From Ulota crispa (Eukaryota; Streptophyta; Bryopsida; Orthotrichales; Orthotrichaceae): a stretch of DNA of 64,000 nt. This document shows, piece after piece, positions 1 to 64,000 of this stretch. The position numbers were made by a program, and so were the translations under genes. The notes beneath the pieces are model-generated. The model ran no database searches, was not told where the DNA came from, and worked only from the letters and a program-made list of their open reading frames with translations. The first letter of the stretch is position 1, and each line of letters opens with the position of its first letter. The stretch covers positions 16,178,868 through 16,242,867 of the forward strand of contig OY987246.1 in NCBI GenBank assembly GCA_963920765.1, read 5' to 3'.

Positions 1-1216
1 GGTGCAAAAAATTTAAGTTCAAAAAGTTTAAAGTCAAATAATCTAGTCATGCAAGATGCAATAAAGTTGGTTTTTACACTTTAACTCCTAAAGCATTGAA
101 CACCGTTTTTTGGCAACTTAGCAATTTTGGGCAGCTCACGCCTCACTACCAATGAGGTTTTCATTTTTCTTCTTTGAAAAATTTCACACATGATGTGTCC
201 AAGGAGTAGCTTTAAGGCCCAACAATTTTCATAAGTTTTGACTTCATGGTCAAAAGTTATTACATGATATGTAGTTTTCTTTGCTCGGCAAGTAGCCAAA
301 AAACTTCTTTAAAATTACATTTTTTGATTTTTGATTTTTTGAAACTTGGTCTTTAAATTTATGTATACTTGGGAAGCTTTGAATCTTTCAAACTTTGATC
401 AATGAGATGAAAGTTATGAAGAGATTTTTCTTGCGGACAATTATGGATTCTCTACTCCAAAATAAACTTTGAAGTCCATTATTTTACTCAATTTTCAATA
501 CTAAAAAAATAAATTAAAAAAAAGAAGATGTAGATTGTTTATCACAACATTATCACCATTGGGATTGGAAATTTTCATTTCTATAATCAAGTTCTTAACA
601 ATTTTGAGGTTTGAATCATTCTCTACTTCTTTTTACTTATTATTGTTTTTCCATGTGTTTTACAATTCCAAATGATTTGAAAATTTTCAAGTGAGTAACC
701 AACTTGCTTTGAAGAACAAATCCAAAAAATCACAACCATTTTGGATTTTTTTTCATACAAATAGAACCTTGTGAAGTGCAACTGCCCAAGTTTTTGCATA
801 GACAAAGATTGGCTTTTTATCAATTCAAACTCAAATATTATCTAACAATCTACATGGTGAAAACTCTTGAATTATTTTTTCACATCTTTTGATACTAGTG
901 TAGTACAAGATCTTACAGCTATATTTGTCAAAACAAAAAAGGGTAAAACTTGGTACTTGTACTAGAAATGGCAATTTTGGAGTAGTTTTGGTGAACAATT
1001 GAGCTTAGTGCTTTAAGGGTTAAACGCAAATATCTTGTAATTTGTGTAGTCAAAGTTTTAAAATTTTTAATCCACATTCTTATATTAGTCTAGTATAAGA
1101 TCCTACATTTAGATATGCTAAAAGACCAATTTTCAAACTTTTTCACTCTTTGCCATAGAAATGGCAATTTTGAGTTTCTTTTGACAAAACAAAGGCCCCA
1201 AGGCTTTAGGGGTTAA
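1..1216 (+). mobile_element. TTAA-type element, group C, left end cut by window, interrupted
   Basis: The outer copy survives as 1-80 and 1024-1216. Those pieces align in order with the uninterrupted group C copies at 40903-41831 and 59812-60731. Shared landmarks are the stretch beginning AGTCAAATAATCTAGTCATG, then GCAAATATCTTG, the CTAGTATAAGATCCTAC segment and the right end AAGGCTTTAGGGGTTAA. A short hairpin (TTGCCAT / ATGGCAA) lies just inside the right end. There is no coding capacity. It is split by the group B element at 81-1023, so it is the older insertion. Confidence 0.85.
81..1023 (+). mobile_element. TTAA-type element, group B, nested in group C copy
   Basis: It is bounded by TTAACTCCTAAAGC on the left and CTTTAAGGGTTAA on the right, with TTAA at both edges. 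Removing it with one TTAA restores ACACTTTAAACGCAAATATC, against ACACTTTGAACGCAAATATC in the intact group C copy at 60540. It is 943 bp, non-coding and AT-rich. The homologous copy at 13159-13998 is inverted, and the one at 47991-48865 has the same orientation. The short open frames inside it are not conserved between copies. Confidence 0.88.
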
Positions 1217-1334
1217 TAAATGACACATTTATGAGGACAATTAACATCATAGGATGGAAGTAACAGTTCATTTGCACTACTTGATCTCCTTATCCATTCC
1301 CTCTTTTTAAAATTTCAAGGTTTGTACTTATGAA
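1217..1334. other. Short spacer between TTAA elements
   Basis: This is 118 bp of AT-rich sequence between the group C copy and the following group A element. I see no feature in it. Confidence 0.5.
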
Positions 1335-2291
1335 TTAACCCCTAAAGGCCCAACTGTCCCCTCAAGGGACAAATGGATTTTAGGCATGTACCCATAGCTA
1401 AACTACCATTTGTGTGATTTTCTTAAACTTTTACTCAAGGTGGAAAATTCCAAAACCTAAGCGGGCATCTAATTTTTTCTTCATTTAGACATTTATAGAC
1501 AAAGGTATGCCTGAATATCTAAAAATTAGGGGAGAGCGAGAGCAATCAAGGCAGTCCAAAAAACTTTCTTTAAAATTGAATTTCTTTGAAATGAAAATTT
1601 GAAATCACTTCTTTGGATTTGCACATATGTGGGAAGCTTTGAATCATTCAATTTTGATTGATGAGATGAAACTTGTGAGAAGTTTTAGTTTGTGGGCAGA
1701 TATGGAGTCTCCCAAACCTCCATTTCTTTTGCCCCTTGTAAAATTTGGTGCTTTATTTGTTTGAGCTCTTTTTGTATTTATTTTTTGACTCTTTTTTTCC
1801 CCAAGTTGTAGTAGACTACAATTCCTTGGTATTCACCATTTGGATTAAAGTAATTCACATTATTGAATTTTACATAAATCCTCCTATTTTGCCTAGTGTA
1901 TATGCAAATTTCATGATCTCATGGCATTGCAAGATTTTACAAGGAATGATGGACACCTCCAATTCATTTAAAAATTCTCCTACTCTTATCTAACTTGGTC
2001 TTCTACATGGAACATCTAAACCTCAACCTTGCATAGAGCAATTTTTTTGATATAGGAACTATCAAAGGCTTCTAAATTTTTTGGGCAACCATGAATTTTT
2101 TTTTTTCACTTCACTCCTCTACATCTAGAGTGACTTGATTTTTTCCCATAAGCACCTCCCGTAGTCTAGGGCAAGATTGGGCGGTTGGATTTCCAAAATA
2201 AACTTTTTTTTCCTACCTTTCTACTCATTCCCCCAAAAGTGGATGTTTCAATGACTTTCACAAAAAAAGGGCTTAGGCCTTTAGGGGTTAA
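1335..2291 (+). mobile_element. TTAA-type element, group A (957-bp reference copy)
   Basis: It begins TTAACCCCTAAAGGCCCAAC and ends GGCCTTTAGGGGTTAA. At 957 bp it has exactly the length of the copy at 16422-17378. Group A landmarks in order are a CTGTCCCC...GGGACAAATGG stem near the left end, GGCATGTACC, a core reading GAAGCTTTGAATCATTC, the segment TTGTAGTAGACTACAATTCC, and a terminal box CCCAAAAGTGG...GACTTTCAC. It has no transposase. Its right TTAA is shared with the group E element that starts at 2288. Confidence 0.9.
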
Positions 2292-3048
2292 CCCTTGAGC
2301 ACCCCAGCGCCCCATACATCTCCTCCCTTGATTCAAAGCCTTGTTTTGAGGCACTGGATCTAACTTTTTGGTCTTGCTACAAACTACAATTATGAAGGCA
2401 TTCAAGTTGTCCATGTTAATGGAGTAATGGTGACAAAAGCCAAATTGTGCTGCAAGAGATTTGATTTGGTGAAATATCGTACGGGGCAACATGGGCCTAG
2501 TGGTAAGGAGCGTTTTACAGGCTGCAACTGGTCAATATCCCTTGCAAACTTCCTTGTGTAAGCTTTGTGGTAGTGGGAAAGTTGTTGGCAAGGATTCAAG
2601 CATGTTCTAGACCCTTATTATGGCAACCGTCACCAATTGTGTTGGTCAATGTATTCCGTGCAATAGCCATTTGAAGCCCTAAAACTTGACATAAAAAGAA
2701 GTGCAATCTTCAATAATTTACGAGTGTGTGCTTTCACATCTAATCTTGCTGCTCACAAAATTTAAGATGTATCAGGGGCTTAGAGAATTTGTAAAAATCA
2801 TCAAATAGCATCTACCTACCAAAAAATGAGATTTTGTCATCACATGTTGTTTGATCAAATGTTATAATCTCCCATCTCATATGGTCAGCTATTTCCAAAA
2901 TTTGCAAGCCATTTTCCAAGGAGATGTTCCACTATTTTCAATGGTCCCTTTTGTGGATCATCCAAATGAGTGAGATATGATGCATCAAAGTTGTTGATCT
3001 CCAAAAACCTTGATTTTGGAGAATATGGCCTACGCGCTTAGGAATTAA
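2288..3048 (-). mobile_element. TTAA-type element, group E
   Basis: This 761-bp element is bounded by TTAACCCTTGAGCACCCC and GCGCTTAGGAATTAA. It is the inverted homologue of the copy at 27118-28821, which measures about 745 bp once its nested insertion is removed. It serves as the empty-site reference for that insertion, reading CATCTTAAATTTTGTGAGC at about 2755-2785 in reverse. It shares one TTAA with each neighbour (2288-2291 and 3045-3048). The frames of 65-108 codons on the minus strand match no known family. Confidence 0.82.
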
Positions 3049-3773
3049 CCCCTAAAAGACTGTTGTCCCCTCAAGGGGCAAATGGAATTTTGGGCATGTA
3101 CCTATAGCTAAACTACTTGTATGATTTTTTGAAACTTTTATGGAAGGCCGGGAATTCAAAGACTTATGTGGTTGTAGAATTTTTTTCTTCATTCCAACAT
3201 TTATTGAAGAAGTTATGCATGAATCCCTAGCAAACAAGGGAGGGCATGCAACCCAAAAACTTCTTTATAAATTGCATTTAAAAAAAATAAAAACTCAAAA
3301 TTGGTTCTTTAGATTTACATACATGTGGGGAGCTTTGAGTAATTCAATTCTAATTAATGAGCCAAAAGTTATGAAGAGTTTGAGTTTGCGGGTAGATATG
3401 GAGTTTTTCAAAACTAGACCTACGTGCAAACTGAAACTCTTCATAACTTTCATCTCATTGATTGAAATTGAATGATTCAAAGCTTCCCACACATATGTAA
3501 ATGGCTAAAAATTAAATTTCAGATTTTTGTTTTAAAAAAATTAAAATTTGAATGAAGTTTTTGGGCTGCCCGCCTTCTCCCATTTTCTGGAAACTCATGC
3601 ATAACTTCTTCAACAAATGTCAAAATGAAGAAAATTTTATATTACCACATAGGTCTTTGAATTCCCCATCTTCTGTAAAAGTTTTAAAAAATCACATAAA
3701 GTAGTTTAATTGTAAGTACATGCCTGAAATCTCATTTGTCTTTGCAAAGGATCAATAGTCCTTTAGGGGTTAA
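3045..3773. mobile_element. TTAA-type palindromic (fold-back) element, group D
   Basis: This 729-bp element runs from TTAACCCCTAAAAGAC to CCTTTAGGGGTTAA. The two halves are inverted copies of each other: the left half runs through GGCATGTACCTATAGC and the right half ends with GTAAGTACATGCC before the terminal box. The arms are about 340 bp and the centre lies near 3405. The left-arm sequence resembles the left half of group A, so it probably arose from two group A left halves joined head to head. The similar open frames on the two strands (3140-3475 and 3295-3492) result from this symmetry. Confidence 0.87.
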
Positions 3774-3962
3774 ACCTAAGAGAGCAAACACTCACTAAGT
3801 CACTATAAGCAAACATCCGTGTTAACATTGAAATTGGAAAACTAAAACATAACATACTGCTCTACGTTGCTTGTGTTTGTTGCCTTAGACTCTTAGAGTT
3901 TTCCTATTCTAGGCCAACATGGAAATTTGCTTCAAATGGACAATGAATGTTCTCACACGCTT
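3774..3962. other. Unassigned spacer
   Basis: About 190 bp between the group D element and a small MITE. No feature seen. Confidence 0.4.
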
Positions 3963-4124
3963 AGGGCATCCTTCCATGCTCACCAGTGGCCAGACAATTT
4001 ATTTTTAGGCCAGCATTAATGGGTGGGATGTGGGTTTTGGGAAACCGGAATTCCATCCCACCAATTAGTGGTAGTCTAAAAATAATCTGCCCCACCACCG
4101 GGTAGCATGGAAAAACACTCTTAA
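3963..4124. mobile_element. Short inverted-repeat MITE
   Basis: The arms are imperfect inverted repeats. The left arm carries CCATGCTCACCAGTGG, then TTTATTTTTAGGCC and GGGTGGGATG. The right arm, read in reverse, carries CCATGCTACCCGGTGG, then TTATTTTTAGACTACC and TTGGTGGGATGG. It is about 160 bp with no coding capacity. The precise ends and target duplication are not clear. Confidence 0.6.
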
Positions 4125-4588
4125 AGCATCTTCATCGGATTGGGAGAACAGGACAAGAAAGGAGTGGTTGAGAGGCATAGTAACTTTTTTTGCTTGACTA
4201 GGCCGAAGAAGTCCACTAGTGCCTCGGAGAATAACTTGCCACCCAAGGAAAGAGCAGATTTGCAAGAAAGTGGTGTCTCGGGCTTTGTGTGGGGGTTGCC
4301 ACATGTGGGTGTAGTGGGGCACTGGGACTTGCTACACATTGATGCTTTGGTGCTCCGCATCCATGACCCAACATCACTTGCACTAGCACAAATTGAGCTC
4401 ACTAGAGAAACTCAAAATCTTTGCAAGTGAGCATCCTTGGGTGCCGCTCTAGCGTGATCGCTCTAGCTATTTGGGTGCGCATGCTGACGGTGGAGATTGG
4501 AAACTGAATTTGGAATCCACTTCGGGCTCATTGTTTGCCTATTTTGAGCAAACCAATGGAGCTGCTCTTATCAAAGGACTGGAGCTAT
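4125..4588. other. Unassigned segment with one short open frame
   Basis: A 96-codon frame runs at 4140-4430 on the plus strand. It shows no motif I recognise. The segment is less AT-rich than the TTAA elements on either side and holds a small inverted pair (CGCTCTAGCG / CGCTCTAGC, about 4445-4468). It may be part of another mobile element. Confidence 0.3.
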
Positions 4589-5533
4589 TTAACCCCTAAT
4601 GGCCTAGGCCATTTTTTTTGTGAAAAAAAATGAAAACTGCCACTTTTGGGGGATGAAAGGAATGGTTTTTTTTTTTTTTTTTGATTTAAAAAAAAAAAAT
4701 TCATTCATAAGATCTTGCTCTAGATAGCATGAGGTACTTGGGAAAAAAAATTGAGCATATTCCCAATGACAAGGACTGAGATTTTTACAAATGAAGTGAA
4801 GAAAAAAGTTTTTTTTCATACTACCCAAAAATTTCAGATATCGTTGACCACTCCTATATCAAAAAAATTGCTCTACACAAAGTTGAGGTTTTTCTTTCCC
4901 ATGTAGAAAACCAAGTTAGGTATGTGTGGGAGAATTTTCAAATCAATTGGAACTATACAGCACATGGGAAAGATCAATAAGTAAAAAGAAGTAGAGAATG
5001 GGATAAAACACTAAATTGTTAAGAATTTAATTATTGAAATGAAAAATGCAAATCCCAACGGTGATAGTGTTGTAATAAATAATCTACTTCCTTAGGTTTA
5101 GTTTTTTTTCCAAATATTGAAAATTGAGTAAAATAAAGGACTTCAAAGTTTATTTTAGAGTAGAGAATCCATAATTGCCAATAAACAAAAACTCCTTATA
5201 ACTTTCATCTCATTAATTGAAATTGAATGATTCAAAGCTTCTCATGTATGAAAAAATCTAAAGAACTAGTTTCAAATTTTTATTTTAAAAATATATAATT
5301 TTTAAAGAAGCTTTTGAGCTACCTAGATGGGCAGCCCTCCCCAAAATTTCAAAAAAACATGCATAACTTCTTCAATAAATGTCGGAATGAAGAAATTTTT
5401 TTGATGCCCACGTAGATCTTTGAATTCCTCATCTCCCATAAAAGTTTCAGAAAATTACATAAAATAGTTTACTCATAGGTACATGACCAAACCCCAAACG
5501 GTCCTCAAAGGGACAACGGGCCTTTAGGGTTAA
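4589..5533 (-). mobile_element. TTAA-type element, group A/B mosaic
   Basis: It starts TTAACCCCTAATGGCC and ends GGCCTTTAGGGTTAA (945 bp). The left part is group A in reverse, with the CCACTTTTGGGGGATGA box and the AAGTTGAGGTTTTTC segment. From about 4950 to 5200 it switches to group B material (AAGAAGTAGAGAATGGG, ACTTCAAAGTTTATTTTAG, TAGAGAATCCATAATTGCC). It then returns to the shared left-end region in reverse, ending with GTCCTCAAAGGGACAACGG. Confidence 0.83.
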
Positions 5534-8130
5534 AGAAGATTAAACATATTCAAGCATGCTTTAGATGATAGGATGCAATGATGCATTAATTTTCAACTGT
5601 ATGACCAATTTGATTGTTAGTTGCTTCATAATTTCTATGGAAGGTTCCCAATGTAAATTAATTCAAGTAAAGTTAAAATAAAGTAATAAACTTGCAAGAA
5701 AACGAAGACCTTGTTCTTGAAAACTTCCCAATCGGTGATTTGATTATGCCTCAAATAGCTTCATAGTTATTTACATGGTGTTTCACCCTATTGCACTCTT
5801 AGAGGTAAAAAGCACCAGGCACCAGCTTTTTGAAGTATCACGGTTTCACCATATGACCTATTGTATAGAAAACACTAGATAAACTATAGTTGAGGCTGGC
5901 GCTTTCCTGAATAGGAGGATATCCTGATCATGTGCGAAGACTTAGAACCGAATAATTATCAATTAGGATTCTGACGAGTCTTTGTATAGTGGCACACAAT
6001 TTGCTTGTATGGCGAGGTCATATCTTGGTTTGACTGAGCGATACAGAAACTGGGTCTCACTGTAGGCAGACTCCGTGCTTCACTTTACCGTTGATGGAGA
6101 CGCGGGGCCAGGATGCGGACTTCACCACGATGGCGATGACGACGGGGACAGGGACTTGGGGAGATTAATTACACCGTGGCTTGCGATTTACGTTACGCTC
6201 AGGGCTAGCTATACCAGTTAATAGGTCCTGGAGTGATTATCGGTGCAGCACCATTCGGAGAGCGGCACGAGAGTTGTATGGTCCCGGAGCAATGAAGACC
6301 TGTTCGATTGCAACGTTTAGCTATCTCATCAGTGCATATCAGCTGATCAACCACTCATCCTGCAGAGCAACACTGGACTTCGTAGGGGAAAGAGGTGGCA
6401 AATAGTCTCCTGCTATAATTCATCTGCCAACGCTTTGCTCTCCATGCAGTGGATTACCAACACAAAACTGTTCCATTAGCTAACTCAAGGCTATTACAAG
6501 TATTGCTAATCTGATTTAGACTCTGTTTTACAGTGATTTAATTTGGGGGGCATTGCCAAGACTGCACGCCTGCGGTCTACGAACATGAGATAACAAGGGC
6601 CCTCCACATCTGCCCATTCATTGAAATGCGTCCTGCAGCCTAACCCTTATTATCAGATTCCAGTTTCAAAGAAGAGGCTTTGCCGTGTGTGATGATTAGT
6701 GCAGTACTCGAAATGATATGATTACACTGAGTGAGTACGCTTGGGCCCTGCACTGCACTGCGGTTGTAACGACATTGCTGTTGCGGGAGAAGCTGGTGAG
6801 ATGCGACAATAAGCAGCTCAGGAACGGCAGCAATCTGGGTAATCTGGAGGCATAACGAGCAAGTCATAAAGTGGGGACACTCATCAATATCAGATATTAC
6901 TGCTCATGTGGGAATATCCTCATTGCCATTGGTAGTTGAAAGGGTTGTACTGGGATATTAGTAACGACCCTGAGAGCATCAAGGACACGGTGCAGCAACA
7001 CGGCACTGGCCACCTCTCTGCCTCCTACCATAGGAATAACAGAAGAGGGAGAATAGGGGGTTTACCCCGCCATCACAGATAATGGCTGGTGTGGCATGCA
7101 TTGCAGTGGATAATAGAAACCTGAAGCACATACAGCCAAATTCGTTAACAGACAAAGTGTATGTGAAGTGTGTACATACACACTCAGCTATCCCAAGCTA
7201 CCTTACAGTCATACAAAGAGGATTAGCACTTGCATGGTACACGGAGATGCCATCCAAATCATAATGGTAACATGCTAGGTACTTGCATTCAGGACGCACC
7301 ATCTTTTGATGTCTACAGTCATAAATAAGGGTACGATCTCAGATTGGTGTCACCTGACCAACCGACCACGTCAACAGTGAACACCGGCTTGTGAAGGAAA
7401 GGCACCTCAAATATAGTCATCTGGGTGGAAAAGTAGAATCATATTCTCGATGGAGGATAGTCCGTAGATTGTTTCAGAAGTTTGAATATTCCAGTGCATT
7501 GAGTAACTTCATCATGATCCAACTTTAACAGCTTTAAGTGCCATTACTCAAAACTTACAGTGATATAAGTTTATAGAGATGTATTCGAGAGACCTCAAAC
7601 TATTCTTCGACTTGAAGGTAGAACGAACATTACGTTCTACGCAATCTAATATGCCGCAGGACGTGTAACTCGTAATGTTCAGACATCTGTAAAATTCTGC
7701 ACCTTTGCGACCTCAATGCTACATACAAGTCACTAGGCACTGTACATACTACATCGGCCTTAGACAATACGGTTTCCTAAAATTCCCATGCCTAAACAGA
7801 GGAACAAAACACTATACATAGAGGTCGGTGAAAAGTCTAATCTACAGATGTTAGTGGAACAGGATCGAATGAAGCAGACGCTTATCACTGTACTCTTCTA
7901 CTTTTATGAGTAAAATGGAATTCAGTAGTTTTTGAAGTACGTTTTAAAAATTTTATGTGCTTTTCTTTACATTTTGCAGGCTTACCACTGAGGTTGATGA
8001 AGATTAGCGCAAAGAGCGGTCGAGTGTCGACATCCGAAATTATCACAGAGTCACAAATCAGATCAATGTCCTGTGAAGCTTCTTGATAGCCAGCCAGAAG
8101 GATTAAGACCCCTAAAAGCCCAAACCAACC
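5534..8130. other. Repeat-poor region of balanced composition
   Basis: In this stretch the base composition shifts away from the surrounding AT-rich repeats, and none of the TTAA, fold-back or MITE families recurs. Open frames of 60-75 codons occur on both strands (for example 6181-6405 plus and 6640-6867 minus), but none carries a recognisable domain. It could contain exons, introns or regulatory DNA of an unrecognised gene. I see no rRNA or tRNA. Confidence 0.4.
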
Positions 8131-8287
8131 CTCACCAGACGGCAGCAGAAGAAGCTCCAGAGAGCATTGAGCAAATTTGTGATCCAGAAATACGGCTCCC
8201 ACTTCAGGCTTGTACGCACACAGATTCTTCAGGCGTTTTCCTCCTATGAACAAGGTGATCTTTACCTCAAGCGTCCCATTTCAAGCT
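7885..8287 (-). CDS. Candidate exon(s) of an unrecognised protein
   Basis: On the minus strand from about 8283 a frame reads GTLEVKITLFIGGKRLKN, continues KPEVGAVFLDHKFAQC, and later includes QDIDLICDSVIISDVD before turning low-complexity. It lies in the repeat-poor region and has balanced codon content. Possible splice donors are GTGAGG after the codons for LLLLPSG and GTAAGC after INLSG, near 7986. An in-frame stop lies just upstream of the GTLEV stretch, so any gene would need an upstream splice. I do not recognise the family, and a chance open frame remains possible. Confidence 0.25.
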
Positions 8288-10053
8288 CACCAGCCACGTG
8301 CCGAAATGATCGGAAGTACCGCGACTCTCCCACCCTCACGCCACCACGTCACAGATATCGACAAGCCACTCAACACAAGGATGACCGAAGCACAAGCAAG
8401 CTTCAAGTTACTGACAAAACATAAACAACTTCTTGGATTGCTACAAAGACTGTGCCGGGCTGAACAAGGGCAGGCAAACCAAACCAAACCAACAAATACA
8501 TACGAAGCTATCTTTGAAGCTTTTACTGAACAGACATCTCACTAACATCTTCTCCGGCCCTGACACTTCGAACATGCCTCCAAGCTCCCACACACAGGGC
8601 TCTCGCCTACATGCATCTCTAGTTCCGAGCGAACTCTATCAGCCTCCCAAGGGATGCCAGAAGGGATCTCACGAGGTGAGGAGCTCATAAACCCCGCATG
8701 GGGGTGTGCTCGGAGCAGTGGCGAGTCGCCACAAGCAACCACAGGGGTTGCAAGGCGAGCAGGAGAGGAGCAAGACGAGTGAAGGTGGGAGAGGAGGGCA
8801 GTTTCTACGACGCCGGCAAGCCCAAGCAGGAGGGGCAGGGCAGGCTCCCGAGTCCCGAGTGACAGAAGATGCAGGCAAGGTAGGTAAATATAGTAGTCCA
8901 AGGGGGTGTGGGTGGGGTGAGCGCCAGCCCTGGCCAGCCCTGGCCCACCAGGGACGGAGGCCACATCGCCACCGCAACATCCATCGCAGCAGCAGCAGCA
9001 GGCTGGCTTTCCCACCACGGAAAGGCAACCCACAACCGGGCACCAGTTTTAGGCAACTCCAGCCATGCACCGTGGCCCGTGCGTTATGTGACACTCCATT
9101 GCGAGCGCGCGCGGCAGGCAGCGTGGGCCTGACTGACTGACTGACAGCGAAGGGGGTGAGGTGGTGAGACTGTGAGAGGTGCTGGTGGTGGTGGTGGTGG
9201 TGGTGGTGCTGCTTGCATGAGATGGGGATGCACGGGAATACGGGATCAGTTGGCCCCGTGATTCTATCCGCTCTGGTCTGGAGCCTCTGGAGCCCCTGGA
9301 GCCCCTGGGCCTGGGGCTAGGTTCCCAGTTCCCATTATGATTGTAATGGCAGAGGGGTTAAGTAGCATTGGCAGGCAGGCAGGGGGGGAGGATGAGCACG
9401 TTGCTCTGTAGTCTCGTCTGCCGTGTCAGGCGCTTAATTCCGCTAGACACCCCTCTGCCCGGCAATCCTGTGATTCCAGTATTGGACTAATGGCCCCTCC
9501 CTCCCTCCCTCCCTCTCTCGCTGTAAGTTAAGTGTAACTCCAGCGGGAAAGAGTCTCCAGAATTTTCTTTACTGCGCATGGGCCTACTTCTACTGTTCTA
9601 CAGGTGAGAGAGAGTACGTACAGCACTACAGCCTTGTGCTGCCCCCCTCCCCCCTGCGCTGCCCCTGCACCGGAGTGCCCCCCCTTGGCCCCTGCCACGA
9701 GGAGTGAGAGCCGTGCTGGAGCCCTAGTCTATAGGGCTCCGTGATGCTTGCAAGAGATCGAGCCTTGACTTTGGGGCGCCGGAGGAGAACCCGCAGGCAC
9801 CCATCGCTTGCCCGCCCACGCCTCTGTCTTTTCCGTCTCTCGCCTTGAGAGTTGAGAGACTCCGTACAGCGATGGATTTTGGCGGATTTTTGGGAGGATT
9901 TGGGCTCCATTGGCTCTCCCCTTTGACTCCACCAGCGCTTCCCCCTCTTGCACTACTCCGGAGTCCGGACTTCGGACTCTGGAAGTGTGCCATACAAGTC
10001 TTTGTCTTCGGGAAACGAGCCCTGTTTTTTTGGTGTCCTTTTTGTCTTTCGGC
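8130..10053. promoter_or_regulatory. GC-rich island, possible promoter or first-exon region
   Basis: This is the most GC-rich part of the window. It has CpG-containing runs (GAGCGCGCGCGGC near 9103), a GCA run near 8990, a TGAC run at about 9130-9145, a GGT run at about 9183-9208 and a CCCT pyrimidine run near 9500. Many overlapping frames are open on both strands, as expected from GC-rich composition alone, and none shows a known domain. It ends abruptly at the MITE at 10054. A promoter or leader role is inferred from composition only. Confidence 0.35.
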
Positions 10054-10495
10054 AAGGTAGCAGCACCCACAAGCGTCAAACTCAGGACTTTGGAGTTGGA
10101 AAATCAATTGATGAAATTTGAAAGTAATATTGTCAAGTTAGGAAGATGAAACCAAAAATATTAGCATCAATTTTAAATTTTCAATTGCAAGCATTTGTTT
10201 ACAAATATTTTTCGAAGTCCAAAATCATTAAAATTGTATAGTTATATGTTTGAGATGCTAAAAATAATGTTTAATAGTTCTTAAACAATGAGATGGGGCA
10301 CTCAAAATTATCATTTTAGTCACCCAAAACCAGCACTTTGTTACCCATAACCATCACTTCATCACTCCTAACCATCATTGCGTCACCCACAACCATCACT
10401 TTGTCACCCATGACCATTTGATTTTATATTTTTCAGTCCTTGACAGTGTCAAATGACGCCCATGGGGACATGACGGGGATGGGTGTTGCTACCTT
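10054..10495 (+). mobile_element. AAGGTAG-ended MITE, copy 1
   Basis: Terminal inverted repeats are AAGGTAGCAGCACCCACAAG on the left and GGGTGTTGCTACCTT on the right. The interior holds imperfect 20-bp repeats of the type CACCCATAACCATCACTTTG (10315-10420). The same organisation appears inverted at 55524-55951, and a shorter relative is at 56347-56636. No coding capacity. Confidence 0.75.
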
Positions 10496-10516
10496 AGAGC
10501 ATCTTCTACAGCACGT

Positions 10517-11215
10517 TTAACCCCTAAAGGCCCAAGCCTTGTTTTTTGTGAAAGTCACTCAAAACTGTCACTTTTGGGGGAATGAGTAGAAAGGTAGGAT
10601 TTAAAAAAAAAAAATCCAATCGTAGGATCTTGCCGTAGACTATGGGAGGTACGTGTGTGAAAAAAATCAGCTCATTCTAGATGTGGAGGAGTGACATATT
10701 GATATCTAAAGTTTAGAAAATAGTTTTTTGTCTTGCTGCCCAAAAATTTCAGAAGCCTTTGACAGCTCCTATATCAAAAAGGTTGCTTTACAAAAAGTTG
10801 AAGTTTTTTTTTCTCATGTAGGAGAACAAGTTAGGTAAGTGTGGGAGATTTTTCAAATGAAATGGAGGTTTGAATCATACTTTGTAAAATCTTGCAATGC
10901 CATAAGGTTATGAAATTTGCATATACACCAGGAAAAATTGGAGGATATATGTAAAATTCAGAAATTTTAATTATTGTGATCCAAACGGTAAAACCAAGGA
11001 ATCTTAGTCTACTACAACTAGGGAAAAAAAAGTAAAAAAAAAAAGCACATATAGCTCTAAAAAGTAAAGCACCAAATTTTACAAGGGGGGAAAGAAATGG
11101 AGGTTTGGGAGTCCCATATCTACTAGCAAACTAAAATTTCTCATAACTTTCATCTCATCAATTAAAATTGAATGATTCAAAGCTTCCCACATACATATAA
11201 ATCCAAAGAAACATT
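10517..11215 (-). mobile_element. TTAA-type element, group A, truncated
   Basis: It begins TTAACCCCTAAAGGCCC and follows group A in reverse through CACTTTTGGGGGAATGAG, AACAAGTTAGGTAAGTGTGG, TAGTCTACTACAACTAGG and GATTCAAAGCTTCCC. Homology stops at about 11215, where an unrelated MITE family begins. The final 250 bp or so and the second TTAA end are missing. Confidence 0.8.
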
Positions 11216-11627
11216 ATTCAATTGTAACCTTTGGTGTGGTTCTAAACTAAAGCAAAGAACACCATATTAGGTAAATTGGGAAAAATAGAGGTACTATTTT
11301 ATACTCCTCCTTAAACCCAAAAAGTTACCTTAAACCAAATTTAAAAGGTATTAGATTCAGTATGAGCCACTAAGAATTTTTCCCACGCAAATTCCTCCTC
11401 TCAAGTGAGGGCACATGTACCCAAAAAAATACTAGAGCTCAGTTTAAGGTGATCACCTTAATCTTTTGAAAGTCCCAGAATGTATTGGTTTTCCAAATTT
11501 ACCTAATATGACGTTATAGCCTCTAAATTTAAATGGGAATTCAAATTTCCAAATTCAACTTGTTGATGGTAAATATCTAAAATTTACCCCCCCAGTGTGC
11601 AAATATCAAGTGCACATATCAATTCCC
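11216..11627. mobile_element. Partial GGGAATTGATATG-family fold-back element
   Basis: The right arm ends with AAATTTACCCCCCCAGTGTG and ACATATCAATTCCC, as in the copies at 18267-18680, 37921-38318 and 45687-46117. The left part begins inside the same arm (GTGTGGTTCTAAACTAAAGC), so most of the left arm is missing. It is interrupted by another small inverted-repeat element at 11263-11510. Confidence 0.6.
11263..11510. mobile_element. Small MITE nested in fold-back remnant
   Basis: Inverted ends read CATATTAGGTAAATTGGG on the left and CCAAATTTACCTAATATG on the right, enclosing about 250 bp. The flanking arm of the host element resumes on the far side, which supports insertion. A target duplication is not evident. 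Confidence 0.55.
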
Positions 11628-11823
11628 TTTATCTATTGATCCTTCTTCTCAATGGCAATTGTCTTTATATTGTTGGGCTTGCTGGCACTCAAAAATCGGA
11701 ATCTTCTTTTGTCTTTGAGTGAGCATTTTTGAACATTACTTGAATAAACCATGAATTCACAAAGTGCTCATTATGAGTGTTCCCAAATTTATTTTAGGCT
11801 CTGATGTTGGAAAGGTGTATATT
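11628..11823. other. Unassigned spacer
   Basis: About 200 bp of AT-rich sequence. Nothing seen. Confidence 0.3.
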
Positions 11824-12555
11824 CTACACTGAATATCGCGTTTAGGTCGCCTCACACTCTTGACATTTTACACTATACAAATATCTATTGATGCTACAGT
11901 AATTTTCAGGAATAAAGATTACAATGAACAAATTTTAGAGGGTTTGGCAACAACAAGGAAGTTTTGGAAAAATAAATTAGAAGCATCCAAGTCATAAATC
12001 ATGTGAAATCCAAATATTTAGAGAGTTGCATATGCCTTCAAATGATCAATGAGGTAAATTTTCAAGGTAAAGCAACCTAATTGTTAAGGGAACCTAAATT
12101 AAGCCTCTTTAATTTACATTTTCTAAAAATAAATGCCCAAATTAACAAATTAACCCTTGACGATGTGCACAAATTAAGCCCATTGGTTCCCTATAAAAAA
12201 AGTTTGCACTTGGCATATGCCACATGGCAATCATTATGCAACTTTTGTGGCGGCAAGGCTACCATATTCCTTAGCATGGCCAGAGTTGAATCCGACTTCT
12301 TTATTCTTAGATTTTCAAAAGATGAACATTGTAAATTGCTAACTAACCTCTCACTTGAGGGGATGAAACAGTGCAAGCAATTTAATACTTTGTTGCAATT
12401 TGTATGATATCAAGTATGCAAATATAAAAAACAAGTTTATTAATTTATGACAATACACAAATTAACTTTCATGATGTGCATAAATCAGGCTAATTTGTTA
12501 ATTATGAAAAAACCTAAATTAAAGAGGCCTGACCTAAATACAATATTGAGTGTAG
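11824..12555. mobile_element. CTACACT-ended MITE, longer copy
   Basis: The ends are inverted: CTACACTGAATATCGCG then TTTAGGTCG on the left, and CCTAAATACAATATTGAGTG then TAG on the right. Part of the interior (CATGTGAAATCCAAATATTT and TCAAGTGATCA-type sequence) recurs inverted in the 63048-63362 copy. The 108-codon frame at 12081-12407 has no recognisable domain. No clear target duplication. Confidence 0.65.
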
Positions 12556-13158
12556 GCAAGAGTTTATAACGACCTCTTGGTAACTGGTTCCCAACAAACT
12601 CTTCACTCACTTGTGCGTCTAAGCTTGTTTGAATGGGGAAATCTTATCTAGAAGGATGCTCTACATGCCAGAGAAAATAATATCAAAACGTCTTTGAGAC
12701 AAAGCTTCAAAACCCACCTCCATGTTTTTGAAGAAAATTTTGGATGGCAATTTCAATTTTCCCGGTTTTTAAACCCAACTTACTGTTTTAAAATGTGATT
12801 CCAATTGAATAAGAAAGGGTTTGTTGCAATATTTTTTTTATGTGCTAGTGTTAAATTCTAGGTAGCAAATTTTGAGGTTCACTATGTAGTGTAAAGGTAT
12901 GATTAGTGTGGATTCAATCATTTTTAGAGGAACTTTTGTCTAGTACTAATTTGTTGCCTTTGTTACCTTTTGAACTTTGAAATGGCCAAAAACGACCACT
13001 TTCACATCCATGAGAATCAAGAAAACTACTTCATAATGTTTTTTCAAAAGGTAACCAGGAATCCAGGATATCAATACAAAAATCAAAATGTAATCTATAT
13101 TCCTGAATGGTAAGAAATTTGTTATAATCAATGGACAATTTCTTGAAGGAACTCCTTC
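12556..13158. other. No feature recognised
   Basis: About 600 bp of AT-rich sequence with only short frames. I see no repeat family member or gene here. Confidence 0.35.
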
Positions 13159-13998
13159 TTAACCCCTAAAGCTCTAAGCTCAAATTTTCACCAAAACTGC
13201 TCCAAAATTGCCATTTCTAGTACAAGTACCAAATTAAAATTTTTTTTTTGGACAAATGAAGCCGTAAGATCTTGTATTACACTAGTATCAAAAGATCTGA
13301 AAAAATAATTCAAGAGTTTTCACCATGTAGATTGTGAGATATTTGAGTTTGAATTGATAAAAAGTCATTTGTTCTCTTTGCAAAAATCTACGCAACTGCA
13401 CTTCACAAGGTTCTATTTGTATGAAAAAAACTCCGAAATGGTTGTAATATTTTGGATTTGTTCTTCAAAGCAAGTTGGTTACACACTTGAAAAACTTCAA
13501 ATCATTTGGAATTTTAAAACACATGGAAAAACAATAGTAAGAAAAAAGAAGTAGAGAATGATTCAAACCACTAAATTGTTAAGAACTTGATTATGGAAAT
13601 GAAAAGATCCAATCCCAATGGTTGGAATGTTTTATTAAACAATCTACATATTTTGGTTTTATTTTTTTCTTAAATATTGATAATTGGGTAAATTAATAGA
13701 CTTCATAGTTTATTTTAGAGTAGAGAATCCATACTTACCCACAAACAAAAACTCCTTGTAACTTTCATCTCATTGATCAAAATGGAATGATTCAAAGCTT
13801 CCCAAATATACATAAATCTAAAAAACCAATTTCAAAAACCATGAAGTCAAAAGTTATGAAAATTGTTGGGCCTCAAAGCTACTCCTCAGACACATCATGT
13901 GTGAAAATTTCAAAGAAAAAAATCAAAATCTCATTGGTAGTGAGCTGCCCATAATTGCTATGTTGCCAAAAAAGGGTGTTCAGTGCTTTAGGGGTTAA
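13159..13998 (-). mobile_element. TTAA-type element, group B, inverted copy
   Basis: It begins TTAACCCCTAAAGCTC and ends CAGTGCTTTAGGGGTTAA (840 bp). It is the reverse-oriented homologue of the nested element at 81-1023. Both have the GTAGAGAATGATTCAAACC stretch, ACTTCATAGTTTATTTTAG, and the CACATCATGTGTGAAAATTT box. The 66-codon frame at 13354-13554 is similar to one at 623-823, which only reflects the shared repeat sequence. Confidence 0.87.
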
Positions 13999-14200
13999 AC
14001 TTGGGAATCAAGGAATTAACACTAATTCCCATTTGTATAATTGGTCTTGTTGCCCTTTGCCGTCAATTAGGATTCTAGTTTAAAGTGGTATACCATTTTG
14101 TTTTAAATTTGCCATAAGTTAACTTTGCTTTCCTCAATGGATTATTAGACAATTATATGGTGTATCATGTCAAAATAAGTTGCTTTGACATATACTTGAA

Positions 14201-14600
14201 CTAGTATAGGCACCCATCAGATTGATGGGACGCAATACAAATTTAGGTCCAATTATGCAAAACATTTTCCCTGCAATAATTTTTTTTTTACTTTTTATCC
14301 ACATTATCCAATTTCAAACTTTACCCATGCTAATAAGTATGTATATATACCCCACATAGATTTTTACCCACACAAGTTTTTATCCTCACAGGTTTTTTTG
14401 CACAAAGATCTTTACCCATGCAAATTTTTATCCACGCATTTAAAGGATCACCAATAGTATTCTTTTTATATACCCACGCAGGTTTTGACGCACACAGATT
14501 TTACCCACGCGATAAAAGGATCACAAGAAAAAGATTGCCATGCAGTAAATCGTATTCTTTTATAATGATGGATTGTTTAGCTCTTAGATAAAAGATCACG
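14201..14600 (-). mobile_element. Helitron-like element, 3' end copy 1
   Basis: Read on the minus strand, a hairpin CCCATC-AATCT-GATGGG (14213-14229) is followed by TGCCTATA and CTAG (14201-14204) with a T beyond it. That is the layout of a Helitron 3' end. The region upstream on the minus strand is built from degenerate units like GTGGGTAAAAATTTG up to about 14540, and the whole aligns with the copy ending at 18034. The 5' TC end was not located. Confidence 0.4.
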
Positions 14601-15521
14601 GTTACATAATATATAGTTCAAAACAAAATTAAATATACAAATTCATGTTTGCAATCCACTTATTATTGTTTGAATTGTTTATGAGATGTCTTTTTTCTTT
14701 GGGCCTCATTTTCGTACTTAATGAGACATGATTTTGTCGATGTTCTATTCCTTGTCTGATTCTGAAGCATCTGAGTAACAAAATCACCTACAACTCCATA
14801 CAGTTTATTTTGTCAAAATTTGATTTAACAAAAAGATTATTCATAGTTCATACACAATAATTAAACTAATAATTATTGGAGATATGCCTAAAACATTAGG
14901 ATATCTTATTAATTTGTTCAATTTTGCATAAACATCAAGAGGTCTCCGAATGTTTGTTAACAAGATCCATAATCACATGATTAGCCTATAATTAGCTAGA
15001 TTTTGGGCTTAGTCCAAATCCATATGAGAATCCAGCATATCATATTACTAAAATCACAAGGCCCTTTGTAATATCACACCTTTTATCCTTGAAATATCAC
15101 ATTTCCACATATGATATCAAACTACAAATATCACAAAGAACTTTGTAATATCACATGTGTAATCTTTGTGATATTATCACATGGATACAAGTTGAAAATT
15201 TACTTGCATTTTATGTAACATATGAAAATCCTAATAAAATTCTGGTGGTGAACATGAAGCGTAGCAAGTGCCAACCGCTAGTGGAACTTTTAGACATCCA
15301 ATTGTGAACAAAAATTAGCATGAAAACTTTTAGCTTTTGATGGAACTTGTGAGCAAAGAGTATATTTTTGGCACACTAATATTCATAAATTATTAAGTAA
15401 AAGAACCAGAAGTTGTGATAAAATATGTGACTTCCTTTCTAAACTGGGCAATTTGGGTAGCCACAAAAAAAGTCCAATTGGTTTGAAAATTTTCACGTAT
15501 ACTTTCCATACACCCATGAAG
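14601..15521. other. AT-rich segment with clustered ATATCAC words
   Basis: No gene seen. Between about 15050 and 15185 the word AATATCACA and close variants recur about eight times, some as near-inverted pairs around CACATGTG. The rest shows no family member. Confidence 0.4.
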
Positions 15522-15756
15522 CATTATGCAAAGAGCTAACAACCACAGAACCCTCACGCCCTCATCCTCAAGTAACCTAGAGCAGACTAGCAGTTACAGC
15601 AAAGTCCCGGTTTTTTCCCCGCCACGGGTTTCCGGGTTTTTCCCTGAAATGGGTTTTTTCACCCCTTTGTACTTACACACCATATATCAAACAACTCACG
15701 CTGTCTCCGGACGCTCCGGGTTTTCCCTCAAGGGTGCTTTTCCATTATGCAAAGAG
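15522..15756. mobile_element. GC-richer insert flanked by 14-bp direct repeats
   Basis: The identical 14-mer CATTATGCAAAGAG occurs at 15522-15535 and 15743-15756. Between them lies a 207-bp insert that is much richer in G and C than its surroundings. It contains repeated words such as CCGGGTTTTTCCC, CGGGTTTCCGGG and CGGGTTTTCCC. Long identical flanks suggest a target duplication of retroposon type, but there is no poly-A tail and no recognisable RNA polymerase III boxes. The 82-codon frame that crosses it has no known domain. Confidence 0.45.
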
Positions 15757-16421
15757 TTACAACAACAAAAGTAATTGTAACATGATATGTATTTATGAGC
15801 TTTTGATAAGAAAACAACCCCATTTCAAATGCTTCAAAGTCCAAAGGAATTAATTTACTAATTTAATTCTCATGATTGATAAAGATGAGATTGTAAGTCA
15901 GGTGCTTACTTTTTTTTATTTCCCAAAAAGACAACATTTTTTTTGCACTCTTCAAAGTCTACCCTTTACATGATGAATTGCTAAACCACATTTATAAATA
16001 ATTCATTATCACCCTAATAAAAACAATCAATGGTGTGATTTTTTCAACACACTTGTGCAACATAATCCCAAGAGTTGCTACCTACAAGCGCGCAATATTT
16101 AGGTTTGCAGGCTCTTGGAATTGTATTTCCTCCTTTATGCAATGCGTAGAAACTGAAAATTCTCATTTTTAATTTGCCATGATCTTGTCAACGGTAAGAA
16201 ATTGGGATTTGAAAATGATTCTCTCCGTACAAAGACAAATTAACTTAAAAATATGTGGTCAAATGTACAAAATCACACCCAAAAAAATCTAGGGATGGTT
16301 TTCTACAAGGTCAAAGTTTATGGCAATTTTGGTCTCAAACTGTCAATCGATTTAGCGGTTAATTCCAAAATTTCCTCACTTTCCTCTCACCAATCAATAA
16401 GGAAAAATTACTTTGGAAGAA
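15757..16421. other. No feature recognised
   Basis: About 660 bp of AT-rich DNA without a family member or convincing frame. Confidence 0.35.
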
Positions 16422-17378
16422 TTAACCCCTAAAGGATCAACTGTCCCCGTGGGAGACAAATGGATTTTGGGCATGCACCTATAGCTAATCTATTTTTTGT
16501 GATTTTTTGAAACTTTTTGTTAAAGGTGTGGAATTCAAAGATCTATGTGGGCATCTAATTTTTTCTTCATTTCAATAATTATTGAAGAAATTATGCATGA
16601 ATTTCTAAAAAAGGGCGAGAGCATGTAGCCCAAGAAAAATTCAAGTTTTCATTTTTTGAAAATAAAAATCTGAAATTAGTTCTTTAGATTTATACAAATG
16701 TGGAAATCTTTGAATCATTCAATTTTGATAAATGAGCTGAAGGTTATGAGAAGTTTTAGTTTGCGGGTAGGTATGGGACTCCCAATCCTCCATTCCTTTT
16801 GCCCCTTGTAAAATTTGTTACTTTACTTGTTTGGGCTATTTATGTTTTTTTTTTTTTGATTTTTTTTTTCCCAAGTTGTACTAGACTAAGATTCCTTGGT
16901 TTTCACCATTTGGATCAAAGTAACTCATATTTCTGAATTCTACATAAAGCCTCCAATTTTGCCTAGTGTATATGCAAATTTCATGACCTTACAACATTGC
17001 AAGATTTTACAAAGTATGATCCACACCTCCGTTTCATTTGAAAATTCTCCCACATTTACCTAACTTGGTCTTCTACATGGAAAGAATAAACCTCAATTTT
17101 GTGTAGAGCAATTTTTTTGATATAGAAGCCGTCAAAGGCTTCTGAAATTTTTGGGCAGCACAAAAAAAAGCTTTTGTTTTCACTTCAAATGTCAAAAACT
17201 CAATCCTCTACATCTAAAATGAGTTGGAATTTTTCCCACGAGTACCTCCCATAATTTAGGACAAGATCTTACTGTTGAATCTTCAAAAAAAAAAAATCCT
17301 AACTATCTACTCATTCCCCAAAAGTGACAATTTTTAGTGATTTTCAAAGAAAAAAGAACTCGGTCCTTTAGGGGTTAA
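16422..17378 (+). mobile_element. TTAA-type element, group A, second 957-bp copy
   Basis: It runs from TTAACCCCTAAAGGATC to GGTCCTTTAGGGGTTAA. It is colinear with 1335-2291 and has exactly the same length. The left stem region reads CTGTCCCCGTGGGAGACAAA, the core is TTTGAATCATTC, and the right box is CCCCAAAAGTGAC. It has TTAA at both ends and no coding capacity. Confidence 0.9.
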
Positions 17379-17477
17379 AACTCATTTTGGAGGAATGAGC
17401 AACTACCTAATGAAAACATTATCCCAAAGGACATCATGCTCATTTAGAATGCGGATGAAGAGGAATCTATATATATA

Positions 17478-18034
17478 TATATACAACAGAATACAATTTA
17501 CTACGTGCCTATCCTTTTACCACGACTGTCTTATAGCGTGGGTGAATAAACCTACGTGGGTAAAAACTTGCTTGGGTAAAAATGAATTGTAGGTAAAAAT
17601 CTGCATAGGTGAAAATTTGTATGAAAAAAAAAGTATGGATAAAATATTATATGTGTAAAAAATGTGTGGGTAACTAATAAAAAATGCAACAAAATTGCGT
17701 GGATAAAAATAAAAAATACATAAAAAATATTTAAATAATTACTATGTGGGTATAAAAATTGTGTAGATAAAAAATGAAAAACATTTTTTTGTCATAGAGA
17801 ATAGTGATGTTCCTTTCTACGTGGATAAAAAAAACTCTATGGGTATAGAACAAAAATGTTCTATTTCAAGCAAATGTTTTGTAAACAAAAACAAATGTTT
17901 TAATGCATGAGTAAAATTTGAAACTGGAGTGCACAAATAAAAAGTAAGATTTTTTTTCTTATGGAAGAAATATTTTGCATAATTGGATCTAAACTTATTT
18001 TATGTCCCGTCAATCAGATGGGTGCCTACTCTAG
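17478..18034 (+). mobile_element. Helitron-like element, 3' end copy 2
   Basis: The interior is made of degenerate GTGGGTAAAAATTTG-like units (17535-17850). It ends with a hairpin CCCGTC-AATCA-GATGGG (18006-18022, one G-U pair), then TGCCTACT and CTAG at 18031-18034. It aligns, inverted, with 14201-14600. Similarity begins near AGAATACAATTTACTACG. A 5' TC start was not identified, so the full length is uncertain. Confidence 0.4.
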
Positions 18035-18266
18035 GTTGGGCATTAAAAGTTAAAATAGACCCTTATGAAGGATTGTCTTCTTTCTATAATAGAACAGGGT
18101 ATCCATATGTATGTATTAGTTAAGAGGGATTGCATGATAAAAAGATAAAATTGCACATGGGCCATGGGGGGGCATGCATGGGGCCATGGGGGGGTGATAA
18201 AAATAATCTTAGAAAGTTCTCAAATTGATATCTCATCTGTCACACATTAAAAAAATGATTAAAAAA

Positions 18267-18680
18267 GGGAATTGATATGTGCACACCATGGTTCATATTT
18301 GCACACTCCCTTGGGAGGTAAATTGTAGATTTCTACCATCAAAAATCTGAATTTGAGAATTTTGAATTCAAATTTGGAGTTAGAGACCATGATTTACTCT
18401 AGAACCATAAAAAGGCTTGCAATTGCACAACATCCAATGAAATAGTTTATCTTTTTTTACAAACAAAAGTAAAAGTAACACTTTTTCCCCTAGCTAAACT
18501 TTTCCATTGCATGTTGTTTAATTGCAACTTTTTTTTATGGTAATAGAGTAAATCATGGTCTATAACTCCAAATCTGAATTCAAAATTCTCAAATTCAGCT
18601 ATTTGATGGTAGAAATCTACAATTTACCTCCTAGAGGGGTGTGCAAATATCAACCCCCTGGTGTGCACATATCAATTTCC
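18267..18680. mobile_element. GGGAATTGATATG-family fold-back element, complete copy
   Basis: This 414-bp element is nearly palindromic. It starts GGGAATTGATATGTGCACAC and ends GTGTGCACATATCAATTTCC, with arms of about 190 bp around a centre near 18475. Both arms carry the words TGATGGTAGAAATCTACAAT and CCAAATTTGAATTC in opposite senses. The 60-codon frame at 18555 is an arm artefact. Confidence 0.8.
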
Positions 18681-19543
18681 TTAAAGAAACGATTAATCTC
18701 ACTTATCACAAAAATTATTAAAACAAACACAACATGACATGATTAAGCAAGTAAGAAACAATTAAAATAAATGAAATGAGAAGCATGATTAGAATAAAAG
18801 ATTAAAACAAACAACAAACAAATCATGATTAAAGCCTTACCCTTAACTTATGTGTTTGAAGTGGGCCCGAAGGGTGCACGGATCCACTAGTTGCCACATA
18901 ATGGGGTTATGGAGAGTTATAGCAAAAAAATTACTCAAAAAACAAAGGTGGTAGAAATGCCGTGTTTTCATACTAATAAGACGTAATTTATCCAAATTGG
19001 TGTGAAAAGGTCTTGCGCTATTCAAAACTTACATTAACTAAAACTAATTGTGTAGTTTTGTTTGCAATAGACTGTATGTGGTTACAAGCAAGTGAAGCAA
19101 GGTATTTATTTGATTCATAAATTTCATTGCATGTAGAACAACGGGTTATTCGGTGAATGGGAACGTTGTTCCTATTGTGACTTATCTCCAAAATCCAAAA
19201 AATCCAAAATCCAAGCTCTAATTACCAACATTTAATTCTGTATATTTTTAGGCCCCAAAGGCAAGTTCAAGTCATACTAGTATAGCAATAATAAAGTATG
19301 TCCTTGAAAGCTATAAATTGCACCCTGTATTTTTGTACAATATTAATGAGATTTGGCATTTATAATGTATTTTGAAATTCCATACACAATTTTTAATTTA
19401 AGCTCCGAAATACTAATAGGATTCAATGAAGAACATTGAATCAATTGATGGCTTTGTAGATTATAGGCATACAATTTCTTGAGACCAACCATTGTTTTTT
19501 GAACTGTCAGATAAATTTATTAGACGTTATATATATATATATA
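18681..19543. other. No feature recognised
   Basis: About 860 bp of AT-rich sequence with weak short frames only. The TA run at about 19527-19545 abuts the next element. Confidence 0.35.
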
Positions 19544-19545
19544 TA

Positions 19546-19945
19546 GGGAATTACTAAAGTGACACCCTAAATTGCTAACGAGACACCTCTTTTGAGCATG
19601 AAATTTGATAATTTAATGCTATTTTTGATTTATTAAGTGGTCCATCATTCTTTCAATCACAACATTATTATCTTTTTGAGAAAAAACACAATAAATACTA
19701 AAAAAAATGAGAAATTATTGCTCCAATACTATTTTTTGATATATTTCTGCTTTAAGTAACTCAAAAGTCTCATATTTTTAGTTTGAAGTTTAAGCACATT
19801 TTTTTTTTAGTATAGCCTCAAAATGATAAAGGTGAAACAAATATTTTGATCCAAATAAAAAAATCAGCAAAATCAGCATTAAAAATCACATTTTCATGCT
19901 TAGAGGGGTGTCCCGTTAGTAATTTAGGGTGTCAATGTAGTAATT

Positions 19946-19948
<3 letters not shown>
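19546..19948. mobile_element. Mariner-like MITE with TA flanks, copy 1
   Basis: This 403-bp element has long inverted ends: GGGAATTACTAAAGTGACAC on the left, and on the right, in reverse, GGGAATTACTACATTGACAC. Further in, CCTAAATTGCTAACGAGACA pairs with the matching right side. It is flanked by TA on both sides, inside TA microsatellites. This fits insertion at TA by a Tc1/mariner-type transposase. No coding capacity. Confidence 0.78.

Positions 19949-20002
<54 letters not shown>
19949..20002. repeat. TA/TG microsatellite
   Basis: A (TA)n tract runs into a (TG)n tract between two mariner-like MITE copies. Confidence 0.9.
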
Positions 20003-20315
20003 GATAGATAGAGGGAATTACTAATTAAGCTACATACAAAATTGCTAAGGTCACATCATGTAATGTTAAATTTTTATACTAAAATGATTCATCATTCATT
20101 CCATCACATCATTATCACCTCCATGAAACAAAAAGAGGAATAACAAAAGATTTTTTTATTGTATTCTTGCTATTATTTATTATGTACTTTGGCTTTAAAT
20201 AATTCAAGTCCTACAGTTTTAGTTTCAAATTTGAGCACTTCCCATTTTTTTGAATGTAGCCTCAAAATGATATAGGTGAAACAAATCTTTTGATCAAAAT
20301 TTTAAAAAATCAGCA

Positions 20316-21013
20316 TTAACCCCTAAGCGCCCAATTGACCATTTTTGGTAGCTGCATATTTTTTTGGACTGCTTGAGATGAAAAAAACTTTTTTCAAAAA
20401 AAAGTTTCTTTTTGTGATAGATATTCAAGTCTACTTTCCAACTTAACTTGAGTCATGTCAATCCAAGTTAAACTCCATCAAGGAGAATTTTGCAAAAACA
20501 AACACTTCAATATTTGCTAGTGTTGTAAAATTTACTATTTTGGAAAACTAATGATGTTCTTTCCTTTCAAAATATTTCATTTTTGAAGTTTAGGGTAGAA
20601 TGTCTATTTTAAACCAATCATACCAAAATTTGAAATCTATAAGTAAAATTTGTAATTTTGGTGAATATTAAATGGTAAATGCTCACAGGTACAAATACGG
20701 GTCCACAATGACTAAGTGACAATGACTAAACCATGATTGTACAGTCATTTTACAGTCATTTTGTAATTGTTGTTTAGTCATTCTAGTCATTGCAGTCATT
20801 ATCACTTAAACATTGTGGATCCGTTTTTTTACCTGTGGCTTCTAAATTCATTACATAAAATCCAATTTTTTTTTGAGTGTTCGACCGTGAGATATTTACT
20901 AAACATTATAAATCTTACTTTCTCTTTTGAAGCAAATTTTATCAAAGTTACAAAAGTACCATTTTATAACACTTCTATGTTTTGCCTTTACTCCTTGGGC
21001 CTTTAGGAGTTAA
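20316..21013 (+). mobile_element. TTAA-type element nested in mariner-like MITE
   Basis: It begins TTAACCCCTAAGCGCCC and ends GGCCTTTAGGAGTTAA (698 bp). Removing it with one TTAA gives AATCAGCATTAAGTTCTCAC, which matches AATCAGCATTAAAAATCAC in the intact MITE at 19546. The interior differs from groups A-F. It carries its own small inverted-repeat element at 20684-20837. Confidence 0.85.
20684..20837. mobile_element. 154-bp inverted-repeat MITE with TGACT repeats
   Basis: The left end CACAGGTACAAATACGGGTC pairs with a right end that reads, in reverse, CACAGGTAAAAAAACGGATC. The interior has recurring ATGACTAA and ACAGTCATTTT words. It lies within the TTAA element at 20316-21013. Confidence 0.65.
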
Positions 21014-21077
21014 GTTCTCACATTTCATGCTCAAAGCACACCTTGAGATGTGGCTTGTGACACTAACAATCTTGGGT

Positions 21078-22149
21078 ATATATATAGTCTATATGAATTC
21101 TTCATTTAGCTTTTCAACACTACCCATGCAAGTGCCCATGCCAAATCCTAAAATTGTAAGCTTTTTTCTTTGTTGGTTACTATGGCAACTATCTTTGGTC
21201 ATTTTTTTAATCATAGCTTTCTAAAACCCCACACACATGCATATAATATTATATATATATATATAGACATACATATATATACATATATACATACATACAT
21301 ACACATATACATGCATACATACATACAGTCCTGGACATAAAGGAGTAGTCCTTATTGAAACCCCTCCCTCACATTCAAATTTTCATCAAAATCTAAAAGT
21401 GATTATATATTTGAAAAGCTTGCTCAGAAGGTTAAAATGTGTTAGAATTTGAAGAGTAGCTTATTCCTAGTCCATGCTTTTTATCCATGTCAAATTCAAT
21501 ATTGCACAAAGTATGCCATATTTATCAACTTTTATCAACATAATTGACATCTTTGTGGTTTTCAACCACCTTTTAGAACTTGAAAGCAAGCATGTTGTAC
21601 ATTGAGAATAGATTGAGAATATATTGGTGATAAATGGTTGACAAACTTGTAGTGATTTTAAAAGCACTTAAACCATGACTTGATGTTTTTTTCAAATGTT
21701 TTTTTTTCTAACACTTCCCTTATTAGATTTATGTCAAACTTTAATACAATTTACCCCTTTTTCTAAGCTTTTCAAATATGTAATTAGTCTTAGATTTAAT
21801 TAATTATTGATTGCGTGAGAGAATTAAAAAAAAGAGGATTGCCACTCTGTGTCCAAGACTACATACATGCATACATACATACATATATATGTATATATTT
21901 GCATGTATGTATGTATGTATGTATGTATGTACATACTAGTATACAGGCACACGCTTTGCATGAGTGGACATGTATGGGTAATGCAACATTCAACTTTACA
22001 AAAAATTAATATCTCAATTCAATTGATCTCATTAGTAGAAAAATGCGTTAGCAAGGATAGGCTTCAAACGCAAAATGCGTGTTTAATTTCACGTTTTTAT
22101 GTAAAGGAATTATGTCTAGTTGTTTTTGTTGAGAACCATGTTATTAACA
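21078..22149. repeat. AT-rich segment with ATAC/ATGT microsatellites
   Basis: ATAC and TA tracts run at about 21240-21330. At about 21866-21940 a CATACATACATA tract is followed by GCATGTATGTATG, so the two can pair as a hairpin. No gene seen; the frames at 21815-22160 are microsatellite translations. Confidence 0.6.
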
Positions 22150-24830
22150 TCAAATTTTAGTGTGTACAGGCCGTAGAAGTAGTAGGGGCCCCCACCTCAT
22201 TCCATACGTGTTATCATTGCACTGGAAAAATCCATGTTTGATATGATTGGCTGATTAATTTATTTACTCTTATGTGGTCCCCACATAGTCAAAATAGTGT
22301 GTTTCACCTAGTCAGAACTTTCACGTTTCCGTGGTTCAACATTGCATGGATTATCATCCATTACTGTCATGAATGGTGTCTGTTGTTCTGGGCAAATCAA
22401 CTTTGTCAAGATTTAGGGTTTACAGTTGATACACACATAACCATTTAGATGCCGTGCATGCACGCATGCATTCAAAATATCCACATACAACTAGAATTCC
22501 TACATAAGAATGAGGTGAGAACAAGTGCTAAGTATTGAATTGAGTAGAGTGATTTCACCAAGTAGTTGCTCATGGCTACATTTGTATAATTAACGTCTCT
22601 ATACCCTATGACATTGCAAAATTGGGTATTCTGAGAGCAAAAGGAAAAATTTGCCTCCAGCACTCACAGTCATCTCGCCTACAACAATACAAGCAGATGA
22701 AAACTGAAATCGAACTAACTATTACTATAAACTTTTTGGTGCTGGCCACCATATACCACATTTCTTGGCAAATGCCTCTCCAAGTGTGCTGCATTCCATT
22801 GTCCCCCTCTCATCCACGTGTACGTACTCAATTGGGAAATCTAGGAAGAAACCCCTCTTCATGCGGATTCAGAATAGAGTTTTGTAAGGGCCATCACTCG
22901 ATACCGCAGAGCCTCTGTCCCAACCCAACATCACCATTCTACCAATGCTTAGAGTCTTGGGCAGCTCAGAATTATCAAATAGGATTACGTCATTGTGAAC
23001 TAAATTGTCTTCTTGCAAAATTACATAAGGCTGACTAAGGTTCTCTTTCATCCATACTTAACAATTCACTGAAGGCTAAGATAAGTGATAATCTAACAAA
23101 AGCCAATTCCCAAAACAAGTATTGGTTAAATAGAATTCACATAAACATAAATAACCATTGTCAAAAGTTACAAAAAGGAATCAACAACTACATTGGGGTA
23201 TCGTACTAACGGTCATGGATAAACACGTGTCAAACTGCTGGCTCCCTCCCTCATTTCCCCTTCTGTCACACAACAAACATATTGTCAGAGGATGTTGTAT
23301 ACTCGTATGCATCCAATGCGTATTGCTTGTGTGAGAAAATTATATACAATAATGAAGAAGACAATGGCATTTCAATTTCATTGTAACATTTCAACAGACT
23401 TCCACTAAAGATTGTTATAGAGATGAACACATCAGTTTAAATAACGTAATCTAAAAAATTGCTACATTGACATGCATTTCAGCTACTCATGTTCCAGGGA
23501 TACCTCTTGCTCTACACATGGAAACCTCAAATTAAGTTACTCTCCTAATTGCATTCACAGAATACACGATGTGCAGTGCCCTTTTAAAAAAAATACTTCA
23601 CTAACATAAGAATAAATCAATTCATGACATCTCTTCTCAGCGTTAGAATCTCCCTTCACTTTTTTGGGCTTCCAATTCTTTTGAGACTTCCTCAAACTCC
23701 TTGTTTGGCCCAATCCACCTGCATCGTTTGGACTGCTCATGTCTTCCAGCATTATCGTTTCATGCAACAAGTAAGGAGGGGGAGGGGGGTTAGTCTTGCT
23801 GTAATTGTGGAACTCCTCCTTGACTGGTGCACCGCTGCAAACACCGATCAGCTCAATTTACGTTTCTATATCAGAAGTGCTCGACAAGCATTCTACACGT
23901 AATGTTCAAATGTGTAATGAAATCATCGTACTGCTACAGTACTCTATCTCTAAATCCATTTCAACAGTCATGCTAATTTGAAAGAGTATGTGGTTTAAGT
24001 TACTTAGCTTTACTCTGCATTTGACACTTCCCAAACAAAGGCAAAGCCTAAGCAAATAGTGTTCTCTAAAAATTCTGCCTCCATTATAACGCAGCCTTCT
24101 ACAAATCAGGTCCCCCCCCGCCTCCAAACACCGTAATTTGACAACTACTTACTAGACCACACATGGATACCCTTGCGTAACGTCTATGTCGCTGAAGGGT
24201 TTAGGGTTTGTTTAACTGGAGAAGTTGAGCTTATGACAATTCATTTCTTGCTGTGAAGACCGTAACTAAAAACAAAACTGTGAATTGATGACATAGTTTC
24301 CTTTCACACTAAAACCCTAACAGAAAACACTAACAAATGTCGACCAAATGGACGAATGAGGGCAAATGAATGTTGCAATCGCTATCCAAAACTTGAGGAA
24401 CCTCAAATAGTAAAGCGACGCTGTCTGTCTAAAACGTGTCTTCTGTTCATATGCCTGCGTGTACTAGGCGTCTATCCTGAAAATATTTCATTATATTCAC
24501 TTGGAGTTACATTATGCATCGGCTGTCCATTACTTTTGGTAATGTTGGAGGTCCTCTCCGACGTAACGAGGCATTTGCATTCATAGAGCACACGTGGTGC
24601 AAGGTTATCTGCGTAGAACCCCCCAATAGTCGAGGCATTAAGGAAAAAAACAGAATATTTTGACAAAAAAATTCATGACACGTTTGTAACTCGACAGATT
24701 CGGCATACATGTTTCTTACAAAATTACTGGTAACACAATTTTGCACTGTCCTCCAATAATTTACGTTAACAGTTTCTAAAATGCACAAAAACAAAGCCAT
24801 GACTCAAATTTTTACATGGTTTTCTACTAG
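22150..24830. other. Repeat-poor region with AAACCCTAA boxes
   Basis: None of the window's transposon families is visible across about 2.7 kb. The telo-box word AAACCCTAA occurs at about 24312 on the plus strand, and GGGTTTAGGGTTTG at about 24197 carries the reverse form. Such boxes are common near plant transcription starts. Frames of up to 138 codons occur (22622-23038 plus; 23555-23770 minus, with a Lys/Arg-rich stretch near KSQKNWKPKKVKGD). None matches a family I know, so a gene is possible but not shown. Confidence 0.35.
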
Positions 24831-25139
24831 TGTCTAGAATTCAATCTAGATGTATTGTACAAAAAACAATCTCACAATTGGTCTAGAATCTAACCCTCAT
24901 ACACCATCATTTTGGTGAGACCAAAAATATCAATGGCATGTCTTCATCACAATGCTACTCTTTGATACTTTGCTAGGAGGCGTTTGGCATTTTATTAAAT
25001 TTCTAACACATGGTTGGAAGGTGTTTGATGTTTTATATTTGGAGCATGGCTTATTGTTTCAACTTCCACCAAGAAGTTCTTGAACATTTTGGAAAATGAT
25101 ATGATTGGAGGACACTTGGTGTTCTATATCTTGCGCGTC

Positions 25140-25475
25140 CTTTGTTGCTTCAACTTACAAAAAAACTTCTAGAAGGTTTTAGAAAAGGGCGCACTCAAGG
25201 AAATCCTCCCACTTAGTGGTATAGATAGATAGATAGTTTTTGATGTTTCTTCTCCTTTTGAGAAAAAGATCAATTAATGTTTATGAAGGAAGCTCAAGGG
25301 TTTCTATGAAGAAAACCCAAGGATTTGAATAAGGGAAGCTCAACAACCTTAATGTGAGGTTTCCTAAGGATTTTTGACCTTCTATAGTTTAAAAATTCTA
25401 GAAGGTTCTAGAAAAGGGCCTGGAGTGAGTGCCTCCCACTTAGTAGTATAGATGTATGTATGTATGTGTATGTAT
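25140..25475 (+). repeat. Two related tails each ending in a microsatellite
   Basis: The segment CTAGAAGGTTTTAGAAAAGG...CTCCCACTTAGTGGTATAGA is followed by a GATA run (about 25204-25217). A second version, CTAGAAGGTTCTAGAAAAGG...CTCCCACTTAGTAGTATAGA, is followed by an ATGT run (about 25449-25475). Two similar tails each with its own microsatellite suggest element 3' ends. The class is not identified. Confidence 0.45.
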
Positions 25476-26921
25476 GTGGCTTGGGTTAGCATATTATGAA
25501 TTTAGGATTTTACATTTTAAGATTTTTATACAGCAACGGATATCTACTACACGATTAAGCATTTGAATGAAGTTGAAAATGATAAAAGAACAGATTACTA
25601 TGAGCATTATAAGATGTATTCCTAACTTTTTTTCTTTTTAATTTCAAAACATATTCTTAAAACTAATTTTTGATGATTGAATATTCAAAAAATCTTACAA
25701 TTATTCTTCAAACTTCATAAAAGTTCACAATCCAAACACTCATTTGTTAAAAAGGTTTTCCAACCCAAAACAATCAATTCTTCTAAGGTAGCTAATACGT
25801 CTTGGTAGCAAGTAGCAAGAACCTTTTTATAACTAGCACCTTTATAGCTAGGAATGGTATATCTTGTTGATTTAGATTCTAAAAGCTATTTTCATGTAGT
25901 TGTAAGCAATGTTGAAGTTGTGCCCTGAAATCTACATATTTATTTTGGTACTTATTGGAATCTCAAAAGCATGTATTATTGGTCATTAACAGACATTTTT
26001 GCACGCGCTTAAAATATATATATGTATGTCTATAAACTTTAATAACCAAATTATTTTTTATCTTTTATGTACAGTTGAATTTGCTTCTTATAATTCAGTA
26101 CATTATTGCAAATTGGTTTTTTCTGTCACATTTTGATATGCTTAGATGAGGACTATCATAGTGGAGAATTAATATTTACAATAGTTTGAGTATAGTTAAA
26201 ATGTTCAAATTCGTTATAGGATGGTTGAAACGTATTTGAAACGTATCTGAAACATATTAAGTTTTTGAGAGCATTATTAGCTTGCTCAACGTTTATACAT
26301 TCTTATTTTGTTGCAGTAAGTTTAAACCATTGAGGATCCATTAGAACGCAATTTGAAGCTTACTAGAGTTCATTTTATCATTATCCTGAGAGGTTTGTCA
26401 TGCTACATTAAAGTGCATCGACGCTTGAATGGTCTTCTCAATAGTTTGAGTGATGAATGATCCCCCTTTGGACTGATTCATTTTTCTAACATCACGCCCA
26501 ACACCAAGTGTGAAGACACCCTAAGTCATGTAACAAGGGGTTCTAAAGTTCATGAAAAATCAATTTTTTTCAAGGTACTATTTTTTCTTTTCCAAAATTG
26601 ATAATTTTCATAGGAAGACACAAACTATTTCTCATGGAAAAAATGATGTCCTCACAAGAATATCAAAAAGTTTTATTCACATAGCGAGGTGCAAAATACT
26701 GTGCAGGAGCACCCTTGTGTGAAAATTTGGCAGAAAAGACAAGAAGACCATTGGTACAAAGTACAATTTCTACGTTCTGAAACCACCTCTGAGATAAGAA
26801 TAATTCTCTTACAAAAAGGGGCAGTGGAAGAACTAGAGTAGCAGTCTCTTATATGAGGAAAAAACTGAGGTTTGAAACCATAATAATATACAGTAACTTA
26901 CATTTGCATGATATCGGATTA
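25476..26921. other. No feature recognised
   Basis: About 1.4 kb of AT-rich DNA. No convincing frame, repeat family or RNA gene. Confidence 0.35.
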
Positions 26922-27051
26922 CACTACAAGGAAATCAAAGTCGAATCTACAAAAAATTGATAAAAAAATGTATCCTAATCTGCAGTTTATTGTAGATTAG
27001 TCACAAGTTTTATCAAAGTTTTGTAGATTTGACCATGGTTTCCTTGTAATG
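26922..27051. mobile_element. CACTA-type miniature element
   Basis: This 130-bp element has ends CACTACAAGGAAATCAAAG and, in reverse from the right, CATTACAAGGAAACCATGG. Inside them TCGAATCTACAAAA and TCAAATCTACAAAA also pair. The CACTACAAG start is the known terminus of plant CACTA elements. The flanking triplets are TTA and TTG, so a 3-bp target duplication is only partly supported. Confidence 0.65.
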
Positions 27052-27117
27052 TTGTCACACATACTATACGTGTTTGTGGGCGCTATGGTGGAAAATCTCA
27101 GTTTTTTTCAAACAAGT

Positions 27118-28821
27118 TTAACCCTTAAGCGCCCAGCCCATTTTCACTAAAATGAGGTTTTTGAGTGACATAAAAACTTTGATATGTTGTATCTCAATCA
27201 ATTGGATGATTCACAAAAAGTGACCATTGAATATAGTGGAACATCTACTTAGAAAATGGCTTGTAATTTTTGGGAACAGTTGACCATGGGAGATGGGAGA
27301 TTATAACATTTGATCAAACATGTGATGGCAAAATCTGAATTTTTGGTAGGTAGTTGCTATTTGATGATTTTTACAAAATTCTATTAGCCTCCGATTCATC
27401 TTAACCCTTAAAGGCCCAAGTGGTCCCTCGGAAGCCAAGTGGGGTTTTGGGCATGTACCTCTCAATGTACGTACAACTAAACTTTTTTATGTAATTTTCC
27501 GAAACTTTTACAAAAGATGAGAAATTCAAAGATCTATGTGGACATCTAATTTTTTCTTCATTTTAACATTTATTGAAAAAGTTATGCACAAATAACTAAA
27601 AAATAAGTGAGAAGCGGGTAGCCCAAAAAGAAAACTGCTTTTTATAAAAATAAAAATCTGAAAATAGTTCTTTAGATTTTTATATATGTGGGAAACTTTG
27701 AATCATTCAATTTTTATTGATGAGATGAAACTTATTAGAAGTTTTAGTTTGCGGGTAGGTATGGAACTCCCAAACCTTAATTTCTTTTTCCCCTAGCAAA
27801 ATTTGGTGCTTTACTTTTTTGAGCAATTTGTGTAATTGTTTTTTGACTTTTTTTTCCCAAGTTGTAGTAGACTAAGATTCCTTGGTTTTCACCATTTGGA
27901 TCAAAGTAATTCACATTTCTAAATTTTACAAAAATCCTCCAACTTTGCCTAGTGTATATGCAAATTTCATGGCCTAAGGGCATGGCAAGATTTTATAAAG
28001 TATGATCCACACCTCCGTTTCATTTGAAAATTCTCCCACACTTAACTAACTTGGTCTTCTACATGGGAAAAAAACCTCAGTTTTGCATAGAGCAATTTTT
28101 TTGATTTAGGGGCAATCAAAGGCTTCTAAAAATTTTGGGCAGCAAGAAAAAAAACTTTCTTTTTCACTTCAGATGTCAATATCTCACTCCTCTACTTCTA
28201 GAATGAGCTGTTTTTTCACACAAGTACCTCCCATAGTTTAGGGCAAGATCTTACGATTGGATTTCCAAAATAACTTTTTTTCATACCTTTCTACTTATTC
28301 CACCAAAAGTGGCAGTTTTTAGTGACTTTCACACAAAAAAAGGCTTGGGCCTTTAGGGGTTAGATTTTGTGAGTAGCAAGATTGGTTGTGAATGCACACA
28401 CTTGTAAATTATTGGAGATTGCACTTTTTTTAATGTCAAGTTTTAGGCTTCAAGTTTCTATTACACAAAAAACAATGACTAGCATAGTTGATGACAGTTG
28501 CCATAATAAGGGTTTAGAACATGCTTGAACCCTTGCCAACAAATTTCTTGCTACCACAAAGCATACACAAGGAAGCTTGTGAGGGATAGTGACCAGTTGC
28601 ACCTTATAAAATGTTACTTGCCACCACGCCTCTTATGGTGTTTCACCCAATCAAATCTCTTGCAACACTTCTACAACACAGCTTCCCTTACCATTACTCC
28701 ATTCACATAAACTACTTGAACATAATTGTAGTTTGTAGCAAGATCAAAAAATTAATTCTAGTGCCTCAAACTAGCCTGTGAAATCATGAGTGGCTACATC
28801 CCGTCGCTGGGACGGGGTTAA
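27118..28821 (+). mobile_element. TTAA-type element, group E, interrupted
   Basis: It starts TTAACCCTTAAGCGCCC and ends GGGACGGGGTTAA. The sequence is colinear with the inverted copy at 2288-3048, including GATATGTTGTATCTCAATC, GGTAGGTAGTTGCTATTTG and the right-side TTGTAGTTTGTAGCAAGATC. It is split at 27401-28363 by a group A element. Without that insertion it measures about 745 bp. Confidence 0.85.
27401..28363 (+). mobile_element. TTAA-type element, group A, nested in group E copy
   Basis: It starts TTAACCCTTAAAGGCCC and ends GGGCCTTTAGGGGTTAG, so the right TTAA has mutated to TTAG. It is 963 bp and colinear with the other group A copies. Removing it restores GATTCATCTTAAATTTTGTG, which matches GATACATCTTAAATTTTGTG in the reverse of 2288-3048. 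Confidence 0.88.
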
Positions 28822-29215
28822 AGGTAATAATCTACCCCTTGTATTAGAATTGGTCAGCTTTATCCTCCCCATTGTTACTGGCTAAATCAGGGTTTTTGAA
28901 TCTAAATGTGAATTTGAATTCCTCTAATTCAAATTCCTAATGATAAACAAACTCAAACATTATTGGTTTGTTAAGAAACAAGGTTTTTCCTCATTGGTCC
29001 CACATCAATGTATGTGTAATAAACTATGCCATGGGGGGCATGCTCCTTTCATATTTTTCACTTTCCTATTTTGTTCTAGTGAAGTCAAATCTGCCTTCAA
29101 CTAAGGCGTGAGAAGCCATGAAATAAATCTCTCACATGCCATTGCTTATTCTTGAAAGGCCGGTCTTTAGAGGTAAATTTTTTTTAGTTGTAATGTAAAG
29201 TAAGAACGGGACACA

Positions 29216-29218
<3 letters not shown>
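28822..29218. other. No feature recognised
   Basis: About 400 bp. GCGTGAGAAGCCATGAAA near 29105 has an inverted partner near 29545-29570, which hints at an unresolved inverted-repeat element spanning the TA microsatellite. Confidence 0.3.

Positions 29219-29264
<46 letters not shown>
29219..29264. repeat. TA microsatellite
   Basis: An uninterrupted (AT)n tract of about 45 bp. Confidence 0.92.
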
Positions 29265-29267
<3 letters not shown>

Positions 29268-31421
29268 ACATATTTCCTGAAATAAGTTTAAAAGATTAAA
29301 ATTGAATATCTTGTAAGGATTTTGGTTAAACAGCTCCCTGGAATTAATCAGTTAGGCCTACCTCTCTATGATGGGCTTGACACAAATTCCGGGGACCAAA
29401 AATCGTGCAATTTCATTTTTACAAAGGATTAAAGTGTTGTTCACCTCATTTTTACTTTCTCTTGTCCGAAATCTCCAATATTAATGACATTGTTCGGTCT
29501 TCTTCATTTCTGTAATTTTCATTAGCTAAAGATTTGCTCTCCATGGCTTCTCGCCTCTGATGTACAGAGGGCCTAAGCGATAGTATTAATTGGGTGATTA
29601 AAAAATGTAGGGAGTGAAAACAAGGTATGCACGGGCTGAGATAGAGGCGAATTCCTTGGGGCAGAGGTGAATGATATTGTGTGGAGTTTTACAAAGTAGT
29701 TTGGTGGGGATAGAACCATCATTGGCTCAGGCCTTGTGCATCATGTGGTGAAGTAGAGCACATGTGAGTTACATGTGGAGTGGTTAAGGAAAAGTTGAAA
29801 TGTACCCAGGTAGTAGATTTCCTTCCTGTTTCAGTACATTTTTAAATGACCACATAATCCACCCAACCAATGATGGCCATTTGTAACTTGCAAGGTGCTA
29901 CGACTTTCTCTGAATGGTTGTTGGTGAATGTCCCCAAAAGGGGAACTGAGCTCCTCTTACACTCAAGCTCACCTCCAGCTGAGCAGTTGTGGACTTGTGG
30001 CCACCAAGTTCCAGCAAACCAGAGTTTTGAAAGAGTTTTGAAATACGGGGAACATCATGCTCTCCAAAGTGCCCTTTACACTCCAGGCGTTCATCGAAAG
30101 TGCACCACTCTCAAGTGCATTAATTTGAATAGGGGGTTTCAGATATCTCAAAAAAATGGTGAACAAATGATAGTGAACAAGTTTTTGTTCATTGGTGGAT
30201 ATGAAATCACAAAAGTGGATCATCCATGAGGACCTCCAGGAGGTCTGGAGGTCCTCATGGCTTGTTCACTTTTGTGCATGACCCATTCCGCACACACCAC
30301 AGTCTCCATGGCACAAAACAACACAGACCAAACCACGGAACTCACCCTTGAGCAAATCAAACAAGTGTTCAACTCAAGGTGCACTGATCGTACCCTGCAA
30401 TGGCAATCCTCAAGGTAGTGAGTGGTGCCTCAACCCACATATAGAGCTCAAACAGTTTATGACGTAATTTTTCTAGCATTTAGAGTTACAAGTGAGAATC
30501 AAACCTAAATGAAATCTTCAACGTCCAATTTAGGATGTCAAAGAACTTGAGCACATTGAGTTTGGTTACAAAGAAATTTGGTTTAGGGTTGCACAATTTT
30601 TGAAAATCAAAGTGCAGCATTGAACATGCGTTTTGGCAAGAGAAAGAAATTTTGTGAAGTTGTGTGTGCAATGTTGGTTGTGGGCAATCGTTACTTGCCA
30701 AAATTGAGTTTGAATCTTGAAAAGAGAGGGAAACTTGTATCCGAATGTGGGCAAAGTTGAAGGAGCTACAAGAGGGTGGTCAGTCACTCGTTCATGGGGA
30801 TCTATATATTTGAGTGAGTGAAGGAGGATACGTGATTGATGACTTGGCCAATTTGTTCACGAGTGTAATTCAAGTGAACAAAATTGGTGGTGAATGGCAT
30901 ATTTGAAACCCCTAATGTTAGGCCAAGGCCACTAGGAAGAAAGGTATTTGATGCAAATTTTGGGACCCTTCTATGGAAGTTTTCACACAAAATTTTCATG
31001 AAAGTGCACCATTGTAGGTTCATTAGATTGTCTCTTGCCACCCGTGAAACAAGCCTCACTAGCAGAAATGTGACCAATCTGTAACAACCTCTCAATTTCA
31101 AGTCTCCATCAATATTGTACTAGCCAATGTGCAGGTGCAAGGCCTTTAAACTAAGCCAAATCCATGTCAAATTTCAGCTTTGTACAAGGCCCTTTCATGG
31201 CCCCTCATACCAACGTGGAAGTCTCCCAAGGCACAGCACCTGGTGCAACACAAGCATCAAAGAGAAAAAAACTATGTGACAAAGGAGGAGACACAATTGT
31301 GCTATTTGTTTCTTTCCAGGTTGCAAGGGAACTTTTGGCCCTGCCCCGCCACTTCACGTAGGCTCACATGACAATCCCCTCCCATACCAATTTGCCATGG
31401 TATGGAGAAGCACATGGTAGA
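29265..31421. other. Low-repeat stretch with several short frames
   Basis: Frames of 60-119 codons occur on both strands (for example 29870-30229 plus and 30802-31101 minus). None shows a known domain. The only distinct structure is the perfect hairpin at 30224-30260. The composition is slightly more balanced than that of the TTAA elements. Confidence 0.35.
30224..30260. repeat. Perfect 16-bp stem, 5-nt loop hairpin
   Basis: CCATGAGGACCTCCAG, loop GAGGT, then CTGGAGGTCCTCATGG. All 16 pairs match. Flanking words (CACAAAAGTGGATCAT and CTTTTGTGCATGACC) extend the symmetry weakly. Its role is unknown; it could be the centre of an inverted-repeat element. Confidence 0.9.
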
Positions 31422-31432
31422 AGATGCTCTTA

Positions 31433-31925
31433 GAGCATCTAGCTTAGTTTATTAAGCCCAACTCTTTTAATAGACAATACATTATAACATAAAATTATTA
31501 TGATTCAAAGGGTGTGAATTTTTCCATTATGAAAATTTAATAAAAATATGGTTTGGACATTTGTTGATTTAGATACATCACATCATATGTTGGGTGACTC
31601 CTCAAAAACTTAGAGGCCTCTAAAATACTAGCCTAAATAAGGAAATTTCAACCAAGGAGATGGTACAATTGCAGTCCCCTTGGCTAATTTTTCCTTATTT
31701 AGGCTTGATTTGAAAAAGTCTCTAAGTTTTTGAGGAGTTAATCAACATTTGATATGATGTATCTAAATCCACCAATGACCAAATCATATTTTTATGACAT
31801 TTTCACAATAAAAAAAGTATAAGCCCTTCAAGTCAGAATAATTTTATGTTATAACCTATTATTAAGTATAAAATATCATGGCTTGATATACTAAGCTTGT
31901 ATACCAAGTGCATAGCGGATGCTCT
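31433..31925. mobile_element. GAGCATC-ended palindromic MITE, copy 1
   Basis: This 493-bp element has arms in opposite orientation. The left arm holds TTGGACATTTGTTGATTTAG, ACTCCTCAAAAACTTAGAGG and TAGCCTAAATAAGG. The right arm holds the reverse versions (TTATTTAGGCTTGATTTG, CTCTAAGTTTTTGAGGAG). The ends are GAGCATCTAGC and GCGGATGCTCTC. It is related to 49802-50303. Confidence 0.75.
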
Positions 31926-32032
31926 CAAATGATAGGTTGAGCCTACTAAGAAGGGTAGAAGGGTAGTGTTGCAAGTTTGAAATAATTGTGTTGACCCCTA
32001 AGGCCTAAAACCCGAAAGTGCAATTTGACCCT

Positions 32033-32910
32033 TTAATTCCTAAAGCCCCAAGGTCCCTTTGGGGGACTTTTGAGATTTTGGGTAGGCTCGTGTGATCTCA
32101 AATTTTTACATGATTTTTTGAAACTTTTTATGAGTGTGCAGAAATGTATAAGGTTTGTGGGATACAAAATACTATGTGATTATGTCACATGGTCCACAAG
32201 TTATGGGCTTTTTTTGGTTAAAAGCACTTGAGGGGCAGCTTGGGCAAGGGATAAAATATTGACTTTGAAGGGGGAGCAAGGAGGGGTTGCCACATGTTGC
32301 TATGGTGGTCCCCTTTATTTCCCCTTTCATTTCCAATTAGTAGGTTAGATTGGGCTTTGGGAACTTCTAAACCTTAGAGTTTTTGAGTTTTTTTCCTTTT
32401 TTTCTTTTAGACACTTGAAATACATGTTCATCTTCAAACACACCATTTGGATTTTTCATATCTAAAAACATGTGGTGGGAAACTTCACTCAAGAGTGTCA
32501 TAGTGTATTTGCAAAACTTGTCATATAGTGGCGTTGCAATATTTTTTAGGATGTGTTTTGTGTCTTTGATGCATTGAAATTTGGTGTACAAAGGTCTAAC
32601 TAGATTATCTATAAGACAAGATTACAACTTCAAGGTCCATAGTACAAACAAATCAGCAAATGGTGGTTAAAGCCACCTGAAATTTTTGGGCACAATGGGA
32701 AAAAAAAGTTCCCTTCAAATGCTCATTATTTTCAACATGTATGGTCACATGTCACAAAACATTTATCACTTCTTGTTCTACAGGTGCATTACAAGATTCT
32801 ATGGTTAGATTTTGAAGAACAAAATTTAATGAAATTTTTGATGAATGCAGCAATAGGGGCAATTTTGAGTGGTTTTTGGCAAAAAATGGCCTTGGTAGTT
32901 TAGGGGTTAA
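32033..32910 (+). mobile_element. TTAA-type element, singleton
   Basis: It starts TTAATTCCTAAAGCCCC and ends TAGTTTAGGGGTTAA (878 bp). It has the same layout as the other groups: GGTCCCTTTGGGGGAC stem near the left end, TTTTGGGTAGGCTCG, TTTTTTGAAACTTTTT, and a right-end GGCAATTTTGAGTGG box. The middle differs from groups A-F. A TTGACCCCTAAGGCC end-like word at 31991 may belong to an older outer copy. Confidence 0.75.
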
Positions 32911-33438
32911 GGATCACACACATTTTCACAAAATCCAATAAAAATATTGGAGGTAAACTTAGATGTGCTATTGCATCAAATATGGACCCACTCTTTTAAA
33001 AATCAAGCAATACAAATGCAAAGAACACCTTATTTGTTAAAAAGTATCAAAAGATCTACCGATGGAGTTTTCCATGCTTGTGTGGTTTTATATGTTGACG
33101 CTTCATGCAAGCTTTGCTTGAAGAGCCTTATATCTCTAGAAAGCAAGGTTTCCTACCTTTTCAATAAGACTAGTTTCACACAAAACATATGAAAATAGCA
33201 ATCACAAGGTGTAGCTCAGTGGACAAAATAGTCAAAATCTCACTTTATTTGCTACCCTAAAATGGTTCTACATGAAATTTGATAAATGCCATTGAAAATC
33301 CAACAGGTGAAAAAAATCAAGAATTGGCCTTAATTGTAGGCTGATAAATTTTAAGAATGAAATGACAACACTATTTCAATAGGTTTAATTACTACAATTA
33401 TACTCCTATAGTATAGGGAAACAATGCATGCATATTTC

Positions 33439-33695
33439 GAGATAAGCTATTTTGTGAGCGTAGAACGGTGAGCCTATGAGCATTGAGCCAAAATTTTGTG
33501 AGCGGGAATCAATTTTGAACTCAAATTTAATGAAAACACTTAAAAAAACAACAAATTTTCAAAAAATGAATGTTTATAATGTGCAATTATAAGGTCCTAT
33601 GTACACCTTTATAGGTGAAATTTAATATTTTGATAAAAAAATTATGCTCACGGCTCACAGCTCATGAACCCCTGCTCACGATTTAGCATCCCCCT
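33439..33695. mobile_element. GTGAGC-family MITE with 9-10-bp target duplication
   Basis: The element lies between two copies of TGCATATTTC (33429-33438 and 33695-33704). One end has AAGCTATTTTGTGAGCG and the other, in reverse, GGGGATGCTAAATCGTGAGC. Relatives are at 46241-46491 and at the window end (63923 onward). A duplication of 9-10 bp is typical of Mutator-like transposition. Confidence 0.72.
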
Positions 33696-34055
33696 GCATA
33701 TTTCTTAAGCAATTTGAGATTTTTTAGGATTGGGCAATTGAAATTTAAAATTCTTTCTGGATATTTGATGTATTGTGTTGTTGTTTTTATCCATCTTTGA
33801 CCAAAAATGGATACATATTTTGAAGCCGTGTTGTATAAACACCATTCTTTGTCAACTCACATATCCGATTTCATTGTTATTTTTTTCAGATGGATCTAAA
33901 ATTCTTGTAATCACACGCATTCTTCAAGATTAATTTCCAAATTGTTGAGTAACTTTACTACATAGGCCAAAAACTGGTCTTTGCGACCAAGATATGGTTG
34001 TGTGGTCTTTAAAGGATTAAGCTTGTTTTCCACTTTTGGGCAAACCCCTTAAGTA

Positions 34056-34357
34056 AGAGCATCTCTAGCCTTATGCATTAGAGGTTTGACACTTGTTGTG
34101 CTTGGTGATAAGTGCTCCAAACCCTCAAAATACTCTCATGGCACTTAATTCTAGAGTGTCAAGTAGTGACCCATGACAACACTATTCATCATAAGTTCAG
34201 TGAGTTTTATCCTACATTCTACTTGGTGATTGATCAATTGATTATTTATGAGACACATATGGTGAGCAAAGGTGGGGGACAAAAATTTTGAGGGTTTTCA
34301 AAAATAAATGTTCACTTATAGCAAGTCAAATCTAGCAATTACTAGTTGAAATGCTCT
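34056..34357. mobile_element. GAGCATC-ended MITE
   Basis: Ends are AGAGCATCTCTAGCC and, in reverse, TAGAGCATTTCAACTAG. Part of its interior (GATAAGTGCTCC, CTCATGGCACT) recurs inverted at 50396-50629. About 300 bp, non-coding. Confidence 0.6.
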
Positions 34358-34388
34358 AAGCCTCTAAGATGTGGTATTTGTTTAATTT

Positions 34389-35235
34389 GTCTAGTCATAC
34401 AGTGACTATCAAAATTGTCTCAATGTTTGCTTAGATGCCAAGTTTTTTTCAATATCTCCACTATATATAAGTGGCATTTTATCCTCAGATTTTTTGTGTG
34501 TGATCCTTGTGCAATCATGATCAAGCATACCAAATTTCAGTTACTAAAAACCAAAATCCTATTTTTGGTAAATGGTTTTGTGTCAAAATCAAGAAAGTTG
34601 ATTCAAAATTATTGGTGATGAATTTTTGAGATTTGATTGCATGGGTATGTTGGAGACATCCATATGCACATCTTTGCTTCAAACAAATATTTACAAAAAT
34701 ATTCTAAAAGTATTCTAAATATATTTTAATTTCAAGCCAAATATAGTAAAATTGATAATTCTTCATGGAATCTATTTTTTGGCAAAATAACTCATATGTT
34801 GTGATTAGATTTGTACCTCTAAACATGATGACATGTTTATTTTGCCAAAAATAGATTCCATGAAGAATTATCAATTTTACTATATTTGGCTTGAAATTAA
34901 AATATACTTAGAATGCTTTTAGGATATTTTTGTAAATATTTGTTTGTAGCAAAGACGTGCATATGGATGTCTCCAACATACCCATGCAATCAAATCTCAA
35001 AAATTCATCACCAATAATTTTGAATCAACTTTCTTGATTTTGACACAAAACCATTTACCAAAAATAGGATTTTGGTTTTTAGTAACTGAAATTTGGTATG
35101 CTTGATCATGATTGCACAAGGATCACACACAAAAAATCTGAGGATAAAATGCCACTTATATATAGTGGAGATGTTGAAAAACTTGGCGTCTAAGCAAACA
35201 TTGAGACAATTTTGGTAGTCACTGTATGACTAGAC
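34389..35235. repeat. 847-bp near-perfect palindrome
   Basis: The two arms, each about 400 bp, are almost identical in inverted orientation from GTCTAGTCATACAGTGACTA to TAGTCACTGTATGACTAGAC. The loop of about 40 bp is centred near 34812. Only scattered differences are seen (TTTGCTTCAAAC against TTTGCTACAAAC). Such a tract can form a long hairpin or hairpin RNA. Terminal duplications are not obvious. The 67-codon frame at 34415 has no known domain. Confidence 0.88.
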
Positions 35236-35975
35236 ATGTGTTTCACTAGTAGCTTGGTGCCTAGAATAAATTATAGCAATTTATATTGTGCTTTGAAAGT
35301 TATACCTCAAAACGACTATCCTTTTACTAGTGGAAGCAAGGTTTCCAAGAACCAAGCTAAAGAATCAAATCTTAGTTGCATAAGCTAATTTGGGCACCAA
35401 TGTGGTGCCCTTTTGAGACTTTAGAACCAAGCTCTCATGTTGTAGCTAGCTAGTAAGTTTTTGTAACTCACTTCTTTATTAGTATTTTGAACTAGTGGCA
35501 ATTTGTGCAACCATGATAGGTAGGTCTTATTGGTTTGTATCTCACATGCACCTCACTACAGTCATGTAACATAATCCTAAAAATTACAATGCATGGTATA
35601 GTTGAATGAAGTATGACCTTCATTCGATTAGTCTGAAAAGTGGCATTAATAGAGACATCTCCCTCATGCTCAAACTTCAACATCATCTACTCGTGCCAAG
35701 TGATATAGATCTCCATTGTGAAATGCATGTTGGAGGCCATAAGCTCACCCTACACCAGGAGCACACATTTTGCAATAGAAGAATATGTTGTCATTGATCT
35801 ATTGCCCCTATAGCTAGACTTCTTGGCATCACTCTTATCCAACTTAGAAGTGTCTTTGGCTACTTCAAACGCCAAGTTGCAAATGTCATGTTTGTGCAAA
35901 ACACATCTTGGAAAATGCCTTTATTGCTTTGTAAATTATGGAGGAGTTTCATCAAAAAACCTAAACCTTTCTTAA
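35236..35975. other. No feature recognised
   Basis: About 740 bp with frames of about 63 codons on both strands and no known domain or repeat family. Confidence 0.35.
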
Positions 35976-36644
35976 TTGAAAATAAATGCCATAAGAATGA
36001 ACTTTGGTCTCGAGCATCTTAAACATTATGACAATGAATACAAACCTCATACACATATTTTCTTTGTATGGCACAAATTTGTGTCATGTGGAGAAAGAAA
36101 AAGGTTGTCTTTACAGTATAAGCAGCCAAGCAACTGCCATTTCAACAACTGCCCATTTGATTTGAAAATCTTGGTAATATTTTTTGATATAATAAATACA
36201 GCTCTTGCCAATATAGAGATTTTAACATGCATACCAAAGTTGTCCCATTTGATTTGTAGGAGAGGGAAGTTTAGGTTCAAGTCAAACAAAACAGAGCCCA
36301 ATTGGTTGCTACAAACATTGGATTGTTTTGGGCTTTTTGCCAATTTGCAAAACTTTACACATAGTTTATTTAAGCTTTTAACCCCAAATTCAATCAATAT
36401 GGAGTTGCATATTATGGAGTGTATGTGGACCAATGCAATGTTCAAATACACTTCATATGTAACATGCAACTCCATATTGATTGAATATGGGGTTTTTTGG
36501 AGGCTTCTATGCTTTCAAGCAACACGGTTTGCATTGATTGTTGTACTACCAAAAGGCAATGTTTCATCAATAGGATTGGCTCCCAAAAAAATTGTTAACA
36601 AATCCATTTTTGTGAGTTTCATAGGAGACATTGCAAAGACATGA
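35976..36644 (+). CDS. Longest open frame in the window, unrecognised
   Basis: This 222-codon frame ends nine bases before a TTAA element (36653). It is rich in Phe, Leu, Ile and Asn, as expected from AT-rich DNA, and the opposite strand is also open for 142 codons across the same stretch. It shows no motif I recognise, and part of it crosses an inverted repeat (36382-36492). Chance is the likeliest explanation. A degenerate host or transposon gene is possible. Confidence 0.15.
   Translation: MKINAIRMNFGLEHLKHYDNEYKPHTHIFFVWHKFVSCGERKRLSLQYKQPSNCHFNNCPFDLKILVIFFDIINTALANIEILTCIPKLSHLICRRGKFRFKSNKTEPNWLLQTLDCFGLFANLQNFTHSLFKLLTPNSINMELHIMECMWTNAMFKYTSYVTCNSILIEYGVFWRLLCFQATRFALIVVLPKGNVSSIGLAPKKIVNKSIFVSFIGDIAKT
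36382..36492. repeat. 111-bp inverted repeat
   Basis: CCCCAAATTCAATCAATATG GAGTTGCAT on the left pairs with the right arm, which ends ATGCAACTCCATATTGATTG then AATATGGGG. Arms are about 43 bp with a few mismatches and a short loop. It could be a very small fold-back MITE. Confidence 0.75.
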
Positions 36645-36652
36645 AAGCCTCT

Positions 36653-37303
36653 TTAACCCCTCAACGCCCCTGGAATTTTGGAGCATCTCAGAATTTGCTT
36701 GAAAGTGAACAAAATGCTAGCATTTTTATCAATCTTATTGATTTTCTTTGAAATGTAATCATACAAATTCAAAGTAGACATGTTATAGATTGCATACAAA
36801 AAGAAATCACAACTATATCACTTATGGATTGAAAGATTATAATGTTTGATCATGAGGGTGTTAAAATTGTGAAAGTGATTTGAAGTCTTTCAATCCTCTT
36901 TTTGCATCTTAGACCTAAAATTGAGGGTACCAAAAAAATATGAGTATGTAAAGTACAACATGCATAACCCCAATCAATTTACGGCTTCTCAAAATCTATT
37001 CTACAATTTTTTTTTATGAACTTTTAATGCAATTTTTTCTCCAAGTTCTAATGTACTTGAGGCTCATTTCCAAGAGCCTTCAATTCTAGAAAGTGAAGAT
37101 TTGCAATGGACACCTTTGCACAAAATCTTGAATAGACAAATCATGTTAATTCATTTCCAACATCAAACTCTTGATGCTGATACTAGACTTTAACAACAAT
37201 TTAGATATAATAATAACCAAAAAATACCTTCAAAAAACTTTTGATATCCCTGAACAAAACTCAGAGGGGCGAAATAAACGCCCCTCGGGTGTTGAGGGGT
37301 TAA
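36653..37303 (+). mobile_element. TTAA-type element, group F, copy 1
   Basis: It starts TTAACCCCTCAACGCCCC and ends GGTGTTGAGGGGTTAA (651 bp). The interior matches 51813-52468: GTAATCATACAAATTCAAAG, AACTATATCACTTATGG, GATCATGAGGGTGTTAAAAT. The variant terminal CCCCTCAACGCCCC shows that only the CCCCT and TTAA core is fixed across groups. Confidence 0.83.
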
Positions 37304-37548
37304 ACATGGCACATGGAGAAGATACACTGAAGGATGAAAGGGTCAAAGTTAATAGTCAATTACGATAAAAATAGAAGTTCTAATTATGAGGGGAGCTCAT
37401 TCTTGTTGATTAGTGTGACCAAAGAGTGGCACGGTTTACTGCACAACTGTCCATGTGGGGACAGGGTGGAAAATGTCGGCTTTTCTTATAGATAGACAAG
37501 AGTGAAAGTAATAGTCTGTCCCCTATTTTGTTGTTTGGTTATATTTTT

Positions 37549-38692
37549 GGGAAAATATCAAAAATAGGCTTGACAATTGGCCGCATTATGAAAACAAGCC
37601 TGAATATTCACAAGTATCGGAAATAGATCTTATCTCGATCCGGATTTTCTTTGAGATTTTGGGGTTGATTTTCTTCAATTCCCAAACTGGTTTATCAATT
37701 TTTTGAATTTTTTTGTTATTTTCTCTATTTCATACTATAAATATTGAAAAATCAAAATTTCAATTGGCTTTTTAGCCAATGTTTACAAATTGCAAATTGT
37801 TTTTTCTCATTTCAACAAGCTAGATTTGAACTAGCCATCGGTTCTTCCCAGACGTCTCATCATATATCAAAAGTAGGCCTTGCAACTAAGGTGACCAAAA
37901 TTTTGTGCATGTTTATTTATGAGAATTGATATGAGCACACTTGGGGTTTGATATATGCACACTAGGGGAGGAATAGATTTTAAATATATATCATCAAAAA
38001 GTAAAATTTGGAAAATTGGAATTCGGATTTGGATTTAGTCTAGAACCACAATGGAGGTTACACTTGATCTATGCCCAATGGAAAAAACTTAACTAGGGGG
38101 AAATTATTACTTTTATCCCTGTTGTATAAAAGTTAAGTTTTTTCCATTGGGCATAGATCAAGTATAACCTCCATTGTGGTTCTAGACAAAATCAAAGTCT
38201 CTCAATCCAAATCTGAATTCAAATTTTTCAAATTTAACTTTTTGATGATATATATTTAAAATCTATTCCTCCCCTAGTGTGCATATATCAAACCCCAGGT
38301 GTGCTCATATCAATTCTCATAAATAAACATGCACAAAATTTTGGTCACCTTAGTTGCAAGGCCTACTTTTGATATATGATGAGGCGTCCGGGAAGAACCA
38401 ATGGCTAGTTCAAATCTATAGCTTGTTGAAATGAGAAAAAACCATTTGCAATTTGTAAACATTGGCTAAAAAGCTAATTGAAATTTTCATTTTTCAATAT
38501 TTATAGTATGAAATAGAGAAAATAACAGAAAATTTTCCTCAGTTGATAAACTAGTTTGGGAATTGAAGAAAATCAACCCCAAAATCTCAAAAAAAATCCG
38601 GACCCACATGAGGCCTATTTCTGATACTTGTGAATTATCAGGCCTATTTTTGAAATACGGCATATTGTCAAGCCCATTTTCAATATTTTCCC
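37549..38692. mobile_element. 1.14-kb palindromic Mutator-like element with 9-bp target duplication
   Basis: The ends are GGGAAAATATCAAAAATAGG and, in reverse, GGGAAAATATTGAAAATGGG. It is flanked on both sides by TATATTTTT (37540-37548 and 38693-38701), an exact 9-bp duplication. The arms are about 570 bp and highly similar, so the whole element can fold back. The central 398 bp is itself a member of the GGGAATTGATATG family. No transposase is present. Confidence 0.85.
37921..38318. mobile_element. GGGAATTGATATG-family fold-back at the palindrome centre
   Basis: It starts GAGAATTGATATGAGCACAC and ends GTGTGCTCATATCAATTCTC. The arms include CTAGAACCACAATGGAGG and CCCAATGGAAAAAACTTAAC in both senses. 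It sits exactly at the centre of the larger palindrome, and the flanking arm sequence (TGTTTATTTAT / ATAAATAAACA) is symmetrical. It is either an insertion at the exact centre or the seed of the larger palindrome. Confidence 0.75.
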
Positions 38693-38701
38693 TATATTTT
38701 T

Positions 38702-39278
38702 CTCCAAGATTCTAGACCAAATCAAGATCACTAAATCCAAATAAGAGTTCAAAATTACCAAGTTTAATCTCCTAAAAGATAAATATTTACATTCTTATAT
38801 TTTGGTGGGTGAAAAATAAAAGCTTTTCCACCCTGGCTCCACAAACACGTCTTTGCAGTACTGCAAGCCACAATGAGGAAGCTCATGGAAGTGGGTGAAT
38901 CTGGGATAGGATATGTTCACATTTAGTGTTAAAAGTGATGATAGTGAAGGAAATTTAAATGCATATGGATATATTTGCATTTATATATTAATATCCCTCC
39001 TAACATCAAGTGTGAAAATACCCTTAACTAGCCAAGCGTGCCCAATCATACAAATCTCTTTGTGTCAGTCAGCTTAGGGGGAGTTTATATTTTTTTGAGC
39101 TTCTCTTCACGAGGAATGCATTGGTTACTCCTCATTTGCCATCAATTTCATTCTCTTAACTACAAACTTTTCAACTTTTTCCTCCAAAAATCAAATTCGT
39201 GTCTCCTCATTACCTTCATAGCAAAAGTTGTGTCTACAAAACCTAGCATGCTAAGAAAAAGATTGCTAATATATATAC

Positions 39279-39345
<67 letters not shown>

Positions 39346-40902
39346 CATATGTACTCCTTTTGAATTGCTCATTTTGATTGTTTGAGAGAGTGCTATGGTG
39401 CAACATTGAGTGACATGTTGTCTTTTTGATGTAGGATCAACGTGGGAGGGAGGGGTACATGCATAAAGTGGTTTACACTAAGATTTTATTTTGAATCAAT
39501 CAAGCTTTTGTGAGTTAATCAATCACTCATGGTTTAGATGTTTAAACTGGCCACATTTTGTGACAAGATTGCTATTATAGGATTTTGCTAAATTGCAGGG
39601 ATATTCTTGTTGCCTTCGTTGGTACAACTCGTACCTAAACTCATTTATAAATATAAAAGTGCTCATTTTTTATGCATCTTTCACAAGAATCAACTATATT
39701 ATACTTGTTCACCCCAAAAAGGCTACAAACTAACAAACCAAAACTGTTCCAATTGTATTGAAAGTACAATGAAACTTCTCTTACTACATGGGAACGGTGG
39801 AGAGTTATTTTAAGGGATATGCACACAAAGAGGTTCAAGTGCCATAAGTCATTTATTTCAACACCGCATGTTGCACAATTGGTAGGTGGCTCTTCTAAAA
39901 AAATCACTTGTAGTTAATGGCCTTCTATTAACAATAATTCATAAAATGAGTCACCAATGGGATTATAGACGTATATTGTAGGTGGTTCCACTTTGACAAA
40001 AATAACTCCATGAATGATTATTGGACCATACTTTATGCACATAAGAAGTATGCAATTTAAGAACTACAACTAATTATGCAAATAGAGATTTTGCATTATG
40101 GGAGGTCTCACTATAATAATGAAAGTGGATCCAACATAAAAAAACAGAGTTAAATGTTCAAACTTGTTCAAGGCCCAATACCACACACAATCTTTGTTGT
40201 AGCACAAGAAAGTAATTATCCTACCGTTGGCATTAAAAGTGACTTAAAACACCAAGAAGATGATTTGTTTATTGTTTCACAGGGATTTAGTTTGTAGTTC
40301 CTAAAAGATGACCAGAACATGATGTAGAGATCCTATTTATGACACACTCACACACATACACACAAGAGAAATTACCGGAAGTTCTACTCTCACGTATTGT
40401 CTAACTCCTAATTAGATCTTCATGTACACAACAATCTATTGTAACTATCCAAAATCTCAAAAGGATTGTCCTGTATCCTATACCTCTTTTGATTCTAGTG
40501 TCAACACTGGTTACAAGTTATAGAAGTTTAGCCTCTATATCAGAGGGTTCCGCTTTTTTGAAATTAAAGAAGGCTGCATGAAATCCTACCTTTTGAGAGT
40601 TTAAAGTAACTGAAGAATCACTGAACAAAACAACAACAAAAAACACAAAGACAACGAGATGCAAGTATTCCTTCACAGCCGATCCAAAAATTAATCCAAA
40701 CTAGCAGGTCACACAGGAAACCCCTACAACCCCAAATTACTACAATGACAAAGTTGCCTGGATCTACTTTCCTTTGCTGAGACTGATAATCAGATAACTA
40801 GAGGACTCATGTTCCTTTGCTCACAATCACTCATAGTGGTAGAGGAACCTCTTCAGCCGTCAACTAGCGTACACCTAGATCACTATCCGGATTGTACCTA
40901 GT
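38702..40902. other. Region without recognised gene; TA microsatellite inside
   Basis: A long TA tract lies at about 39270-39343, and the IYIYIY frames there are artefacts of it. A candidate element boundary with ACATCAAGTGTGAAAATACC near 39003 resembles ACACCAAGTGTGAAGACACC near 26502. From about 40300 the sequence is less AT-rich and may belong to the possible retroelement described at 42506-42736. Confidence 0.35.
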
Positions 40903-41831
40903 TTAACCACTAAATCCCATTTGTCCCCTCGGGGGACAAATGGGATTTTGGGCAGGTACCTACAACCTCAATTTTTGTCCTAATGTTTTGAAACTTTTTT
41001 TGAAGATAGGAAAACACATTAGCCTTTGGGGAATATAATTTTTATTCCAATCAATGCCCAAAAGCAAAAGTTATGCCCATATAAGCAAATATTTATGCAA
41101 ATTGGGCAGCAAAAATAATTTACAAAAACTTGATTTTATTTTATTTTATTTTATTTTCTCAGAGGTTATAGTTTTGTCTACACTGAAGCTTTGATCCATT
41201 CCATTTGGACTAGTTATAAGAAAATTATGGACAATCTTGTTTTTTGGGCAATTCAAGCAACTTCTTCAAAAAATAACTTATAAAACTTCATTTTTGAATG
41301 CAAGTTTAACAATTTTTCAGAAAAAAATGTCGGAGAGGGTGAAGTTTGCTTGCTAGAACAATCTCACCATTGGGATTATTGAGTTTCAATTCCATTGCAA
41401 GGTTATTAACAATTTAAGTTTTTGTTCAATCTCATACCTTCTTCTACCTAATGTTTTTTTTAGGAATGGAAATTAAGTATTTTTTGTTTTGGTTTTTTTC
41501 AAAAGATTCTCAACTCAATTTCCTACCATACAAAAATAAACCTCAAAACTCTGTGGTTGAAATTTTGAGTTAAAGAAGTTCAAAGTCAAATAGTCTAGTC
41601 ATGCAAGGTGCAAAGAAGTATGTTTTTTACACTTTGAATGCAAATATCTTGCAATCTGTGCGGTCAAAGTTTTTGAATTTTTGTATTCACATTTTTATAC
41701 TAGTCTAGTACAAGATCCTATGGTCAAATATGCAAAATAACCAATTTTCAATTTTTTTTACTCTTTGCAATAGAAACAGCAAATTTGAGTGTCTTTTGAC
41801 AATATGAAGGCCCTAGGGATTTAGGGGTTAA
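40903..41831 (+). mobile_element. TTAA-type element, group C, reference copy
   Basis: It starts TTAACCACTAAATCCC and ends GGGATTTAGGGGTTAA (929 bp). Just inside the left end is a perfect hairpin, CCCATTTGTCCCC-TCG-GGGGACAAATGGG (40916-40944). The interior is colinear with 59812-60731, including GTTTTGTCTACACTGAAGC, GAAGTTTGCTTGCTAG and CATGCAAGGTGCAAAGAAG. It has a continuous unit where the window-start copy is interrupted. No coding capacity. Confidence 0.88.
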
Positions 41832-42331
41832 GGGTAGCTATTCCTCTTAGAAGTCTCATGATCATAGACCCAAACAGAAGCTACCCTCTAGTATACACAA
41901 TTTTTCAACCACGTAAATGACACTCCAAAAACTGGATTAGACAGGATCCAGGGGTTGCTCTCTCTTTCCAATGCTCAGCGTCCGGCTACCCGCACTAAAC
42001 AATGGTTCTAGCATTGCTGGCATACCAACATCACACTAAGGGATCAACTCAGAATTCTGAAGTGGAAATCCGGAACTTTGCTTTGCATTAAGGAAATTGA
42101 AAGTATGAAAACACTTAGGGCAACAATCTTAGTTCTACCCTTAATAGCTAATTCTTGAGGAACCCCTAAAATTTCTATACTAGAAAGCTGCTAACCAAGG
42201 AATGACACGTTTCATTCTTTGATCCAAAAAGCTGTGAACCCCCCTCCACATCACAAAGTTCCACCAAAAGTAGATATCAGATCCAAAAATTCTGGATCCA
42301 AGACTTCCAGTTTGCCACAACAAGAAGTAGC

Positions 42332-42736
42332 TAGTATCTTCCTAAGTAAACAAACTTTATTTTACTTCTACTTATTACTTCTAACCCTGGATCTACTTCT
42401 GCAGTTAACTCCCCTTTGTCTGCTTCGAAGATCCTCCCACCATAACTTTTCCGGGCCAATTGCTTCTTGCTGGTTGATGCCTTGGTGGCGCAGGTTTGAC
42501 TAGCTTTAGTGCAGCTCATGTGTCTGCTTCTCCTTCTTCCGCGCAAGTGCCAAAGCCTCCGGATTTGAGTCTCCCGATTTGTCTTGCGAATCACTTGAGA
42601 TGTCCTCATTCTTCGAGGATGATGAGGATGAGTCGTCATCAAGGTTGATCTTGACAGGTGAGGTTGACTCCTTTGCTCTTTTGTTGTCTTCCGCTTCACC
42701 AAACTTGGGGTGCCCTAATTCTTCGTTGTGGTCCAA
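42332..42736 (-). pseudogene. Ser/Asp-rich coding remnant, possible retroelement gag
   Basis: On the minus strand one frame reads through acidic, serine-rich sequence (KINLDDDSSSSSSKNEDISS, then SDSQDKSGDS) and stops after about 76 codons at 42506. A second frame continues with lysine-rich sequence, including RKSYGGRIFEADKGE, to about 42332. The frame change and an upstream in-frame TGA suggest a broken gene. The surrounding 2 kb is less AT-rich than average, and a group C element lies downstream at 40903-41831. I recognise no conserved domain. A host gene exon is an alternative. Confidence 0.3.
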
Positions 42737-43297
42737 GATTGACTTTCAGTTCGGGATCCGGTTCTTGATTCACCAAAATCCCTGTATCACTCCGGATACA
42801 CTACTCTGGACGACGGTTTCCGGTTAGGGAGGAAACTATAACTTTTCCTCCTTAATTCTTTTATTTACTAAGAAACCCTAGATTTCTACTAATCCATATT
42901 TTTGCTAGATTCTACATTTGTCACACATAGAAGCAAAAAAAATGCAAAAGTGGATCTAATACTCTCAATCTACTTGTTCAGACCTGAAATCCACTTTCTA
43001 GGTTCCTACAATCTTATATAGTCAACTTAACCCATAGCCCCATACTTGTTCCAAACCTCAAGTAAGCTTTGGATGTCTCTACAATAAGTAACCTACAAAC
43101 ATTTGATTATTTTGAAAGAGAGCCGACTAAAGCCCGCCATACTAGAGTATAGGAAACTAGAGGCTAATTGTATTTAATCTTACTTTCTTGTAGTTACTTC
43201 CAATACTTTCACCAACATTACATTCTTTGTTTTTCTGAAATCCAAATTGATTTTGTTACTTTGGTCATTTCACCCGTTCACTTTCTTGGCGGTAAGG
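42737..43297. other. Possible leader of the preceding frame
   Basis: On the minus strand this holds AT-rich DNA with the word AATCTAGGGTTTCTTAG and then GGAAACCGTCGTCCAGAG just before the frame at 42736. No repeat family is seen. Confidence 0.25.
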
Positions 43298-43601
43298 TAG
43301 GAGGCTCATAAATGGAGCATCTAAGAGCTGAAACTGAATTTTGGGTAGGTGAAACTCCTTGAAATGATTTTCAGTAAACTTTCCTTGAAAGACAAGAAGA
43401 ATTGACATCTAATTTAAGTTGTTTCATATTTTTTGGAATTGTGTGAAATTAGTTATGAATATTTGAAATAGAAAGGCCATAGGGCTCTAAAATGGAACAC
43501 CTCCTCAAATGTACATGAGTTGTACATTGTTGAAGGGCTATGAAAAACAAGACGTAGAGAAAAAGTACATTTGAGGAGGTGCTCCGAATTTGAGCCTCCT
43601 A
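43298..43601. mobile_element. TAGGAGGCTC-ended MITE
   Basis: Ends read TAGGAGGCTCATAAATGGAG and, in reverse, TAGGAGGCTCAAATTCGGAG. Inside, GGAACACCTCCTCAAATGTA (43494 onward) pairs with the reverse of 43565-43585. About 304 bp, non-coding. Confidence 0.7.
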
Positions 43602-45569
43602 ACTTATTTCCAAAGCATTCATAGCAATCACTCCAATCAAAATTGCGAAATTCTCATAAAAGAAAAAGAATAGTTGCACTTGCAACGTGACACCAGCTGC
43701 TCATCATGTTTAATGGCAGTGACTGTCCTTGACAATGGAGGGGGGAAGCTACATGTGAGGCAAAAATAACGTGAATTTTTATTTTATTTTTATCTTATTT
43801 ATTTTATTTTATTTTGTTTTGTTGACAGAAATGCAGGTGGCCATTCAGTGCGCAGGAGAAGCAAAAATAAACACTAAAATTTTCAAAAAACAGATGAAAT
43901 AAACAATGGGATATTCCGTTGTAAGGAGGTTAAAGAAGAGGGGATGTGTCCGTCTCCCACCTTGACACATTTGTATGGTACTTGGTCTGTTGCAAGGAGC
44001 AGCAGTAATCATCTGCTGAGAATCTTTTTCTGAGTGTTTAATGATCAGGACAACCGACCTTGGTGCAAACTAAAGAGGCCTAACAGCTTTTTGGCCGGGA
44101 GGGAAATCTTTTCCGTGTCACCCAGGTTGCCCAGTTCTGCAATAGTTCAAGTACCAATATTCCCAAACTGCTGTGAAAGAGACAAAAGCCCAGCTTCAGC
44201 GCTACAAGGCAACTATGGGCCGCTTTACACCAGGAGTCAAGACCAGGGTTTTTTTTTAGGCTTTTAAAAACTAGAAAGCTAAAAAAAAAATTCAAGCTTC
44301 GAGCCTATACAAAAAAAATGAAGAAAAAATAGAGTTTTAGTGTTAGATGATATTCAATGTTCCCTATCTAGATGCCTACTACACATTAGAAAAAAGAATA
44401 TGTTGATGTTTGTAGCCAATCAATTAGGAACCTATGCAAAAAAATAAAGTGATCTTCACATTGTGGGGAGTCTTATTATTTGAAAATTAGGTCGCATCTA
44501 AATTTCTTTGTGATTATATCTCTTTTATTATAGATTTTTGGGTTTTGTAACTCCTGTTTTCAAAAAAATCATTCTTGCAACACCAATTCTTGAATTTAGA
44601 AAATTTGGCCACAAGCAACAAGCTCAAAGTGTTAACACTTGCAGCCTAATTTTGAGCTTTTTTTTTTTTGTGGCCATATCTGCACCACTAAAATTTACCA
44701 TATGGCCTAAGAAGCTGCCGGTCCAAAACCAAAAAAAAAAGACCCTGGTCAAGACCACAAAACTTGGCAATTAAGACCAAAATTTCAGCTCAAATGGCCT
44801 CAAGAACAGTCCCAAGTGTCCACTATAATTTAAATAAAATGGGGGCTAACGTGTAAAGGTTTTGAGGCCAAAAAGTTGAGGGCACTAGAGCAAACTTTGA
44901 AATTTTCAGGAGAAAAGGGATTAAAAAAATAAACCAAGGATAATCATTGATATTTATACTCCATCATGCAGTGTTGAGTATCTCAATTTTTTTTTAAATT
45001 CAAAAAAAATAATTTAATAAAACCTAGCAATTGCCCCAAGGTCAAGAATTGGCTTTGCATTTCTTAGAAGACCCAATTTTGAAATTGGGGCTATGTTAGA
45101 TCTTGTTTTTTAAATATTCATATGTGCTCTAAAATATTAACCTTGAATCCTTGTGTAAAGACCTTGGGGTCATTTTAGAATATGAACCAATTAGATTCTA
45201 GTATTGGGTGTGTCAAAGGCCAGAAACCAACCTTGGCTAGTAGTGTAAAGCAGCCTTAACCTGATGAAAAAAAAACCCTAAAACCAACATTTCCAAATTT
45301 ACTCTTGGTCAATATTGACCCCTAGGTATCATACAGGGAGATCCAGGGAGAAACAAAAATAAAAATAAAAAGTCAGCCAAAATGACATGTTGAAATAATC
45401 AGTTGAAATTTACATGAACCAGATTAAAATTGGCCATATTTTTGGAAAAATGTCTAATTATAGTAAAATTACATTAAAAATACTTTGCGCTTGCACTAAA
45501 AGAATCGGTTGAAAATGAGAAATTCAAGATTTTTACCAAGAAAATTCAAAATCTTTCCAAAAATTATCC
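43602..45569. other. No gene recognised
   Basis: About 2 kb. A TTTTATTTTA run occurs near 43778-43815, and frames at 44034-44295 lack known domains. Sequence near 44240-44280 and 44720-44760 shares CAAGACCAGGGTTTTTTT-like words in opposite orientation, hinting at an inverted-repeat element that I could not delimit. Confidence 0.3.
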
Positions 45570-45686
45570 TTAACTCCTAAATGACCATTGTCCCCTTTGG
45601 GGACAAATGGGATCTTGGGCATGTATTTAAATTTGTACTAACTTGTAAGATTTTTTGAAACTTTCATGAAGGGTAGGTACACAAAA

Positions 45687-46117
45687 GGGGATTGATATGT
45701 CTACCACACCCTTTCAGCTATTCTATCACACCCTTTTGGCTATTCTACCACACCCCCGGGGTGAATTTTAGATTTCTATCATCAAATAGTTGAATTTGAG
45801 AATTTGGAATTCAGATTTGGATTTAGCGACCTTGATTTTGTTTAGAACCATAAGAAGGTTGTAATTGAACAACACCCAATGGAAAAGCTTTGCTCGGGGG
45901 AAAAATATTGCTTTTACTTTTGTTTATAAAAAAGATAAGCTTTTTCATTAGGTGTTGTTCAATTAGAACCTTCTTATGATTCTAGACTAAATCACAATCT
46001 CTGAGTCCAAATTTGAATCCCAAATTCTCAAATTCAGCTTTTTGATGGTAGAAATGTAAAAATTACCTAATGAGGTGGTAGAATAGCTGAAAGGGTGTGG
46101 TGGATATATCAATTCCC
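45687..46117. mobile_element. GGGAATTGATATG-family fold-back nested in group A
   Basis: This 431-bp palindromic element runs from GGGGATTGATATGTC to GGATATATCAATTCCC. Arms carry AGAACCATAAGAAGGTTG and its reverse. The flanks TACACAAAA (45678-45686) and TGTACAAAA (46118-46126) agree at 7 of 9 positions, consistent with an aged 9-bp duplication. The host element resumes on the far side with CCTATATGGGGATCC. Confidence 0.75.
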
Positions 46118-46240
46118 TGTACAAAAACCTATATGGGGATCCATTTGTTTTTCATTCCAATGTTTGAAGAAGAAGTTATGCAAGAATTTTTCAAAACTAC
46201 AAGAGGAGGGGCAGTTTGGACAAGGCATTAGAATTGTAAA

Positions 46241-46491
46241 GGGGAATGCTAAATTGTGAGCAAGGATCCATGAGCTATGAGCCACGATTCTAGTTGTCAA
46301 AATGTTTAAATTTCACTTGTAAACGTGTACATAGAGCATTATAATTGTGCATTACAAACATTTATATTTTTCAAAACTTGCTTTTATTCAAGTATTTCCA
46401 TTGATTTTGAGCTCAAAACTGGTTCTTGCTCACAAAATATTGGCTCACTGCTCATGGGCTCATTGTTTTATGCTTACAAAATAGTCTTGTT
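46241..46491. mobile_element. GTGAGC-family MITE nested in group A
   Basis: It begins GGGGAATGCTAAATTGTGAG and ends near TGCTTACAAAATAGTC. It is colinear in reverse with 33439-33695 (shared GAGCTCAAAACTGG and GTGCATTACAAACATTTATA). The right boundary is approximate and a duplication is uncertain. Confidence 0.6.
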
Positions 46492-47200
46492 ATTTTGGTA
46501 AACGACCGTTGATTCCAAAACTAGTTAGCTTGTAGGGGGCCAAAGTGTGGCCATTTGGATAGAGGGGAGTGGAGTGGAAGGGGCCCATTTTGGGGGACAT
46601 CCAATCCTCCATTCTATTTACCTCTTGTAAAATTTGGAAGTTTGATTTTTTGAGCAGTTTACGTAAAAAGAAATTCTAGTTGTTTTTAGTTAGTTGTAGT
46701 AACCCAAGATTCCTTGGTTTTCAACATTTGAATCAGTATAATTCAGATTTTGGAACGTACTTAATGCATCTAATTTTGTCTAGTGTATTTGCAAGTTTCA
46801 TGAGTTTAATTCTAGCATTGCAAAATTTTATTTAGTATGTTGTACTTCTCCAATTCATTTGCAATTTCTCTACACATTGTTAACATGGTCTTCAATGTAT
46901 AGAAATAAATCTCAACTTTGTGTAAATCAATTTTTTTACTAAAAGAGTGATCCAAGGCTTTTGAAAGTCTTAGGCATTGAAGGAAAAAATATTTTTCTTT
47001 AATTTGAATGTCAAAACCTCACACTTTTTCATCTAAATTGAGTTGGTTTTTTTCCCACATGCACCTCCCATAATTTTGAGCAAGATCCTATGGTTGAATT
47101 TTTTAAAAGAACTATTTCTCCTACCTTTTAGCTCATTTCCTTAAAAGTGGCATTTTTGAATGACTTTTACCAAAAAATGGGCTTGGTACTCGGGGGTTAA

Positions 47201-47966
47201 GAGAGCCAATGTAGCAACACCTAAAAGTAACACTAGCCATTTAGTGACATTTAAAATAAACCTAAAGTTGCGTGCTCCTGGATCCAAACAAGACGCGCAT
47301 GCACCCATACTAGACACGCAAGTTAACATAAGGGAACATAAATTGTGTAAGTGGCGGTTTAGGATTGGATGTGACATGGTTTTTTTATTGTTGCTTTTTA
47401 GGGGGTCTAGTGTCCACAATACATCAATCTAGGAAATTACCTTCAACAATTTGTAATTTGTTCATAAGATCTCAAAAAATTCCAAAAACAATTTTGCTTG
47501 CATTTGTGACCATTTTCTAGCTAGTGTATGCCATCATATTCTCAAAAGACCCTTAAATCACCACATTTGAAGTGTCACTTTTAGGTTCTTTTACCTTAGC
47601 TTCCACTAAGCGGACAATGAGTGTCTCCAACTCCTCATATTTAGAGCTCAAGTAAATAAACAAAGCACATCCAAGAATGTTGAAATGAAGTTTTTTCCAT
47701 CCTTCAACTATGTGGCTAGTTTGATCATTGGGCGCTTTATGGTATTTTTGGAAGATTTTTAACCATTATATGCAAAGATACAAGAAGAAAGGAATTTCCA
47801 AAAATGAAGATCTTATATCTTGAGTCTTCAGTTAGGTCATTTTAATTTATGTCAAAAGCTCTAGATCTACATACTGTACTTCACACTCCTGGACATTGTT
47901 GCAGATTAGGATACTTTGTACACTCACCTCATTTTATATTATTGTGAACTCCATTCAAAGCTTATT
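47201..47966. other. No feature recognised
   Basis: About 770 bp between TTAA elements. The short frames on both strands at 47141-47432 partly overlap the element end and have no known domain. Confidence 0.35.
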
Positions 47967-49754
47967 CTAACCCCTAACGGACTGCAGCCTTTAACCCCTA
48001 AAGGACCAAACCTCTTTTTTAGAAACATAGCAATTTTGGGCAGGTACCTGGGATTGGACTTTTTCATATTTTAGGCTGAAATTTTAATCGAATGTGGGGA
48101 CAAAGTTTATCTTTCATATGCACTAAATTTTATAACATTTGAAATTATGAGTAAAATGTTATGGCCTAATCTATCTTTTTTACGTTCTTCAGGCAGCCTG
48201 AGCAGATTTTTAAGAATCACTTTTTTCAGAGACAAAATTTTTAAAATTGGTTTAGGAGATTTATGTGAATGTAGGAAGCTTTGATTTGTTCCATTTGGAC
48301 CAACAAGATGAAAGTTATGAGGATTTTTTGTTTGCGGGCAATTATGGATTCTACTCCAAAATAAACTTTGAAGTCCTTTGTTTTACTCAATTTTCAACAT
48401 TTTGGAAAGAAAACAAAACCAAAGTATGAAGATTGTTTATGACAACATTATAACCATTGGGATTGGCATTTTTCATTTCCATTATCATTCTCTACTTCTT
48501 TTACTTACTAATTTTTTTCCATATGTTATACAACTCCAAATGATTTGAAACTTTTTTGACATGTACTTTGCTGAGGTGGAATAAGGAATTTAGAGAAGCA
48601 CCACCCACATGGCCTTTTTTCTTTAGGAATTTCACCTTCTGAAGGGTAGCTGCCCAATTTTTCACAAGACATTTTTGAATATTCAAACCATTCTAACTTC
48701 CAATCCATGTGGTGGAAAACTCTGAATTTTTTTGTCATCTTCTTATAAGATCTGAGGGTCACAAATGCACAAAAATGTTTTTGGTTTCAAGTTTGGTTGA
48801 TGCTCTAAAAATGGCAATTTTGAAGAGTTTTTGGTGAAAACTTTGCTTGGTCTTTTAGGGGTTAATTTGTCAATAGACACTCAAAATTGCCATTTCTATG
48901 GCAAAGAATAAAAAGGTTTGAAAATTGATCTTTTTGCCTATCTAATTATAGGATCTTGTACTAGACTTGTACAAGAATGTGGAAACAAAAAAACAAAAAC
49001 TCTAACCGCATAGATTGCAAGATACTTGAGTTTAAAGTGTCAAAAATAAACGTTTTTGCACCTTGCATAACTAGACTATTTGGCTTTGAACTTTTTTACC
49101 TGAATTTCTTGCAGCATAGAGTTTGGAAATTCAAATCTTTATGGTGGAAAATTGAGTTAAGAACCTTTGAAAAAATTTAAAACAAAAAATACTTAATTTT
49201 CATTCTTAAAAAAAAAAAAGTAGAAAAAGGTATGAGATTGAACAAAAACTGAAATTGTTTAAAATAACCCTTCAATGGAATTGAAACACAATAATCCCAA
49301 AGGTGAGATTGTTTTGAAAAGAAAACTTCACCCCATTCGTCAATTTTTTGAAAAAATGTTAAAATCACTTCCAAAAATGAAGTTTATAAGTTATTTTTTC
49401 AAGAAGATGCTTAAATTGCCCAAAAACAAGATTGTCCATAACTTTCTTCAAACTATTCCAAATTGGAATGAATCAAAGCTTCAAATGTAAACTAAAACTA
49501 AATCTAAGAGAAAGGTTTCTTTTTTCTTTTTTGAGTTTTTGTAAAAAAATTTGTTGCCATCCCTCCCCAAATTTGTGCTTATTTGGACATAACTTTTGCT
49601 CCCAAACATAAATTGAAATAAAAATGATATTCCTCAAAAGCTAATGTGTTCTTCTATATTCAAAAAAAAATCAACAAATGAGGACAAAAATTGAGGCCGT
49701 AGGTACCTGCCCGAAATTCCATTTGTCCCAAAGGGACAACAGTCCTTTAGTGAG
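47967..49754 (-). mobile_element. TTAA-type element, group C, inverted and interrupted
   Basis: The left end reads CTAACCCCTAACGGACTGCA (the TTAA has become CTAA), then after the nested element comes TTTGTCAATAGACACTC. It follows group C in reverse: TGCCATTTCTATGGCAAAG, GTACTAGACTTGTAC, CTTCAAATGTAAACTAAAAC, and near the right end GGTACCTGCCCGAAATTCC. The right end CCTTTAGTGAGTG is diverged. Confidence 0.78.
47991..48865 (+). mobile_element. TTAA-type element, group B, nested in group C copy
   Basis: It starts TTAACCCCTAAAGGACC and ends GGTCTTTTAGGGGTTAA (875 bp). The interior matches group B at 81-1023 (CAATTATGGATTCTACTCC, CTTTGAAGTCCTTTG, GGCATTTTTCATTTCC). It sits about 24 bp inside the end of the inverted group C copy: flanks GACTGCAGCCT and TTTGTCAATAGAC join to match GGCCTTTATTTTGTC of intact copies. 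Confidence 0.82.
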
Positions 49755-49801
49755 TGTTTATGTTTTGAATTGAAATACATATCTTTGTTATACATTTCCA
49801 G

Positions 49802-50303
49802 GGCACCCTCAATGTAAACAACGTATTGACCCAGTACGCTGATCCTTTAACATAAAAAGTTGGAGTATGAAAATATTAATAGGAACTTATTGATAAACAC
49901 ACAATGAAAGCACAAGGAAAATGGATTTAGATATTGGTCAATTTAGACACATCTCATAAAGTTTCAACTAATTCCACCAAAATTAAAAGGCTCTTCAAAT
50001 CAAGTCCAAAAATTAGAAATTCAGCCAAAGGGACAAATAATTGTTGCACTGTGCCATGCATTTGGCTTATTTATTTATTTTTGGCTTGATTTGAAAAGTT
50101 CTCTAACTTTTTTAGAAAGTAATTAATATTTGATATGATGCGTCTACATCTACCAATGTCCAAATCCAAAGTTTCCTCTGGTTTTTGCGAAAATCTTTCA
50201 ACGCTCTTCAAACAACAACATTTTCTCAACATAGTTTGTTTTTTTATACAAAAAGCCAAGCTTAGCATGCTATGCTTATTTATTGAGTGCATTGTGGATG
50301 CCT
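49802..50303. mobile_element. GAGCATC-related palindromic MITE, copy 2
   Basis: It is related to 31433-31925 by the shared words TTTGGCTTGATTTGAAAAG, ATATTTGATATGATGCGTC and ATGTCCAAATCC. Outer ends are GGCACCCTCAATGTAAAC and, in reverse, GGCATCCACAATGCAC. About 500 bp, non-coding; frames at 50071-50365 are arm artefacts. Confidence 0.65.
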
Positions 50304-50395
50304 TGAGAGTGTCTCCATTATTGCGCTTCAATCTTGACATTTCAAGAAACTACACCTATTTTTGAAGGGCCCTCAAACTTCTTGATTTTCACTCT

Positions 50396-50629
50396 TGCTC
50401 TATAAAGGTGGTCTTTGCACTTCTAACATGCTTCATAATTAGTCATTTGATCACTCACTAAGGGAATTAGAGGATAAAACTCACTAAATTAATGATTGAA
50501 AATGTTTTGTAGGGCCATTGCTTGGCATGCTAGGATGGAGTGCCATGAGAGAATTTTGAATGGCGCAAAGCACTTATCATTCGTGTTTGAAGTATATCAA
50601 ACCTTAGAAGGGCAATGGTGGAGATGCTC
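50396..50629. mobile_element. GAGCATC-ended MITE, inverted relative of 34056-34357
   Basis: The right end, in reverse, is GAGCATCTCCACCATTG. The interior carries GATAAGTGCTTTGCGCC and CTCATGGCACTCC in reverse, as at 34056-34357. The left boundary is uncertain. Confidence 0.45.
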
Positions 50630-51314
50630 AAAGAATATGAAAATCCTCCCATCATTCAGGGTTGCTTCACAATATGGCCAACCAAGTCAAGAGGCCGTGG
50701 GATTGAGCGCCCAAACTTGGTTGAGAGGCCAAAGAAATAGGCTCAAACTAGACAATAAGTATTGTTCTTCAAACCTTGGTTTGCCTCATGTGAAGTCTCA
50801 AAAGGCCAAGCCCAAAATCTAAATACACAACATTTATTAGACTTTCCAAGTTCAACGGCTCAAACATTGTCAAATTTTTTACTACTTCATGAAATAAAAT
50901 TATTGGCCTCTCAACTATAGTTTGGATTTCCATTTTTGCTTGACCCAAACTTTTTGTAAATGACCATCATTTTGGATGAAAAAGTGATGTCATGTAAGTA
51001 GTTTGGAGAGTGAGGTATTTCAAACTTTGGACTTTGACCTATATTATAAAAGGTTGAGAGTCTAAAGTCTTGGTTTCTTGTAACCTCATTGGTGGGAATT
51101 GACGGCCTCTTGACCTTTGGCCATAGTGAGAAGCGGCCCTTGGTGTATGTAGCATTGCAGCCTGATAACTGGTTGGTTACATTATGGGAAGGCAAGTACA
51201 ATTGCCATATATACTTGTATTTCTCATGAGAAATAGTAGATTCCGATCCCTGATATGTAAGAGCACTCTTACTATTCAGGTAAAGTTTTTCGTCAGAATG
51301 TGCGTCACATTCTT
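50630..51314. other. No feature recognised
   Basis: About 690 bp with short frames on both strands and no known domain. Confidence 0.35.
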
Positions 51315-51735
51315 ACTAAGGTAGTACGCTTGAAAATCGTTTGCTCATTTTGAACCATCCAGTAGCTAGTTGTGAAATGGTGCACTAGTGGTTCTTACAT
51401 TCGCCTCTTACAATTCATTGAATGCATGGAAGAAAATTTGTTTTTAATTGCAAGAGCCAATCATTCTCCTTGCTTCCTCAAATCTCTTCACAACTTGCAA
51501 GTGAACGGTTCTTGGAAGGTCTAAGATTAATGATAGGCACTTGTGACACATGCACTTTGAGAACTCATAAGTAACTCAAAAACGCTTCAAAAAATATGAA
51601 ACAACTTGTGTTGCATTCAGCATCTATTTCTCTTTGTGTGAAAATTGAACTAGAAATCCTTCCATCCACAGAAGACCATGAAAAAGAGGGATGAGCCCTT
51701 AGATTGGCGGTTTTCGAGCGTACTACCTTATTAGT
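51315..51735. mobile_element. ACTAAGGTAGTACGCT-ended MITE
   Basis: Inverted ends are ACTAAGGTAGTACGCTTGAA and, in reverse from the right, ACTAATAAGGTAGTACGCTC. The interior of about 370 bp is unremarkable. The duplication is not clear. It is not the same family as the AAGGTAG MITEs at 10054 and 55524. Confidence 0.65.
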
Positions 51736-51812
51736 GAGCAAAAAGTCTGTAAAGATCATTCTAAAAAGATATACTTTCTTGCCAAAGAGTATGGAGGTTG
51801 GTCACATGGATT

Positions 51813-52468
51813 TTAACCCCTAAATGCCCAAGGCCTTTCTGAACTTCTTGGCATTTTTAAAATAGTGAACAATCAATCAACCTTTTCATAAATTTCATCA
51901 AGTTTTTCAAAATTGTAACCGTACAAATTTAAACTTGACATGTTAGAGATTACATGGAAAAAGAAAACATAACAATATCACTTATAGTTTGAAAGATTAT
52001 AATGTTTGAACATGAGGGTGTTAGAATTGCAAAAGCGACTTGAAGTTTTCTAATCCTCATTTCACATGTCAAATCTAAAAAGTTAGTCATTAAAAAAATA
52101 TGAGGTTTAAGGTCATTACATATTTAACCTCAACCAATTTATGGCTTTCAAAATCTACTCCTGTATTTTTTTTAAATGAATTTCTAATGTGGATTTTTCT
52201 CCAAGCTCTAGTGTATTTGAGGCTCATTTTCAAGATCTTCCAACACTAGGAAAGTCAAGATTGCAGTGGACACCCTTGTGCAAAATCTTGAGTAGAAAAA
52301 TCATCAACTTTCATTTTCAAAATCAGATTTTTGATATTGAAAATAGACTTCAAAACAAACTTGTGTTTAAAAAAAAAAAACCCCAAAAATAGTGATTTGA
52401 TAAAATTTTATTAGTCTTCAAAGTTTTGCAAACACCCAAATTGGGTGCCTTGGGCATTTAGGGGTTAA
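51813..52468 (+). mobile_element. TTAA-type element, group F, copy 2
   Basis: It starts TTAACCCCTAAATGCCC and ends GGGCATTTAGGGGTTAA (656 bp). The interior is colinear with 36653-37303 (GTACAAATTTAAACTTGAC, AACAATATCACTTATAG, GAACATGAGGGTGTTAG). Its ends are more canonical than those of copy 1. Confidence 0.86.
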
Positions 52469-52799
52469 CCATTAATTATTGTTGGGGTTTAATAGTAAGT
52501 TCCAAATGGGTCCGAATTCGTAAAATTTGATTGGTAGGTTTGAGAGGTTTAAAACTGGGCCTTAGAGTGACAAACTAAGTACTCTTCTCAAAAACAAAAC
52601 TTCAACAAACAATTGCAGACAATGTAGATAATGTTTTTCAAAGTCAAAAAATGTATTAAAGGCAAAGAGAGTTGTGAACATATGTGTAGAATTATACATT
52701 AAATTGAAAACCACATAAATTTTTATAACAAATTCACAACTCTATGTCAATACTCAAAATCATTCAATTTACTTCTTTGAACTTAAATTATCACTCCAA
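52469..52799. other. Flank downstream of Tc1 remnant
   Basis: About 330 bp of AT-rich sequence. It may hold the 3' part of the Tc1-type transposon, but no terminal repeat was identified. Confidence 0.3.
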
Positions 52800-53398
52800 T
52801 AACCTCTAGTAGTCAACAAATCAACAATTATTTGTGGCATGCTTTCATACAATGTCAAGCAATCTTCTTGACCAAACTAGAAAAAATTTTACACACACGC
52901 TTCCACAATTTGTCAGTTCCTCTTAGAAGAGTAGAAAACTCATACATACGTTGTTTCAAGAGAGCCCAAAAATGCTCTATAAGATTCAAGTCCTGTAATC
53001 GAGCATGCCATTGGAGAAGTTCAAGTAGTTGTGATTGAAACCACCCTTGCATCAATTTGCTTGTGCATTTTGGATAATTATCCTATTGAAACACTAAATT
53101 GCTTGGATTCATATTGTAATGCCGGATTGTAGACCACAAAAAGTTTTCCAAAATAAATTTGTAACTGTGTTGATCCATAATACCTTCAATTCTATACCAA
53201 GCTCCAAGTCCAAATGCTGTCATATAATCCCAAATCATAGCATGTCCAAGACCATGTTTGACTGTTTGACAAACATGTTAGAGTTGAGTACATTTTATAC
53301 TTCTAATCTAATACCATGATTTATCATCACAATTAAACATATTTACATTTGTTTCATTATTGAAGATAATATGTTTCCAATTATGAATTGTTTACAAT
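52800..53398 (-). pseudogene. Tc1-type transposase, catalytic part (degenerate)
   Basis: One minus-strand frame from 53398 to 52855 reads through the Tc1 catalytic core with four internal stops. Visible blocks are NWKHIIFNNETN (first acidic position D changed to N), TVKHGLGHAMIWDYMTAFG, WYRIEGIMDQHSYKFILENF, VFQ-stop-DNYPKCTSKLM with the second Asp, and LQWHARLQDLNLIEHFWALL with the Glu. The second Asp (codon at 53080-53082) and the Glu (52975-52977) are 34 residues apart, the DD34E spacing of Tc1. The C-terminal stretch YESMPQIIVDLLTTRGYW follows in a shifted frame. It is inactive. The N-terminal part lies at 54660-55015, across an insertion. Confidence 0.9.
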
Positions 53399-54629
53399 CT
53401 ATAAAAAAACTCATGTTGCCTACCTGTCTGTTTGGTTATTGGTGACCGGTCTGACAGGCATGGAGGCATGGGGAGATAGGGAGATGGGATGGGGCGATGG
53501 GCATGGAGGCATGGAGAGATGGGATGGGGTGAAATGGAGCAATGGGCATGAGGAGGTGGGATAGGGTGATGGGATGGAGGTGGGATGGGGTGATGGAATG
53601 GGGGCAATGGGGGCTAGAGTAATGCAATGGGGCTTGGGGCAATGCAATGGGGGCAATGGGGCCATAGGATGGGACGCATGGGCATGGAGTGCATGATGGA
53701 AGTTGCAAGGCATTTAGCTAAATGGGTTTACTAACTCATTTAATCCATAAAATTCCTTTCTGTTTACATGCTCAAATGGTTTGAAATTGACCTCTCTTAA
53801 TAAAATCATTAATGGATCAAAATTTTGAATTTTTTCAATAATTCAACCATAAGATCTATTTTTTACTTATTTATGTACACCCTCTCAAAGTTTCAGACTT
53901 TGTAAGGGCATATTTCTTTAGATAATAACACTCAAAGTAGGATTGAAACTTCTCTTGAAGCTTCTCCAAAGTGTCAATTTTTATTTTGGTCATCCAAAAT
54001 GGTATCTTCCACTTTTTGAGTTTCTTATGCAATTTGAATTTCTTATAGAGCATGAAGCTGGCTATATGCCTCACAAATTTCATGACCATCCAATGCCTAA
54101 AACATAGTGGAAGAAAATTGGAAGCGGGAACTACTTTATTGAAATTGTCATTACACTAAGAAAACTTCACTAAAATGATTCTTATAGTAATAAGTCTCAA
54201 TTACAAAATCCGTACAATTTAAAACTAGAACATCATGTAGAGTACTTGCTAAAGGAGTTTTTTCTAAAAATAAAAAATAAAATAGAAGTTATTACGTAGT
54301 CAAGGAGAGTTGGCTACAAAGTTTGCCCATTGACAAGGCCATTATAAAGTGCTTTTGAACACTTTGTGGGCAAACCCTTCCCAACATCTTTGTTTCTATT
54401 TTGTTTTAGAGATGCCCGTGTTGACACCTAAATCACATATGGTACCATGTCTCACTTAAAAATTATTCAATTCTAATTTTTTGGGAGGAATGCAAGCTTT
54501 TTTATATGAGCACATACACTCTTGTTTCTAAGTCTTGTTTTTGTAGTCTTATCTCAAATATTTACACGGAAAATGCTTGCTCAAATATCCAAAAGCCCAA
54601 AGTGGGCTCCTTGGTTCTTAAGGGGTTAA
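53394..54629. mobile_element. Insertion splitting the Tc1 transposase, with a TTAA-type right end
   Basis: This segment of about 1.2 kb separates the two parts of the Tc1 reading frame. Its right edge is TTCTTAAGGGGTTAA, the usual end of the TTAA superfamily. On the left the boundary lies near TTTACAAT (53391-53398) and no CCCCT terminus is left. It contains the G-rich minisatellite at 53450-53715 and AT-rich DNA with a 72-codon Lys-rich frame (53871-54089 minus) of unknown meaning. The left end may have been lost to rearrangement. Confidence 0.6.
53450..53715 (+). repeat. G-rich minisatellite
   Basis: Degenerate short units such as GGGATGGGGTGAT, GGGCATGGAGGCAT and GGGGCAATGCAAT repeat over about 265 bp, with strong G bias on the plus strand. 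Runs of three to five Gs at short spacing could form G-quadruplexes. The His/Pro-rich frames on the minus strand are translations of the repeat. Confidence 0.88.
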
Positions 54630-54659
54630 TTTGCATACCTTTAAGCAAACCTCAACTGT

Positions 54660-55015
54660 GTCAAACATGTCTGTATGCCAAGAAGGGCTTCTTGTGTTGC
54701 ACATGTGTAGCCAAACCTTCTCTTCTCAAAGCATGCCTTACAGTAATGTCACTTAATGTCACACACAGTTTTACATGTCTCATTTCAAATTGTCTTGATG
54801 TCCTTGATGCAATTTCAAAACATCCTTTAGTGAGCACTAAGCAGGGTCACACAATGTTGTCTCTCTTGCATTAAGATGATGTGGACGTCTTCCTTTTTGT
54901 TTCTCCACCTCTCTGGCTATCTCCTTTTGCAATTGAGCCACCTATGATTGACTCATACCAACTGAAAGAGCTACTTTCCGTGTCAAATGACTGCTCCTAA
55001 GTTGAGTCAAAGCAA
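54660..55015 (-). pseudogene. Tc1-type transposase, N-terminal helix-turn-helix part (degenerate)
   Basis: From about 55013 the minus strand reads LTRKVALSVGMSQS, a stop, then VAQLQKEIAREVEKQKGRR and PHHLNARETTLC, as in the first helix-turn-helix and the GRP-type linker of Tc1 transposases. After a frame change near 54840 it continues DITVRHALRREGLATHVQHK and KPFLAYRH, the second helix-turn-helix with its KKPFL block. A further shift gives RFA-stop-RYAN directly at the TTAA insertion edge. The order and orientation match the catalytic part at 52800-53398. Confidence 0.85.
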
Positions 55016-55523
55016 CATTTCATTTCACCTCAATTATAGGAATCATATTTGAATAATAGAAGACCCTCAAAATACTCACAAAGCCCACAAATGTAGAGTT
55101 GCAACATACCAACAACCTCTCCAAAACAATCATGCAAACAAATTTTGAAGTGTGACGGACTACTTCAAATAGTAGCAAGCACTAAAACCATAGCCAGTTC
55201 AAACCCTCAATTCTAAAGATTTTTTTTCACTTTTTCACATTTTGTTTTCACAGGAATGAGTGGAATAAGTAGTTTTTACACTTTGATCATTCACTTTAAT
55301 AGTTCATGTTATTAAGTGCCAAAATTTCTAGTTGAAGTTGACCTCATTATTTAAGTAATTGGTTTTGTTGTCACTATATATCATAGTATTTCTCCCAAAT
55401 ACCTTTTCTGGGTTCACATAGAAACATCTATATGGCAACAATTAGTGAAAGTTTTGGTGCCAAGGTAGTGATATTTTGTCCCAAAGACTTGGGCATGATA
55501 AAAATTAGGAAAAGTTTATGAAT
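55016..55523. other. Flank upstream of Tc1 remnant
   Basis: About 500 bp of AT-rich DNA. It probably includes the 5' side of the Tc1-type element, but no terminal inverted repeat was found. Confidence 0.3.
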
Positions 55524-55951
55524 AAGGTAGGAACACCCCTCTTCATGAGTGTCTCCATCCCCAATACCTACTTGTGTCAGATGTCAGTGAATGACAATTG
55601 AAAAAAAGTTGGTTATGAGTGACAAAGTGATGGTTTTGCATGATAAAGTGATGGTTTGGGTGCCCCCATCTCACTATTTAATAACTCCTCAAGTTAGTAT
55701 TATGTGCGTATGAGCACACTAAAGACTATAGTAAGCGTCTTCTTAAGCATCTCCTACACACAACTATACATTTTTAGTGATTTTGGACTTTGAAAAAACG
55801 TTGTGAACAGATGCTTGCAATTGGAACTTTCAAATTGATGCCAATATTTTTGGTTTTCTCTTCCTTACTTAACACTATTTTTTTCAAAGATTATGAACTG
55901 GTTTTCCTACCCCAAAATCCTTAGTTTCACGCTTATGGGTGTTCCTACCTT
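55524..55951 (-). mobile_element. AAGGTAG-ended MITE, copy 2
   Basis: Ends are AAGGTAGGAACACCCC and, in reverse, AAGGTAGGAACACCCATAAG. The interior (GAGTGACAAAGTGATGG, TACATTTTTAGTGATTTTGG) is the reverse of copy 1 at 10054-10495. Confidence 0.75.
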
Positions 55952-55954
55952 ATC

Positions 55955-56253
55955 CTAAAGTTTGCAATATGTATAGAAACCCTTGGTTTTTCAAAAATTG
56001 TACATATATCCTTGGACTATAATTTTCAAGTGTTTGTTCTATTGTGCATGCCACTTCTTTCTCCTTTGTGTGCATGTAGCTTCTTTTGTGTTCTATTGCA
56101 CTCATCACTTTAACATTGGTCATATAAGAAGTAGCATGCATAACAAAGCAAATGCTTGAAGATGATGGTCCAAGGATATTTGTGCAATTTTTGAAAAACC
56201 AGGGGTATCTATACAAATATGACAAACTTTAAGGGTATCCATAAAATTTTCCC
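55955..56253. mobile_element. Palindromic MITE between two AAGGTAG copies
   Basis: AGTTTGCAATATGTATAGAA, ACCCTTGGTTTTTCAAAAAT and ATATCCTTGGAC on the left pair with the right arm reading GTCCAAGGATATTTG through CAAACTTTAAGG. The right end reads, in reverse, GGGAAAATTTTATGGATACC. The corresponding left outer end is missing. The 91-codon frame on the minus strand is palindromic in sequence and not a gene. Confidence 0.65.
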
Positions 56254-56346
56254 TACATTTAATGCTTACAACTTTACTAATACTTGACCATATGCTATGC
56301 ACAAGTTGGACATACGTGATTACACAAAGGAGCATTTCTATATCTA

Positions 56347-56636
56347 AGGTATGTACACCCATAAGCGTCACTGTCCCCATAACCGTCACCTCTGAAATCT
56401 TGGAAAATCTGTGGAAGTGAATAGATGTAATGACAAGGATGTAGAACATGTGGACTTGAAATCTTGAAAGTGGTTATGGGTGCAATGACAGTTTGCTCTT
56501 TAAGAACTCACAACTTATTCTCACAATATCCAAATAATACATTCAAAAGTACAAACTTATTATTTAATTTGTTAGTTGTTTATTGATACTCATCATGTTC
56601 AAAACCCTTAGTTTGACGCTTATGGGTGTACATACC
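56347..56636. mobile_element. AAGGTAG-related MITE, short copy
   Basis: Ends are AGGTATGTACACCCATAAGC and, in reverse, GGTATGTACACCCATAAGCG. It is 290 bp with near-perfect inverted ends and shares CCCATAAGCGTCA with copy 2. The interior differs. Confidence 0.72.
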
Positions 56637-56639
56637 GTA

Positions 56640-58251
56640 GGAGACACCCTTTATCCTTACAACCTACTGCAAAGTTTTAGAATGTTTTTGAAAAAGGCAC
56701 GGAGAGAGGGAGGGAGGGAGCTCGTATATAGATAGGCATAGCAATTTCATCCTTATCACAAATGGGTCTGCCGATCTGGTATCAGCGCCAGCCAAAGCAG
56801 ATCATAACAACTGAAAGACGCAACAAAAAAAATTGAAACTCCAGTGGGTGGAGTACAAATCACTAATATCAGTGTAACTGCACAACTCAAGCACCAGATT
56901 GAAATTTGAGCACTTCTGAAGCAGCATGATATCACCCAACTTACTTTGCCTTGGGATGATTAATGAAGCCACTGCCAGGTACTGATGAAGTCAGGAAACC
57001 CCCCTTAATGAGACAAGCCCACTCTTTAATTCAATCAATTAATTGTCTTCCAAAAAATACTGTTCCTCTGATGCACCTTATGCCCCAGGAATTGTGGTTC
57101 ATATGCCTACATAAGCTTATGTAGCGATGGACTTCCTTAGCAAAACCGTCTTAGCAAAAGATCCTTTTTGTTTGCTCTAGTTAGTGATTATGGGTTAGTA
57201 AAATATGAGCATATAAGAGCCATCCTAAATGCACCTAATGTTTTCTCACGAATTAGTAGATCAGTTAATAAGTTTGAGGTGTAAGAGTGTTTCATGTCAA
57301 CTTGGGTGATACCAATGAGTAGAGAGATCCAAAAAACAATAGGAAGATAGCCAAATGTAATGACAAAATTATTGATTGAAATTTGAATTTTATCAAATAG
57401 GAATCAATTTGATATTCCAAAAATATCTAATTAAAATATAAATATGTAAGCACTATTGGGTGCTTGTACTCAAAAAATTGATTGAAAATGAGGATGTCGG
57501 ATTTGTGGAGCTCAAAATCTCCCTAGACACTAGCTTGTACCACGTTTTTGAGAGATACGCAACAAGGATTGGCTATTAGTCTTTGTTTGTTCGTGGTTGT
57601 TCTTCTAAAGAGTAAAATAGGTCAGTGGGTGATTGAAGTGATGCCATTTGGATTCATGGTACTTTGAGGATTGATTGGTGAATGATTATTAATGAGATTG
57701 TGTTTGAAATAATTAGATTGACTTGGAAGAGTGCAAGTTCATTTTTACGCTAAATGAAAGAAACCCAATGTTGTTCAATAAATATATCCATTATATAAAT
57801 GGTGGATTGATTACAAACCATCGTGTGTAGAGTACGGAAGAAGATTTCACCTTGTATGTAATCAAGTGCAAGAATTTACCTTAAACCTTGTTAGTGTGAA
57901 TGATTAGGTTTTTGCCAAATCTCAGTAACACTTTGAATGCGAAATTGAGGTTTAGTGGCAAAAAAGAATGCTAATTTAATTTTACATCCATTCATTTTGT
58001 CAAGTATTAAATGGTATGCTATGTTGCATTGAAGATGCTCTAATGTGGTTGCATGTCTTTTGTAGAAATTTGAAATGGATGCTTTTCACAAACCCAAAGT
58101 ATACATGTTTTTCATGTAATATATTGGGTAGAAAGTCTCTTCTATAACTTTTAAGAAAGTCATTTTAACTTCAGCACCAACTTAATTCTTAAAAACTAGA
58201 GTTGGTTCAAAGTTCCAAAAAATTAAAGATGTGACATACTATTAGCAAAGT
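56640..58251. other. Segment with a possible retroelement primer-binding site
   Basis: At 56777-56791 TGGTATCAGCGCCAG resembles the complement of the plant initiator-Met tRNA 3' end (one mismatch in 15). A short open stretch follows (TPVGGVQITNISVTAQLKHQ near 56840). No flanking long terminal repeats and no reverse transcriptase were found. The rest of the 1.6 kb is AT-rich and unassigned. Confidence 0.35.
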
Positions 58252-58669
58252 TTTGAGCCCTCCAGAGCCCCCTAAGGTTTGGCAAACCAAGTTATTAATT
58301 GGCTAGTGTGGGTACAAGAAAAGGGTACTCATACCCATCCCTATCTTGTATGAAGGACCTAAGCCACATGCACAACTCAAAACAACAAAAAATGCATTGT
58401 ACTCATAAATCATGTAAATGTAATCACTACTCACTATCCAAGTGCTTCACTCATTTATTTAACTAGAGTAAAGTAGAATTTATGGTCTTATTGTATATTT
58501 GTATCCATGGTTTTTGTCCAATAGGGATAATATATGAGTGCAGTTTTCATGATTGCACTGAATTCAAAAGGTGAGCGAAAATAGGGGATTAGTGATTTGT
58601 TTGTTGTAGTAAGTACATGTTGTAAGACCCCTTATAGAGACTTTGTAGGGGGCTCTTGGAGGGCTCAAA
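58252..58669. mobile_element. TTTGAGCCCTCCA-ended MITE
   Basis: Ends are TTTGAGCCCTCCAGAGCCCC and, in reverse, TTTGAGCCCTCCAAGAGCCC. 418 bp, non-coding. A perfect 7-bp hairpin CACCGCC-AAC-GGCGGTG lies immediately outside at 58671-58687. Confidence 0.75.
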
Positions 58670-58687
58670 TCACCGCCAACGGCGGTG

Positions 58688-59212
58688 AAGTGCAACTTTG
58701 AGGATCGGTCTATGACAACTTTCAAACCAAGGATTTAAAGTTTCACCAATTCATTTCCGCACAATCATACCTAATGTTGCACCAACTAAAATTTGTAAAA
58801 ATAAAATACAATCGTATATTGGAAATTTCTTCAAAATAATAGTTGTTTTTGCAAAAAAAATCTATTTAAGTATAAAATGTTGAATTAGGGTTGACATAAG
58901 GATTTTTTTTTAAAAACTTTATCATAAAATTGTTGTTGGAGGATGCAATTTTGAACTTAGTCTTTTTGTTTTTTGATTTAAAATTTGTGAATATCCTTTC
59001 AGCATTAAACCCCTTAATGTTTGAGCGTGCTGTTGTGACTAGTACAATACAAGGTGTTTTTCTTGAATTTGGAATGGATCCACACCTGTACTACAATTAA
59101 GATCAACAAAGAAGTTGGAGAATAGATCAAAGTGGTTCTAGTGGGCTACTTGAGATGCCAAATTAGAACTTTTTATTGATAGCAAATGCCAATTATACAA
59201 CAGCACATATAC
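58688..59212. other. No feature recognised
   Basis: About 525 bp of AT-rich DNA. TTAAACCCCTTAATG near 59005 resembles a TTAA-element end but has no partner. Confidence 0.3.
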
Positions 59213-59214
59213 TA

Positions 59215-59795
59215 CTTCCTATGTTCCATTATAAGGCTCCAAATAACTTCTCCATGAGGGATTAATTGTATTTTAATCATTATGCTAGTGGCAAATGCAT
59301 TCTAGAATCAATATATCACCTACCAAATATTTGCAATATCTCAAGTTTTTATGTTGCCATTTAGACACCCAAATTCCATGCAAAAAGTATCATTTTTGTG
59401 CATAGTTTGTGAAGGTTGCCGGCTCCTCACTCTTTTAGTCTTTGTACTAATGACACATGCGTTCTAGAACCAATATACCATCTACCATAAGTGTGCAAAA
59501 TCTCTAGCTTTGATGTTGCCATTTGGGCACCCAAATTCCATGCAAAAAGTACCATATTTGTATATGTTGCTAGCTCCTCATTATTGATGATTTAAAGATT
59601 GGTAGCAACAATGGTACCTCATATGGGCAAGGCCAAGCTTGTTAGGAGAGGAATGCTCTTTAATTGCTTAACTTACCCCCATGAGATCATTGGACATGAC
59701 AAACGCTTTCTCAACAATTGAAATTAGCAAAAAGGAGCTTTTTAGTGGGACAAGAACTATGCCTCATTTGGAGCTTTATATTGGGACAGAGGGAG
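59215..59795. mobile_element. Stowaway-type MITE with internal tandem duplication
   Basis: The right end in reverse is CTCCCTCTGTCCCAATATAA then AGCTCC, the classic plant Stowaway terminus. The left end is CTTCCTATGTTCCATTATAA then GGCTCC. TA dinucleotides flank both sides (59213-59214 and 59796-59797). The interior contains two tandem units of about 150-175 bp (about 59270-59425 and 59445-59590) sharing CACCCAAATTCCATGCAAAA and CTCCTCA. At 581 bp it is long for the family, mainly because of the duplication. Confidence 0.82.
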
Positions 59796-59811
59796 TATGC
59801 CCTATGGTCAT

Positions 59812-60731
59812 TTAACCCCTAAATCCCTGAATGTCCCTTCGGGGGACAAATGAGATTTTGGGCAAGTACCTACAACCTCGATTTTTGTTTTGATTTTTTG
59901 AAACTTTTTTGAAGATAGAAAAACACATTGGCTTTTGGGGAATATAATTTTTATTCCAATATATGCCGGGAGCAAAAGTTATGCCCAAATAAGCAAAAAT
60001 TTTTGGAGATCGGGCAGCAAAAAAAATTACAAAAACTTGAATTCTTTTTTTTTTTAATTTTTTCTTTTCATAGGTTATAGTTTTGTCTACATTTGAAGCT
60101 TTGATTCATTCCATTTGGACTAGTTATGAGAAAGTTATGGACAATCTTGTTTTTGGGCAATTCAGGCATCTTCTTGAAAAATAACTTATGAACTTCATTT
60201 TTGAATGCAAGTTTAACACTTTTTCAAAAAAATTGCTAGAGAGGGTGGAGTTTGCTTTCTAGAACAATCTCACCTTTGGGATTATTGCATTTCAATTCCC
60301 ATTGTAGCATTATTCACAATTTAAGCTTTTGTTCAATCTTATACCTTCTTCCCCTTGATGTTTTTTTTAAGAATGAAAATTAAGTATTTTTTGTTTTGAT
60401 TTTTTTCTGAAGGTTCTCAACTCAATTATCCACCATAAAAAAATAAACTTCAAAAATTTCTGGTGCAAAAGTTTTAAGTTAAAAAAGTTCAAAGTTAAAT
60501 AATCTAATCATGCAAGGTGCAAAAAAGATTATCTTTTACACTTTGAACGCAAATATCTTCCAATCTGTGTGATCAAAGTTCTTGAGTGTTGTATGACACA
60601 TTCTTATACTAGTCTAGTACAAGATCTTGTGGTCAGAAGACCAATTTACAAACTTTTTTACCTTTTGCCATAGAAATGGCAGTTTTGAGTGTTTTTTGAC
60701 AAAATAAAGGCCCCAAGGATTTAGGGGTTAA
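59812..60731 (+). mobile_element. TTAA-type element, group C, second complete copy
   Basis: It starts TTAACCCCTAAATCCC and ends GGATTTAGGGGTTAA (920 bp). It is colinear with 40903-41831, though the left hairpin is less perfect (GTCCCTTCGGGGGACAAAT). It supplies the uninterrupted reference ACACTTTGAACGCAAATATC for the nested insertion at the window start. It begins 15 bp after the Stowaway TA flank. Confidence 0.89.
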
Positions 60732-61439
60732 GGATTAAGGAGGTTGAAGTGTTCAGAAACAAATATCACAATCTGATAATCTTGGAACAGATGAAAAAAA
60801 TAACTTATTGAATTAGAATACAAGCGTTATATATTTGGGGTTTCGTTCAACAAATCGAAAAAAGAAAAATTGGTTCTAACGGGATTAATTTTAGGTTGCC
60901 CCCCCCCCCCTCAAGGTATTTGGATTAACTTCAGCTTGTCAAGAGTGCCATAATCCATTATAAATATTCAGTGTCATTCATCAAACTTCCCTAAGTTTTT
61001 TTTACGAGTTTCTTAACATTTGTCCTCCTTAGATTTCTATTATTTCTCTTTTACAAGTATTCTGTAGTCCTAATACTACAATTATGTTTTTACTTTGATT
61101 CAATAGCTCATTGTTCATTTCTAAAAATACTTCTTCAAAGATGATTTCAACAAATATGGAATACGAATATCGATAAAATTTCTCATATCTTCAAATTTAC
61201 ATTTTGTATTCATATCACCACAATTCTTGTTAAGTCAACAATAATCAATTTGCAATCAACTTGGATGAGATTTTGAGCTTTTGGTTCTGAATCTTTACTA
61301 ATAAGCACAAATTAACAAAATTATAAGATATATTTTAGAGGTCATAGTTTAAATTTTCTGGTTCAAAAGTCACAAGTACGCTACACTTCCGAGTTTTCAC
61401 TTTGCAATTTATCTTAACATTTTAGAAAATATAACTACT
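60732..61439. other. No gene recognised; short poly-C tract
   Basis: About 700 bp of AT-rich DNA. A run of about twelve Cs lies at 60900-60911. Nothing else stands out. Confidence 0.4.
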
Positions 61440-62356
61440 TTAACCCCTAAACGCCCAAACGCATTCTTTCTGAAAAAACACCAAATACAGTCATTTTCAG
61501 TTATATGATCTCAAGGACAATATTTTTACTTAAAAAAAGAAATCAAATCGTAGGATCTTGCATTGAACATATGCAAGAAGTCATAGTGAAATTTTTGTGA
61601 AGTTTGAGTGTAGAGATTGAGAGATATGAGCACTTGAAGTTAGTATACAAAGTTTTTTGACCTCTGCTCAAAAAATTTAGGTCTTTTTGATTACATATTG
61701 TGAACAATTTTTGCACTATAGATGTGGGAGAGATTTTTCCAACATGCTCTAAATTATGTTAGGGCATATTTCCATAAGTTCTCATGACCAACAAAGATTT
61801 GGAACACTCTCCTCATGGGCATGCTTTGCAAATACGTGCTTGAAAATCTTTTTACACTAAGGTTTATTGCAAACCAAATTTCCAATGGTGATTTTTGAAA
61901 ATTAGAAATCCCAACGGTGGATTGGGAAGACTTTTTCTTTATTGAAAACCACAAAATAAATTGAAAATAATAATAATAATAATAATAATAATCTCTAATA
62001 GCTATTGCAATTCAAGAGTTAGTGTATCTATCAAATATAAAAATGAATTTATCTAGTACATTATTGCTTTTAGTATATTCTAATGAAGGGTCATACCTTC
62101 ATTGGTGGTCCTTTAGAGAAGTCAACAAAGTTTGGCATGCCTAGCCTGCCCCTTGAACAAAAAATGTACATAAACACTAGTAACTTTTGATTGAATCCTA
62201 TTTCAATAAAAATGGTACTTTCCATGTAGCTCTTGCAAAACTTAATCTTGGAAATAATTTTCTAATAAATTGAACAATAATCCTAGTAGAACAAGGCTGT
62301 CCAAAATCCATATTGTCCCCATAGGGACAATGGGCTTTTAGGATTTTAGGAGTTAT
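61440..62356 (+). mobile_element. TTAA-type element, singleton
   Basis: It starts TTAACCCCTAAACGCCC and ends GGCTTTTAGGATTTTAGGAG then TTAT (right TTAA mutated). 917 bp. The right side has GTCCCCATAGGGACAATGG, like the left stems of groups A and C in reverse. The interior contains an AAT microsatellite at 61966-61995. Confidence 0.72.
61966..61995. repeat. AAT microsatellite
   Basis: (AAT)n tract inside the TTAA element at 61440-62356. Confidence 0.9.
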
Positions 62357-63047
62357 AGATAGTAGGTTTAAATTTCGTGATCTCACAAACAAATGCAAAT
62401 CCATTTAGAATAAGGGTGAATTCAAATATGCTAAATTATTGAAGCTGTACCAAACATTATCTATCCATGCAGATGGGATATTATTGATAAACACTATAGG
62501 TAAGATAGTTCTACCTTGCAAGTCTCTACCATATTCTCACTAGCTTGCCAGTCCAAACCTATTTTAGATTGTATATTATTTTACCAAATTAATCTCTACT
62601 CTATTGTAGTTTGTTTGTTACGAAACTACTCTTGTTTGTTCCTCCAAATCTTACTTTGATTAAAAATCGGAATCATCCTTTGGCTTGGTTATCTTTGCTT
62701 TAAATGGATTCTCTAGTCTAAACCTCACTCTCTTTTAGCATCTAAAGGTTTTGTGTAATCATGACATGGATTTGGTACAAAGAAGGACATGTGCTAAAAT
62801 CGGGTTGTGGGAAAAAATTAAAAACTTATTATTGGTGTATAATTGGTACATTTTGGACTCGTATGTGATCATTAATTACTTTAAAAATTTCAGCTCCAAA
62901 GTCCTTAAGATTTGAGAGATCATGAGGTTCAAAGTTGTGACGTAATTTTTTGGACATGCTAAATTTTAGGCAGCTGTGCTTGATATGGGATGTGGTTCAC
63001 TTGGAATTGGGCGTATGGCTTGTGCTTGTTGAAACTCTGGTAATAAA
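62357..63047. other. No feature recognised
   Basis: About 690 bp of AT-rich DNA without gene or family member. Confidence 0.35.
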
Positions 63048-63362
63048 CTACATTGAATATTGCATTTAGGTTGCCTTGATAATTAGGTTGCCTTACCATG
63101 GTAAGTTACCTCATGATTTATCACTTATCACTTGGCCACTTGGAGGTACGTGCAACTTGCTAAATATTTAGATTTCACATGGTCTATGACTTGGAAACCA
63201 CTAGTTTATCCTTTTGCAGTTTCATTGTTGTTGATAGGCCCTCTAAAAATGGTTTGTTGCAGTAATTTTTGATAGAAAGTATTGTAGCAGTAATAAATAT
63301 TCATATAGTGTGAAATGTTGAGAAATTAGAGTGGGGCAACTTAAATGCAATATTTAGTGTAG
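63048..63362. mobile_element. CTACACT-ended MITE, short copy
   Basis: Ends are CTACATTGAATATTGCATTT then AGGTTGCC, and in reverse CTACACTAAATATTGCATTT then AAGTTGCC. It shares interior words with the longer copy 11824-12555 in reverse orientation (TAAATATTTAGATTTCACAT, ATGACTTGG). 315 bp. Confidence 0.75.
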
Positions 63363-63922
63363 TGACCTTGTTGCCCAAATTTTCAAAAGCTTTGGAGATG
63401 TAAAACATGTACAGTGGTGCTTGATTAGCATCAACTTTTGTAAGAGTAACAATTGGATAAGATCATAGCCCCACTCCTCTTTTAATTTGCTCAAAAGCAT
63501 GTATTGTGAGATTGGTTAAGGTCAAGTGCTTGCATATGGTCAACGTTTTCTTTTCATCAATTCCCATTGTGACTCCTTAGTTAGAAAAGCATTTGGTTAG
63601 TATACCAAAAATATGGGTGGGAAAGCACCTCCAAAGTGGCAACCCCTAGAACTAGGGAAAGTAATACAAATGGAGTGTTTGTTTATGATCAATGCTTGGA
63701 TAAGGTCAACACTTTTTACTAGCCCAAAGTGTTGTTGCTAACCAAGCGCCACTATAGTAAGAAAAGATATTATATGGAGATTTGCAAAAAATATTGTTTA
63801 CAAAGCCAAAATTTGAAATTCAGTGTTTTCCTTATATATAAGGAAATATTGTCCAAATTGACAAAAATGTCCAAATTGACAAAAATTTGACAGAATCATG
63901 TCCAAATTAGGGTGTTCTAATT
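63363..63922. repeat. AT-rich tail with a short tandem repeat
   Basis: The unit TGTCCAAATTGACAAAAA occurs twice in tandem at about 63850-63887, with a third partial TGTCCAAATT at about 63899. No gene seen in the rest. Confidence 0.6.
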
Positions 63923-64000
63923 GGGGAATGCTGTTTCATGAGTGGAGATCCGTGCGCCGTGAGCTGTGAGCCGGGATTAATTGTCAAAATAAAAAATTCC
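63923..64000. mobile_element. GTGAGC-family MITE, cut by window end
   Basis: It begins GGGGAATGCTGTTTCATGAG and continues GTGAGCTGTGAGCCGGGATT, matching the starts of 46241-46491 and the reverse of 33439-33695. Only 78 bp are inside the window. Confidence 0.7.

Follow-up and report, generated by a model that had tools for sequence, protein, structure and literature searches.

Elements in the window

The window analyzed here is a stretch of 64,000 nt of moss DNA, and the plant host suspected in a preliminary description of it is borne out by a LEAFY exon identical to the Physcomitrium protein at 103 of 105 positions. A short element with the ends described below sits between two LEAFY exons; such elements thus reach genes.

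Fifteen two-ended elements of 651–963 bp (12,858 bp summed) were accepted in the window, picked from candidate end pairs of which several are alternatives to one another. Together with at least four interrupted or truncated copies and a lone end, they bring the total to ~20, close to the earlier figure of about 21. The features are listed below without strand; each miniature element has an end pair in addition to the evidence given, and L numbers denote loci elsewhere in the genome.

1–1216: outer copy split by 81–1023, right end at 1204–1216, left end beyond the window or lost; flanks of 81–1023 align with 40903–41831, 59812–60731 and 48866–49752
81–1023: miniature element nested within the outer copy; empty site in four related copies; L049 downstream end, 216 bp, 64%, E 1.6e-13
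1335–2291: miniature element, right ~580 bp common to downstream ends of transposase-bearing copies; L054, 609 bp, 70%, E 1.8e-90
3045–3773: fold-back miniature element without direct match to transposase-bearing ends; resembles the left arm of 16422–17378 (77% over ~360 bp)
4589–5533: miniature element, decayed right end; L051, 376 bp, 79%, E 4.9e-84
10517–11221: one-ended truncated copy; exact end; 85% to positions 259–962 of 27401–28363
13159–13998: miniature element, group of 81–1023 in opposite orientation; 87% to 81–1023; L049, 213 bp, 67%, E 3.7e-19
16422–17378: miniature element, right ~600 bp common to transposase-bearing copies; L051, 597 bp, 74%, E 4.1e-111
20316–21013: miniature element; empty site with TTAA in L042; marginal 33-bp match to L047, E 0.001
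27401–28363: miniature element, right end CTAA; L054, 616 bp, 74%, E 5.6e-115
32033–32910: miniature element; L049, 569 bp, 62%, E 1.3e-34
36653–37303: miniature element, ends CCCCTCAAC, without direct match to transposase-bearing ends; 75% over 554 bp to 51813–52468
40903–41831: miniature element; L054, 349 bp, 59%, E 4.3e-13
45570–47200 (about): copy split by other DNA, homologous parts 45570–45685 and 46594–47200; found by homology, right terminus decayed
47967–49752 (about): outer copy split by 47991–48865; 48867–49752 is 79% to 40903–41831
47991–48865: miniature element inserted near another copy's terminus; empty sites in related sequences fit a 4-bp unit that differs from TTAA in its letters; L054, 134 bp, 67%, E 1.1e-12
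51813–52468: miniature element, identical termini, 39 other copies at 92–93%; matches the ends of L043 and L047 (lowest E 5.9e-9)
54617–54629: lone end matching the end motif; partner looked for, not found
59812–60731: miniature element; 85% to 40903–41831; L051, 298 bp, 61%, E 4.1e-16
61440–62356: miniature element, decayed right end, left ~600 bp common to the L049 downstream end; L049, 607 bp, 70%, E 8.6e-95

With the 15 elements and ten copies from other loci as queries, homology covers 15,366 bp of the window in 18 merged stretches (24%), less than the ~18 kb put forward earlier. The 15 can be sorted by blastn into about eight groups (our own grouping). Several groups share segments as mosaics, and the description of them as internally different is therefore true only in part.

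The earlier remark that the window holds no visible transposase stands: with the L043 transposase frame as tblastn query the best window match has E 1.8, and such genes exist elsewhere in the genome. A Pfam search of nine window frames returned nothing above a curated cut-off, and Rfam gave no match. Small (651–963 bp), non-coding, present in high copy number, bounded by inverted ends and akin to transposase-bearing elements, the window elements have the traits of MITEs.

Ends and target

Matches to TTAACCCCTAAAG with up to two mismatches, counted on both strands, number 37 in the window (10 exact), as against a chance level of 2.80 (sd 1.53, maximum 7 among 100 shuffles). Throughout the 275-Mb genome the exact 13-mer ends occur 8,816 + 8,840 = 17,656 times, compared with 8 + 8 = 16 for the reversed-pattern control, and the dominance of TTAA-inserting, CCCCT-ended elements first noted in the window is upheld. 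The exact 11-base TTAACCCCTAA, to which 19 of the 30 termini in the 15 window elements conform, is found 17,299 + 17,363 = 34,662 times (reversed control, 115 + 116). Across 70 ends, information content is 1.78–2.0 bits within TTAA, 0.28 at the first base outside and at most 0.16 farther out; the fourth base after TTAA is C, giving CCCC, in 66 of the 70.

At four window insertions related empty sites are available, which fit one 4-bp unit per insertion with no gap at the junction. Two of the four units read exactly TTAA; the other two are equally long but differ in their letters. All ten genome-wide copies fetched for the family of 51813–52468 have TTAA on both sides and unrelated DNA outside, as do, with respect to TTAA on both sides, 23 of 25 further elements, a set mostly chosen by an end motif. 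The preliminary description had proposed checking TTAA flanks across copies, and in these samples the check is positive.

Transposase-bearing relatives

Longer, transposase-carrying relatives lie elsewhere in the genome, the enzyme mostly broken, and PF13843 (DDE_Tnp_1_7, piggyBac) has 120 matches genome-wide. The L043 frame matches the structures of piggyBat (1e-24) and piggyBac (1e-19), and its DE, DN and DxxD motifs line up with theirs. The aspartates of these motifs, which we take to be the catalytic ones, are retained in 11, 11, 10 and 9 of 11 copies. The strict pattern of a cysteine-rich C-terminal domain is present in three of 11 frames (L039, L048, L050); others look cysteine-rich by eye, in a decayed state.

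In nine of 14 fetched transposase loci, homology between copies breaks off no more than two bases from a TTAACCC end (for the most part TTAACCCCTAAA), and in four of them this is so at both ends. A search for relatives carrying both the domain and these ends, suggested at the outset, is thus answered on samples. Downstream, L044 and L048 have CCCT after TTAA, and the termini of L043 have 15 identical bases following TTAA. No end was confirmed in five of the 14, among them L039, L040 and L052, and an upstream end was looked for and not found in L049, L050, L051, L053 and L054.

At up to two mismatches, no end lies closer than 1.5 kb to the transposase domain in any of 30 loci, which is explained by downstream ends that, as seen in longer stretches, sit 1.4–2.5 kb from the domain and, for L009 and L018, by a variant end. 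When paired TTAA ends were sought blindly on either side of the domain, the outcome was no better than the cross-locus control: at up to two mismatches in 16, same-locus pairs were found in 2/14 cases versus 15/182 cross-locus, and at up to four in 5/14 versus 44/182. It is accordingly unused as evidence, save for the perfect end pair of L043, the like of which occurs in 0 of 30 cross-locus comparisons. L042 as an element of 7.5 kb with ends TTAACCCTTGCA was not accepted, its end match lying within the control level.

With miniatures as dense as 24% of the window, one might suppose that they have merely inserted beside transposase loci and that the shared ends are the neighbors' rather than the elements' own. 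One true case exists: the right end of an apparent 6.6-kb element at L041 proved to be a separate miniature, and the candidate was dropped. As a general account this is nonetheless very improbable, since the coding region and the downstream end are joined by unbroken homology that stops at that end in L050/L051 (3,477 columns) and L043/L047 (3,953 columns), and in L044/L048 is continuous over 5,029 columns and reaches both ends. One comparison, L049 versus L054, overruns the ends by 15–16 bases. In addition, four transposase copies have the same 500–600 bp arm in the same position and lack the other arm of the miniature. For the 1335/16422/27401 type, no transposase-bearing copy was seen to contain the left arm.

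Origin of the miniatures

Twelve of the 15 window elements match transposase-bearing ends from base 1 or 2, over up to ~600 bp and with best E values of 6e-9 to 6e-115, while none of 25 control segments does so; of the remaining three, two have no direct match and one is marginal. These matches bear on the choice of superfamily, for TTAA duplication by itself is not specific to piggyBac. Kolobok and Sola, presumably TTAA-duplicating superfamilies as well, could on that ground have moved the miniatures, the likeness of the ends to piggyBac being convergence. Convergence would yield short ends only, not end-anchored homology of this extent to piggyBac transposase-bearing copies, and it is the piggyBac domain that the detected relatives encode; we give such an origin hardly any credence. 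The piggyBac reading ventured in the preliminary description is instead sustained by the empty sites at four insertions, the 120 PF13843 matches, the nine of 14 bounded loci and the 12 of 15 homologous elements.

We are accordingly close to certain that the window elements are non-autonomous piggyBac-superfamily MITEs of a moss, presumably moved in trans by the transposase of ~5–6 kb relatives. The ends and their number, the TTAA target, the transposase genes bounded by like ends and the homology of the miniatures to transposase-bearing copies are direct observations. As to mechanism, related piggyBac elements of about 5–6 kb would formerly have supplied the transposase, and internally deleted and rearranged derivatives would have retained TTAACCCCTAAA[G/T] ends. 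Such derivatives could then have been mobilized in trans, cut at their ends and pasted into TTAA with duplication of the target, excision presumably being seamless. Repeated bursts would account for end sequences numbering in the tens of thousands genome-wide, most of the movement probably now being past.

Internal deletion may not account for every group. For 20316–21013, 3045–3773 and 36653–37303, which have either no match or a 33-bp one to transposase-bearing ends, it is conceivable that unrelated DNA was captured between piggyBac ends. We consider this unlikely, given that 3045–3773 and 36653–37303 are akin to elements that do match and that, with confirmed ends at only nine transposase loci, the parents of these groups may be unsampled.

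Scale and comparison with known systems

PiggyBac MITEs are a kind already known; what is unusual is to meet them on this scale in a land plant. We think it rather probable that miniature elements in this moss lineage derive chiefly from piggyBac, on a scale like that of Stowaway and Tourist in grasses, with roughly 20,000–30,000 copies making up of the order of 5–10% of the genome. This is our own estimate from the 34,662 ends, the 19 of 30 window ends that are exact and a mean length of ~0.86 kb; because the elements of the window were chosen by their ends, the true share is uncertain. The moss would offer a natural test bed for one transposase family moving thousands of miniatures in a plant.

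Stowaway and Tourist are high-copy, non-coding MITEs moved in trans by relatives, with TA or TWA duplications. The moss elements are like them in copy number and in their presumed mobilization in trans, and differ in superfamily and in duplicating TTAA. PiggyBac elements are seldom discussed in plants, and a MITE survey of 207 plant genomes recognizes five superfamilies and one special group, with neither piggyBac nor TTAA in its main text. If the scale proposed here is right, piggyBac would be a further plant MITE superfamily, one that pipelines built on five would misname. Derivatives this common in a moss suggest that bryophyte genomes may hold a class of insertions left unlabeled or misassigned. 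Among the literature matches listed, with most subscription papers and Repbase outside their scope, we recognized no title as describing piggyBac elements in moss; the "piggybac" of a Niphotrichum moss genome paper is, in the accessible text, "piggybacking".

Judging from the accessible part of each report, piggyBac-linked miniature elements with TTAA appear to occur in two coral genomes (PMC2872659), an animal host as opposed to a moss, and the fern Ceratopteris, likewise a land plant, has 1,230 copies of PiggyBac-labeled repeats totaling 122 kb, printed as 0.00% (PMC6890710). In the moss, the 275 Mb contain 34,662 exact copies of the 11-base end. The rule for piggyBac, as stated in PMC10175614, is terminal inverted repeats of 12–19 bp beginning CCYT; the moss ends are mostly CCCC, with CCCT downstream in L044 and L048. 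With piggyBac of Trichoplusia ni (PDB 6x67) and piggyBat (PDB 9c0f) the moss system has in common the TTAA target and a transposase, that of L043, which matches them at 1e-19 and 1e-24 with the presumed catalytic motifs aligned; it differs from both in the distance of that transposase in sequence and in ends that mostly read CCCC after TTAA.

Homology of the window elements to piggyBac copies

The elements of the window are piggyBac-derived MITEs. The 15 elements accepted there were compared with the terminal 700 bp at 13 ends of nine transposase copies fetched from elsewhere in the genome; 12 match, the best alignment beginning at the first or second base of the end (E 5.9e-9 to 5.6e-115). 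The same ends yielded no match at E 1e-3 to any of 25 control segments chosen by hand from the window. A marginal match is seen for 20316-21013 (33 bp, E 0.001) and none among the 13 ends for 3045-3773 and 36653-37303, which are related to window elements that do match. The 1335, 16422, 27401 and 61440 elements have about 560-620 bp at 69-75% in common with the transposase copies, the 32033 element has 569 bp at 62%, and both ends of 51813-52468 relate weakly to the two ends of loci L043 and L047. No fetched transposase-bearing copy contained the left arms seen in elements of the 1335/16422/27401 type, so their full parent is still unseen.

The 15 elements (651-963 bp) were accepted from candidate pairs of convergent ends; alongside them are at least four further copies, whether nested, interrupted or truncated, and one lone end. 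Homology to these elements and to ten copies from other loci covers 15,366 bp (24%) of the window, in which near-matches to the recurrent 13-base end TTAACCCCTAAAG number 37, as opposed to 2.8 expected. Both the preliminary observation of shared ends and its piggyBac interpretation prove correct. In the 274.8-Mb assembly, exact 13-mers number 17,656 (16 for the reversed control) and exact copies of a shorter 11-base end sequence 34,662 (231 in the control). The window holds 10 exact 13-mers where the genome mean predicts ~4, and so is richer in them than average.

A further fold-back repeat family, about 370-415 bp and lacking TTAACCCC ends, also occurs in the window and in the L043 transposase-bearing element:
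window 18267-18681, fold-back repeat
window 37914-38325, fold-back repeat
window 45749-46117, fold-back repeat
window 11521-11632, fold-back repeat
L043:2902-3265, fold-back repeat

L044:430-1155 is a near-perfect fold-back miniature (338-base arms, 98% complementary, 6-base spacer) with 77% identity to window 3045-3773. Window 8001-10000 is a GC-rich island (0.568 versus about 0.30-0.45 for the remaining 2-kb bins) with overlapping open frames, those tested giving no Pfam match above cut-off.

The genome contains a LEAFY gene, one 105-residue exon of which differs at two positions (241.6 bits) from the PDB 4bhk chain, that of Physcomitrium patens; the next-best LEAFY chain scores 174.1 bits. 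This identifies the host as a moss. Between the pair of LEAFY exon matches, on contig C4, lies an element of 247 bp (L045:991-1237) whose ends are TTAACCCCTAAAG and CTTTAGGGGTTAA; it is hence probably intronic.

Transposase genes and element boundaries

The piggyBac transposase domain PF13843 has at least 120 matches genome-wide, every one above the curated cut-off (116 of 528 first-look candidates scored), and none in the tool's 14 control genomes, of unstated identity. Stops are present in 110 of the 120 matches listed. The L043 read-through frame matches piggyBat (9c0f, 1e-24) and piggyBac (6x67, 1e-19), and its DE, DN and DxxD motifs align with those of both, the aligned aspartates being the catalytic ones; the four are retained in 11, 11, 10 and 9 of 11 copies.

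No element ends were found within 1.5-kb flanks of the domain at 30 loci. Boundaries were read from pairwise alignment of 14 transposase loci, each with 7.6-9.9 kb of surrounding sequence. L043 and L047 resemble each other from TTAACCCCTAAATGCC to TTAA/TCAACCCCTAAATGCC at the opposite end, over 5.7 and 5.5 kb, except for a stretch upstream of the gene that does not align. Between L044 and L048, identity is 90% across 5,029 columns, with limits at TTAACCC[C/T]TCAT, TTCA replacing TTAA at one end of L048. The L050/L051, L053/L054 and L049/L053 pairs share a downstream stop, within one base, at TTAACCCCTAAA[A/G]G; the L049/L054 comparison is the exception, similarity continuing 15-16 bases beyond the ends. 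The preliminary description proposed a search for transposase-bearing relatives; at least one end is confirmed in nine of the 14 PF13843 loci and both ends in four, while pairwise alignment of the 14 gave none for L039, L040, L041, L042 or L052.

At L042:3111-5938, whose element ends are unconfirmed, a piggyBac-type gene lies in two open pieces, 164 and 309 residues long, which a GT-AG intron may separate. This could be either a gene of the host or an element of more recent origin.

Target site

Related DNA across the joined flanks was found for four insertions, out of 28 candidate pairs in the available sequences:
window 81-1023, empty site TTAA in two of four relatives (48911-49113 and L008), TTGA in the other two
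window 20316-21013, empty site TTAA in the L042 relative
window 47991-48865, four bases at the empty site, reading TTGT, TCAT and TTTT
L002:1501-2455, four bases at the empty site, reading CCAA

Nine of 11 spanning matches were examined in detail; in all nine the junction is continuous and the four bases align without a gap. Together with the TTAA letters at the first two sites, this upholds the TTAA insertion originally claimed. Read from such alignments, the L002 and 47991-48865 sites establish the unit length (4 bp), not its letters, which could reflect relatives just ~75-85% identical. Across 70 ends, taken from 10 members of the 51813-52468 family selected for similarity along the whole element and from 25 elements selected mostly by end motif, information is 1.78-2.0 bits in TTAA, 0.28 one base outside and at most 0.16 farther out. 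No longer duplication was found in the ten family copies, the 8 bases flanking TTAA on each side agreeing at 1-4 positions.

Age and activity

Among the matches listed (40 of 5,016 first-look candidates scored), the 51813 family has 39 other copies at 92-93%, 36 of them spanning all 656 bases, and none closer; one more, at 78%, adjoins one of the 39. Such identities would be expected after a burst whose copies then decayed independently. Stops interrupt the transposase frames of all nine loci with confirmed ends. The L039 and L040 domains are free of stops, the element ends of both being unconfirmed. At G000 C5:20256720-20258021 two 51813-family copies stand head to tail, their matches overlapping by four bases; the match coordinates would be consistent with insertion of one copy at the TTAA flank of the other.

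Comparison with known systems

The presence of the piggyBac superfamily in plants is in itself no novelty: piggyBac-like elements occur in fungi, plants and metazoans (PMC8086355), and a review includes PiggyBac with the class II superfamilies of plants (PMC10794571). A fern annotation has 1,230 PiggyBac copies (PMC6890710). The main text of a MITE survey covering 207 plant genomes (including four bryophytes), sorted by five superfamilies and one special group, contains neither "piggyBac" nor "TTAA" (PMC12550479), and that of a paper on transposon expression in Physcomitrium lacks piggyBac (PMC7466625). No report of piggyBac MITE expansion in a moss was recognised in our limited literature search. 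Piggybac-derived MITEs are a known kind of element; the surprise is their abundance in a moss.
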